From Nereocystis luetkeana (Eukaryota; Sar; Phaeophyceae; Laminariales; Laminariaceae): 64,000 nucleotides of DNA. Positions within the stretch are counted from its first letter, which is position 1, and every line of letters begins with the position of its first letter. Below, in pieces: positions 1 through 64,000 of the stretch. The stretch lies in NCBI GenBank assembly GCA_031213475.1, contig JARUPZ010000004.1:4411169-4475168 (forward strand), given 5' to 3'. The translations under genes were made by a program, and so were the position numbers. The notes beneath the pieces are model-generated. The model was given only the letters and a program-made list of their open reading frames with translations. It searched no databases and was not told where the DNA came from.

Positions 1-150
1 GGGCGGCTGGGGGGGGGGGGGGAAAGAGATCGATGTTACCCCGGATATGAGTTACGACTACACGCAGGAGGAGCAAAAGAGAAAATAAGGGCGAAAATAA
101 TACCTGGTAGGTGGGAAGAAGAAAATGAAGGGGAAAAGATGACGTACGAA
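1..150 (+). mobile_element. Family S3 fragment at window start
   Basis: Begins in a poly-G run, then ACCCCGGATATGAGTTACGA and the purine-rich tail. It contains TACCTGGTA at 101-109, where sister copies have a plain TA. Confidence 0.65.
101..109. repeat. TACCWGGTA micro-insert in a family S3 copy
   Basis: Sister copies read GATAATAGATGGGAAG at this point; here the TA is TACCTGGTA. The full list of 24 sites is given in the findings. Confidence 0.75.
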
Positions 151-214
151 AAACTGTTTCATTAAAGCTATATATATCAGGTATGGGTGTGGTGTGATGA
201 TGACCTCTCTCTCG

Positions 215-340
215 CTTACATGAGGGGTCCGGTCGGTGGTACGGAGGCGTCCCCGATGGCTTGGTAGTAGGTGAGTTCGAGTCTCACCGAGTGAGTGCGT
301 ACTCGTAGAGACTTTTTCTTGAAAAAGAAATTATTAGCGA
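215..340 (+). mobile_element. tRNA-like SINE (family S1)
   Basis: Contains GATGGCTTGGTAG (A-box-like) and GAGTTCGAGTCTC (B-box-like) about 20-30 bp apart, as in tRNA-derived SINEs. The inverted copy at 36940-37060 shares GCGTCCCCGRTGGCTTGGTA and the CTCACCGAGTG segment. Not a functional tRNA: no matching acceptor stem. Confidence 0.6.
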
Positions 341-1260
341 AAAAAAAGCGCGGGAGCCCAAGTAAGCAACATTCGACTGAAATCGACAAGCAGTGAGTGG
401 GAAAGCTCAATCCTTCACGCGCGATCCAAATGAGGGCACGTATCGGGGGGGAAGAAGGGATGGCACATCTGTGACCAGTGGCCACGGCTTGTCGATAATA
501 TTGCTGAGGGTAAAACCTCCTGCGAGTTTAGCTGGAAAGTGCAAATAAATGATGAAATAAACAAAATACGGTAGTACCTGGTACAGGATTTTGGGCCTTT
601 GGGATCACTTACTATTATATTTTAGTCAGCGCTGACAGAGTGGTCTGTATAGTAGCCATAGAATCAACTTAGGACACATACCTTTATGACCAAATAGAAA
701 AAGGAGCAAAAATAGAAAGACACGAGGTTGACATTTTTTCGTTTACTATTAATACCAGTATGTGTCAATTTAGCAGCGGTAAATTTTGATGTTTGCTATA
801 ACGTCGATTTGGCAGCGGTTGAACTTGTGATTTTGGTGTACAGCACGTACCGCACATAAAATGCGCCCATTTTCTGAAAAAAAGTAAGAAAGAAATCCGA
901 CCTCGACTACATACTACGTACTGTAGTTTTCCTGTTTCTTCGCCGTTTGTTTGTAGGACTGCAGACTACCTCCAGCGTTACCGCATGGCACTGCTGCTGC
1001 TGCCGCAGATATTTACTCTCGAGCCGCTCGACCCACTAGCGAAGCAAAACCAAGGTAGGTGAACGGAGAGAGCGGTGGTCCAGAGGCATTATTACACGAG
1101 GACACCATCTATCTCCTTGCTGTGCTACAGTTACTAGTAGTAGTACGCATACCTCGTGGCTATGAGCACGTACACCAGGCATTATTGGTCAATGGACTAC
1201 AACGTCTGCGTCACGTACGTTCATATCGGGTGCAAGCCACTCGATGTTCGGGGGGGAAGC

Positions 1261-1369
1261 GATTACGGGGGGCCATAGTAAATAGGATCATATATTGTTT
1301 GTAAAAATAGGGAAATATATAAGTTTTTGTGTGTACCGTAGGTCCTGTTAACTATGGCCCCCCGCAATA
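1261..1369. mobile_element. MITE family A copy 1
   Basis: Family A is about 108 bp long. Its inverted ends begin TTACGGGGGACCATAGT, include a GGTCCTAT segment, and are bounded by TA on each side, as expected for TA-target duplication. No coding capacity. In this copy the ends are slightly diverged (GGGGGGCC and GGCCCCCCGC). Confidence 0.85.
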
Positions 1370-1748
1370 GTACTCGGAAATCGAGTGGTTTGTCCCCAAA
1401 ACGGGACAGTAAGTAGCGCGCACGGCTCTGTCCTGCACTCCTGCGGGTGGGAAAGTGTGGGACCCCAACACCGTTCGTATGAGGACTCACACCATCACCA
1501 CGCGAAGACCATATATATATATGCCGCGGCGTCATCATCACCGTCATCATTATCAACAACACCATTTAATATTATCATTACCATGATGAGGCAAAAAAAA
1601 AAAAATTGTCCGAACAGCAGTAGCCTGGAACTAAACACTAATAATGTGGAGTCTTTTTATGAGTGATCAACGTTGAAGGTCATATTTACGACAGCACACT
1701 AACCGTCGGATGCCAAAAGCGTGTTAAAAAACAGCAGCCGCAGCGACT

Positions 1749-1865
1749 ATAACGGAGGGGCATAATTAATAGGACCAAATATTGTAGGTAGAAATTGTTA
1801 AATATATGGGTTTTTATGTATTGTATACCATAGGTAGGTCCTATTAACTATGGTCCCCCGTAGTA
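1749..1865. mobile_element. MITE family A copy 2
   Basis: Left end degraded (AACGGAGGGGCATAATTAAT), right end intact (ACTATGGTCCCCCG). The central part matches the others. Confidence 0.75.
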
Positions 1866-2368
1866 GGCGACGAGAGGATGCGACGGAGTCAAGTTGATCA
1901 TGTGAACCCTACAGTACGCAATACCTGCGAGCTAGCTGAGAATTTAGGCAGTCAAGAGCTTCAGGCTGAGCTAGTTCAAAATGTAAGAAATTGCTTAGTT
2001 GAAAACACCGGACTAGGCACGTACGTGCTGCCCCATACGAACAAAGACCAAGGACTCCGATCTTCTAAAGGCATGGGGGGGGGGGGTGTTATACTTCGTA
2101 CCAGGTGTGTTTTTAGATTGGGTAGGCGATTGGTTAATTTTTCTACCAGTAACCTAGCGGACTAAGAAGCCTAAACAAACCAATCCCCAGCAGTCCCACT
2201 GCCAATTTTAGGACTGACTGGAGCCCCGTTTGGGGGACAAAAAGCACTCAAAAAAATAGTCTGTTTCTTAGACGGCACTGCGATGGTGAAAGGGTTAATA
2301 ATCAGAAGGGACAAAGCTAGGTGAACGGACGGCTGAAAAATGGACAGCTGAGTGATGTGATCATGTTG

Positions 2369-2490
2369 TTACGGGGGGACGCAGTAATTAATCAGGACCC
2401 AATAAGCTTAGCAAAAATAGTGGAAACATAAGGTTACTTGTTGTGTGTATCGTCGGTCCTGATTGCTACTAACTGCTGGGGTCCCCCTTC
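2369..2490. mobile_element. MITE family A-like diverged copy 3
   Basis: Same architecture with diverged ends (TTACGGGGGGACGCAGTAAT and CTGGGGTCCCCC). A related eroded copy lies at about 58850-58935, sharing AAAAATxxTGGAACCAT and GGTCCTGATTxCT. Probably a sister subfamily. Confidence 0.55.
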
Positions 2491-3469
2491 ACTAAAATCG
2501 TAACACTGCGTGCTACACTCACCGCTGTTGTACGAGTAGCCAGCTGTTCTTGGCGGGCGTACACCATAGAATATGCAAGCGAGGGTCCTCTCAGCTCGAC
2601 GCTGATGGATAAACAATCGCTAATGTTCGCGATATATATATGTGCCGCCAAGAACAAAAGTGCGCCTGATCCTGATGACAGGGTAGGTATTATTGTGCAG
2701 GAGGTATTGCTCTTGGGCTATAGGGGTAAAAGACCGACCGATTACCCAGCTCAGGGTATAATCCCTGCAAACCTCTCCCCCCCCCCCGCTATTTTGTATA
2801 TATTATATGTATTGATTGGGTTGGCGTCGGTTGGCAACGACATAATAAAACATGCCGCTCACTGCTTGAGCTAGACAATCAGGGTACCGCTTTTTCTTCT
2901 CTTTTTGTTTCGTTTTGGTGGTCCCTCACAGCTGGTGATCGAGTTAGATCATTCGTGCGACGTGAGGAACCTTACTCCGCACAACAAGGACAATGATGGC
3001 ATCATGTAGTTTTATGGTACAGCACCCTACATACAGGCAGTTGTTGCATACGTAGTACTCCCACTGCTGTCTCTGGAAGTGGCTGCACCGGAAATTAAAT
3101 TAACTCTTTCAGACTGTCATCCATATTCAAGTCCACCTCACAGGATACCGCTCACCCTTCGTGCGACTCACCGGGCACGTCACGGCGCTTTGGGCTTGGA
3201 GCAGGCAAACTTTGCCTGGTCGTTCAAACCCCGCATGCTCCGTCCCGGCACTGAAGGGATACGAGGATCTATGGTCATACGATTACGGCCATGCATGATA
3301 TCGAGTACATCTATCATATCGAGTACACCCCCCTCCCTATCTATGAACAGCGGGTTGTTTCGGGCGTCGGTATCGTGTACGGCCGTACCCTCGCCCACTC
3401 GCTTCGTCTCAATACCTGGGAAGCCTGGGAGAAGTAATGTGTTCAGGGACGCACGCGCAAGCGCTTCTA

Positions 3470-3600
3470 CTAAAAAATCGCTCGAAGTAAGTGAGATTCG
3501 AACCCGTATCCTGTCGACGACGCCAGCTGTACAAGGTGTGACCCACGGAGCTATTGGGTTTAACAGGCTGATCGATTACCCCAGCCCAGGGTAAATCCTT
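3470..3600 (-). mobile_element. tRNA-like SINE (family S2)
   Basis: Minus strand: TAGCTCCGTGG (A-box-like) then GGGTTCGAATCTC (B-box-like). Its other part, AGGATTTACCCTGGGCTGGG, recurs at about 2720-2770 and 24905-24945. Confidence 0.5.
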
Positions 3601-3783
3601 ACATCACTACTGGCGTTGCATGGTATTCAAGTGCGTATGAAGAACTACGGCATAAACATGTGTGCAGTGATGCCGTAATCTGCTGCTCGTGTACAACACA
3701 CATACCGCAAGGTACTGTAACCGAAGTCTGATAATATAGGGATAATAATATACCAGATATCGTTCACCCCGATGGCCCCGTGG

Positions 3784-3893
3784 TATTACGGGGGACCATA
3801 CTAAATAGGAGTTATGGTACACACAAAAACCTACCAGGTATAAAGCTACCCATGTTTGTTACGAGCAATATTTGGTCCTATTCACTATCGTCA
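3784..3893. mobile_element. MITE family A copy 4 with CCAGG insert
   Basis: Left end intact; right end eroded (CACTATCGTCATAGG). At 3832-3840 the TA after AAAAACC has become TACCAGGTA, a 7-bp gain relative to sister copies. Confidence 0.8.
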
Positions 3894-3974
3894 TAGGTGA
3901 GTGCAGATACCACCGGGGGGGGAATGTTTTCCCTTAGACCTGACGGTACGCAAGATTAACAGGAGTCAACTGCT

Positions 3975-4117
3975 GAGAGCGCATGGCGTGAGCAAGCGCA
4001 ACTTGACGCCAGCTGACGAGGGAAGAAAGAAGGTCTAGGCTAGCGTTTTCGCGATAAAAAAGGAAGGCACCCACCGTAGTTGGAGAGCCTGTGAATGTGA
4101 CTCCGGATCTGAGTTAC
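3975..4117 (+). mobile_element. Poly-A-tailed SINE-like repeat (family S3)
   Basis: Shares CGACGAGGGAAG, TCGCGATAAAAAAxGAAGGC and CCGGATCTGAGTTACGA with the copies near 1-150, 7105-7360, 13575-13777 and 61957-62099. This copy is cut by the MITE at 4122. Confidence 0.7.
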
Positions 4118-4121
4118 GACT

Positions 4122-4229
4122 ACTACGGGGGACCATAGTTAACAGGACCAAATCTTGTTAGTAAAAATGGGTAAATATAGAGGTTTTTATGTATACCATA
4201 GGTCCTATTAACTATGGTCCCCCGTAATA
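4122..4229. mobile_element. MITE family A copy 5
   Basis: Both inverted ends nearly intact. It sits directly at the end of a SINE-like fragment (GAGTTACGAC), so the MITE is inserted in or beside that repeat. Confidence 0.85.
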
Positions 4230-4928
4230 CTGCTGTAGGAGGGCGAATACAACGAATGGCACGGGGAAAAAAAAACGGTAGGAGAGCTGTTTATAGCTGT
4301 AGGATTGTTATCGGGGAGGATCTATTTTGTCTTTTCCAGCCGCTCGTGCGCATCAACGGTAAACACGCGTTCCACCGCTCGGCATGCCGACTCCGATAGC
4401 ATGACACCACCTGTTCAACGTTGGCACGTTTTCTACCGTGAATGGGTGGTCGTGTCGTCACCATCTTGCTACTCGTACAACGAATCGATCCCACTGATGC
4501 TACTGCTCTTCTCACAGCGAGAAAGCAGAGAGGAAACTCCTTCTTATTGTAGCAATACCACGCGCGTGACACTCCTCACCTGGTATTAAATTACCATAAA
4601 GGGGCTCTGTAGCTCCCCCGAATGACTGTGACTCCCGAAAAAACCAAGAAAAAGAAACAAAAACAAAAACACCCTATGAAAAAAAGTACGACCCAGTGTA
4701 TCACAGATAGATGTTGTTGTACGCCGCTAATGATGGTATTCTAACCATGTTTGCTCACGGGGGGGGCGGTTAGACATGGAAGCAGCAGTACCATGTGAAA
4801 CTTGCGCCCTGCCGTAGCAGCACGCCTCTCGAACAACAAACACACGCAATAATAAAACAAGACGCCTGTACTCCCTAGAACAGCTTTCCAAGACAGAGTT
4901 CTCCGACACAAGGAGGAAGGGAAGGGTG

Positions 4929-4948
4929 GGGGGGGGGGGGGGGGGGGT
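4929..4948. repeat. Poly-G run (one of many)
   Basis: Runs of about 13-30 G or C also at 11-22, 5044-5065, 6022-6046 (C), 6431-6445, 54138-54167, 55492-55510 (C), 59068-59092, 59290-59309, 60129-60147 (C) and 63477-63488. Several abut family G or S3 repeats. Confidence 0.9.
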
Positions 4949-5939
4949 GTACTCGATAGGAGAGATGTACTCGATCTCATGCATGGCCGTAGTCGTATGA
5001 CCATAGACCCTCGCATCCCTACAATGCCGAGACGGAGCGTCGTGGGGGGGGGGGGGGGGGGGGGGACAACGAATATGTCGTCCTTGGGACCCTCGCCCCC
5101 CCGGTGTCGACCAAATCAGCTTGAAGATTCGTCCGAGCAGGGGGAAGGGGGCGGGCGTCTAACTTTTTTTGCGTGTTTTGTACGGGGTATATATATGGCA
5201 CTTTTCCTTATTATCCGCTTCTTTTTTGTTTCCCTCCTTCGGAGTGCTTGTTATGAGTGACCAAGAGTGAAGCTCATGCTACACATTGTCGGATGACAGT
5301 AAGAATAGCAGTATTGCACACCCAGAGAGAGTAGTATCTACCAGAAATACAAGCGTACATCCCCCTTCTTTATCTGGTTCCGCACCCTATTCGCTCGTGA
5401 TTGCTCGAGTGAGTGTCATATGTTCCCCAGTGGCATGCTCAATGTTTTGTGATCTTGAGAAATAAAACCATTGTGATCGCGTCAACAGGAGGAATGATTA
5501 TCCGCACGCCGACGATCGAGTGTTTCCTTCCTTGTCCACCACGTGCCCACGTACAAACAAACTCGTGCAAGGAAGCAGTACAATCTCAAATGACAACAAC
5601 TAACTGTGAATAACTGCAACTGCAACTACTACCTTAAAAGCAATTGTGTCATAACAGATGTGCATGAACCTCCCGCTCGAAACAAACCGTCAAGACGGGT
5701 ATACCGGTACTACTGTTGATACTATACACCACCGGTATAAATACGTATATGCTCAGTTTCGATTACACTTGTTTAGTCCCGTTGGTTTTGCTTTGGAAGG
5801 GTTAATGGCGAGTGATCGACGTGCCTAGCCGGATGACCAAACGCATACTAGCAAAACAAAAGCGCTGTAGAACGTATAGCACACATACCCTTTACTGCTT
5901 GTAGATACCTGGTACTTCGAAGTATGTTCTCATCTTCCG

Positions 5940-6150
5940 CATGGCGTACGTTACCTTCTCGCCCTATTCTTACAGAACCCCTCCCTGCCGTGACTCACAA
6001 CCCTCGGTCACACACCGGGCGACCTACCCCCCCCCCCCCCCCCCCCCTCCCTGCTGCGGTACGCGCCTTCCTCTCTACCGTAAGCAAAAAGAAGCCTCAG
6101 CCAGCAGATTTTCCTTTTACGTCCCTCGTCGACTCGCATCGCTTAGCGCA
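5940..6150 (-). mobile_element. Family S3 copy, inverted
   Basis: Read on the minus strand: GACTCGACGAGGGACG then ACGCGCCTT-like parts of the family; a poly-C run (6022-6046) replaces the usual G-rich segment. A shorter minus fragment lies at about 36830-36865. Confidence 0.55.
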
Positions 6151-7104
6151 TACTTCGAGGTATACACATACACATACATAACTACTCACACGCAGTCACG
6201 TTGTTCCTGTTTTTTCCAAACTATCAATCGCTACTCGCATACTTTGAACTCTCGAGCTTAACTCGTACGTACGTACGTACGTACGTACGTACGTACGGTA
6301 GTTTGTTTCCAGCCCCGACGATGTTGGCGAAATTCTCTACGTTTTTTCTCTCTTTTGTTTGCACCAGAACAACCGACGACGATGACTAGCTCCTCGGTTA
6401 CGGGACTGGTGCGCAGCGGTGAGGGGGGAGGGGGGGGGGGGGGGGTGCCCCCCATTTTGACTACCACCGTGTTTACGCCATTCGGGTAAGGGTAGCTACG
6501 GTATGTATCCCACCCACTCAAAATTAGAGACAAACAAACGCATACATTTGGTTGTCGCAGAGTACCAATTATTTCGTAGCAAAGAATCTCGAGGCACTAC
6601 AAGAAGAAGCAGGAGGGGGGGGGAGAGAAGGGGGGAGGGGTAACACCGCTACCAAAAAGAGGGTGGTCCGTCGGCCGAGTGGCTCCCATCCCGGGGCTCG
6701 AAAATGAAGAACTTGAAAGCGACTCCCCTTACCTACCGTAACACCAGTCTCAGTCAGATATTAATTTAGGCAAAAACAAAATGCTGTAAGGGCATGCCCT
6801 CCCAAACAATAACAACATGGTAAGGCACATTTGTTTTTTTGGGGGGGGGGAGGAAGGACGCCGCATGAGAAAACTCGGATTAAGAAAAATTGTGCTCATC
6901 ACCGAGCGCCGTATGCGAGCGCTAAATCCTGCCATGCGTATAATAATAGCAAAGTAGGTGCTCAACGTTTGTCCAAGCGTGGGAATAGTATAATGAGGTC
7001 ATTCAGAGGCTTGCCATACAATAATAGCAGAGATGCTCTAACAAATTGTTAAATGGTGGGTGTCACAATTATTAAGGGTCTCGTCTGAACCTTTCAAGAT
7101 TGAA

Positions 7105-7360
7105 AAGAGGAGTCAGCTGCTGAGAGCGCGTATGTGGCGTGAGCAGGCGAATTTCAACGAGAGGCGACGAGGGAAGCACGGGCTCAAGTTTTCTCGCGAT
7201 AAACAATGCAGGGCACGAACCGTGGCGGGGAGGGAGGGAGGGAGGGGAGGGGGGGGCTGCTGTATGACCCCGGCTCTGATTCACGAGTAAAAATAGGAGG
7301 GAGAGAGAAAATAATAAGAGCGAGGATAATAGATGGGAAGAGAAAAACGAAAAGGAAAAG
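7105..7360 (+). mobile_element. Family S3 copy
   Basis: Fuller 5' part (CAGCTGCTGAGAGCGCG) and purine-rich 3' end. A poly-G-rich stretch lies at 7220-7256. Confidence 0.7.
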
Positions 7361-8057
7361 AAATATTGTTTCTTACTGGAAGCCCCCGTATACTTACTGT
7401 ATCCTACATCTCTTGCTCTGGGCGAGGCTCTCACAATGTGACGATGGTGTGTATCACGTACTCGGAGAGGAACAATGCAGGCATAACAATGCCCACCTCG
7501 CTATCTGCATCCGACTATATTCTGCCAAGATGGGGGGTGGGGGGGGGAGGGTTACCCCGATTTTCACATGTTCACACTACTAGGGCGTACCGCGTTTAGG
7601 CCACTGGGGTCAGTGGCCCTGAAAACCTTACCATATCTTGAGACTTGATTGTTTTTTTTTCCCTCGCTGGCGCAGAGAAGGGTAACGAACAATTCTGCCA
7701 TGGCGGTTGGTCGGCGCATACGGCGGAACTAAAATCTATAGAGTCGGACGGTGGCAGACAATCACTCGGCCCAGTCAGTGGCGACGGGTGGCTGAAGAAA
7801 AACGACTACTGAAGGAGTGACCCCCCACCGTAACCGCCATAACCCCGTCCGGACAAAGACTCGTCATGCTGCGGTGGCGGGACGGGGGGTATGAAGTACA
7901 TACCTGGTACGTACGTAGGTAGCACCCAGGACGTGCGTGCTACAATGGCAACAATAGACGTTTCTTTCAGGAAAGTCATTAGTGATCAATGTTGAAGATC
8001 ATGCTGCACATTGTCGGATGGCAAGGGAAATAATAAGTGAAGAACTTCAGTAAAATC

Positions 8058-8158
8058 CCCTTACCATGGTAAATAGGACCAAATGTTCTTCGTTACAATA
8101 GGTAAATATACAGGGTTTTTGTGTTTACCTTAGGCCCTATTTACTATGGCCCCACGTG
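8058..8158. mobile_element. MITE family A copy 6 (eroded, within tandem duplication)
   Basis: Recognised by GGTAAATAGGACCAAAT on the left and CCTATTTACTATGGCCCC on the right; outer bases lost. It is repeated at 8388-8488 because the whole 330-bp host segment is duplicated. Confidence 0.65.
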
Positions 8159-8387
8159 ATGATGTATATATACACCATAATAGGGGTCGAAATGTTTTGG
8201 TCAAAACAAATCTCATGTCGGCAAAACAAATCTCAGCCGACATGAGGTTTATCGTTGACTTCACTTTAAGCTTGCGATGCTCTCAAGCGTTTCGGACTCG
8301 TAGTGTTACCCCCTCCTGTCATCGAAGATCATGCTGCACATTGTCGGATGGCAAGGGAAATAATAAGTGAAGAACTTCAGTAAAATC

Positions 8388-8488
8388 CCCTTACCATGGT
8401 AAATAGGACCAAATGTTCTTCGTTACAATAGGTAAATATACAGGGTTTTTGTGTTTACCTTAGGCCCTATTTACTATGGCCCCACGTG
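8388..8488. mobile_element. MITE family A copy 6' (duplicate)
   Basis: Identical to the copy at 8058-8158; a product of segmental tandem duplication, not of separate insertion. Confidence 0.65.
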
Positions 8489-9715
8489 ATGATGTATATA
8501 TACACCATAATAGGGGTCGAAATGTTTTGGTCAAAACAAATCTCATGTCGGCAAAACAAATCTCAGCCGACATGAGATTTATCGTTGACTTCACTTTAAG
8601 CTTGCGATGCTCTCAAGCGTTTCGGACTCGTAGTGTTACCCCCTCCTGTCATCCAATCAAAGCAAGAAACTTCGCCTCGCGCGGCGGTTCTTAGTAGGAT
8701 GCAGGCCACACCCTTCATGCGACTCGCCGAACACTAACGCTTCGCTTCGCGCTCGGTGCAAGCAATGTCTGCCTGGTCGGTGAAAATCCACCGGTTGTGC
8801 TGCGTGCCGGCTTTGTGGGGATGCGACTGTCTATGGGCACACCACTGCTGCTGCCATTCATGATATCGGGAGTACACTCCCCCCTCCCCCCTTCCCCTAT
8901 CGACCAGCATGCGTCGGTTTAGCAGCTCCATCTGTCTATCTATCTACCTCACCGCCAAGAACTGACTCGTTGTTATGAATAGATACTTGTGGTGGTGGCA
9001 AACAGCGTGGTGCGCGTTGAGTTACAGGCAAAGTGCGTTTAGCTTGCTGCGTGCGAAGCCGTCTCGTAGTACACATACGAAGTGCATTCATATATAGATG
9101 TACATACATATGAATATATATATATTATTATATATATATATATCGTGTACCGTTCATAAACGATATAAAACGCAGCAAGTAACGGACCCACCCCCCCTGG
9201 CGATGATTGTTCTCGTAGACGATTTTGCTCCACATAGTATCGTACCCCCCGCCCTCCCCCCTCCCACCTTTGAAAACAAACAAACCTCGAACGAGATGTT
9301 TCCAACGCAGAATCCTTCTGGCACGTACGTGCTAAAGTGGAGAGACGCACCTTTATTTTGTGAGGCTCCGCATATACATGGCCTTGAAAACATCTGTAGC
9401 TTATCCCATATGAATGATTGTGGGAAAAAAAAAAAAAAACGAACGAACGAACGAACGAACGAACGAACGAACGCCCAATGTTTGACGAGTCCTTCCATGG
9501 TATTTTGCTGAAAGTGTAAAAAAAAAAACTCTATATAATATCGCAAAAACAAAAAAAAAGAAAGAGAAAGAGAGTTCTGACGATTTGGGGTCAAAGACCC
9601 CTGTCATTCGAAATATATATATTTAGCCAAAGAGCCCAACCCCTATCGTATGTGTGTAGGACACGTCTTTTTTCCGTTGTCACGGAAATCACCAGCTTGG
9701 AAACTCGCCGGAGGG

Positions 9716-9718
9716 TGT

Positions 9719-9760
<42 letters not shown>
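9716..9760. repeat. (TG)n microsatellite
   Basis: About 22 dinucleotides. Other short tracts: (ACGA)n 9440-9472, (ACGT)n 6264-6297, (AT)n 9118-9142, 15865-15909, 17733-17758 and 59811-59832. Confidence 0.95.
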
Positions 9761-9763
<3 letters not shown>

Positions 9764-11884
9764 GTATTTCGTTGTACACGGTAGGGGTGCACCAGAAGTT
9801 CCTGAGTCCCTCGCATTAGGAGCTCAATGTCTCACCCGATTCAATATTTTGGAAGAACTTTGTTCGCGTCCCCCGACCGGCACTTACTTGTCTGCGCTAG
9901 TCCTAAAACGAAATTACGAGTACAACTTTCATCCTAACGAACTGCTGATCCCTCACTTAGGGAACTCAATCGGCCAGAAACCTTTTGCCCAAAAGGTGCA
10001 ACCCCTACCGTGGGGTGACTCTGGACCAGTACTGCGTTGTACACGGTAGGTGTGCTGACGCAAAAAAAACTACATTGGAGGTGCGCCATTTGATTTCTGA
10101 GGCTCCTCGCTTGTGGAGCTCTATACTATTAGTAAGTCAATAAAAAAAGTAGACCAAAAATTGATTTCAAGAAAAAACGACAGTGCAACTCGGCGTAGAC
10201 GAAAATAAGCCGCACCTTGCGCGAAAAAACAAGGATGGCATTATTCCGACGATTTTGACTCAAGGGTCCCCGTCATTCGAGACAAATATATACCTGGTAT
10301 AAATATATATATGTGCTGCCCCTCTGTCGTACGTATCACGCGTCTGTTGGAGTATATGCATCGTGCGGGACTTCCAGCTCTGAATTCAAGAAAAAAAGCA
10401 CGGATCCGCGCCGGGGAAACCCGATTGTCGCGTGAGGTATCACGCCCCACAGCAGTCGGACGAATTTCCAAAGCTGATGATGTTGGTCGCGACAACGCTC
10501 ACTGGGAGGGTGTGCAGACACCGATCGATGTGTCTTACTGTCTGTCTGTGCAGATATCCTTGACGAGATTGAAATATCTCGACGACACTTTTCCTGAATC
10601 CCGTCTATCTCGTTTTCGTTGTGCGCGCCCCGCCCCGCCCCTTGGTTTGGAAACAAGTGGGCTCTCGGAATAAACATCTCGGTTGGGGTGTATTATCCTG
10701 CGCGTCAAACGTACGGTGTTACTGTCGATACTACCGTGCTGGATGCCATTGGCATGTGGATAGCATAGTTGGCATGGAAGAAGACACGCGGAGGTATAGT
10801 CGTACAAGCAATCACCCGGTAAGTAGTCCCGTCACGGGAACGACCAAAGCGTCGCCTCCGACCAAAGAATGCCATCCTACCGGCAGAAAGCCGTGGTGTC
10901 TTGCTTTTCTGAGAACCCTGGCACGAGGGGCCCAACACCTTGCCACCGGAACGCAACGGCGTCCAGAAACCATTGTGCTCTCTCTTGCTCGCGACCCGAC
11001 CAACATTCACAGGCGCTGGTCCCGAAACAAAGTACCACAGGTGTACTAGTTGAAGCGCCATATTTTTTTCTAGCAGTTGCCCCCTTAAGAAGGAGCTCGA
11101 ACGGCCAGAACAATATTGCCTCGAAAGGCAGCAACATGCAACCCCCCCCCCCTTCCTGGGGATAAAATCAGAAGTATATGTACTCACCGAATGCCTCACG
11201 AACACGAACGACCCCAAGTGATCGCGTCTCACCTGTCTGTCTCTGGAGCGCAGTGTGAACAGGGCCCCCGTCGTGCAGTTACTTGCCGCAAAAACGTACG
11301 CTGATCACTAGCTCTGCTCGCCGTGTGGTAGGGCTCCAAGCACTGCTGTAAGGAGTAGTAGTAGTCGTATGCAGCAGTACGGAAGGAGAAGATCCGACGA
11401 TGAGAGGAAGCAGCGAGCGGGCGTTTTTTTAATCTATATAGCAAGCAAGTGCTGATGTGCCGGAAGCACGGGCAGTGAAAGGTGAGGGGGGTGGGTGGGG
11501 TGGGATGAGACGCCTATTATTGTTGCTGATGATTATGCGTCTGCCGCGCTATACCGCGGGGAAAGTGGTGGCGTCCGAATGGATGGCGGCTCGGTGGCAC
11601 ATATAGTAATGATGTTCCGATTTCACGCGGAGGGGGTGTGAGCTTTTGGCGAAGTTTCCGCAAAGCGAGCGTCGGTCAGTCCCCCGGGAAAACATTATGC
11701 CCTCGCTATTTTTTTTGCCTGGAGAGTGCCTCGGGCTATGTACCCGTCTTACTCGAATGAGTGTGTTTTGTATGGGTGGGCTGCCCGCGAATTGTCCGTT
11801 ATTCTACAGAGCTGAGACGGAGAGACAACTACTGCGCTACTAATACTACCGAAAGTGAGGCAACGTATGATTTCAATACGCAAC

Positions 11885-11993
11885 TATTACGGGGGACCAT
11901 AGTTAACAGGACCTATGGTACACATAAAAACCTATATGTTTATCCATTTTTACTAACAATATTTGGTCCTGTTAACTATGGTCTCCCGTAATA
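11885..11993. mobile_element. MITE family A copy 7
   Basis: Nearly perfect inverted ends bounded by TA on both sides; one change at the right end (GTCTCCCG). Confidence 0.88.
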
Positions 11994-12528
11994 TCATTGC
12001 GTGCTACATACCATCACTCTTGAGGTCGTTTATACATGAAAATGAAGACCCAGCGGTGCTTACATTCGCGAGCAGTGGTGCGCATAAAACTACCAGGGCA
12101 CCATCTGGCCGGAAAAATAAAGACCGTTTCGACGTCTAATGCGAAGACTGAACGCTCGTTACATTTCCGATCAGATTGGGCAACACTAAGAATCGTCTAC
12201 AAAGCGGGGATCGACGTACACTGCGCATGCATATGTGCTCATCTGCATACAAATGTTTCGAAAGGCTGAACACATTTCTCGTTGAATGACCGCTAGAATG
12301 TTATCGACCTTTCGGGGCTACGTAAACTTTATCGAAAGATTCGTTGAAACATCTTCCGGCGCCCGCTCCTCTATAAAGAACAGCTTAATCAAGCTGCACG
12401 AGGATGGAGGAGGGGGTCCTCGCTTTGGTATACTCACGTCGCTCTACATCATTTATCTCCGGCCAGCAATCGAAGCAACATAACCGCTCGTACTTGCCGT
12501 CATGTCACACGTCAATGGGTTGCGCGCA

Positions 12529-13524
12529 TACATACATACATACATACATACATACATACATACATACATACATACATACATACATACATACATACATACA
12601 TACATACATACATACATACATACATACATACATACATACATACATACATACATACATACATACATACATACATACATACATACATACATACATACATACA
12701 TACATACATACATACATACATACATACATACATACATACATACATACATACATACATACATACATACATACATACATACATACATACATACATACATACA
12801 TACATACATACATACATACATACATACATACATACATACATACATACATACATACATACATACATACATACATACATACATACATACATACATACATACA
12901 TACATACATACATACATACATACATACATACATACATACATACATACATACATACATACATACATACATACATACATACATACATACATACATACATACA
13001 TACATACATACATACATACATACATACATACATACATACATACATACATACATACATACATACATACATACATACATACATACATACATACATACATACA
13101 TACATACATACATACATACATACATACATACATACATACATACATACATACATACATACATACATACATACATACATACATACATACATACATACATACA
13201 TACATACATACATACATACATACATACATACATACATACATACATACATACATACATACATACATACATACATACATACATACATACATACATACATACA
13301 TACATACATACATACATACATACATACATACATACATACATACATACATACATACATACATACATACATACATACATACATACATACATACATACATACA
13401 TACATACATACATACATACATACATACATACATACATACATACATACATACATACATACATACATACATACATACATACATACATACATACATACATACA
13501 TACATACATACATACATACATACA

Positions 13525-13554
<30 letters not shown>
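12529..13554. repeat. About 1.02-kb perfect (TACA)n microsatellite
   Basis: About 255 uninterrupted copies of a 4-base unit. The long frames across it on both strands are artefacts of the repeat. A second, 50-bp (ACAT)n tract follows at 13778-13828. Confidence 0.98.
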
Positions 13555-13555
<1 letters not shown>

Positions 13556-13574
13556 TGCAGCGTGGGTAGGCACA

Positions 13575-13747
13575 ATTCGATGCGAGTCGACGAGGGAAGA
13601 AAAGGCTGAAATCTTCTCGCGATAAAAAATGAAGGCACGTACCGTAGCGGGAAGGGGGGAGAAGAGCCTGCTGTGTGACCCCGGATCTGAGTTACGGGTT
13701 GGAAGGAGAGAGAGAAGAAGATGTGCGAAGATAATAAATGGGATGGG

Positions 13748-13777
<30 letters not shown>
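13575..13777 (+). mobile_element. Family S3 copy with poly-A tail
   Basis: Ends in about 31 A residues (13747-13777) followed directly by (ACAT)n to 13828. The poly-A tail marks it as a retroposed element. It adjoins the 1-kb microsatellite array on its 5' side. Confidence 0.8.
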
Positions 13778-13778
<1 letters not shown>

Positions 13779-14054
13779 ATACATACATACATACATACAT
13801 ACATACATACATACATACATACATACAGTACGTAGACGCCGACGACACCAGAATCAAACTCGACGGTGGTGCACAAAACAAGGTGGCCTCTAGGTTTCTG
13901 CGTTCGTGTCTCCTTTTAATTTTCCTGCAATTTTAGACGAGTCCTGGGTGCCCACAAAGTCGGTCGTGATATGCATGCTTCCTGCGACCGGCCATGGCCT
14001 CCGTGGTGCCTTGCGTGAATGGGGTTTCGTCTCAGACGGCGTGAGTGGGTGGAG

Positions 14055-14184
14055 AAGGATGGAAAAGGCCCGAAAATAAAATGTAGAATCATTCACGACT
14101 TCCGTCAGTTCGTAGAATGAAGGATGGAAAAGGCCCGAAAATAAAATGTAGAATCATTCACGACTTCCGTCAGTTCGTAGAATG
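14055..14184. repeat. 65-bp perfect tandem duplication
   Basis: Units 14055-14119 and 14120-14184 are identical. Confidence 0.95.
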
Positions 14185-14462
14185 TCAGGTATCATACAAA
14201 AGCCAAAGCTGAGTACAACTATATAGAACCAGTCGAACTCACAGCTGACGTACCTCACAACTTTGTAAAGAAAGCTTCAAGTGAGTAGGTTTAGCAGGTT
14301 GGGAGAAGGGATCTTTAGGGATGTTTTTTACTTGAAAAATGTGTAGCGTGGTCTGCACTTCGGAATCGTCGTCCGCAACTGAGAAATTTCCTGGTTCGAT
14401 GCAAACTCGGCGCAGCCGCGTTTTTGGCGAGTTTTGGCCCGTTTTGGCTGCGGTTTGGGGTC

Positions 14463-14500
14463 AGGGTTAGGGTTAGGGTTAGGGTTAGGGTTAGGGTTAG
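14463..14500 (+). repeat. Interstitial telomere-type (TTAGGG)n
   Basis: Six TTAGGG units in a row, with TCAGGG and AGAGTCAGGG edges. Short AACCCTAACCCT also at about 19849. Fits a TTAGGG-type telomere for the host. Confidence 0.9.
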
Positions 14501-15874
14501 AGTCAGGGGTGGGGTTGAGTCTCCGCCCGTGCCTTGATCCCAACAGGAACCAAAACACCCGAACAGCCTACCAACCTAAAGATCCCTTCTCCCAGATTGT
14601 TAAAGGTCCTCCTTCAAGTTGTGGCTTCAATAGCAACCTCTCTCTGGTACCACACTGCTGTGAACGGTCCACTCACAGCTCGATATGTCTCTTCGGGTGA
14701 TTGGACCGAATTTGGTAAACATTTTCGATATTTATTTGGGCATTTATTTGGTTGATGGAATGGGCCGGGAATTTAGAAGAAAAGGTTACCTTTTCTTCAT
14801 GTATTATTTTAGCAGAATGGGTCGGAATTGGTTTGAACGTTTATTACGCAGGTACCATATTTTGCGCTTAACTTTGCAGAATTGCGAGCCTTGTATGTAG
14901 TGTTGCTTCTCTTATTTTTTTCGTCTGTCGGCGCTTGTACACAAAAGATAAAGCAAAAGAGAGATCCAGATTTCAACGACTTCAGAGGTGGAAGATATAA
15001 AAGCACACACAAGCAGACCTTACTACTTGAAAAAAAACAGCAGAACAAATAAAAATGATGTAGGTCTCGTTGGGAATCACTCTACTCACTCCTACATTTA
15101 AGCAACACTTACTTGGCGAATCAAAAAATGAATCGATGACGTTTACCAAAGCCTTTTCACCAATATTCAAAGGTAGCCGCCAGGTGACACACCAGGCCGA
15201 ATGCCGGCGACCAGCGGGTGTATTCTACGTTCATGCCTACAACGCACGCCGCAGGCGCATATATATAGTGGCACGCATACAGACATGTAGGCGCTCCGCA
15301 GGCTATCTCTTTTATACAGGCACAATGAAAAGCAAATAAAATGCCTTAAAGGCCAGAACGTGCCTTAAACCTGTTGAGCCCGCCAAGACACATCTAACAC
15401 TAATTTTAAATAGTTCAAGGTTTCAGGCGTAAATGCCTGTCTCGCCCATAACGTCCCGTCAATAGAAAACCCCGCACAAAACATTGTGTTTCCCCTAATA
15501 ATTTTGAAACTTCAAGCAGTTTAGGGCTTCAGGCTTAAATATGGTATACCTCTCTCGCCCAAAACATGCCTTCGAAATAAACCCCAAAAAAAACAACAAG
15601 GCCATCTGATACGCCAAACCGGTTTTGGTTTCTGGAAATCGAGGTTCCAGCACCTTTGCAGGCGTGTTTGAACTGAGAAGCGGGCGGATCGGGCCCACTT
15701 TTCATGCAGGCCCACCAGCCATTTTGCGAGAGGCATGCAACGCCGTTTGCCGTTTCTTCAGGATAGTAGTTTGAAAAATTGGCGATACACTCCAGTTTTC
15801 CTCTTATTATCAGTTTCGGACGCGATTTATCTAAAAGAGAGGGGATTTTTTCGGCTGAAACGTCGATATATATT

Positions 15875-15908
<34 letters not shown>

Positions 15909-16182
15909 CTGAAAATGCCTTGTCGATTGTTTTGTCTTATATGACAACATCGTCAAAATCTCGAACGACACCCCAGGAGAAAAGAAAAATGGGTCTAGAT
16001 ACCTCTCCCCATAAAACTGCAAGTCTGGACGTATCCTGAGAAGAGCGAGCCTGATTCGGTCGGACTCCGGGTCAAAAGTACGTGAAAGCACATATAAACA
16101 CACAGTTTCGGGCAAGTTTTTGTGTTTTCAAAACCCTCCCATAAGAGATTGCCTAAGCCCCGTTCCAATAACTTTGGGAATT

Positions 16183-16575
16183 AACAGACAAACCGGAAAA
16201 ACGGGAACGAAACAAAAAATGAGAACGGACGTTTTTTTTTAGAAAGCAAACCAATTGTGTACAACTCCAAGAAAAAAAGTTGACAGTCCTGTGGGGCTGT
16301 ACAGCAGCCTTCGAATGAGCTGTCGCTCAGGCTGGAAGTCCTCGGCATCGCCGCGGTAGCCAGCATCTAGAGAAATCACAATAGAGCCAGCGTATATCGC
16401 TTTTTGCGCCCACCCGAAGGCACGAGATGGAGCATGACCGTTCTGACGAGCTCCTCTCACAGGGCTGGCCAAGGGGTTTCGCAGGATCATTTTGGTTATC
16501 TGATACACCACATGGTTCTGGAAACGGCTTGGTTCTCATTTTAGGCTTCGTTCCCATTTTTCCGATTTGTCTGTT
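16183..16575 (-). mobile_element. TIR element B copy 1 (about 395 bp)
   Basis: Bounded by inverted ends AACAGACAAAYCGGAAAAA on the left and the matching complement on the right. The body carries a minus-strand ORF (16239-16511) ending VVHNWFAF; a 2-bp change against copy 2 breaks its upstream part. The length suggests a non-autonomous DNA transposon. No transposase motif is seen. Confidence 0.75.
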
Positions 16576-16657
16576 AATTCCCACATAACGACATAGGTTT
16601 TGAGTGCCCTACTCTGTGGTTTAGAGTGCCTCGCGATATACATACCAGGTACTATTT

Positions 16658-17053
16658 ACAGACAAACCGGAAAAATGGGAACGAAACAAAAAATGAGAAC
16701 GGACGTTTTTTTTTAGAAAGCAAACCAATTGTGTACAACTCCAAGAAAAAAAGTTGACAGTCCTGTGGGGCTGTACAGCAGCCTTCGAATGAGCTGTCGC
16801 TCAGGCTGGAAGTCCTCGGCATCGCCGCGATAGCCAGCATCTAGAGAAATCACAATAGAGCCAGCGTATATCGCTTTTTGCGCCCACCCGAAGGCACGAG
16901 ATGGAGCATGACCGTTCTGACGAGCTCCTCTCACAGGGCTGGCCAAGGGGTTTCGCAGGATCATTTTGGTTATCTGATACACCACATGGTTCTGGAGATA
17001 CGGCTTGGTTCTCATTTTAGGCTTCGTTCCCATTTTTCCGATTTGTCTGTTTT
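16658..17053 (-). mobile_element. TIR element B copy 2
   Basis: Direct repeat of copy 1, about 80 bp downstream, over 98% alike by eye. The ORF is intact at 106 codons (17033-16713, minus). The gap between the copies holds a TACCAGGTA at 16643. Confidence 0.78.
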
Positions 17054-17137
17054 ATTCAAGAAAGTCACGAAAAGGGCGTTCATGCGCGCTGTTTCCGAGA
17101 AGGCTATTCAGGCATTCCTTCGTGCGTATCTAAACCC

Positions 17138-17225
17138 TTTCAGGACTGACTGCAGTCCCGTTTGGGGGGCAAACCAATCGAAAATTGAGTGATTCGTCTC
17201 CAAAATGGGACTGACTGCAGCTCCT
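17138..17225. mobile_element. Fold-back element family C, diverged
   Basis: Arms GACTGCAGTCCCGTTTGGGG and CCAAAATGGGACTGACTGCA. It lies about 85 bp beyond TIR element B copy 2. Confidence 0.65.
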
Positions 17226-18177
17226 CGCCCTTCTAAGGACAAGCGCATGTGAAATGTATGCGGCTCCTCACCTGAGCAGAGCTCTGTGCCACTAGTGAGT
17301 ACCACAAAGACCGATTTTGCCAAGAGCTTAAAAAAAGTGTGTGTGTCCTTCACATTAAACCGCTCCTTCCAGCCGTCTCGACATCCAGCACGCCTACTGT
17401 TGTTCGTGCCGATCCTTCAGTCCTTTAGAGAGATAAAGAAGCTCTGTGGTCACAAAACTACAACAGCGAGATGTTGAATTGGTCAGGCCGTACCCGATAA
17501 GCGAAGAGTAGACAGTGCACTACCAATCTCCATCGTACTGAGTGCGACAGGCACGAGACACTTACACGCATTCTATTCTTATTATGTAGCAAGCATGCGT
17601 TGTGCGAGAGGAAAATCGAAAAGAAGCAATGAAAAAATAATCGAATCGAACAAACAAACCAATAATCACACAGAACAAACAAACGTGTCGTGCCCCCGAG
17701 CGAGATGTGCAACCCGACGAACAAATGATCATACATATATATATATATATATATATATGTACATGTATAATTGTTTTCTTCTTTCAGGAAAGTGATGAGT
17801 GATCAATGATGTTGAAGATCATGCTGCACATTGCTGGAAGGCAAGGGAAATAATCATATGCATATTATATTTCTAGGCATGCTGCTCTCCGGCGGCCGAG
17901 GGTTCTTTCTCGCGCTTTCGGGTGCGGGGCAAGCAAGGGGGCCGTGGGTACATTACGACGCATGTCTGGATCCCGGCCGAGCACCGCGAGCACCGTCGCG
18001 GTGCTCGGTGCGTTGAACGTCGCTGAGCTTGTTTTTAAAAACAAGAGATAGCTTTCCGCCTCGCCGAGCTGAGTAGGGGACATGGAAAGCCCCACATTTT
18101 TATTGTTTTTTCATATACAGCCCGCCACCCTCGAACACTCCCTCTGCTGTACATATATTTTTAACCTCACCAGAAGC

Positions 18178-18243
18178 AGCAGCAGAAGAAGAAGCAGCAG
18201 CAGCAGCAACAGCAGCAACAGCAGCAACAGCAGCAGCAGCAGG
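18178..18243. repeat. (CAG)n-type microsatellite
   Basis: Imperfect CAG/AAC trinucleotides. Similar CTG tracts at 31795-31858 (intron of the minus membrane-protein gene? upstream of its exon 2) and 50325-50410, where the tract encodes the Ser linker of the TMEM70-like protein. Confidence 0.9.
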
Positions 18244-18342
18244 GATACAGCGGAAACAGCAGTACGCATCTCTATCGGTTGTTGTATTCGTCGCCTTCGA
18301 CAGGTGGTGTACACCTAACACCGAGCACGTTCGTGACCACAA

Positions 18343-18427
18343 CGGTCCGTCTACCCAGGAGAAATTTTGGTGGTAGGTATCGGTGTCCGTCTGACCAGGA
18401 GAAATTTTGGTGGTAGATATCGGTGTC
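18343..18427. repeat. Two-unit 42-bp tandem repeat
   Basis: GGAGAAATTTTGGTGGTAG occurs twice with matching flanks (GTCCGTCT ... ATCGGTGTC). Confidence 0.9.
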
Positions 18428-18459
18428 ATACCTAACTAGTTGTTCAGTCGCACGCTCTC

Positions 18460-19030
18460 AGCATCATCAGGTAATCGGGCAAGAGCCGCAGAGACAGGTC
18501 CATACTGCCTCCCGTCTCGCTGTACTGCCTCGGTGTGTGGCACCGAGCATGGCCCACACTGCCCGACTGCCTGGCTGAATACTCTATTATTTGTTTTACT
18601 AAAATGCCCATATTATTACATGATGCGACGAGCACTTTCAACAACAAATAATGTTCTCCGCTGAGTTTTCTCTGGGTTGAAAATATCAACAAACTTGAAA
18701 TTGCCCGCTTGTCCAGTTCTGGTGTGTATCAACCTCAACATCAACAGTGGCAGCAGCAACAGAAACAGTAGATAGATACAGCAGCAGCTGTGAACGTCTG
18801 CCGAGCGTCATGTATGTTCTACCTAGCTATTTGACGTACACCACACACCTCACACCGAGCACGCAGGGCCAGGTCCAGACTGCCTCCCGTCTCGCTGTAC
18901 TGCCTTCGGTGTGTGGCACCGGGCATGGCCCGCACTGCCCGGATATTCGGTTTGTGCTAAAAGGCCCGTATGATACGACGAGCACTTTGAAACAACCACG
19001 GATTTTCTCTACTGGGTTTTCTCTGCGTGT
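18460..19030. repeat. Diverged direct duplication (about 180-200 bp, spaced)
   Basis: Segments near 18495-18680 and 18868-19025 share ACTGCCTCCCGTCTCGCTGT, GTGTGGCACCG, ACGAGCACTTT and GTTTTCTCTG in the same order. Confidence 0.85.
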
Positions 19031-19531
19031 CCCAACCGTACGTATACCTGTATATCAATAAATACATACCGGTAGCAGGTGCAGAGAAGCTGCTTCCTAC
19101 TATTAATAATAATAGTGATGTTTTAAGTTATTTGGCCTTTCTGTAGTGTTAACGCTGTTTTTGATACGCAGGTAGGTAAAGAATTCTGAAGTAGGTAGTA
19201 GAGTATATAATAATTGTAGGTGTAGTATTTTTAGAAGACCATGGTACCGAGTGCCATCAGACAATGTGCAGCATGATCTTCAACATGGATCACTCATAAC
19301 TTTCCCGAAAGAAGAAAACCTCGGAAACTGCTTCTCTATTAATACCTGTCCAATAGTAGTAAAGCACTGCCTGTACTACAAGCATTATTAACAGTAGCAA
19401 CAGTAGTCGTAGTCGTTGTGGTGTCCGCTTTTGCTATTGTTGCCGTCTGTATGCTGTTCTTCTACCTGGCTAAGAGCAGTAGATGCCCTCAACCGTATAT
19501 AATACGTAGCCTAGACATTTACAGACACTAG

Positions 19532-19643
19532 TATTACGGGGGACCATATTAAGTAGGACCTACGGTATATTATTCAAAAAACAATATAGTTCGCTATTTT
19601 TACCACCGATGTCTGGTCCTATTTACTATGGTCCCCCGTAATA
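19532..19643. mobile_element. MITE family A copy 8
   Basis: Ends intact. The internal left arm reads TATTAAGTAGGACC. Confidence 0.86.
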
Positions 19644-19876
19644 GTAGTCGCAGTTGTAGGTATTCCTGTAGTGTACCGGTCGCATATGTTGATGCTGCTT
19701 CTACCTGTACTGCATCTACGTATTACTGGCAGTGGTGTATATAGTGCAACTATGTATGGTAGTCATGCCCCAACCCATGGTACCACGTGGTGACTTGACC
19801 TCTCTGTTTGTCATGAGGTTTTCTGTATTGTATGAGCGATTGGAACCCTAACCCTAGCGGTAGTACTTATTTTTAA

Positions 19877-19989
19877 TTTGCGGGGGACCATAGTATGCAG
19901 GACCAAACATTGTTAGTAAGATAGCGAAATATGTTGGTTTTTGTGCGTACAGCAATAGTAGGTCCTACTTAATATGGTCCCCCGCAATA
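19877..19989. mobile_element. MITE family A copy 9
   Basis: Both outer ends begin GCGGGGGACC / GGTCCCCCGC. It lies about 235 bp from copy 8, in a stretch where a locus with CTACCTGTACTxCATCTA is itself duplicated. Confidence 0.8.
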
Positions 19990-20678
19990 GTCGTATAGTT
20001 TGTAGTCAGTAGTCGTAGTATTAATAGTAGTGTACGATGTAGTATTTTGTAAGAAGTGCATGCCCCTTCTACCTGTACTACATCTATCTGCGTAGTAGTG
20101 GTCGACCCATGGTACCGCGTGTGTGTGATATAGTAATCACCACAGAAAGAGAAGTAATCAGTCCCTGCTGACTACTACTAATATTATTTCCTTCGAGCAA
20201 TACGCGGACCCGTGACTCAGGTAGCCGCCACGAACAGTTATAAGACGTTTGTTACCTGTGACTCCCTTTTCGACTTGCGGCGCCCCCGTGATTTCACGTT
20301 ACCCACATCCCGAAGGGGAACCTCGGGCCCGTCGGAACTAATTTGGCCAAAACATGTTGTTTATTATATAGGGCATGGCCTACCGCAAACACACACTACA
20401 CTCTCGCACCAATTGGGCAAGCAGATTTTTTCTCAGGAAAAAAAGGTAAGAGCAAAAAACACCAAAAAGAGACCCACGCGTCTTATGATCAGGAACGAAA
20501 TCTCAGCGTGATGTACCCGAAACCATCATGACCGTTGGAGATTTTTTTTTTAGACGATGCGAGCAGAAGAAAAACGTGTAAGCTAAAAGCCCGATACCCC
20601 ACACTACCACCCATGGGTTAGGTATATTGTAAACAAAAACTTCGGACCCAACCATTTTTTGCTCGGGTGGCTCCTAGG

Positions 20679-20748
20679 TATTACGGGGGACCATAGAAAA
20701 TAGGACCTGTGGTACACACAGATACCCATACATTAAATATTTACCGAT
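20679..20748. mobile_element. MITE family A copy 10, left half only
   Basis: Left inverted end and middle are present, then the match stops abruptly at TTTACCGATCAG; no right end follows. Truncated. Confidence 0.7.
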
Positions 20749-22455
20749 CAGAAGGCCAGTTACGATCATACTTGGAACGGTCAGAAGGGCTAAAACAAGC
20801 AGTGCTGTCCTTGCCGCTGAACAGTGGTCAGTCTCCCCTTCATTTGATATAAACAGGGGTAACATCGCGCCAGGGGTATCATGTTCCGGCCCAATATATT
20901 GTGACCTGTAAAGATCATCAAAGTGAGCAAACCGCTGCCTGTAACGGTTCCGCCGTGAGGCTAAGTTCGCTGCAGCAGCATACTAGTACCGTATTTGTTT
21001 TTAGGGCTACTGTGCGTAGCGCATAGCAGTGTTGGTAGCCGGGTTGCGCGAAACAAACTTCTTCAACGTCGTGTTTCGGGCGATACACTGAGGAGTGTGT
21101 GGAGCATTAAGCCACCGCCCCTAAAAAAAGGCGTTGACATCGTGCAGGAAGTCGACAACCGTTCCACCGGAGGAACTCGAGTTAACAACGCCACAGAAGG
21201 CACTTTCACTGAAACATCTGAGGCGCGCTGACACTGGCGATGGGAACGGCCTCAAGAGTTCTGGCCTGTGTGAGGTTTGTCTACGACACGTACGTGTTGT
21301 CGTGCTCGGTACAGCTGTAGTATTGCGGCCAGTCGTCACTGCTTGAGCCCGATACTTATTTACAGACACACGTGTCCGTACCCTCAGACACATTGTAGCG
21401 TCCTGGGCATTCGGAGTAGGAAACTTGTGGGTCTGTTATTTTCATTTCGTCCCAGGATTTCAAACTTGGACTGGACGGCTCCCGCCACCCACCATATATA
21501 TTCCAAGAAGGGCGGATAGCAGTATCGAGTACTGCGGTGCTTTAGAATTATTTCATTGCCCCAGCCAATCAATGAGCATATTTTTATACGTTAGAAAGAT
21601 TATGCCCCAGATCACCTGGATCCTAACCTACCGTTCGGAGATGTTGCACGGGATCGTCACACCGTGATACTACTTTCATCCAGGAAGCATGTGATAGGTC
21701 ATGCAGAGTATACGGCTCCCACCCGGCAACATGACCTAGATACTACAGATCATACAGATCAGGGCTATATATGCCCTGGAAGATCTAAATCGTTATAGTG
21801 AGAGATCGATGATTTATGGCATGGCAATGACTTGAAATACTTTGAAAACGCCGGTGATCAGCTGACTTTAGGTCGTGAGACCACATTTATTTGTAATACT
21901 TGGGAGGCGTATCTTAGATGGGGAAACAGGGGTCAAGGGTGAGGTTTGTCTTAGCTCCTTGGGGTCAGTCATACTCGTGACCGGAATTGGAAGAAAGCTG
22001 TACTGACGCATGCTACAACAAAAGAGATGCATCCTAAAAGTTATGAGGCTCCTCACTTGAGGAACTCCATGATACCTCACCCCAAAACTGTCTGCAGCAA
22101 AAATCAAATTGTCTTCCGAAGGGCAACCTGCAAGGAGTCATTTTTCGAAACAAGACTGCCATTCCGACGATTTTGGGTCAAGGAGCCCCGTCATTCAGAA
22201 AACATTTTAGCGGAAATGTGCTACCTCTATCGCAGAACGTACGTACGTGTCTACTTCTACCGTCTACAAGCAACAAGCACACGCGAGTAACAACGACAAC
22301 CTGGTCAGTAGGTGAACAATGCAAGGGAGGCTATGTACGTGTCCAAAACCTGAGGCACATTACACTTGACGTCTTGTACTCGTTACGACTTTTCTTTTTC
22401 AAGTATTACGGGGACCCGGTTCTATCTTCGTGTCCGGTTTTTTTTTCAGGGTACG

Positions 22456-22845
22456 GCTGGGGTTTTCCATACGAACGCTTGATACACCACAAGGTGCGAT
22501 GGAGACTCGAGGGTGGGAAGGGTCTGCTCCTCCCCGCGGCGACCAAGAAACACTGGGACCCAGGGTTATCCCGACCGTCGTCGTTCGCGGCTCATCGATG
22601 TGGATCGAGAGTTTCTTGCATCAGACCGCTCACTGGAGCTAGGCACTCCGCTGGGGCGAGGCGGAGCAACGTTAACGGACTCTGCCCAGGAAGAGGACGT
22701 GTTCTTCGAACCTGTGCCTCTCGACCTACAGCTCGGACTCACGCCGCCATGCCGACTCTACCTTCCTCATCTCCAGGCGCCCCGCACTGCCGGGCCTGAC
22801 TCGGGCAGCCTGCAATATGAACTACTGTACATGTGCAGTACCTGA
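22456..22845 (+). CDS. Coding-like region, unassigned
   Basis: Preceded by a very good acceptor (pyrimidine run then CAG at about 22449). A short frame with YGWGFPYERLIHHK ends at AAG|GTGCGA in phase 0. After a possible about 67-bp intron, a frame from about 22564 to 22845 reads GYPDRRRSRLIDVDREF and later VPLDLQLGLTPPC, ending TGA. Composition is richer in GC at codon third positions than the flanking repeats. All three frames stay open for long stretches here and just beyond (22.9-23.1 kb), so the true frame is uncertain. No family recognised. Confidence 0.3.
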
Positions 22846-23396
22846 CCTGCGTTCTTCTCTATGTTAGGGCGCTAGCGGTCACTTTGGGCCGCTCTGACAG
22901 CTGTTGGTGGATTGGTCTCATGGACCTTCTCTTCGAAATTCCATCCGCCGAGTGCCGCCTCCACCACAGCAACCACCTTTGGCCAAGGACCTTGCACCGG
23001 CGGCGCCGCAACCGACGAGATCGTCCCAGTCTTGGTTTTTCCCGCTGGGCGTAGCAGCTCTGTGGGTGCCACTGCTGCTGTCGCGGCTGGAACCCTTGCT
23101 GCTACTGTAGTACGCATGCTCACGGTGTAAAACCATCAAATAGATCCGCCACACCGCCACGGCTTCGGTTAATATCCGCCAGGCCTCTGCCGGTAGTGCA
23201 CGTCGCATGGCACGCCACACCGCCACCACTCTCGCGCCAGCCAGCTTTGGATGTCGTGGCCACTGCTATACAAGTGCCTGTCATTATGTACTCCTATCTG
23301 TGGCCAAGTGGTCGCCTAGCGGTCCAGTAGTAGTGCCGGTAGTTTGCCCCTAATAGCTTTTTTCGTCCTTCGTTGATTGCTATCAGCTGCCCCCAC

Positions 23397-23505
23397 TATT
23401 ACGGGGGACCATAGTTAATAGGACCTATGGTATACATAAAAACCTACATATTTAACCATTTTTACTAACACTATTTGGTCCTATTAACTATGGTCCCCCG
23501 TAATA
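23397..23505. mobile_element. MITE family A copy 11
   Basis: Near-perfect copy bounded by TA, close to the family consensus. Confidence 0.9.
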
Positions 23506-26500
23506 CTTTACCTCCATGAGACACGTGCCCTCCAGAAGACCTCGCCTGGTGCGGCCCTACAGCTACAGCACCAACCGCAGCAAGGTGTTCTCCGGCAGAC
23601 CTCGCTAGGTGGGGGCGCAACTGCCACATCAGCAACAGCAACAACACGCCGGCCGGCCCCGCTCGCCGCGGCGCAGCAGCCGCAGTAAAAACAGCAGCAG
23701 CACTTCCATCAAATGCAGCAGCGGCAGCAATTGTTTTCGAATACCTTTGGGGCTTTCCTGGGAACGTGTAGGCAGTGACAGTCAGATATAGTATTTTGGC
23801 GTCAGGTGCTGCGCCTGTACCAGTTGCAGTACGGAGTAGCGTGCCCCTTTTTCCTAATGCGTCCGCGCTTTTCGAGCGCTAGCGCCGGTGGTTATGGGCA
23901 TGGAGTGTGTTCGTGTCACGCTCGTGCTAGCGGCAGTACTCAGCGGCGTGGATGGGCTAGAAACAGTACACATCGGCGTGGATAGACAGTTCCTCGGAGG
24001 TGGGGTCCACGATATACTCCAGAACTTTGGCTTTATGCTCCGAACCCGTTTGTAACGGTTGACACCCATGTGTCTGGCTTTCAGTGGCGAAGACAAAGTG
24101 GCACTGCCTGCTTGTTCAACAGGTGGGTGGTCATCCGCTTCTGCAGGGCTCCGGCCAGGCCCTATTTATAGTCGGCGTGGCCAGAGCCGTAGGCCTGCCC
24201 AGGCGCCTGGATAGCAGACGGGGTCGACAAAAACAATGCTGTCATGAATGCCAACCACTCCATCGCCGTCCCCACTGACCCATGTACCGTGTGTCTACCG
24301 TGTGTGACGGACACCCGCCACGATGGGGGTAGCCCCAGGCTGAAAGGTTTATGAATTTCCTCACTTGAGGAGCCCCACATACCTCACCCAAAAAACAAGA
24401 CAACATGGAGAAAAAATATGGAGGTCTAGCTAGGCCATAGCCGGTTTAAACGATATCGTGGCTTCTACTTGTAGTAGGCTGTTGTTGTCTTCACATTGAA
24501 TCGTCCTTTCTACCCCGCTTCATCAGCACACCCAGTGTCCGTCCTGATTCCTTATCCTAGAGAGATACTGATTCTGTGGTCACAGACTGTAAAACAGAGG
24601 AAGACCAAAAAATAAATAATGATCATAAAATCAAGTGTCAAGCAAATGAAATGCCAGCGTACCGGGTACGATAACACAACAACACAAGCAAGACCAGAAA
24701 AATAAGAACCAAAAGACAAGAAAACCAAAACAAAAAATCTGAAATGAAACTTAATACAAAGGTAGGTGCTATCGAAAAAAACTGAGCAATACAAATGAGA
24801 TATGCATACACCGGGTACTTTCTGAGCTGAGGAGTTCGCTCCGTCCGAGAGAGAGTTCGGTTAAAATATGTTACCCCAATACTTGCCGTAGCACGCATCG
24901 ACGGGAGATACCACCCCAGGGCCTGCGGGGTAAATCTTCGGCCGTTACTTCAGGACGGGTCCCACGTGTTTAAGGGGGCAAGCTGCTTGGAATGGTTGTA
25001 CAACAGTGGGGGATAGCTGGTTCGGTGGCAGGGTGGCAAGAGGGTTATTAGACTGACCATCCTAGGTGGTGTTGCGCTAGCCAACAGGTCGGCGGTGCAA
25101 AGCATAGGATAGCACAGCATGGCATAATAACATAACATGGCATGGCATAGCCTAGCACTATTAGAGATGATACTTGTCAGTAACCATCATATTCGTTACT
25201 CGATTACACTTACGTCATCTGGTATACATTTACGCATTCTATGTACAACAGACAGTTTTCCAGTCTGAGTTATAGTAGGATAGCAGCAGCTGTCTTTTTA
25301 CACATATACTGCTGTGCACCCGTACGCACAGAATATAGTCCCAATGACGAGTAGTGCCATGGATCTGGTACGTACGTACATGATCTACGGTAGACAGCAC
25401 ATTTAGTACGTGCTATCATTGGTAAATAATGGAAAGGATATCTTCAGTATCCCTCCGAGACCGGTAGCATAGTTTTACTGTACTTCTGGTTGGAGAAACA
25501 ACATAGGCTACACTGGGGTCATGGATATGTACCCCAAGATATATTGTTCTTTACAGTAAATCTGGGGGTTCTCTTCGTTGTTTTATTTTGAACGGAATAC
25601 GAGGGTATTCCCTCATTTTGTTTTTGTTTGACCGAAGTGCAAGGGTCGTCCTTTGTGGCGAGCTGCGAGCGCACACGCGCACCGCCCTCCCCTTTGAGCT
25701 CACTCTACTTCTGCTCACCATCATCAGCTTCCAGCTGAGCAATCAATCAACAATGTGGCTTGGGGTCACCACACCATCTTCTTCTTCTCTTCTATGTTGA
25801 AGCTTCACGTACAAGTCACCTGACAGTGACTACGTGTTTGCCTCGAACATTTTGACTGTGTATTGTCGGCCATCGGCAATCGAGTCTAGGCGTACACACC
25901 AGCTACGAGCTGGTACACACGCCAATCGCCATACCTAGTAGGTTATGCGCCATAAACCCTTAATATTCACAAGGGGGGGTGCTGGCGCAAGATGGTTGCG
26001 AAAGGGCATTGTGTCCTGCACAGCACGCCCAGTAAGGTAACAAGAGCGGCGGTAACGACGACAAGGGGGACGACTCAGGCCCCGTGGTTGGTGTGCGGAG
26101 ACCTTGGTGAGGATGGGAAGATGACGTCATCGTGGCCTCCTCTAACGGGCTTGAGCCACGGCACCATGTCCGGTGTCGGATGGATCGCACTTGCAGAAGC
26201 GTTTTTTGTTGCCTCTCCTCCATGCCGTGCTTCTTCTGTAACGGCAGTTTTACGCCTGTGTTCTCAGGCCCCTTCAGGAATGCGTGACGAGCGCACCCGG
26301 ACCAGTTTTGTTTCGACACATGCATAGCATAAAAAAGGTAAGGCAGAAAGACAAACCGGAGCGCTCTGATCGCAGGACGACTTGAGACAAAGAAAAAACA
26401 AAAACAAAAAAAAAAATTCGCCAACTTTTTTATTACTTGGTTTCAGATACCCTCCCCCACTGTCCCCCTCACCCCACCCCCTGCGTAGGGGGAAGGGGAA

Positions 26501-26916
26501 CCTCTCGAACCAAGTTGTCCAAGATTGGAAAAATGAAGGGAATGAGGACGTCGCAACTCGTCCTGTGATCACAGCGCCCCGGTTGGTTTTCCATTCTGAC
26601 CTTTTTCGTGTGATGTATCGAAAACAGACTGTCCCGGGCGCCCCTGCTCGTCGTGGTATTTTATTTTGAGGCTCTCCTCCAGCAGGCAGTCTATTTTTTT
26701 CTTTCAACCCCGTGTATTTCATTTGCCACTATCTTCTCTAGCTTCCTCCATCTCACACACCTCAGATGCGGGGTATCTTAGCGGGCAACTTCCTCCCCCT
26801 TCTCCGCTACGGCCAGCACGGTCCCTTCGGGTTAAACAAGCAAACGCAAAGCAACGATAAACGGGTGCTGCGCCGGCGGCATTTCGGACATCGCAAACAG
26901 GCAGCCCCCTTTCACC

Positions 26917-27177
26917 ATGGCAGTATCGGGTCCCCATGTCCTCTCAAACTTTCCGCATGTAAAAAAGGAGAGTATCTTTGTGCCGGAGACTTCACACCAA
27001 TCAGCCTCACACTCAAGCACGCAGAACGTCCCCGAGAAGGCTGAACCCCTACTGCCCGCTGAACTCGTGTGTACCGCCCCGTGTAAATGTGTAGTGTGCT
27101 GGTTGAATCTACCAGGTCGGTCGTTCCGCGTACAACTTGCAACAATCGGAACACGTATGCGAACAACGCCCTTGTAG
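26917..27177 (+). CDS. Small ORF with good start context, unassigned
   Basis: An 86-codon frame starts with CACCATGGC, a favourable eukaryotic start context, and has no simple-sequence content. The opposite strand is open over the same stretch (26832-27218), so openness may just reflect composition. No recognisable domain; no clear splice partners. Confidence 0.2.
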   Translation: MAVSGPHVLSNFPHVKKESIFVPETSHQSASHSSTQNVPEKAEPLLPAELVCTAPCKCVVCWLNLPGRSFRVQLATIGTRMRTTPL

Positions 27178-27464
27178 GAGTGGCAGCTTACTCTCAGAGC
27201 ACTTCGCATGAGGAGCACAAACTCTCTCCCGAAACATGGCTTCGAAGAATGATTTTTCGTCCAACCCGGACCAAGATTTCTATTACTGCGCTAGTCCTAA
27301 TGACGAATATCTTGTCAATAGAAATGTCTTACTAACCGGCAGTTGTTGTCCCTGAGGAGACCAGCCAATCAGAAAACATTCAGTAAAACAATGAACAGCC
27401 AATCAAAAAAAATACCTGTGCTATCGCGGGATGGACCAAGTGAAAGAAACAGAGGACCCGTGGA

Positions 27465-27905
27465 CCTTCCTGCAGGCGGCGATACACCACGCGGCCGCTA
27501 GATTGTCTGCGGACACCTAGTCCTTCTTACCTTCGAACAGCGTTCCGAACGGCTTTGGGCAAGTTTAGTAACCGGAAATCGTGAGCGCAACCAGCTGGAT
27601 CGAGGTAGGTCAATGGACCTCTTCCTGCAGGCGAGGATGCACCACGGCCGCAAGGCTGTCCTTGATCACCTGTTTCTTCTCGCAATATTTCGTACAGTGT
27701 GTCTAGCAGCTCCTCCGCCTTTCGATCCAGCAGGCGGAAATATTGAGTGAAACGCAAACAGGACCAGTAACGCAACAGCCTCTTCCTTCCTCAGGAGGGA
27801 AAAACAACCCGGCTGCTTTGGAGGTCTACACACAGTCGCCTAGTCCTTCTCATCCTCGTACAGCGTGTCGAACAGCGCCCGCCAGTCTTCCTCGCTCCTG
27901 GGTGT
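27465..27905 (-). repeat. Three diverged copies of a short segment, possibly coding relics
   Basis: Segments near 27515-27560, 27660-27720 and 27835-27885 share CTAGTCCTTCT and TCGxACAGxGTGTC. On the minus strand two read LLDTLYE and LFDTLYEDEKD before a stop; the third is more decayed. Two of them also share CTTCCTGCAGGCG followed by ACCACG. Confidence 0.5.
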
Positions 27906-29962
27906 TGTCAGAAAAGCGTGTCAAGGCGGCGCGCATCACGTATATTACCAAATCGGAACAATCCCGCTGAACAGTTCATCAATTAGACTACCAAGTATTT
28001 GTCCTCAACCGGTGCGATTGTGCTATACGTTCGAAGGACCCACATTACAGTATATGTACACCATTTGGTTTTTTGGGGCCCTTCCCTCACTCGACCCCAA
28101 GCAGTCCTGTACTTTTAGTTAGCCACTACTAAGTCACCCAAAAGCTGATTTTGATCAAAAACATAAAGCGCGCCCTCCGATTGATCATTCCGAGGCCTAC
28201 AGTACGTACGTACGTACGTACACAAAACCAATTGTGTTGCAGAACACAAACGGTACATGTCGACGATTTTGTGTTAAGGAGCCCCGACGTTTTACGTCCA
28301 CAGAACTAGCCAAAAAAAAGTGGTACCTATCCCTATCTATGGTAGCACACGTATCGCAGCACACGCTCCGAAGGCCTGACATCTGTGTATGTTCGGGTAA
28401 ATGCGATACTTCGAGTATGCGAATAGATCACGAGTCTGCCTCACTCGTAACACGGGCTACCACACGTTCAATACACCACCATCAGTAACGACGCTGAGAA
28501 CGTTCCAATTGATAGAACGTTCCTGACGTTCCAAGAACGCAGCAGAGAAGATTACAGGGAACAGTACGGGATACTGTCACATGACGGGTGCTCCACTGTA
28601 GAGAGACCAACGCACGTTTTGGTCGAAATATAGCTGACCGACCGGGGCTTCGCGGCTCAGGGAGCTACTCGACAATGTGATCCGTTTGCATCATTTAGAC
28701 ACAGGAGCGTTCATCGTGGTGCGTTTTGGTATGCTTTGAGTTTGTTTATCAAGAGTCGCTTGTCGGGGAGAGGAGGTTTCGGGAGAGGAAAAAAAAAACT
28801 CACGCGAAGAGGCTCAGACAGTTCGGTTGCTACCCCTGCCGAGGCACGCGCCACCTTACGCCGATAAATGTGCATGTGCCAGAGGCGCGTGATGTTACAG
28901 GTGTTACTCGGTGCCTAGGTACGAATACGAAGCCGAACAAACATGTAAATAACGAGTGAATCAAGTGAAAGGGCGCTGAAATCCACTCCATTTATAGTGC
29001 ATGCGCGAAGCATGTGGGCACTCGTTGTAGAATCCACACGGTGATGCCTCTGATACAAATTAGGGTTAGAAACGAAAGGAGAAGCAATCCACGGCCCACA
29101 GCGCATCAAGAGTAGAGCGGCGAAAAAGAGGCGGCAGATGCAGCTACGGCATCGCGTGCATCGCTAGGGACACACATAGCGGGAACAAGGTCGGTCTTAT
29201 TCGAGCCGTCGAGTTCAGCACAAGCGCGTGGTGAACAATCACGACGTGGGCATAGCAATGCTCGTAGATATTTACAACGTACTAGCATATTCGAACAGAG
29301 TCCGTAGCACAGAGTTGTTCGCATGGATTGGGGTGTTGCAGGGCCTAATCCACAAAGCTGTCCGAGCATTGGGCGCACATCGAGCCCGCCTGATCCTGCC
29401 CACGTCGTTATGTGCTTACAAAGGGTAACTGTCGTCCATGTGCCTAGCCGGGCGAGATGCGTAGCGTTGCTCAGAACACGAACTCTGGCCGACAAAGTGT
29501 TGATGTGGGAAGCAAGTAACGTGTGACGGTGTTACCGTTCGACACTCATACAAACGAATTGCATGTTTTCGTAATCCAGGTCGGTGTTCCTCCCACACAT
29601 AGAGCGTTGAGCCCCTTTAGAGTGCTACCAGTGATATAAAAAAAAACAATAAGGGGCTTGCTTGGTTCGAAGCGAATGTATACCTTGTGCTGTGATTTCA
29701 CTGGGCCTTAGCTACTGTCGTAAGTGCGTTTCATTCAGGACCATATCATGACTCTGCTGTAGTCATCAAACATGGACCTACACCGCGCCCCCAGGTGGAA
29801 ACAGAAAATTGTTATGACATACCAGATACTGGTATGTATTTGCAACATACCGTATAGGGTTCGTCTCTAAAAGCATGAAAATATTGAATTCACCGCGCTA
29901 TGTGCTTGAACGACATCGCCAAAACGTAATTGTGTTTCTAAATCTATGGGAGGCCTTCTTAC

Positions 29963-32900
29963 CTCGGGAGCCCCACCGGGTCAAGAACGTGGCCACGGGG
30001 GATGGCGTCGCTATCGCTAGAGCCGTCGTCGCTCCCTCCCCCATCGTCAGCTTCAATGACCAAGATATTTCCCTCCTGGATTGTCGGTTTGGGATGTTGA
30101 AGAACGACGTAGAGAAAACGAACGGATCGAACAAGAAGGAAGCAAGTACCCTTTACGAATAAACCCCTGGGCCCTCTTAGGATGCCATGGGGTGGTCGTC
30201 GAACAATCAGGGGACATGCGCGTTCAAACGCAAGCCTGTGCTTGGGGGGGGGGGGGGTGATACATGAAACGACATGTAGCTGTAAGCTGGCAACTACCTT
30301 TGTACCCATCTACATGCATTGAGCTCTCCACTTACGCCCCTTACGTCACCCCTGTGCTTCCGTCTCGAACTCCAAGAACGAACCCGCGCGGTAGATGCTT
30401 ACGCCCACGTCGAGCTGCAAAAATGTTTCGTTCACCCAGTCGTGGTGGTACAACAGCACATGTCGAACTACGGAGAGCAGCAGCATGCACAGTTCGTTGC
30501 TCTTCATTCTCATCTCCGAGTCCCAACTTGCCTTTCTTCTCCCGTCCTCTCTCCTACCCCTCAGAAGCCGCTCCCGCGTGCTCCCCCCCCGGCCCCTCAC
30601 CGCTACAAGCCACGCCGCCGAAGCAATAGCCACAGCCCCAACCACTACCCCCGAAACGAAGCATCCACTAAAGCTAGCCCTCCCGCCGTCCTCCCCGGCC
30701 CTTGATTGAAGGGCGCCCATTGAGGTGGTGTGTGATGATGGTGATGCCGAGGGTGGTGTGGAAGTAACCCCGGCGTCGCCGGAAGCGTAACCAGCCATGT
30801 CAAGGTTAAGCGGTGGCGGCACATCAAGCGCTTGGCGTGGTGGTGGCGGTGGTGGTAGTGGTAGTGGTGGTGGTGGTGACGATGGTGGTGATGGTAACGG
30901 TGGAGGTGGTATGTAGGCGACGGGTACGAGTTGGAAAGTCCCGATCTCGAGGCCGCCTCCGCCGGACACCTCGCAAAGTCAAACCGGAAGTGAGGTATGC
31001 ACCGGTATATACACGAGTCGACAAATTGTCCAGCAGGTAACGAACGCCCGCCGAATAGCAACGCGGAGGGGAAGAGAGGAGAATCCGGCAGAAGAGAGAC
31101 GCGTACTGACGATGGCGGCGATAGCACTCTGTATATGGTTCAAAGAAAACGCGCCTGATGGGGTTCTCCGACTGAGGCGCAGTGTATATATATACCCACT
31201 AGAGCTTACTGTTATCCCTGGAATATCGATGCGTGCTACGATCGGAGTGTATCGGGATGATTCGGAGGACGTCAGGCTCACTTCACCGAGCTAAGGAACT
31301 ATTTGCCTCACCCATAAGCCTCACGTTTGAGATAAAGAAAGGTAAAACTGCAACCCCGACTAGGAATCTCCCATATAGGCGCGTCGCGAGCAACACAGTG
31401 AAAAGGCTATTAAAAGAGTGCTACTCCGACGATGTTGGGTTAAGGAACCCCTGTCAATATCAGTCAGAAAACACCTCGGTCAAAAATTACCATTATTATA
31501 CCGTAGCACGCCTCCTCGACAAACAGATTTGTTTTCTTCAACTTTGTTCGATGAATACCTAGCTTTGCCATGTTGTAGTTCGTTCGATTCCACTTTTCCT
31601 TTTCTTGGGGTCAGGGCTTGGGCGCGATGTAAAAAGCTCCGCAAGGTCGAGCGAGGAAGGAGGCTCCAGAAACATCAAATGCACACCTTTCTTTGTCGTA
31701 GGGAGGACGCATCCAGGATGCATGGTCTTGGTTAAGATGACCAATCAGCGTGTGCAGCGCATGTGACGATTGGGAAGGGTCGTGTGAGCCGTGGTGCTGC
31801 TGCTGCTGCTGCTGCTGTTGCTGTTGCTGCTGTTGCTGCTGCTGCTGTTGCTGCTGCTACCATAGGAGGTTCACAGCTTTGTTTTTCTTTTTCCCAATGT
31901 TTTCCACCGACGGGCTCCCCCTCAACCGAAGAATTGCACCAAATCGGTTTGGGTATCGGATGCGTATTATTGCGTTATGCTATTTGTCATATCATTCGAT
32001 GGTGCCTATACCGGTATCGCGCTCACGAGGCTTACAAAGCCGTTCTCAAAAAGTCGGTGTGTTGGGTGCCTGAATAACCACTTGCCAATGGTGCGGACCT
32101 TCTCGCCCGAGGAGCCTCAGAAAAAAAAAACGGTGCTGCTGCGCGTACCGCAGCACGCGCCTCGTTGCCCTGTCGTCCGTGGGGTCTTCGAATCATAGGG
32201 AGTGCGCCTACTCTACCTTGTCTGAGGTTCGTCGCTTGAAGAGCTCTACTGCGAGCCCGAAACTCCTATTTGACGCGTGCTGCGCTAGAGGTACGAGCAT
32301 TTTTTTGGCTAATTATTCATTTTTCTGGCTGACGGGGTTCCCCAACTGGGAAAGAACTGCCCAATATCGTCAATCTCATTTGAATACATACAATATTTTT
32401 TTGAACAACACCTAGCACGACAGGCAGGCCCGTTTTGTTTTTGCTAAAAAATCTTGTTTCGGGGGAAAGACATGGAGTTCGTCGAGTTGGGAGGCCTCAG
32501 AAACAAAAAACACGTTTTGTTTTGAGGTGACGCCTATGCGCCAATCCTGTGGAAAGTCCTATGGCTAATATATAGGTAGGAAATGAATGATGCTGTAAGC
32601 CACGAATGGGGTTTCCAACGATAAGACATGCCTTACTCTGTTACTGGATAGCTCCGCAGCTGAGGAGCCCCCGTCAGGCTATAAGCGCTGCCCTTATCCT
32701 ATATGGCACGCACGCTGTGGAAAAATATGTGGTATCATTATTTGGTATAATATTTCTGGTTGGATGCTTGATTCATGCACCCTCCCCCCTCCCCTCAGAC
32801 ACAATGTCTGCCTGGTCTGTGAAAACCCGATATGCTCCGTCCCGACATTGTGTGGGAGCAAGGGTCTATGGTCGGCCATGTATGATATCGAGTACACCCC

Positions 32901-34408
32901 CCGATCCCCCCCCAAGGCACATACATGCGACGGTAGTTGTGCGCTCATTGTTTCATGAGTTGCCTCTAACTTGAGAAGAGATTATTTGGCCCTAACCCCG
33001 ATACCTGACCACCGTGAAAAAAACGAAAGTACAACCCAGCAGCAGTTACCTATGTATCGATTAATTCTTCAAAACGCCAACGAAATTCTGGCGACGTTGG
33101 CTAGTTTTTCGGTTTGAGGAGCGCCTATGACCCAGAAAAAAATCTAAAAGCGCTACCTGTATCGTACCACGTAGACGCCTGCTCGGTTAGTGGCAGGCAG
33201 TCCCAACAACGGGAGTGACACACCATGCGCGAAGCATTTAGCACCGGGAATGAACGCGATATCCTTTTCCTCTCGTGTTCTCCTGGTGCACGCAAATCCA
33301 CTACGGAATGGATGTCCTGGTGTGCTACGTACGTAAAACAGTCTCGTATGAACTGTTGTGGGCGCGAGCATGTTCGTGGTCGACTCTGACACATCGACCT
33401 CTAGAGCGGATAGCCCCGCGGCAATGATTTCCCGAAACTAGTGCTAGATGTGTAGTCCCATGTGTATTTTTGAACGGAGAGTAGAAGAAGAGTGCTATAT
33501 ACGACTAGGTGCACCAATTCTGGGCCGACATACTGGTGACTGGGGAGGACCTCTACCCAGCATCTTATTTGATTTGCACAATATTCTTCGATAAACTTCA
33601 AAGTCGTGAGATTTGTCATTCAAGATCACGCTTTACATGTTTCTCAGGTGTCGGTGTTTTGGGTGAGATATGGACCTCATTGCGCGAAGAACCCCAGAAA
33701 AAATAGGCGATAACCCTGGAAGGCAAGCCCGTTTTCGATGGTTGCGCTCATGCCTTCGCACCTCACCAATCGTGCGGAAATACATGCTTGCCCGACTCCA
33801 ATAGGCACCTCACCAAAACACCGTGCGCGGAAATGCGTTCATGACCTGCTAAAGCAGGCACTCAACAATTGCCAGGAACCGCAAAGACATCAGCGGAAAG
33901 AGAATCGAAACCGAAACGTAGGCGCGACAACAATACCCTATACTACTGTACCTGCTAACGAGATCCTGCCTATCCGCCTGCCTATGAAACATTCACCACA
34001 CCCTGTTACTATATGCTGCACACACACCTGGCTGTCGACCTCGAAGTCTAGATAGGGTGGGAGAGAAAAAAACAGGAGGCGGGCTGTCTCGACTCCACGC
34101 TCTCCGCCCCCATTCGGATGCTTCGCGCCGCTGCCGACAGCTGCAGACGCTACGGGGGGAGCGACCACGAAGCCGTGGCAGTCGGACAGTGTAATCCGAT
34201 ATACTCCGTCTTCCGCTAGCGAAACGCTGTTGTATCTTCGCAAGTGAAGCGACGGGTCGAGGAAGACCACATTGTCATCGCTGCCCCCGTCGCCAAGAGC
34301 GCCTTGATCTTCGGGAAAACCCCCGCCCTGCAACCAACCACTGGACGCGCCTCCTATTTCATAGGTAGGTGCAAAACCAAAAAATGGAGAACGGCTTGTT
34401 TCTGACAT
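29963..34408 (-). CDS. Probable single-pass membrane protein with proline-rich stalk; both ends incomplete
   Basis: Four exons on the minus strand agree in phase 0: 34408-34028, 31290-31210, 30969-30403, 30075-29963, the last ending at a strong donor AG|GTAAGA, so more exons lie downstream (lower coordinates). The first exon (ATG at 34408, perhaps preceded by others, as no signal peptide is seen) has a beta-rich look (DGVYRITLSDC). Exons 2-3 join as RIDIPGIT-VSGGGGLEIG. A long Pro run (about residues 175-206) and a Ser/Thr-rich segment precede one membrane helix at about 257-278 (CFVSGVVVGAVAIASAAWLV), followed by RGRGG and an Arg-rich stretch. The last exon is Asp/Ser-rich (DDGSSDSD). No family recognised. 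A type I orientation is inferred from the positive residues after the helix. Linking the first exon across a 2.7-kb intron is the weakest step. Confidence 0.55.
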
Positions 34409-36939
34409 GGCTGTACATAACAGGCGGTCATAGTCGGCGGTTGATCACCCGGCATTTCATCGACGAAATTTGACACGGGCCGCATGCAGTCGAAGCTTCT
34501 TGGATATGGAAACCCTTGTAGCAGCACGACATGACCCTATTGTTCCTATATTATATACGAGGCATGCCGCGGCTGCGTCAGCTCTTTCGTTGGGGCACTG
34601 CTGGGCTGGGAGTGGTGGTTGCTGCACTAGTGTTGGCCGGTTTGAGTATGAGCCCAGGTGTGTCGGCAAAAGCTGCAACGTAGTCAACTTAGTGAAAACT
34701 CTGGGCGTGTTATTCACGTGAAGCCGGGTTTTTTCTCCCCGTCGGCATTCAGCCTACTCGTACAGCTCCTTTGGTCCACCTATCGCCGCTACCCAACGAG
34801 TTTCTCTTGGCCTGTCGAACTGCCGGCAACGCGTTTGCCGCTACAGATTGCTCCGCATGTAAACATATTCGCGCAATAGAAACGTTTTTCTTTATTTACG
34901 TGAGCGAAAATAAACTGCATCCTGTCGATCTTCGCGCGCCAGATCGTCTGTCCCTTACTTCGTCCCCGAGTGTTGAGTGGGTGCTTTTCACTTCAATGAG
35001 ATATATCAAGCGAGCGTGATCGTGCATTTCACTGAGTGACAGCCAAAGGCATGCCAGGCACGTACTTGGTCTGTCACAACCACTGAACTAGCAGTCAGCG
35101 CTGACCTCTCGCTCAGTAGCTATGGCGTGTGTCTATCAAAAGCACAACAAGGGGGTTGTGAGTATCAGTAAACAAGTTGGTGGAGCCGTGCGAAAAACAT
35201 GCCACCAAAACAAAACGCAGAAAATCTACTATTAATATTAACACGTACAACATACAGTTTAAACGTGTTTCACCGGAGGCCCAAAACAAATGTCTTGGAA
35301 TCGCACACCCCGTCCCCTCACAACGAACGCCTGCATCCCTCTACCTGAAACGAAGGCGTCTTCCGTGGAGTCTGTTGACACCGCGCGAATCTCCACCTGT
35401 CGGTTTGTCCAGGGTGGAGAGATTATTTAACGCGCGGGACAGGCAGATCACGATCAGCTGGAGATCATCTAGGTTATAACTTGCATCTGTCACGTGTTGA
35501 GCAGGACCTGCATATAACAGATCCATCCCAGGAAACATGTGCTAGATCTTACAGATTGTCGTGCGGTTTCCCCCCGGCGGCATAAACTAGACCATACAGG
35601 CCAGGAGTCCTCCTGCCTTGACACGTCCATTGTAGGCCATGCGGTGGGGATTCGGTGAAATGTCCGAAGTGTGGACTATTCAGGATTTAGATGGCTCAGT
35701 GAGCACGTCCTTTTTTTGTTTCTGCGTACTTTTTTTAATTTCCAAATATATTCCGCCAAGGCCTGTGCTGGTAAAAGGAAAAGACTCTTGACAAACGAAA
35801 AAGTAAAAATGTTGAAAAATTGAAGAATTGAAAAAAACGAGACGTACTACTCACCTTCAAAGTTGAGTATCAACTATTCAATCGGTTGAACTCACAGCTG
35901 ACGTATTTCATCATTTTATTTTAAAAATTGGAAAGAAAAAACAAACAGTGCACAGCGAGGGAGGGGACTCTGTTACAGGGAAAGCTCAGTCACTGTGGGT
36001 AGCGGAGCGAGGGTGCATTTCCAGATGAGGATGCCCTGTGCAGAAGAAACGAAGTGGCAGAACCCGGAGATCTGTTCCTCGCTGCGAAAGCCCTCCAATC
36101 CACGCTGTGCGACCAGAGTACACGGCGATTGCTGCTCTATTATTGGATGGGCTGTGTTCTGCCTAGTGCCCCAAAGTCGTGCCCCACGGATCCACAAACT
36201 CTGAAGGGAGCCACAGAGAGAGACCGCAAGTTGTGGTGTTCCAGCTAGACCACTCTCGGCGGAGGAACTGTTCACGGAAGCAAGGCTAACGTGAAGGGCG
36301 TACAACCGGACTAGAGGTACGGTACATACTAAGCGTTGATGCCAAAGTCTCCAAAGCATCAGAGGGGTCAAGCCTAGGCAATACACTGGTTCGGGTACGC
36401 GGCGGGAAATTTTCGCCATGGAGAGCACTGCCAGAGACCGAGGCTCCAGGCGTTCTTCGCAAACGGTGCGTTGCCTGGTTTTAAGTAGGCACATGGTATT
36501 CGTGGTGAATTCCCTTATGCCCCGAACCGGCATTATCGCGCTAACAAAAAGCGTCGCGTTTTTGGCGATTCTCGATATGCCGGTGCTACAGAGCTAACAG
36601 CGATAGTTAAATGTCAACATGTTGGTAACTATGTAAGTCTGCTACATGCAGTATGAAATACCTGGTACCATACACCAGGTATGCAACAAGTAATACCCTG
36701 GTAGGCCCTATGCAATATGTAATCTCTTTTTATTTGATCTCATCACTTTTAATTTCCAACCTAACTCGTAGGATGTTTTACCCTCGACGAACTTCTGGGC
36801 AAGCCGTGGTCACAGGTGTCTTCCCCTTTCCCCCCCGGTACGTGCCTTCTTTTTATCGCGCATAGGGTTCAGCATTCCCACAGCTCGTCAATGTTCATCG
36901 GATGTAACTGACTCACGCTCTCGTGCTTTCCGCTATTCA

Positions 36940-37060
36940 GTTTTCTAATGAAGAAGAAGCCCCTCCGAGCATACACTCGGTGAGACTTGAACCCACGAAA
37001 TTGATCTTGATAGGCTCGCGGACCACCTACCAAGCCACCGGGGACGCCAATATGGCAATA
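36940..37060 (-). mobile_element. tRNA-like SINE (family S1), inverted copy
   Basis: Read on the minus strand it has GGTGGCTTGGTAGGTGGTCC followed by GGGTTCAAGTCTCACC, a better A-box/B-box pair than the copy at 215. Confidence 0.6.
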
Positions 37061-37108
37061 TGTCAAATGCATTACCAGGTATCCACTATTAATACCAGGT
37101 ATGCACTC

Positions 37109-37222
37109 TGACGGGGGACCATAGTAAACAGGACCAAATATTGTCGGTAAAAATATGTAAATATCTACCTGGTAGGTGTTTGTCTGTAACACGGGTCCTA
37201 CTTAATATGGTCCCCCGTAATA
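37109..37222. mobile_element. MITE family A copy 12 with CCTGG insert
   Basis: Ends good. The TA next to GGTTTTT (the same internal TA as in copies 4 and 16, read on the other strand) is TACCTGGTA at 37166-37174. Another TACCAGGTA overlaps its right boundary TA at 37221-37229. Confidence 0.85.
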
Positions 37223-38319
37223 CCAGGTAGGCAATATTGTGGTCAGGAGTGTATGGAATGGTCCTGGGATAGCCTGCACTACCCGAATAGTAGTCCTGAG
37301 GCTCTGAGGCTTTCCTTGCAGTACAATTTAGGATAGCCGATAGGAGAAAAGTTGGCAAGTGCCCGAGGAAAGTTCCTCGGACAAGTGCCTTTCCCCGTCT
37401 AGCGGACAAAGAAAAAGAGAGCGGAGTGGGATTGGTGGCTCGAATCAAGCCCCTATCGAATCACTCCCAAAAAAACAGTTCCCTTCCCTTGATCCGTTAG
37501 ACGGGTGAAGACACTTGTCCGAGAAACTTTCCTCGGGTGCTTGTCGACTATTCTTCTATCGGCTATCCTAATCAGTGTGTGCAAAGGAAACTTCAGAGCC
37601 CCGGGTATACTCTTCGGGTGTTACAGGCAGGGCTTTGATGATACGCCTATCCCATGACCATTCCATAATCCAATACTACCCCATATCACAGCATGCAAAG
37701 CAGGAAGGATATCTGGTACTCGTACAACTATTAATAGACAAAATGCAGTGTGCAGCTTGCAACATGCAGTACGCAATACCTGGTACGCATAATGCAACAC
37801 TACGGAGTATGATATGCAAAATATATACCAGGTACAATGTGCGATGTGCAAAATACGCAATACGCAACACGCAATACTACAGTAGGAACCGGTACGTATC
37901 CGATACTACTCGTACTACTACTGTGGATACCAGCATGACCCCCTTTTATTAGGGGCAACCTATTTGGATTTAAAGTGGCACACTATTTGCAAGTGGGTAT
38001 CCTTGGGACGTACCAGGTTCACAGCAGTAGTACAAGTGCCCAGGTATCAGGTGTACAGCAGGTAGCCAATCTCCAATCGCCAACCATCCATCAACAGAGG
38101 AGGCGCTCCACAACTCGTGCAAACACAAGAAAAAAAAGTGAAGCCCTCTTAGCATGTACGAGCAGTGTCGCTGTTGCACCTGACAACGGGGGGCGTTGTG
38201 TTGCTTCCCGGCGCCGCCCGTTCTTCCGACGCGTGCGCCGCCGTCGTACGCGCTCGCGTCTGCCGCGAAAGAAGGCCAGGTCGCCGTAAATACCTTTGTT
38301 CTCAACGCTCCTCCCGCAG

Positions 38320-41300
38320 TCACCATCGATGGATGCCTTCAGAGCTTCCCCCTGCCTGCCCTAACAAGTGCTATTATTGTGACTCGCGAGTCTTGGCCCC
38401 GCTGGTTGTTCCTGCGTGGGGTTGAAGGCGGGAAGTGGGGAGAGGGACGGTGTCAGGTGAGTCCGCCCGAGAGTAACGGCACTGGCCACCTACCTGTGCA
38501 CTCTCTCTCTCTCGACGACAGGCAACCTAGGAACCCGGCGACCTCTGCGGCCGCTGTGGGCAGACCTCCCTAACGAACCTACACCTGAAAATATTTTGAA
38601 ATGTCATTTATTTATGAACTATTCAGTGTTGGGTATCATAGAACGATGCCATATTTCTCTTCCTTGCGGGCATACGTCGATCGCTCGCAAGCTCGTGAGC
38701 GACGCGGCGCATGATGGCGCTGCCCCAACATACCCACCTCTTGTTGGACTTCAGATGGCAGACGTGAAAGGGACTTCAGATGGGGAACACAAAGCAGCTG
38801 GAATTCAAAAAAGAAAGCCCGCGCAGAAAAGCCCCCAGAAACGAGTGGAAATCCGCCGGGGAGGAGATTTGGAGATTTGGGGAGGCCGGGAGGCGCGAAC
38901 TCTGCAAATTTGATCAGGACCACAAACAAATTCTGCGCCCCGCACCTGCTGTCCCTGATTGCAATTGTAACTCTATGCACCCCAGTCACCCAGTCCTTGA
39001 TTGCAGTTGTAACTCTGTGCACTCCACTCACCGTCACCCACGAACGAGGCGAAGCGAAGCGTGTGAGATCAACAGCAGTGGTACACAAAGACGAACAGTT
39101 TTTCGGTCTGGCGGGGACTGGGTCCTAGGTCCTGGGTCTGTTGGTCTGCAGTCTGCCGCAGGACGACAGCAACAACAGCAGCAGCTGGAGCAGGGGCGGC
39201 GAGGGCTACCATCTCCTCCAGACATGAACGTGAACGGTGGTGTCTACCAACCAGTGTCGGCCCCTTTCCGACACGATGGCGACGCTCAAACCGACAACAA
39301 GAGCGCCGGCACTACTGCAACACCCATCGTCCCTTCGACGTTGGGTGAACGCATCGAATTGCTGGACGGGGAGACAAGGTGGGTACGTTTGTCCTGCTGT
39401 AAGTAGACCTGAAAGATGAATTCCAAACGCATGCCACATGTATGTGCAGAGACACGGAAATACCTAGTTGGGCCCAACATAAGGTCCTGGTGGCATTGCC
39501 CCCCATGAAGGAGAGGTTGGAAGGCCCCGAGCAACTTGGTTCTTAACGTAAGGCTGAGAAAGTACTGCTGTATGACAAGAATCATGAATATTATGCTCAC
39601 CCCCCAGCAATTTCCGAAACCAGATCATGCTGGAAACGGTTCGATTTTCTGGAGGACGAAGAGATTATGCTGAACGACCAGCTGGCGAGGCTGGAGAAAG
39701 TCCGCCGCGGCGAACGTATGGAGGTGCCGTATGGAGGCATGGAGACCGGCGCGCCGTTATAGCCCGCATTATGATTTGAATTATTCGAAACACGGCCACA
39801 GCAGAGCTTATCAGACAACGTTCTATTAATAGCCCATATCGAGGCATGAGGTTAATCGTACCAGGTAGAACATACTACAGCAGTGCTGGGTATACCCACT
39901 CAGGATACGTGTGTATCTGGTTTACGTAAAGAAAGCCGTAAAAAACGGAATGCGACACACACAGCATACTTACAAACTTTGCATGTGCTGGGTGCTATCA
40001 AAGGGATCATGGTACTTTTCACCCAAAAGATGTATGATCGATGGGCCTTCTCAACGAAGAAACTACTACTACTGCGGTTGTACACAACACTATCGTTTCT
40101 TTTCGCGATATGCTACAATATAAGTCTTAGGGTCATTCTTATTGGAGAGCTTTTTTTCCAAATTTTTGACATTTTTTGCGCGCAATTTTTCAATCTTCCA
40201 TATTTATTTTTTTCCTGATTTTTTGGGGGGATTTGCTCCTCTCTTCGTAGAACAAACTGCAGTCTCGTTTTGGGGAAAAAACACTCAAGTTCGAAATGAA
40301 TCGTCGGCGGTGGGTGGGAGTTGCTCCTCATTTTAGAACCGCAGTCCCATTCTGGGCACAAACCTCTCGAATTCTTAGTACGTTGTCCCCAAAACGGGAC
40401 TCCAGGTACTAAAAAGGGTTTTTACGTGTCCACATTTATTTATTTCTATCGGGTTTGGGCTGATACACAGCACAGAGCCCCTCAAGCAAGGAGCCTTCAG
40501 GGAAAATTGCACGCGCATGAGTCTCATGTGGATTAGACGAAGCCGTAGATAGACTATACAACGGCCTCACACATGCCACACGGGTCACGAGCCCCCTCAA
40601 AGGCGGCACAGGACGTGAAACACCTACGTACTGGTATTATACAGAATAGGCCCACGGAAAAGAAACAGCCTAATAGAACAAGAACATGAGTTTCATTTTG
40701 GGGGGGGGGGTGCCAAGAAAATTATGTGAAGAAATCGTGCTCAGCGACGAGCGCTGTATTAAATCCTACGCGATACAGAACAGTATATATGCTCAAGTTT
40801 GTTCAAGGATGATGTCACAATAAAGTTCTAAGGCTTGCTCCCATATCATTTAGGTGTTTCTGGTTGGCGGGCTCGCGCTGTAATAAAGCAATTATATCGT
40901 AGAACGCAAGTTGCCCCCTATCAATCACTCGAACAGATACTAAGGCTGGAGCAGGCTTGCAAGGCGACAGAAGTGGCCACGCTCAAGGCACAGGAAGACG
41001 CCGCCGACTACGATGCAGATTCGCAAGCCCTCGAATGCCTCGCTCGGGATGCGATCGAAGACGCCGCTGAGGCCGCCGCTGCTGCTTCAAGAGCTCAACA
41101 AGGGCCTTCGTCGGATGGCGATGATGGCGATGCTGCCTCTTCGAGGTGCCTGCTGTAGGTTTTTGCTTTGATGTGACTATAGTCATGTTTCGACGCGTCT
41201 GGGGCTGTCGACGTCGCAACCATTGAGGCAGCTTGGTAGCTTGGTATCCTCGTAGTTTGGGGTCGAAACAATATAAAGCCGCACTGACACGGCATTTAGG

Positions 41301-44300
41301 GGTGGTGCCTTATTTTCTGAGCTCCTCGCATTATGAGTTCAATATATCTCACCCGAAAAAAATGGAGTCGAAAAAACAATGTTAGAGCAACCCGACCAAT
41401 ATGTTCTTATGCGCTATTACGGGGGGGCACAGTAAATAGGACCAAATATTGTAAGTAAAAATAGGTGAGTACGTAGGTTTTTGTGTGCGCCGTAAGTCCT
41501 ATTTACTATGGCCCCCCGTAATAGTAGTAGTGCTCAAGCAACAATACGGGGTATACTGAACTAAAAGCATCGTTGTCAAGTTGTCTATTCATAGTCCGTT
41601 GGGCTACTACTGGCACAATGTGGACCAATTACCCACCCCCAACCTAAGAGAAACATTATGGCACTCTTCCCCCCTTGGGAACAGCGGGCTCCTTGGCCTT
41701 CGTATGGGGCCCCGGAGATGCCTATTCCGCACTTCTTGACAAATTATGGAGCCCCGGGAAAAATGTTGTATCATGTTCTTGACATGGGGAAATTCAATGT
41801 TCCTCACAAGCGTTTTTCGTGGACGTGAGATTTCGCTCACGACCAACAATTCATGTCCTGCAGATCGACGCCATGTGTTTAGGTCAACCTATCGCCCACC
41901 CAACGTAAGCCTTATAGCGTCGTACTAGCCGGTATACCAATAGTTGTTCGCTTGAGGACTTCAATCGGGGGTAGACAAAATTAAGCCAAAACGTGCAACC
42001 CCTACCCACGGGCGGGATATGTAACTTAAACACAAAACAAAATGCAGCCTTGATGGAGAAAGGTATAATGCCCGGGTTTTGATCCGCCTACAGGTATGGA
42101 AGTCATGTGAAAAACATGTCAATATACGTTATTAATAGGATACAACAGTATCAAGAAAAACATATACCAGGTATTGGGTTGGTTGGCCCGCACAACGGCG
42201 TTATGTTTCCAATGAAAAATGTGAAACGCACCCTGTTCTGACCCTTTTCGTGCCGTATAGGCACGTCAGAGGCTCCGCTGCCCTCGTCGCCGCTTTGAGC
42301 AAAGTTCCCGCTCATGAGGAGAAGCGCAGACAGCTGACCTCGCTTTTGCGCAACATCGAAAATCAAACGCGGAGTGACATCGCCGAAACTGCTCGGTCTG
42401 CTGCAGAGCTCAGGTGAAAATATGTCAAGAGTCAGGTTGAAGACAACGACCTAACATTCTATTGAATGTATCTGATAACCGAGCGAGGGATATCCATAAC
42501 AACTAGAGCATGAGTTGCCGATTCACAAGTATGTCCCTGAATATCCCTGATACACTGTAGGGCGCGAGGTACCGGCAGGACGCGGACAGTAAAAAAGCAC
42601 GGCATGCAACCTTCATGGGGTTACTGACGAGTGCACGATGGTACATCGCACGACCATACATAAGCACCCATGCTATCGATACACAAGTAGCAGGTATACC
42701 CCTGCATACACCTGATCGAGGTTACGAGGTACCGGCATGACTCGTACAAAGAAAAGTCTCCCCACGAAAGACAGTCATGCGAGCACGGACTAGCTACCGG
42801 CATGGTGCTCAATAATAATTGCGCAGAACCCGTTTCCAGGTACATTACTAGCAGACAGTGTCTTTCAAAACTGAAGTTCTTACCCTCAAGTGGGCGCAAT
42901 TCCCTGGTGGGGTTTTTTGTACTACGGTACAGTAGTGACCAAAACATACAGATAACAGACAAATCGGAAAAATGGGAACGAGCCCTAAAATGAGAACCAA
43001 GCCGTATCTCCAGAACCATGTGGTGTATCAGAGAACCAAAATGATCCTGCGAAACCCCTTGGCCAGCCCTGTGAGAGGAGCTCGTCAGAACGGTCATGCT
43101 CCATCTCGTGCCTTCGGGTGGGCGCAAAAAGCGATATACGCTGGCTGTATTGTGATTTCTCTAGATGCTGGCTACCGCGGCGATGCCGAGGACTTCCAGC
43201 CTGAGCGACAGCTCATTCGAAGGCTGCTGTACAGCCCCACAGGACTGTCAACTTTTTTTCTTGGAGTTGTACACAATTGGTTTGCTTTCTAAAAAAAACG
43301 TCCGTTCCCATTCAAATCGGAAAAATGGGAACGAAGCCTAAAATGAGAACCAAGCCGTATCTCCAGAACCATGTGGTGTATCAGAGAACCAAAATGATCC
43401 TGCGAAACCCCTTGGCCAGCCCTGTGAGAGGAGCTCGTCAGAACGGTCATGCTCCATCTCGTGCCTTCGGGTGGGCGCAAAAAGCGATATACGCTGGCTG
43501 TATTGTGATTTCTCTAGATGCTGGCTACCGCGGCGATGCCGAGGACTTCCAGCCTGAGCGACAGCTCATTCGAAGGCTGCTGTACAGCCCCACAGGACTG
43601 TCAACTTTTTTTCTTGGAGTTGTACACAATTGGTTTGCTTTCTAAAAAAAACCGTCCGTTCCCATTTTTTGTTTCGTTCCCATTTTTCCGTTTTGTCTGT
43701 TAGATGCCTGTGTTCAAACATGGTGATACTGCAGTACAGTAGTACTTGTAGTATCGATCTATTCGGGGGCGGGCTGTAGATATGCAGGTCGTCTCTGGTA
43801 GCGCTTGGGTCGCTCGCACATGGTTTGTACTGTACTTGGTGGTATTCGCCTGCCTCAGAAAGCGAGGAAGGGATGTTTAAAAGCGGTGACACGGGACGGA
43901 GACTTGGACGGGTGTGGCGGACACGTTTCCCTTTCTATCAACACATCTGCGCACTGTGGTTCACAGCTAGGCTTAGGCTCACTGTGTGACACTGAGCCCG
44001 CTAACATCACGTACAGAGACCCTTGCTACGGTATCGCCTCAAGGATCCACAGAGAAAGGTTATCGAGATGACATCATGCTGCACTGGCCCTGTAGTGTCG
44101 CCCGAACCGCGAGAAATACAAGAACTTCCGATGATAACTGCACACAAAGTTCATCAAACGCACATGATGATACATCGGGGGTCCACTTGGTGGCCGAATC
44201 TGAGTGGGAATCTCAACGCACGTACATACTCTGTTCTCCCGCAGACTAGCAGCGAAAAAAAGAGATGCTAAGAGTGTGCCTTTGGAGCGTGAGACAGGTG

Positions 44301-45340
44301 CTCTTCGCAACAAACTGGCGGAAATGGCTGGAGGAGATGAGGTGACTGTTGCTTTTACTAAATCCACATATAGCCTAATGATTTTTTGGAATGGTGTTTT
44401 TAGTTATGTTTCATGGCCGTCTACGAAATCAATGATGGAGCCATGCCTGAAAAAAAACGCAAGTTCTCCCTCCTCATTGGCATGTGGCCAAACACCTTTG
44501 CCGTTTACCCACGTACCCACAAGCTTCAACGCCTCTCGGGGGGCAAGAAATGTGATTGCCCCAGATTAAATAATAGTGTGTCCCCTCGAAACAACCTCAA
44601 GATCCAGGCAAGGATGGTTCGCGCAAGGCACGTCGGCGACGGCATACATCGGCGACTTCAACACGCCAACAACAAGCTTCATTCCGTTAGAGGGGCTCTC
44701 GCTCAGGCAAGACATTTAGGCTCCTCTCCCCTCGAGCGGTTCACATGGTGTGTGATGCTTCGTATTCGTTGAGAACTCGCAGGTGTATAATGGAAGGGGT
44801 TGGAAATCGAAGTAGAGAGCTGAAGAGCTGCGATCTGTGCCACGGGATGCTCACATGGCCTTTGAAGTGGGTTCGCTAAAAGCAACACCCAGGTTCGTTA
44901 TGAGTCAATTTTGAAGCTTTCAGCTTAATGGGAAGACCTTGGAGCATCATAAGCCGTTCTGTCGCCATAGTATGAAGGTTGCATTGCCAATTATTTTTCG
45001 ATGCAGTCAACCGTACGTGCCACGCGCGTCTTTGTCATACATAGCTTGTCGAAAGGTCTCAGTTCTACCTCAAACGCCGAAACGAACCAATTAATTTACG
45101 TTTTATTTCTCAATATTCATCGCGCCTACCCCAAAACCCACTTTCGGCGCTTAGGGGGCTGCGAGGCACCTGGAAGAGGAGGAACAGCAGAGTCTCGCTC
45201 TCATGCAGAGTATCGCCGAGGTCAAAGCACGGCTACGCACGCGCGAGGACCTTCACGGCAATAGATCGCGCACACCGAGGTTTCCGAACCGCGGCGAGGG
45301 TAGACCGTCGACAGCCTCAGCGCCTAGGTTGCAAATGTAG
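38320..45340 (+). CDS. Coiled-coil protein of unknown function, multi-exon, 5' end not found
   Basis: Seven exons join in phase: 38320-38456, 39152-39378, 39624-39723, 40937-41145, 42261-42413, 44245-44341, 45155-45340 (stop TAG). The visible product is about 345 residues. It begins with a compact segment (SWPRWLFLRGVEGG), then a short Gln run, then a long acidic and basic helical stretch from FDFLEDEEIMLNDQLARLEK through LARDAIEDAAEAAAAASR to HLEEEEQQSLALMQSIAEVK, and ends in an Arg/Pro/Ser tail. Strong borders include CAG|GTGAGT after the first exon. The donors after 39723 and 41145 are weak (GTGCCG, GTGCCT), but phases match and the helix reads on across both. Without the splice at 39723 the frame ends at TAG 39760-39762, which would give a short form. 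No catalytic domain is seen; a structural role is a guess. Confidence 0.7.
40250..40412. mobile_element. Fold-back family C, one full copy and one left arm
   Basis: A left-arm fragment (CTGCAGTCTCGTTTTGGGG) at about 40257-40290 precedes a full diverged hairpin at 40319-40412. Isolated arms also occur at about 1371-1411 and 2207-2250. Confidence 0.65.
41146..42260. other. Intron of the coiled-coil gene
   Basis: Holds MITE copy 13 and a GAGCTCCTCGCATTATGAG repeat fragment (also near 9815, 10100, 22045, 24360). Frames near 41607-41928 are open on both strands but not recognisable. Confidence 0.6.
41415..41523. mobile_element. MITE family A copy 13
   Basis: Intact ends (GGGGGGGCAC / GGCCCCCCG), bounded by TA; inside the intron after exon 41145 of the coiled-coil gene. 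Confidence 0.87.
42952..43311 (+). mobile_element. TIR element B copy 3
   Basis: Plus-oriented ORF 42972-43292 (106 codons), same as copies 1-2 apart from two visible changes (Ile to Arg, Ser to Cys). Its right end is cut within the CCGTTCCCATT segment and runs straight into copy 4. Lies in the coiled-coil gene intron 42414-44244. Confidence 0.75.
43312..43702 (+). mobile_element. TIR element B copy 4
   Basis: Head-to-tail with copy 3. The left end lacks the outer ACAGAC; the right end is complete (CCGTTTTGTCTGTT). Same ORF again, ending at 43645. Copies 3 and 4 share the same two changes against copies 1-2, so the pair probably arose by local duplication. Confidence 0.75.
44413..44772 (+). 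CDS. ORF inside an intron of the coiled-coil gene
   Basis: A 119-codon ATG frame in the intron between 44341 and 45155. It begins MAVYEINDGAMPEKKRKF and includes a basic PEKKRK stretch and a later GGKKCDCPR. Its frame does not fit the exon phases of the host gene. It could be a nested gene, a retained-intron peptide or chance. Confidence 0.2.
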   Translation: MAVYEINDGAMPEKKRKFSLLIGMWPNTFAVYPRTHKLQRLSGGKKCDCPRLNNSVSPRNNLKIQARMVRARHVGDGIHRRLQHANNKLHSVRGALAQARHLGSSPLERFTWCVMLRIR

Positions 45341-46227
45341 CCGACCTCTAGCAATGGGAGGAAAGGTACAAAGTGCAAGGACCCCTGGCACAGGCCTCGC
45401 GGCAAGAGGAGAGAATGGGCGAGAGGGAATCGGCAGATGTGTTTCAAGAGGCAAGCGTTGCACTGTCATGACATGTGGCACTTTGCTGGTAGAGCTGGTC
45501 GGCTTTCCTCTCGGAAGCCCCGCCTACGATAGCCGGGGGGTCGCGCAGTTTTAGTATTTCGACAATAGTGAATACCAGGTAGCTATTACGACCATGTTGA
45601 AAACAAGTGAACACATCGCAAAGCAGCAAAACCCCTGCGGACCAAATGGGGACAGTATCCTCAAGCGCAAGACCATCCGGACGTGCACATGCGTGAAGAC
45701 ATTGCCATCTGGGGCAATTCATCCCGTTACACTGGATTGAAAAACAGCGCAAGTAGGAGACACTTTCCCAGAGAAAAATGAGCACTCGACCCGGTTGGGG
45801 CACATTGGGAGTGCCGTAGCCATTGATTATTGCCGCGGTTCGCTACAAGCCATGGTCACCGGCCTTGAAAATTCCTTGAGATTCAGGACTCTGCTACTGT
45901 TTTTGCTGCCGATGGCATGCCACCCTCTACATAAAGTGTCAGCCATGTACGATGCCAACAAAAGCTGGCGGCCGTTCCTAGAGTCATGATTTCCTCTTAG
46001 CATTTACCCAATGTACAGGGACGAAATTATTCCGGTGTCCAAGTACGCCGCTCGCGCCGAGCAGCGCGCGCATCGGCTACACAGCAGTCGAGGGTCAACG
46101 GTGTCACAATTTGATGTCACGGCATTCAGTAGAGAATCAGCAATCATCAGTTCTGATCCGTGCCGAATTATGACTGTCGAAACTGCGCTGTTGTAGCTAG
46201 CAAGTCCTTCGTAAATAGCCGGCAAGT
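45341..46227. other. Gap between convergent genes
   Basis: 887 bp between the stop of the coiled-coil gene (plus) and the stop of the TMEM70-like gene (minus); presumably both 3' untranslated regions. One TACCAGGTA at 45573. Confidence 0.6.
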
Positions 46228-49200
46228 CTATTTCTCGTGGTCCTTGAGATCTCTTCCCAAGAGAGTCTTCAGCAGCACCTTGTCCTCCATGTCGTGGCCC
46301 TGGATGTAGTAGTGCTTACCATTAGCCTTAAATGACACGAACGGTCTCGATGTCTTGGGCATGGGCTCCACCTGCGAGCCATGGGAAGAAAAAACGCCAA
46401 CGAGCATGTGCGCAGGGTCGTCATTTGGCTGTAATCGTAATCTCCACTTCGGCATGGTCTAAGCTCCGAATGCGACCCGTGAAGGTATCTATGTATCCCC
46501 ACTGGCTTCGTACATAGTGCGCTGCATTTGTTGAGAGCGAGGAGGCACACGTTGCATGATTCTGAGTTCAAACCTCACATAGCCGTAGTGGCCACAAAAA
46601 AAAACAGTACCGTACCTTACTTCGTACACCGATGCGTAGTCTTCCGCGATTCGAGGTGAGGCGTGCTACGACAGAGGGAGCACTGAAGCACTTTAAGGCC
46701 TGAACGTTCCTTGCTGGCGGGGCTCTCACCTTGTGTCGCACTGCTTACAAAAAAGCACTGATATTGCCAAAACTCCCGATAACAGAGACACTGGAACCAC
46801 GTCTGCCCACGATATTTTTCCTGGGGATATTTCGTTTTTCTGCACTATCTCCGAACGTTCCAACCGAGCCATACTCCGGCAGGGCAGATATGAGCTCCTT
46901 GGTGCACTCCCGTTAATGTATCAAAGCGAAAACACTTTCCGGGTTCTCCTCCGGGGCGGACTACGTCGCTCAACTTTGAAAATCTGAATCCAGGCGCTTA
47001 AATGCTCATTTTTTCGCACTGTAGCCAAGTTTTTCTTTTCTGCTGTAGAACGAGAAGGGGGAACGCAGAAGCTGCACGAGTGCGTACTCACAGTATTACA
47101 TACCATAGACCTGGTAAACACTTAGGCCATGGCATTGTTCATCGCGCTGCACTTTCGTGTTTCTCAAGGTCAGGGGATGCCTGGGGAATAAGAGACTCTT
47201 AAGTGAAGAGCCTTGGGAAATTGTAAGTGCGTCCCCTATCGTAGCATGAGTCGTCCCGTATCAACACCGCTCCGCCCGGAGCCACGAGCCACCTGTACAA
47301 CCCGTGCGGCAATTCCCTCACCTCGTCTATCGAAAACTCTGTCGTGCTTCGGACACCGAAGATGTTCATCCTCTCCACCCGAAACCGCCGGCCTGCGTTC
47401 TTGAGCATGCCGTAGCGGTTCTTTTTGTTTCGCCTTTTTTGCTGTCCCTCGCCGTCAGGGCCCTCCTCGCGGTCCAGTATCTGCAAGCAAGCGGAGCCGA
47501 GATGCTGTACGAGTGAGTTCAGCGGTTTGAACGCTCATATCGTACAGAGTTGTTCCCAAAAATGCAACCGCGCACACGGAAAAGTTAACTGCCCTCCGAA
47601 AATTCGAGATCGAACCTCGCCACAGCACACGATATCATACAACGAAAAACGAACCGTGCGGCGGATGCACGAAAGGATGCATTCGAGCCTCACGCTGCGC
47701 TACTCCGAAATGCTTCCAGAATAGACACGACGCGAAACTCCAGGCACGTACCAGGTGCATTACTGTGGTAGTGTTCACCTACCTCTGCCATGCGGAAAAC
47801 GTAGGGGCTGACGCATAGATTCAAGAGGAGCGTCGAGCAACCAGTTCCAGCGAGGGCTGTTCCCATCACAGCCACTTGACCCGCCATGGGAACGCCTTCC
47901 TTGCCGTACACGTACAACGCCGGCACCCCGAGTATGCTGATGAGGCACGTGGTTATCGAGACCCTGTGTGGGCGAACGCCAAGAAAGACGTGGATTTGGT
48001 TCAGTAGAGTTGAGGAGGGGGGATTATTTACGGGGTTAAGCGCACGTGTTGCTGGAAGAAGAGAGGGCGCAACCGCATTCTAGGAGTAGCGCAAACGCAT
48101 ACCTGGTACGAGTACCACTTCGACGTGAGCAGCAGCGTGTACGAGCCTCCACAGATTTGGCGGACCACGCCTCAAATGCTGACTGTGGTCGACGAACACC
48201 ACTGCTGTGTATCAAAGGCAGTGCAGTGCCTGGCACGGTATTTATAAGGTTGTGCGTACCGCAGTGCAGCAGATGCACTGGACCTATCACAGACTAGAGC
48301 CATGATATTTTTGTGTAGCGTGTATCACGTAGACTAACTGCTGTAACGTATAATGATGTACATGAAATATCATATACAGCGGTATACATTGAGTACAGTA
48401 ATACGCGACATGTTGAGAATTTCAGGCTACGAAACATTATTTTCAGAGTATACAGCTATGATTAAGCACTTGAGCTCAGCGAGAGGCGCCACTGCAAATA
48501 CTACATAATGGCCTTGAAGAGCCTATGCTCAACGTCGACATCACAATAAGCCGCGAGCATTAGCCAAAATAGGAGAATAGTAACTGCTGTCGCGTACTGC
48601 TGTAGTGAGTACAGCACTGCTGTGTACCCAAAAAACAATGTTCGTACGACAACAAGCAGCAAGCGACGACACATAAAAGCTCATATTTTGGGCCTGGCTC
48701 CTCCTCTAATGACACATGTGTAAGGCAGGGTGTGACCCACTCTAAAAAATCACCACTAAGACCTATGCCAATGGAAACGCAAAGTTCAAAAGTTTTTTTT
48801 CAAATATATCGCTTTTAAAAAAACAGCCGAAAATTTTCTCGTACCGCCGCTGTGGGACAAAAAGAGAAAAATGTTTGATTTTTTCTTTTTTCCCCCCCAA
48901 CGGCTGCAGGCGGCGCAATTTGTGTTTTTCTGGTCGCATATTGTCAACACGGTGATCGAAACCAGCTCGTGCGACGATCGACGCTCGATCTCGACATAGA
49001 CTCAGCCCACGGCCAACCCACTCGGTACCTGGCAAGCCCAACGAATATAGATGACGGCCTCGAAGATATCAGGTGGATCCATGGTCTAGGGGGCGAGAGC
49101 TTGCCGGCGGCGTCCTACGGTATCCTCCCAAACCTGAAAAAAAGTCTATTTTTTGCCATTCGAGACGGATGGAGAAGTTTTGTCTTCTGTTTTGTGCAAA

Positions 49201-50543
49201 CCAGCGGCCAAATGTTTTTTATCACACGCCTGGTTAGCTCCCGCCACATGACACCGGCCATGGTGTGAAGACGGTGACCCTAGGGTGGGTCGGAGCCCCT
49301 AACGAGCGCCCTCCGTTCAGAATTAATGACTCAATCGTTGGTTTTGTTGATCGATGTCTGTCGAGGACTCGGAATCTCGCCGCTTCGAACCAAAGATCGG
49401 CCTCAGTTTTTCTCAAGCCGATGTTGGCCCAACATCGGCCCCAGATTTGCTTTTTTTGGTCTTTTCCAAAAGTTAAAAACTTCTTTTTTTTTAGGTGGCC
49501 CATAGGAAGCGTGTGCTGATTTTTTTTGGCGGGTATCTTTGAAATTCAAACTTTTTATTGCAACTTCGCTGTACCATTGGCATAGGTCTAATGCATAAAT
49601 GGACACATTATTATCTTCGTCCGAAAATCGAGCCTGAAATTCTTAGCTCAGCTCCCAAGTTCTTCAGTGCTGCCGCGTACTGCTGTGCGTGAGATCTGCG
49701 TACCAATGTGCCGTGTGCTGTGCATGAGATCTGCATGCCAATGTGGCGGTACATCTTGAGCAAAGGGAAAGGGTTGCTATTAACCCCTTAAGAACCGCAG
49801 TCCCGTTTTGGGGCCAAACTACTTGAAATTTGAGTGGTTTGTCCCCAAAACGGGACTGCGGTTCTAAAAGGGTTAACCCTTTTAGAACTGCAGTCTCGTT
49901 TTGGGGACAATTGGGGACAAATTACTTGGAATTTGAGTGCCTTGTCCCCAAAACGGGACTGGAGTTCTAAAGGGGTTAAATACGAAGGTATCAACAATCA
50001 ACGCCACGTGCCCGCCCCAAAAATGTTCAGGACCGTGATCCACCAAGACCTTGATGAGTCACCCCAGGACCAACCAGTGCCGAACCATATGATCCGTCTG
50101 GTTGCTCATCGTATGCTCTGTACCTGGCATTCTGTATAATATCGTGTTACACCAAGTACAATACGATACTACCCGCACCTCTTGAGGCCACGCACTTGGT
50201 GCGCTATCGAGCCTTCGTACATCAGCTTGCCGCGGTTACCCCATTGGTCCTTGTTGTTCGTGCTCTCTGGCGACATATTCTCCACCTCGGCCTTTACTTC
50301 TGAGACGGTCTTGTCGTCATTGCTGCTGATGCTGCCGCTGCTGTTGCTGCTGCTGCTGTTGCCGCTGCTGCCGCTGCTACTCGTACTGCCGCCGCTACTG
50401 CTGGTGCTGCTGAGGGGTCTGGTAGGGAGCAGAAAGCCTAGACTGCGGGGCGCTAAAAGGTCTGCCCCGTGTCCTGACAAAGACGCGAAAAATGCCGCTG
50501 CTGGTGCTGCAGGTCTTCTGCGGTAGCGCAGGCGGAGGAGCAT
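46228..50543 (-). CDS. TMEM70: TMEM70-like mitochondrial inner-membrane protein
   Basis: Complete four-exon gene: 50543-50179, 47963-47783, 47480-47322, 46371-46228; 282 residues. Residues 1-45 are Arg/Ala/Leu/Ser-rich without acidic residues except one Asp, as in a mitochondrial presequence; a Ser/Gly linker encoded by a CTG-type tract follows (about 48-75). The core starts with GKLMYEGSIAHQVRGLKR, matching the Y-x-G-x2-A-x2-V-x2-x-K motif that precedes the first helix in TMEM70. Two membrane helices lie at about 123-142 and 147-170, then SPYVFRM. The tail has NIFGVRSTTEF and RPFVSFKANGKHYYI, matching the family's T-x-F and P-F-x-x-F segment. Family members help assemble ATP synthase and complex I. 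Junction phases (2, 0, 0) all agree. TMEM186 or TMEM223 are related alternatives. Introns are 2215, 302 and 950 bp. Confidence 0.82.
49783..49977. mobile_element. Fold-back element family C, two copies in tandem
   Basis: About 90-bp hairpins with arms AGAACCGCAGTCCCGTTTTG and its complement around a short loop, flanked by TTAACCC/GGGTTAA. Copy one 49783-49867, copy two 49875-49977; copy two has an extra ATTGGGGACA in its left arm. In the TMEM70-like gene's first intron. Confidence 0.8.
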
Positions 50544-50764
50544 GGGCGATGCCTAGAAGCGTCGGGGAACATGTAGACGCAAGAGAAGAGCACAGAGGGG
50601 GTACAATACCTGGTAGGTTTTACTGTGGATAGCCGCACATTGCTCGTTGTTGCTCTGATGAACATACCAAAAATCATGCTATGATATTGATGATCTTCTG
50701 CCTCTCCGACGAAGGTCATGTTGAAGAAAAATGGCATCGCGTTAGGGTAGGAGCTACCCACGAG

Positions 50765-51208
50765 TTAGGCCGTCACCTTCACCAAAAGTGAGCTCACCTT
50801 CATAGCTGAGGCCATTGTAGAAAGGAGTCCCAACACCAGAGGTACTTGGGAATTTGAACACACTCCTGTGCAGAGGATTTCCACAATTCCAGCATGGATG
50901 TCTGTGGCGGGGTTCTTCTGGCCCTGCGGTAACCCCCGGGGACACATTGCACGCCAGAGGCACCGAACTCCTGTCGTCTCCCTTGCAGCATCACTGATGA
51001 GCGCAAACGGAAGATCTCCTAGCACCGTCGGTCGGGGATCGATCTCAATCGTCACTCTGCTGCTCGCCCTCCCCAAGTGAGTCTTCGGAGCCCTCACGCC
51101 TATTTCCTGCGGCTTCAATCGTCTTGCTTGTCGTCTCCGTTGCGTGTCGAGAATAGGAAATTGAACGATGTTCTCGGTTCGTCTCATGTTGGTTGATTGT
51201 GCGTGCAT
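50765..51208 (-). CDS. Coding-like region upstream of the TMEM70-like gene, unassigned
   Basis: A 147-codon ATG-started frame lies on the minus strand about 220 bp upstream of the TMEM70-like start. A second minus frame in the same stretch reads PCWNCGNPLHRSVFKF and ends at a strong donor GAAG|GTGAGC at about 50785. Either could be an exon of a separate gene or an upstream non-coding exon of the TMEM70-like gene. A plus-strand frame (50868-51080) is also open. I cannot choose between them. Confidence 0.25.
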   Translation of the reverse strand: MHAQSTNMRRTENIVQFPILDTQRRRQARRLKPQEIGVRAPKTHLGRASSRVTIEIDPRPTVLGDLPFALISDAARETTGVRCLWRAMCPRGLPQGQKNPATDIHAGIVEILCTGVCSNSQVPLVLGLLSTMASAMKVSSLLVKVTA

Positions 51209-51680
51209 TTCTTTCTCCGTGTCAAGTTATTCTACTCCTGACTCCCCGTAGAGGGCTTCACCAGGTGTAGGGTGCTCCCTGCGTGCGAGAGTTCGCTGGC
51301 GAGGGCGGCACCTTCGTGCCCATTCTCGAGGCTTCTACGCCTGTTTGCCCCTTTGTAAGTGTGTTCGACCCGACCTGCAGAGGGGCTGGCTAAGCTCGTT
51401 ACAGAAGTGAGTGTTGAACTCACCCAGCTCGACATCGTCGTTACTCGTGCACCGGTTGCATGCCTGTTCTGTTTCGCTTCACCATCCACCACCCAAGCAA
51501 GCACAGCAAAGAACTTTATTTTATCTTTGCACCAACTTGTTCGGTTCCCAGAACGCCCGCTTCGTATCCTCATCACCGAACGGCGCCCACCGAGCACGTG
51601 CACTATTAATACTGGTGATGCTGTTGTTGTTGGAGTACACCACTCCTGCTGGAGTGAGCCGTCATCCGCATATATGATAC

Positions 51681-51789
51681 TATTACGGGGGACCGTAGTT
51701 AATAGGACCTATGGTATACATAAAAACCTATATATTAAACCATTTTTACTAACAATATTTGGTCCTATTAACTATGGTCCCCCGTAATA
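51681..51789. mobile_element. MITE family A copy 14
   Basis: Near-consensus copy bounded by TA, between the divergent TMEM70-like and pgsA-type genes. Confidence 0.9.
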
Positions 51790-52582
51790 CAGCAGTGGTG
51801 TCAATATCACTGTTCGTTGTACGAGTATTAATATTAATGGTGAGTCTGCATCCACCCTGTGGAGTGCACGAATCGTTCGCACTTCTGTCGGGCATGCTTG
51901 AGTTTCGAGCTGACAGCAGCAGCGCTTATCGATATGCACACGTACGATCCGAACTCTGCATACTGTGCTATGATGCTCCCTCCTACTCTGTGCAGCAGGT
52001 ATTTATAGTCTCTCTCCCGTCTTCCGTCTTCCGTGTGTACGCTCGCATTGTGTACCATGTACAACAGCAGCGGTTCCTCTGAAACGTGCATATCAGAGGT
52101 ACCAGGAGAGTAAATACCATGTGTCCCAGCATACCATATACGTATACAGCAGCGGTTCCAGGTACCAGTATACGATATGAGACTTGATGTTCTTGCTTGT
52201 GATATCGTGGTGCCATAGCTTCTACCAGGTATACGCTGCTGTGCCGCACTTTGCTCCAGAGACGAGCGTGGGGGAGGTTTTCTGTAGCAACCTACTGTAG
52301 TTCTCCGCCGGTCGAGCCGCACATTTCGGGCGTTTGCGCTATTTCCTTTTGTTTTCCGTCGGTCTAGCCAATTTTCGCCAACAATGCTCGCCCGAATCGA
52401 AATCGATCGACTAAAACGCCTCCTCAGCCGCATCGCATGGCTGGCGCTTGGATCTCGGTATCAAACGTATGCATTGTGTACCGACCGGCCGCGGATCAAA
52501 ATCGATCTACTCGAGTAAACAAAAATCCTTACGAGTATACGTATCGCTCGCGCTTGCTCGTCGGTATCTCGTGTTTATAAAA

Positions 52583-52643
52583 TTTTAAAAACAACAGCTG
52601 TGAGATCGAGGATTTCCGTCGAAACTCATATTTGCAAGCTGTG
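52583..52643 (+). repeat. Copy 1 of an inverted pair flanking pgsA exons
   Basis: AACAGCTGTGAGATCGAGG and TTTGCAAGCTGTGTGTGAT recur inverted at 57727-57792. This copy touches the tentative first exon. Confidence 0.8.
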
Positions 52644-52901
52644 TGTGATGCTTCCATCATTTGTGCGCCGTGTACCGACCGCGAATCGAAACCGATCGAA
52701 AAAAAACACCTGCTAAAACTCAACGCTCACGCTTTTGCCCCCGTCGGTATTGTGTATTGTTGCACCGCCATAATACCGACCGCGATCAGGCTGCTGCTTC
52801 TGCCCAGCCTTGCCGGCGCGTTCTTCGCTCCCATCGGGATTGTTTCGTCCGCGGCCAGGTCGTCGTCGTCAGCTGCGTCGTCGCCGGGGGGCGTCCCCAA
52901 G
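52632..52901 (+). CDS. Tentative 5' exon of the pgsA-type gene with a plastid-presequence look
   Basis: An ATG-started frame of 90 codons ending at AAG|GTGATA in phase 0. The next exon has a strong acceptor at 53693 (long pyrimidine tract ending GATTAG) and is also phase 0. Residues about 45-62 are hydrophobic (IRLLLLPSLAGAFF), followed by AGAFFAP and a Ser/Ala-rich segment. In stramenopiles, signal peptide + ASAFAP-like cleavage site + transit peptide marks plastid import. Against it: the hydrophobic run begins unusually late, and the exon overlaps a degenerate local repeat, so it could be non-coding with chance openness. Confidence 0.35.
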
Positions 52902-55900
52902 GTGATATAATTTTCCTGGAAACTTCTTCCGGCCAACGAGCGACCGTCTGGAGGAAGGCACGGGCGAAAGGGGAGGGGATACTCAGGAAGGGGGAAGGGG
53001 GGGTTAAGAACATGTTGAGATCGGGTGTCTATGTTGGAGATCAAATGTCTGTTCAGTTGGTGGTGGGTCGAGATCGGGTACGTGTCTTTTCGATATGAGG
53101 CTAGGTTTAACGATGTTGGGTGATAGACCAGGAGAAGGGGTGGGGGGCGCGGGTCGTCTGTCCACCCTTTGCGGCCCTCGCTATGTTTTATGCTCGCGCC
53201 TCTTCGAGGTCAAGCCGCCTCGCTTCCCGGGCATATACGGCATGCCTCGACACCACTACCCCCTCACCGCGGGTACGGCATGCCCCAACACCACCCCCCC
53301 CCTCTGCCGGAATGATCGATGCTGCCATCTATACGCAAGGCAGTCCGCTGCACAAGCGATTCTTAGGAGGATGCCGCTCACCCTTGATTCTACTTCCCGA
53401 ACGCCTCACGGCGCTCGCTTGCTTCGCGCTTGGTGCAAGCAATGTCGGCCTGGTCGGTGAAAGAACCCGACGCGCTCCGTCCCGGCGTTATAGGGATGCG
53501 AGGGGCTTATGATCATACCTCTACGGCTATGCATGACATGCGTACATCCCCCCCCTCCGCCATCTGGACCCCCCCCCTCCGCCATCTGGACCCCCCCCCT
53601 CCGCCATCTGGACCCCCCCCCCTCCGCCATCTGGACCCCCCCCCCGTTCCGTTCCCGCCTCCCCTCCCCCCCCCCCTCCTGTATGTCGATTAGGCACAAA
53701 CACCTTCGCTTGGTCGCCATCCCGCCGAGCCCAGGGGTTTTTTCGCCGGCGTTAAAAGTCCGTCCGAACACGGGGACGAAACCGCCGGTGGCGGCTTAGC
53801 GGCGGCGAACGGCCTCAACAGCGGAGCCATGCCGCCTCAAAACGCAGGCTCTTCGGGCAGTCTGGCCGATGACGCCGCGGCTCAGCTGCTGTCGGCGTCG
53901 TCTGTGGTGGGCGAGGGGGCGGTAGGACTCGGTGACGGTGGGGACGGAGAGGGTGGTGGTGGGGGTGATGAGAGGGAACTTGTAGGGGGGGGGGTGGCCG
54001 TGACTGAGCCGGAGCCGGCGCTGATTAACGTTGCAAAGGGAAGTAAGGGGGCAGCGGCAGCGGCGACGACGCCGACCTTGTGGAACGTGCCGAATATGCT
54101 CACCATGGCCAGGGTTGCGGCCATTCCGGTGAGTTTGGGGCGGGGGGGGGGGGGGGGGGGGGGGGGGCTATCGCGGGCAGGAGGGGCGGGGGGAAGCATG
54201 CGGGATGTGGAATCACTATTTATCACTTTTTCTGCAAGGAGGAGTCGGTCAAGCGGGGATGCTGTTGTGGTGTGAAGAGGTACTAACCGGGGATAACTGT
54301 TGCCCATAGCTTGTAACTTGGCGGTAACACATGCCAGCGGTAGGTAGCATGAATCTTTCAGTTAAACATTGTACCCCGTATCCCCTGGTAAACAACGCTT
54401 ACTACATTTGTATTGGAAACCCCTAAGTTTTCGAAATTCCCAGCACAAGCACCACCCACAGCACACTGACTACTGACGTTAAAGGGGGCACGGGGCAACG
54501 TCACCACCGGGGACGGTTATTATCCGTCCCCCCCTAGGGAATTTTTAAGAGCGCCCCGTATTGTAGTTAACTTGCGATAGGTCACATGGTTTTCTGATTT
54601 TCGCGTTGCCGGTAGTGTGGAACAAGGCATTCCTTGATTGAAGGGTTGCTCATATCGGACAGATTGTCGATTCTCACTTGATGATCTAGGACTTCCAGGA
54701 CATATATATGCCTCATGCGTACGGTATGATCTACTGTAGCTCATGTCACCACGTGGGAGGCGTATAATCTGTACGGTATAGGTGTAGGACTGGTTGCCTG
54801 GGCCAGGTCTGTACTATACAGACCCTGCACAACATGTCATACCGGCAGGTTGGTTATTTATACACCAGGTATATGTACAGCAGATCGTTATATATACCAG
54901 GTACTACTTATCTGATCTGTGTGATCTATCCGATATATCTAATCTATTTGATCTATCTGGAGTATCTGACCTATCTGATCTATCCGGTGTGTGAAGGATT
55001 AAGACCCCGCCATCGTTTGCCAATGTCAAGGTTGTTCACTTTGTTTTCAGTTGGTCCTGGCGTTTGTCTCTGTAACGTGTTTTGTGATATCATCTCGGAT
55101 GCTCGAGAGGGTGCCTACGTTGTTGTAGAGGTATTATGGCGGAACGTTCAGTCCCGTCACAGAAAAGGTTATCGCCGCTTGGTATCAATTGACCCTTGGC
55201 CCGTGCGACGATGCGACACGGGCAAGGTGTGATAATCGGTTTGAGCTCTCTCACAAAAACGGGGGCGCGGGTGGCCTAGATTGGCGCACGAGGGTGTCGA
55301 TTCCTCCCCCCCTCCACTCCTCGTTCTGTACCAACGCGTCACGCTTAGAGTACAGCCCGAAAGTGTCCAACGGTGCTATAACAAGCAATCCCTCCCTCCC
55401 GCCCGCCTTCCCTTCCTCGCTCCCTTCCACCCCCCTTCCTTTCCATCCTCGCTCCTTCCTTTCCTCCGCCCCCGCTCTCCCTCCCTCCTTCCCCCCCCCC
55501 CCCCCCCCCCGCTCTCACACACACCTCCCTCCCTCTTTCCCTCCCTCCCTCTTACGCCCCCCCCTTCCTTCCCTCACATCCCTCACACGCGTCTCGTTGT
55601 CCTCCCGGCGTTTGTCTGCCGTTTGCGCTTCAACCACGAACAAACAAACGGCGTCGTCGTTTTTTCACCCCCCAACATAAAAGATTTTCGTTGCGCTATT
55701 TTACGCGCCCCTGCCCCGGCGCAACGTGTGGTGCGCTTCTATCTTTGCGGGTGCCGCGTTCACGGACTGGCTTGACGGCTACATCGCGCGAAGGCAGGGC
55801 ATCGTGACGCCCTTCGGCTCCTTCCTCGACCCCGTCGCCGACAAGGTTTGATTCGAATTGAAACCCCAGTTGACGCATGCCTACGCAGCCACCTTGAAAC

Positions 55901-58900
55901 CCCAAAGCAGGGCATCGTAACGCCCTTCGGCTCCTTCCTCGGCCCCGCTGCTGACATGGTTTGATACGAATTGAATCGCTTGAAACCCCTGTTGAAGAAG
56001 GCCTACGTAAACCACCTGGAAAACCAAGACGGGGCGTCGTGACGCCCTCCAACTCCTTCCTCTACCCCGATGCTTGACAAGGAATGAAAAACGCCTCAAA
56101 GCCTGTTGTGACCCCTGCGGGACCCCCGAGGTATAGCGACCTAAACAATGGTTGATAAAATTTTGGTGCTACCAATCGTCTACGTGCACGGCATGCGCCT
56201 AGCAGCACAGGTGTATCGTGTTGCGGTGCGAACACCAACCATTGTATCATCCCCCAACCATTCTACCGTCTCCGTTGCTAAAATCACAGTCACTTTTCTT
56301 TACCGCCAATTCTTCCCTCTGAACTCCCCAAGACAGTAAAGGAAGGCCTACAGAACGTACATATCCATAGCGACGCTGTCACACTCGGGAAGAGACAAGG
56401 GGGGTGGGGGGGGGGGGTACTCATTTGTTGCTTGCCTTGGTCATTTGACCATTTTGACCACGCAAGGTGGGGCGTACTCATGTTTCGCGTGACCGTAGTC
56501 GTATAACGGTAGACCCTCGCGTCCTCACAATGTCGAGACGGAGCACGTCGGGTGTTCACCGACCACACAGACGATTATTGCTTGCACCCAAGCGCGAAGC
56601 GCCGTGAGGTGTTATGCGACTCGCATGTTGGGGTGGTGGGCTGCATCCTGCTAAGAACCGCTTGTGAGGCGGACTTTCATTGCGTATGGATGACCGCGTC
56701 GGATGAATGGATTTGCTTCTCGGTGTGGCCACCCCCGGAGAGACAGCACTGCTTACTCTGTGGAACTGCCTCGTGGATGCCATACCGTACACCCACTACG
56801 TGATACGACCATTCCCCTTTTGCGGAATCCAGGTGCTCCACCCCACGCAGATGATCCAACTCGCCCGCCACCCATGGTGACCGCCAAAAAAAAACAAATG
56901 GTGTCCTTGTTGTCTAGTTCGCGCAGTGATTGGCGTTTTTGCCGACCGACGCCAACCCCAGGCTACAGTGTTATTTATCACTCTGTCCCTAAATGTAAAA
57001 AACGTTTCGACTGAATATTAGTATACAACATGTCCTTATATTTTGGGATAGAGTGCTACCTGGTAGTATATACTCCCTGAACTATGTAGCTTCAGGCGTT
57101 GCCCTCATCATACACGGGATGTGTACCCTGCATGAGGCCATCTAAAACCCGTACCCATGACACTATCACCCTAGGGTGATAAGATAGCATACCCCCTCGG
57201 GCGATCTTCCAAAGCTGATGGGTTTGTCGACCACGGGGAGGGCGTACTGAGTACGGCGAGCGACGATATGCGTCTATTACGGGGGACCATAGTTAATAGG
57301 ACCTATGGTATACATAAAAACCTATATATTTAACTATTTTTACTAACAACATTTGGTCCTATTAACTATGGTCCCCCGTAATAGATGCAACCTTCTCGAC
57401 GAAATACTTCTCATGGCCACCGTTTTCGTTGCGTGTGCCCCTTAACCCCTTTAGAACCCCAGTCCCGTTTTGGGGACAAACTACTCGAAATTTGAGTGAA
57501 TTGTCCCCAAAACGGGACTGCGGTTCTAAAAGGGTTAAGGCATGTTTTTGAGGGGGTGTGTTATCTTATCACCCTAGGATGAAAGTGTGATTCTGTAGTA
57601 TTACGGGGGACCATTGTTAATAGGACCTATGGTATACATAAAAACCTACCTGGTATATATTTAACCATTTTTACTAACAATATTTGGTCCTATTAACTAT
57701 GGTCCCTCGTAATAGGCGCAATCGATTGTATCACACACAGCTTGCAAAGATGCCTTTTTTGGACGAAACCCTCGATCTCACAGCTGTTGTTGTTTTTTTT
57801 TCATTTTTGCAAATAATGGGTATCACTGAGCATATCTGGCGGGGGTAGGGGCGGGGGTCTTTTACACCCAGCAGTAAGTCCTGTTGCCTCGTCGTCTTGT
57901 ATGTTTTACAGAACGTTGATAACATGCTATTCACGTGTTTTTTGTTCGTATTTCGTATACGACCGCGTGATGAACATGGAACTTTCCGTTCGCGTGACGC
58001 ATCGTGTCTGGTCGTTCTTTGTTTTGCCCCCGGTGAGCAGCTGCTAGTGTCGACGGCTTTGATACTTCTCTCGGAGCGGCTGGGGCCCTGGATGACCATC
58101 TGCTCTGTCATCATCCTGTGTCGAGAGCTGGGGGTGAGCTGCAGCAACACAACAGCAGCAGCTGGACGTGCATGCCCTTAATGACTTATGGTGCTCGTGT
58201 TGGGTCTTCGTGCTTGCATGTACCGATTTTCTTTCGCTGGTCGTTACGCCTCCTTCAACTGGTATTTATGTCTTTCATTGTTTTGGGCTGTGTAGACTTG
58301 ATGATTGCAACGGTTGGTGGGTCTTTCGTTGTTTTTTTTCCAGCTGCACCAGAACATCGTCGGATTTTCGCCCTTTTGCGTCACCCCACGTCCGAACGTC
58401 TCCCTCCGAAGGGAAACCTTGTACCTGGATACAGTGTTTACGTTGCGATGGCGTCGTACGCAGTGTCGCGTGTGGCGTATGCCGATATGCTATTACGGGG
58501 GACCATAGTAAATAGGACCTATGGTACACACGAAAACCTGCGTGTTTACCTCTTTTTACTGACAAAGTTTGGTCCTATTTACTATGGTCCCCCGTGACAG
58601 CATTTTTGCCGGGGGTCATCATGTAATGCATGTGCCCGATACAGTGCCGCGAACTCGCTTGGCACGGATGGGATGAGCCAGTGCCGGTGTCGGCTATATT
58701 GCCGGCATACTGGCCTGGCGCCTACCGGCACTAGAGAGGGACCACTACGTACTGTTCTGCAATTTGTGCACGATACCAATTCCGAGTAGCTTCGTCCCTT
58801 GCAGAAACAACACGTGGGAGGGGTTATCAATTCTGAGAGGGAAAATGGTGACTAGTCAGGGCCAAAAATGCTCAGTAAAAATGCTGGAACCATTATGTTT

Positions 58901-61900
58901 TAGTGTGGATGGTGGGTCCTGATTACTGTGATCCCCTTAAATATGATGAGAAAGTTGAGGGATTTCAATGAGAGTGGGAACGCTTTTGTGCGGTAAAATG
59001 GTTGTGAAAGGTTGTTGCGCGGGTAGTCGTGCCGAGCTTTACTGTAGTATGTGTTCGTCTTTTGTGTGTGTGGGGGGGAGGGGGGGGGGGGGGGTAATCG
59101 ACCTCATGCATGGCCGTAGTCGTATGACCATAGACCCTCGCATCCCTACAATGCCGGAGGGGGGGGGGGTGTCTCGATAGGAGAGATGTACTCGATCAAA
59201 ATGCATGGCCGTAGTCGTATGACCATAGACCCTCGCATCCCTACAATGCCGGGACGGACGGAGCATGTCGGGTTTTCACCGACCAGCCGGGGGGGGGGGG
59301 GGGGGGGGGAGAGTATTGTGTGTACTGCTGTTTGAGCGTGTGGGGGTGTGTGTCTACTCTTGTGGGTCAGTGCTTGATGTGTGTTCGTGCTGTGCGTGTT
59401 CGTGTGTATTTTTCGTCCCTTGCACTGAGTGTTTAGTGCGTGTTGGTACTATATATGTGCGTGCGCGTGTGTTAGAGAGGGGGAGGGGCAGAACGCTACT
59501 CCTAGCAAATATTCTATTTTCCCGTCCGTCTGTCGCTTGGGCTATATCCCTCCGCCTGCCCTTCGCCGTCCGTCTATTGGCTGACCTCCCTCCCCTGTGG
59601 TCTGGCCTCTTCAGATCAGCGCCCTCCGTGAGTGGATGGCGCAGTTGGGTCTAAGAGAGACGGTCAAGGTCGGGAACGCCGGAAAGTGGAAAACCGCCAC
59701 CCAGGCAAGCAAGTTGTATAGTTGGCGTTACGGCCTGTGTCGGGCTGTGGGTATGCCCCGAATGTTCCCACGAGATTGGAGGCTGTGATTACGTATCTGC
59801 TACCAGGTATATATATATATATATATATATATGTCTTGGTTCGGTTCCCGCAGCTGCCAGGTACTACTAGCCGCCACGCTCGCGGGGCAACGCATTCTCT
59901 TCTGTCTCGCGCGTGTCTCCACCGCCGTCTGTGTGACGCCACTACTGCAGTTGGCCCGGACTAAAAAAAAAAAACCTGGAAAAAACAAGTAGCAACAGCC
60001 TACTGTTCATACATATTCGCTATTTCCCTATTACATGTTTACTACTCCGAGACACGACGGTAGTACTAATATTAAACGCGACCGGATGCATGACAAAAAA
60101 AAGAACGTCTAAACCACGTTCAACGCCCACCCCCCCCCCCCCCCCCCATTGTTTCTTGAACTTCGCCTCGAGAACGCCAACCCGCATCTGAACACCCCTA
60201 GTTAACACCGCGCCCCCCGTTTTTGAGTTTTACTTCCCCTCCCGAAAGCAAACGCCAAACCGCATGGAACACCCCCCCCCATAAATAGCTTCGCCCTCTT
60301 TTTTACTTCCCTCCCGAGCGGGAAACGCCAACCTGCATCGAACACCCCCATCAACGTCGCGCCCTCTCTCTGTTGAGTTTCGCTTCCGGTCTAGCAAGCA
60401 AAATGCCAGGCCGCATGGAACACCTCGATATAAACACCTCGCCCTCTCTTTCTTGAACTTCGCTCTTCCCTTCCGAGAAGAAAACGCCAACCCATATGGA
60501 ACACCCCCAGCGACACCGCGCCCCTTCCTTCTTGATGGGTAGCTGTTTTTCTTCTGAGATGAAAAACGCCAACTCGCATCAGAACACGCCCCATTCAACG
60601 TCGCGCCTTCTCTTCCTCGTGTTTCGCTTTCCTTCTTCCGAGATGGAAAACGCCAACCCGCGTCAAAAACGCCCCCCCCCATTCCACGTCGCGCCCTCTC
60701 CTTTTTGTGTGTGTGTTTTTTTTTCCGTTTTCTCGTGGCTGGTGCATGCTGCGAATAAGGGTGCATGCGCCTTCATTTTTCCTCCTATTACGGGGGACCA
60801 TAGTAAATAGGACCCAATATTGTTAGTAAAAATAGCGAAATGTATAGGTTTTAGTGTCTACCGCAAGTCCTATTTAATATGGCCCCCCGTAGTAGAGGAC
60901 CTCCTCCTTGATCGACGTGTTACCCTTTTAGTGCTGCAGTCCCGTTTTGGGGAACAAACCAGTCAAATTCTGAGTAGTTTGTCCCCAAAACAAGACTGCG
61001 GTCCTAAAAGGGGTAGAAGGGTTGAGTGAATGTGTACGCTCAACCCGACGAGCAGCCTACACGGCCTACGAGGTCTGCACCCGCAAAATGTCGCAAAACT
61101 ATACGGTATGGGGTACCAGTTAGTTACATATAGTTCCTCAGACGCGTGCTACGATGCGGACGACACGTTCTGAGCCGAGATATGTTCCTCTTGACGAGAA
61201 TTCCCAACTGAGGAACCCAATCCTAACATCGCTGAAATACCGTTTTTTTTCTGTGTTGTGATGCTGAGGCGTTATGTTTTTTTCCATCGGGTTGCGATTC
61301 CGTTTCCTTCTCCTGAGGAAATGTTTTACTGTAGGCTAGCCGAAGAGCTTCTCGAGCCAGGAGCCTCAGTAAATACCCCTATAGTAATCGTAGCATGTAT
61401 CCTCGATTGAGAACTCGATCCAAGTCAGAGACATTGCCCCTTATGGCAAAAAAAAATAGGTGTCGAGCCTCAGAAAATATACTCCTACCGCATCGTAGCA
61501 TATACCCTCATTTGAGAGGCCTGATCAAGTCAGAAACACTGCCTCATAAAGGCAAAAAAAGTGTGAGAAGCCTCAGAAAATATACGCCTACAAGTATGGT
61601 AGCATACATCCTCGATTGAGAAGCGCGATCGAGTCAGAAATATTGCCTCATAAGGCAAAACGAAATGTGGGAGAGCCTCAGAAAAGAAACCCCTACCGTA
61701 GCATCTATCCTCAAGTAAGAAGCCCCGTCAGACAGAAGAACTGCCTCATCAGGCAAGAAAAGGGTGAAGAGTCTCAGAATGTAAACCCCTATATACCGGG
61801 AGCATGTATCCTCCCCTGACAGGCCCCAGCAAGTTCGAAACCTTGCCTCATAAACAAGGCAAGAAAAGGGTGAAAAGCCTCAGAAAATAAATCCCGTATA

Positions 61901-63028
61901 TATTACCTTGACGAATGTATCCTCAATTGGGAGCCCCATCAAGTCAGAAGCATCGATAAAAAAATGAAGGCACGTACCGTAGCGGGAAGGGGGGAGAAGA
62001 GCCTGCTATGTGACCCCGGATCTGAGTTACGAGTTGGAAGGAGAGAGAGAAGAAGATGTGCGAAGATAATGGATGGGATGAGAAAAAAAAAAAAAAAAAT
62101 GCCTCATAAGGCAAAAAAAAACGTGAGGAGCCTCAGAGAGTAAACCACTCCCGTAGCATCTGTCCCTTAGCAAGAAGCCGCATCAGACAGAAATATTGCC
62201 CGATAAGGTAAAAAGGTGTGAGGAGCCGCAGAACGTAAACCCCTATATACCGTAGCATGTATCCTCAATTGAGAAGCCCCATCAAGTCAGAAGCATTGCC
62301 TCATAAGGCAAAAAAAAAAAAAGGTAAGGAGCCTCAGAAAGTAAACCCTTATCGTAGCGTGTATCCTCCATTGAGAGTCCCCAATAAGGCAGACGTATTG
62401 CCTTAGAAGGCAAAAAAAAAAACGCTACCCCTATGGTGCAGCAGCAGTGCTACCGTGGGAGTCGTCTGCCACAAGCAGCTGTTGCAGATGGCTGTTGCGG
62501 GTGATAACGCTCAACCCCTCTTTTTCTCAGAGTCCGCTTTCCTCTCCCCTTATTCGCTTGTTGCAGATGATATACTGCGGAACTATAAGTAGTCCCTGAC
62601 ATCTTTTTTTTGTTCGTTTGGCTTTCCTTCCCGAGAGGAAAAAAACACACGCAAAAAAAAAAACAAGACGCATGAAACACACCGCCAGTAACGCCGAACC
62701 AAACATCAAGCAAACGACTCCCAGTAGGCGACGCCAACACACATCGAACACCCCCAGTAACAAAAACACACCGCCCCTCTCTGTTTCCTTTTGAACCCCC
62801 TTCTTTTTTTTCCCCCCATTTCTCCTCCTCCGTTCGCTTTTTCAGATGATAGCCTTGAGCCTGCTGTTGCTGCTAGAGCCCGGCGCGGTGGTAACCCTCC
62901 TCAACCCCGTTACCTTCATGCCGGTCGCCAAGGGTCTGCTGTACGTTTCGACCGTCCTGACCGTAACGTCGGGAAGCGGTTACCTTAAGGCCGCGTGGCC
63001 CACTCTCATGGGCCGCGACACCAAGTAG
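52632..63028 (+). CDS. pgsA: CDP-diacylglycerol--glycerol-3-phosphate 3-phosphatidyltransferase (PGP synthase, bacterial pgsA type)
   Basis: Transfers phosphatidate from CDP-diacylglycerol to glycerol-3-phosphate, giving phosphatidylglycerophosphate, the precursor of phosphatidylglycerol and cardiolipin; an integral membrane enzyme. Exons joined in phase 0: 52632-52901 (tentative), 53694-54128, 55684-55845, 58041-58133, 59615-59704, 62846-63028; 410 residues, or 275 if translation starts at the ATG at 53829. The CDP-alcohol phosphotransferase motif D-x2-D-G-x2-A-R-x8-G-x3-D-x3-D lies in exon 3: D263, D266, G267, A270, R271, G280, D284, D288. The next exons carry RELGISALREWMAQLG and GKWKTATQ, closely matching bacterial PgsA (REIIISALREWMAELG, GKVKTTAQ). 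The intron after residue 350 begins GC, not GT. The tentative first exon has a hydrophobic run, then AGAFFAP and a Ser/Ala-rich stretch, like a stramenopile plastid presequence. Introns hold MITEs and minisatellites. Exons from 53829 onward are near certain; the first exon is a guess. Confidence 0.93.
53330..53545 (+). repeat. Dispersed repeat family G
   Basis: Marked by CTTGGTGCAAGCAATGTC, GTCGGTGAAAxCCCGA, CTCCGTCCCGGC and GATGCGAGGxxxTATGxTCA. Other copies: 3175-3345, 8700-8900, 32795-32905 (plus); 4960-5040, 56440-56680, 59095-59290 (minus, the last with two about 50-bp units). Most copies end in or beside long poly-G/poly-C runs. No coding signal. Confidence 0.7.
53548..53645. repeat. 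22-bp minisatellite, about 4.5 units
   Basis: Repeats of CCGCCATCTGGA plus a C run, immediately upstream of the pyrimidine tract serving the acceptor at 53693 of the pgsA-type gene. Confidence 0.92.
54650..54990. repeat. GATCTAT-rich dispersed repeat with local tandem units
   Basis: Short GATCTATCTG-like units run from 54908 to 54985. Related sequence (ACCTGCA...CAGATC, TAGATCxTACAGAT) occurs near 21700-21800, 35480-35610 and 63610-64000. Confidence 0.55.
55795..56105 (+). pseudogene. Tandem decayed copies of the active-site exon end of the pgsA-type gene
   Basis: The last about 50 bases of the motif exon plus the first about 65 bases of the following intron occur three times in a row: 55795-55907 (functional copy, exon end at 55845), 55908-about 56028, and 56029-about 56105. 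In copy 2 the codon for the metal-binding Asp equivalent to D284 has become Gly, although the G-T of the donor is kept. In copy 3 the same Asp is Tyr, the FG before it is lost, and a TGA falls where the last Asp should be. The copies lie wholly in the intron, lack an acceptor and should not be translated in frame. Confidence 0.85.
57275..57383. mobile_element. MITE family A copy 15
   Basis: Near-perfect palindromic ends; in the pgsA-type gene intron 55846-58040. A useful uninterrupted reference for copy 16. Confidence 0.92.
57442..57538. mobile_element. Fold-back element family C
   Basis: Full hairpin with near-perfect arms (CAGTCCCGTTTTGGGGACAA), between two family A MITEs in a pgsA-type intron. 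Confidence 0.8.
57599..57714. mobile_element. MITE family A copy 16 with CCTGG insert
   Basis: Identical in layout to copy 15 except that the internal TA after AAAAACC reads TACCTGGTA at 57647-57655. Removing CCTGGTA restores the sister sequence exactly. Confidence 0.92.
57727..57792 (-). repeat. Copy 2 of the inverted pair
   Basis: Inverted counterpart of 52583-52643, inside a pgsA-type intron, with a small internal indel. Confidence 0.8.
58491..58599. mobile_element. MITE family A copy 17
   Basis: Good ends (right end CCCGTGACA); in the pgsA-type gene intron 58134-59614. Confidence 0.88.
60120..60720. repeat. About 95-bp minisatellite, about six to seven units
   Basis: Units share GAAAACGCCAACCCGCAT, GAACACCCCC and GCGCCCTCTCTTTxTTGA. 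A split remnant of the same array reappears at 62625-62790, so the array once spanned or was copied across the intron. A 178-codon minus frame over it is a repeat artefact. Confidence 0.85.
60786..60894. mobile_element. MITE family A copy 18
   Basis: Good ends (right GGCCCCCCGTAGTA); in the last pgsA-type intron, directly followed by a fold-back element. Confidence 0.87.
60921..61012. mobile_element. Fold-back element family C
   Basis: Full-length but with several mismatches (CAAGACTGCGGTCC in the right arm). Confidence 0.75.
61330..62430. repeat. About 100-bp minisatellite, about nine units, split by a SINE
   Basis: Each unit has ATCCTCxATTGAGA, AGTCAGAAxxATTGCCTCAT, AGGCAAAA and GAGCCTCAGAAA; TTGCCTCATAAGGCAA is near-palindromic. 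Interrupted by the family S3 copy at 61957-62099. All within the last pgsA-type intron. Confidence 0.88.
61957..62099 (+). mobile_element. Family S3 copy inserted in minisatellite
   Basis: Nearly identical to the 13.6-kb copy, with an 18-A tail. It splits a minisatellite unit between AGTCAGAAGCAT and TGCCTCATAAGGC. Confidence 0.85.
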
Positions 63029-64000
63029 TTCCCTCGGTATTGCCGGTTGGGTAGCGCCCGCTGCCCGCTATTGTGCCTGTGGAGAGGCGCTTGGCACAGA
63101 TGGGATCGACCGGCGTGGCAGGCCGCGGAGTGGTTGATGCCGGTTCGCCGCTATAATAGTACCGGTGTTTATTGGCTGGCGCATGTGATACCGGCGGTAT
63201 AGAGGGGCCGCTGCTGTGGTCGCGTCGGGGAGCGGCTGGCCTAGACAATGGTTGGCGTGGCCCTCTCTGGATTGGTACAGGGGTATATTTTGGTGCCTGG
63301 TGTCTTTCCTTCCTATTGGTCAAAAAAAAATTAACGGAACTTTTTTATTGGTGGGACGGAAATCCGGGGTCAAGGAAAGGACTGGACTGGACCGGACTGG
63401 ACGGGACTGATTTGTTTGGTTGGTTGGTTTGATCGACAGATATCCTATACGAGTATCTTGCGCTTTTTATCCGTGTGGGGGGGGGGGGCGCGGCGAGGGG
63501 GCAGAGGGCAGAGGGCAGATAGATGTTGTGTTACTGGCAGCCGGGAGGAAGAGTGAGCCCATAAAAGCATGCGCGGCCTTAGGCCTCTATATATAGAACT
63601 GTTTCTCACCTCCGACAGATCATCCACGTGTTGTCTACAGATCGTCTTCAGATCACCTACAGATCATCGATTGCCACAGTTCATGATCTAGACATATCAA
63701 GGCTGATTTTGTTCCTGATCTTTCATGGTATATATAGTATCGTACAGCTCATGTTGCTGGGTAGGAGCCGTGATGATCTTGCACGATCTACAGTATGAAG
63801 TTCCCTGGGTTGGATCTGTACCAGTAGGTGCTATGCAGATCCCGCACAAGCTCTCACAACGGCAGATGAGGAACTAGATCATTTAGATCATGATATATCT
63901 GTAGATGATCTGTCTGTCCGAGGTGTGAAAAAGTCCCCATTAGGTTGGCGCCTAGGGACTACAGTATGTACAGTTAGATCATGATCTATCTGTAGATGAT
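63029..64000. other. Downstream of the pgsA-type gene, no gene seen
   Basis: Contains a segment (GATGGGATxxxCCxGxGxxGG, TACCGG-rich) resembling 58660-58745, then the GATC-rich dispersed repeat. Confidence 0.6.

Follow-up and report, generated by a model that had tools for sequence, protein, structure and literature searches.

TACCWGGTA, an abundant TA-flanked palindrome of the Nereocystis luetkeana genome, is probably a fossil transposon excision footprint

Introduction

Excision of Sleeping Beauty leaves a footprint of the form TAC(A/T)GTA. The IESs of ciliates are bounded by TA and occupy very many sites, and their excision leaves a single TA. Most studies of excision scars treat them singly or compare strains. 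In the available parts of the papers cited here, Sleeping Beauty excision is described as leaving 3-nt 3′ overhangs from the element ends, which are repaired by NHEJ so that the footprints equal the overhangs (PMC7827188). Footprints of Tc1/mariner elements are given as 2-4 bp (PMC7913693) and that of a pogo element as 0-4 (PMC9976928). Excisions in rice are mostly messy, 8 of 94 being perfect and the rest carrying deletions or filler (PMC4423477), and PIF/Harbinger elements make a 3-bp duplication and generally excise precisely (PMC4561436).

We analysed a 64-kb stretch of Nereocystis luetkeana DNA (the window), in which the palindrome TACCWGGTA recurs. We propose that it is probably the fossil excision footprint of a TA-duplicating cut-and-paste DNA transposon.

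Results

Abundance of TACCWGGTA

The window contains 24 exact copies of TACCWGGTA, 12 with A and 12 with T at the centre. These starts and centre bases had been listed in a sequence-only reading, and 24/24 were confirmed. Its figure of an ~50-fold excess is right because shuffles of the window gave a mean of 0.49 copies, with a maximum of 2 in 100 shuffles. The copies are as follows (strand., none assigned):

101..109, strand., putative TACCTGGTA footprint; empty sister around window 7267
575..583, strand., putative TACCTGGTA footprint
3832..3840, strand., putative TACCAGGTA footprint at MITE hot TA (MITE copy starts 3784)
5906..5914, strand., putative TACCTGGTA footprint
7901..7909, strand., putative TACCTGGTA footprint
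10291..10299, strand., putative TACCTGGTA footprint
16643..16651, strand., putative TACCAGGTA footprint
36659..36667, strand., putative TACCTGGTA footprint
37073..37081, strand., putative TACCAGGTA footprint
37093..37101, strand., putative TACCAGGTA footprint; left TA common to TATTAATA at 37087
37166..37174, strand., putative TACCTGGTA footprint at hot TA of MITE copy 37109-37223
37221..37229, strand., putative TACCAGGTA footprint at outer edge of MITE 37109-37223; paralog alignment not clean
37777..37785, strand., putative TACCTGGTA footprint
37826..37834, strand., putative TACCAGGTA footprint
39859..39867, strand., putative TACCAGGTA footprint
42165..42173, strand., putative TACCAGGTA footprint
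45573..45581, strand., putative TACCAGGTA footprint
48100..48108, strand., putative TACCTGGTA footprint
50607..50615, strand., putative TACCTGGTA footprint
52223..52231, strand., putative TACCAGGTA footprint
54895..54903, strand., putative TACCAGGTA footprint
57057..57065, strand., putative TACCTGGTA footprint
57647..57655, strand., putative TACCTGGTA footprint at MITE hot TA (MITE starts 57599); empty sisters 95-96% identical
59801..59809, strand., putative TACCAGGTA footprint

Enrichment extends beyond the window, a check that the same reading had proposed: the genome holds 182,395 copies in 465,085,209 bases (1 per 2.55 kb) vs 1,744 of the pattern read backwards, making the scar ~105-fold commoner than this control. 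The window has a single C/G-centred form. In 264 kb the centre base was A in 49 cases, T in 52 and C/G in 6; A and T are thus equal, and C/G is rare.

Locus analyses were based on a 282-kb sample with 105 insertion loci. L005 and L006 were excluded for their overlap with L004. A stretch of ~1.2 kb, with no site inside, is common to L007 and L008 and is counted twice in the 282 kb. Among the 104 loci with 100-bp flanks, 98 were single sites, and a simple tandem-repeat origin was dropped for this reason. Six nested arrays carried 7 extra units vs 3.3 expected; some of them may be tandem slippage, because 5 of the 6 have one centre base throughout. Double arrays were present in 9 IMG/VR stretches; of the 9 fetched loci, 8 consisted of the double array alone and 1 had a third site, and the scar was not enriched in these stretches.

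Empty sites in paralogs

A junction-spanning paralog was found in the sample for 22 of the 105 loci. In alignments read by eye, the paralog was 7 nt shorter with one target dinucleotide left at 11 of these 22, and 5 of the 11 lie outside the MITE hot TA. Four more were within 1-2 nt of this difference (among them L026:3590, scored there with an 8-nt gap) and 7 did not resolve; at L025:6993 the sister differs in another way. Counts are by locus, not by alignment row, because several paralog rows come from the same MITEs. The single dinucleotide of the sisters, mostly TA and sometimes TG or TC, stands where the scar carries two flanking TAs. These results support the earlier description of a TA-flanked 5-bp insertion, which its authoring reading would have given up if empty sites did not resolve to TA.

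In the MITEs starting at 3784, 37109 and 57599, the same internal TA is filled and the 7 bp are absent from sister copies, as had been reported. The assignment of copy 101 was upheld in part: a sister at window 7267 (75% identity) has a plain TA there, but another paralog (L024, 71%) aligns without a gap. The empty MITE sisters in the window are:

57275..57384, strand +, empty sister of the TTACGGGGGACC MITE, with TA duplication and a plain TA at the hot position
4121-4229, further empty TTACGGGGGACC MITE sister
11885-11993, further empty TTACGGGGGACC MITE sister
23397-23505, further empty TTACGGGGGACC MITE sister
51681-51789, further empty TTACGGGGGACC MITE sister

Target preference and the hot TA of the MITE

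The flanks of the 105 loci, which include non-independent MITE loci, showed a symmetric, moderate preference, with A/T favoured at -7 (p=6e-7) and A favoured at -6 (p=2e-11). The preference was absent from two controls, 90 TACWGTA and 161 TACNNGTA loci. A third control, TAGGWCCTA (23 loci), showed strong flank columns; judging by the sequence of the MITE, these copies probably lie largely inside it. The TACCNNGTA pattern contains the scars themselves and therefore is no control. A coarse filter against MITE-like contexts left 89 of the 105 sites, and A at -6 was still 0.51. Within the sample, most flanks lacked the extended shared sequence that would have spoken against insertion in the sequence-only reading. 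Taken with the genome-wide enrichment and the empty sites, none of the three outcomes which that reading had named as refuting was observed.

For the preference learned from the 89 filtered sites, the MITE hot TA lies at the 99.89th percentile and ranks top among the 17 scored TAs of the MITE. Repeated hits at a TA so near the ~99.9th percentile need no shared ancestor. A scan of favoured flanks for other short inserts was partly circular, because its matrix had been derived from these very sites. The 7-bp insert occupied the hot TA in 7 of 47 MITE left halves of the 282-kb sample, and the MITE hits listed earlier are a subset of these filled copies. Repair of a mismatch at the centre would leave A or T there at random, which would account for the difference among the three MITEs.

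The shared position in these 7 left halves would also suit multiplication of the 9-mer inside repeats (MITE subfamilies, tandem arrays) rather than by independent insertion, and the tandem copies L016:423 and L016:602 do share one footprint. We consider this explanation very unlikely: the coarse filter placed 89 of the 105 sites outside MITE-like contexts, the sample contained a junction-spanning paralog for only 22 of the 105, and the centre base differs among filled MITEs. Moreover, the filled copy at 57647 is closer to empty copies (95-96% identity) than to the filled copy in L028 (92%).

A second scar family and its resident MITE

A second scar, TATTAATA, is enriched 8-fold, and its sequence equals the MITE ends TTA/TAA joined via a 2-nt overlap. 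Its left-flank preference, CTAC directly before the TA, is that of the insertion sites of the resident TTACGGGG MITE. Its copies in the window are:

747..754, strand., TATTAATA, putative scar from excision of a TTACGGGG MITE
Further TATTAATA starts: 19101, 19337, 20019, 35230, 37087, 37729, 39824, 42130, 51604, 51826

TA-bearing sisters (L027, L021) were found for 1 of 51 TATTAATA loci, L017:2076. At window 19101 the sister is 9 nt shorter and has no TA at that point, which counts against the footprint reading. The match of the flanks to TTACGGGG MITE insertion sites and the TA-bearing sisters indicate that footprints accumulate in this genome. TATTAATA and this MITE would therefore act as an internal control, with element and footprint in one genome. 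MITE words numbered 0 in viral contigs and 0 in GTDB genomes.

Search for the element

No full element with TA duplication and CC...GG ends, for which the sequence-only reading had suggested a search, was recognised in the 282-kb sample. A scan of the sample for TACC...GGTA inverted pairs spaced by up to 8 kb gave 35. By eye, they came down to the interiors of MITEs, a single large inverted repeat, low-complexity sequence and isolated pairs, the last judged from their listing alone. Among the 60 most frequent TA-tipped 14-mer inverted pairs there was no element. Of 131 candidate repeat boundaries at TACC in the sample, 40 were inspected as a list; one boundary, seen at L011:3388 and three other places, was rejected as the interior of a SINE-like repeat with a one-base shift. 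None of the 47 MITE left halves had an element beginning with TACC at the hot TA, vs a footprint in 7; nor did reading by eye of seven left halves, six of which lacked a close partner, reveal one there.

A Pfam scan of 96 stop-free segments (20 from the window, 76 from fetched loci), drawn beside a list of 469 such segments of at least 100 aa, gave no Tc1/mariner family and one DDE_Tnp_4. At E up to 0.001 the only matches were retroelement, DDE_Tnp_4, EF-hand, USP32_N and TGL; window segments had none at this threshold and one sub-threshold chance match. The window had no tRNA or Rfam match.

That no full element was recognised in 282 kb is also what a self-contained micro-insertion would give, in which an aborted reaction of a TA-specific recombinase or transposase joins very short CCWGG end pieces into a TA where no full element ever stood, and the 7 bp would be the inserted product. 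The very uniform product, the footprints in nested arrays and the hot TA, with scars in 7 and elements in 0 of 47 left halves, agree with it. However, the TTACGGGG MITE provides an element-plus-footprint pair in the same genome, so the ordinary excision route seems to work here, and we know of no precedent in which a 5-bp piece that lacks binding sites is inserted. We regard the micro-insertion as unlikely.

Decay of the scars

One-mismatch forms of the scar numbered 117 vs 44.7 expected. Transitions made up 64 of these vs 15.8 expected, with 43 vs 8.1 in the outer TA and 21 vs 7.7 in CC/GG. This transition-rich excess of one-base variants is read as neutral decay.

A palindrome with symmetric flanks and a very high copy number could be a selected binding site for a regulator, a chromatin protein or an origin protein. 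This is extremely unlikely, given that 11 of the 22 testable loci show 7-bp presence/absence at one target dinucleotide, that one-base variants follow neutral decay and that some loci lie inside MITEs. A conserved motif was rejected on the same transition-rich decay and 7-bp presence/absence.

Decay also bears on programmed DNA elimination, in which TA-flanked elements of the germline would be lost from the sequenced tissue with a stereotyped junction, as are ciliate IESs. Very many uniform TA-based junctions and a sample in which no full element was recognised are in keeping with it, and a random A/T centre would vary between cells. However, in the one assembly analysed the outer TA decays most (43 vs 8.1 expected), which would be intolerable if excision needed TA in each generation; elimination is thus highly improbable.

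Discussion

The sequence-only reading took the palindrome for either the excision residue of a TA-targeting transposon or a self-contained micro-insertion. The former remains the best explanation, although its full CC...GG element was not found in 282 kb. Under the excision-footprint reading, the element ends would read 5′-CC(A or T)GG on both sides, and a transposase cutting inside the element would leave 3′ CCWGG overhangs on both flanks. As these overhangs would be identical in sequence but on opposite strands, 4 of 5 bases would pair around a middle A:A or T:T mismatch; repair to either strand would yield TACCAGGTA or TACCTGGTA equally often. The product would be uniform because CCWGG overhangs self-anneal. 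Alternatively, identical letters would result if CCW overhangs of 3 nt were joined through an overlap of one mismatched base; for TACCATGGTA (4 seen vs 0.34 expected), a CCA overhang of 3 nt is a better fit than one of 5 nt. The excised element would re-insert elsewhere, so that few active copies could write very many scars; intact copies would be rare or absent in the sampled DNA.

We tentatively suggest, as a possibility still open to considerable doubt, that a transposase lineage cutting 5-nt self-complementary CCWGG, or a 7-bp-only insertion, wrote several hundred thousand near-uniform scars with almost no element left. If true, the genome holds an archive of transposition without transposons. 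With one uniform scar occurring ~182,000 times, the genome would in any case preserve an unusually complete record of past excisions, from which the target preference, repair outcome (A or T at the mismatch), age spectrum and tempo of a cut-and-paste transposon would be readable in one assembly, whether or not the element is gone. Over-represented short palindromes may be transposon scars, not regulatory motifs, and a transposon may change a genome far beyond what its copy number suggests. Among the matches listed in literature searches, the TACCAGGTA string gave no footprint paper by title; phrase searches were mostly off-topic or empty, with no earlier description among the matches listed.

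PIF/Harbinger was rejected as the source because the scar keeps TA plus 5 bp. Ciliate IES excision differs in its precise return to one TA, whereas here a 7-bp residue decays neutrally. The scar shares with Sleeping Beauty and Tc1/mariner a duplicated TA target and a palindromic residue with an A/T centre, for which a mismatch origin is likely here. It differs in having 5 bp between the TAs, outside the 2-4 bp in the available part of PMC7913693, and in occurring naturally ~182,000 times within a single genome, with no element seen in the sample. Stowaway MITEs and rice DNA transposons likewise leave natural TA-flanked footprints, with repeat insertion at one TA, according to the available part of PMC1925063; rice transposon excision, as described in the part of PMC4423477 at hand, is messy, whereas one product dominates here. 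The closest parallel within the genome, the resident TTACGGGGGACC MITE with TATTAATA, has a TA target, an enriched scar and flanks matching insertion sites, as does TACCWGGTA. However, this MITE is itself common, with 47 left halves in the 282-kb sample, unlike the presumed element of the scar, and TATTAATA has 4 bp between the TAs and prefers CTAC before TA, whereas TACCWGGTA prefers A-rich -7/-6.

Abundance of the proposed scar

TACCWGGTA (W = A or T), the proposed scar of a TA-targeting cut-and-paste transposon, had been listed in the sequence-only reading at 24 window positions, with about 0.5 copies expected. All 24 proved exact (centre T in 12 and A in 12), and shuffled sequence gave 0.49. 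The C/G-centred form TACCSGGTA occurred once in the window. The window lies at C4:4,411,169-4,475,168, in an assembly of 465,085,209 bases and 1,987 contigs. Across the whole assembly TACCWGGTA occurred 182,395 times, versus 1,744 for the reversed control, confirming the 9-mer's enrichment elsewhere in the genome. In 264 kb, made up of the window and twenty 10-kb stretches from contigs C1-C5, the centre base was A in 49 copies, T in 52, and C or G in 6. These counts indicate that TACCWGGTA is enriched genome-wide, about 105-fold, in a W-centred form.

Comparison with empty sister sites

The paralog sample of 282,054 bases (the window and fetched stretches L001-L004 and L007-L028) held 112 exact sites. 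L005 and L006 were left out because both overlap L004; L007 and L008 overlap by ~1.2 kb within the sample. Once overlapping copies were merged, requiring 100 bp of flank left 104 loci, of which 98 held one copy, 5 held two and 1 held three. A 40-bp flank rule gave 105 loci, and for 22 of them a paralog crossed the junction by 20 bp or more in both directions. The two best paralog alignments per locus were judged by eye, and a gap was counted if either alignment showed it.

Loci with a junction-spanning paralog (stretch:position; bare numbers, window)
7-nt gap, window: 101; 3832; 37166; 57647
7-nt gap, fetched stretches: L003:1501; L016:602; L020:1020; L020:1830; L023:8100; L027:2993; L028:2809
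8-nt gap: L016:4216; L016:4298; L026:3590
Double copy, gaps of 12 plus 2: L026:6873
No clean 7-nt difference: 37221; L008:1501; L008:1582; L019:6541; L021:2315; L021:3070; L025:6993

The claim that the 9-mer is a TA-flanked insertion held for 11 of the 22 loci, where a 7-nt gap left one target dinucleotide; 4 others came within 1-2 nt of this gap, but 7 did not resolve in their paralog alignments. At 101, 3832, L020:1020 and L020:1830 the gap was shifted, split or absent in the second alignment. The dinucleotide in empty sister copies was sometimes TG or TC rather than TA. Six of the 11 loci, and L026:3590, share a single TA position within one MITE family; the other 5 lie elsewhere.

Decay and nesting

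One-mismatch variants of the scar numbered 117, versus 44.7 expected. Transitions accounted for 64 (15.8 expected) and transversions for 53 (28.9 expected); 68 fell in the outer TA (21.4 expected) and 49 in the inner CC/GG (23.3 expected). A conserved motif was dismissed because this excess was transition-heavy and larger in the outer TA. The excess of ~72 against 110 exact copies corresponds roughly to an average change of ~8% per site. On the same excess, scars with at most one change may number some 300,000, likewise a rough figure. Six nested arrays contained 7 extra units; the weight matrix described below predicts 3.3 nested hits, and 5 of the 6 arrays had a single centre base throughout. 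Nesting is thus expected, yet slippage may have enlarged some arrays.

Target preference

Flanks around scar loci were symmetric, with A or T at -7 (p=6e-7), A at -6 (0.54; p=2e-11), and T disfavoured at -1. The -7/-6 signal was absent from two controls, 90 TACWGTA sites and 161 copies of the palindrome TACNNGTA. A third control, TAGGWCCTA (n=23), showed strong flank columns, which we ascribe to the location of these copies in the MITE. A coarse filter took out 16 MITE-like contexts, and the remaining 89 sites were used to train a weight matrix. This matrix placed the hot TA, the internal MITE TA where several copies carry the scar, at the 99.89th percentile among sample TAs and first among the 17 scored TAs of the MITE. 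In leave-one-out scoring, 48% of scar sites fell within the top 10% of TAs, indicating a moderate target preference.

The scar was present at the hot TA in 7 of 47 MITE left halves. That MITE copies are hit at the same TA with different centre bases had seemed puzzling. Separate insertions into this favoured TA, each ending up with a random centre base, would explain it simply, although some of the MITE scars may be inherited.

A probable second scar family and other repeats

The resident ~110-bp MITE has ends TTACGGGGGACC and a TA duplication. TATTAATA was enriched 8-fold (94 versus 11.8, both strands), with 47 copies in 264 kb.

Window copies of TATTAATA, a probable second scar family linked by flank preference to the resident TTACGGGG MITE
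747; 19101; 19337; 20019; 35230; 37087
37729; 39824; 42130; 51604; 51826

The flank preference of TATTAATA (C, T, A and C at -4 to -1) matches the left flanks of 54 TATTACGGGG ends. One of 51 TATTAATA loci, L017:2076, was replaced by a single TA in its L027 and L021 sisters; no simple TA replacement was seen in its L007 and L024 sisters or in that of window 19101, and the remaining loci gave no useful paralog. If TTA overhangs were joined with two bases overlapping, TATTAATA would result. As an internal control, its enrichment, flank match and L017:2076 sisters suggest that the genome retains many excision scars.

Several other repeats were observed.

Other repeats
Window about 12520-13600: CATA microsatellite, ~1 kb
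Window 16180-16953, 42960-43612, 7994-8623: recent tandem duplications, spacing 474, 353 and 330 bp, with 99-100% identity across 300 nt; regions one and two are mutual inverted copies (98-99%)
Window 40324; 49780-49876; 49883; 57442-57538; 60920: five copies of a 97-nt hairpin-like repeat (CAGTCCCGTTTTGGGG plus inverse)
L027:3392-9650: inverted repeat several kb long; segments resemble LINE reverse transcriptase and endonuclease by eye, and Pfam matches name no member

Proposed mechanism and the missing element

Tc1/mariner transposases are described in PMC7827188 and PMC2170065 as nicking 2-3 nt within the element and leaving the donor with 3′ overhangs, which the NHEJ footprints match. In our model both element ends would be CCWGG, cut 5 nt inside the element. 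Two such overhangs would pair at 4 of 5 bases with an A:A or T:T mismatch at the centre, and repair would yield A or T with equal frequency; self-pairing would thereby give a W centre and one dominant product. At favoured flanks, CCAGG and CCTGG were prominent and CCAGGG and CCGG occurred 3 times each, the matrix having been trained on the same sites. Identical letters would result if the overhang were a 3-nt CCW and the joint overlapped by one mismatched base; TACCATGGTA (4 versus 0.34) and TACCGGTA (16 versus 3.1) would then be side products. We consider the 5-nt overhang somewhat the more probable.

No full CC-ended element was recognised among the candidates examined in the 282-kb sample. 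By the rule of three (none in 282 kb), full copies genome-wide probably number below about 5,000. Scars greatly outnumber elements; a few copies jumping repeatedly, or element loss, would suffice. The repeat at L011:1209-2845 has relatives in L012, L023 and L025. Its two ends are inverted copies of ~110-120 bp, 84% alike, with TA at the tips (TACAAGGCGCTTCG), which makes it a candidate TA element, though not a CC-ended one. A SINE-like dispersed repeat, tRNA-derived by eye (L011:3388; L019:9935; L021:1303; L024:431; L023:4872), was scanned against Rfam in L011, L019, L021 and L024, where nothing reached the gathering score.

Comparison with known systems

Footprints of TA elements are already described in PMC1925063, PMC4423477, PMC7913693 and PMC9976928. 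Neither a CCWGG footprint of 5 bp nor so large a family of scars was found in the open-access listings searched. Although its size lies outside the range of Tc1/mariner footprints and neither element nor transposase was seen, the scar works like such a footprint and may belong to that superfamily.
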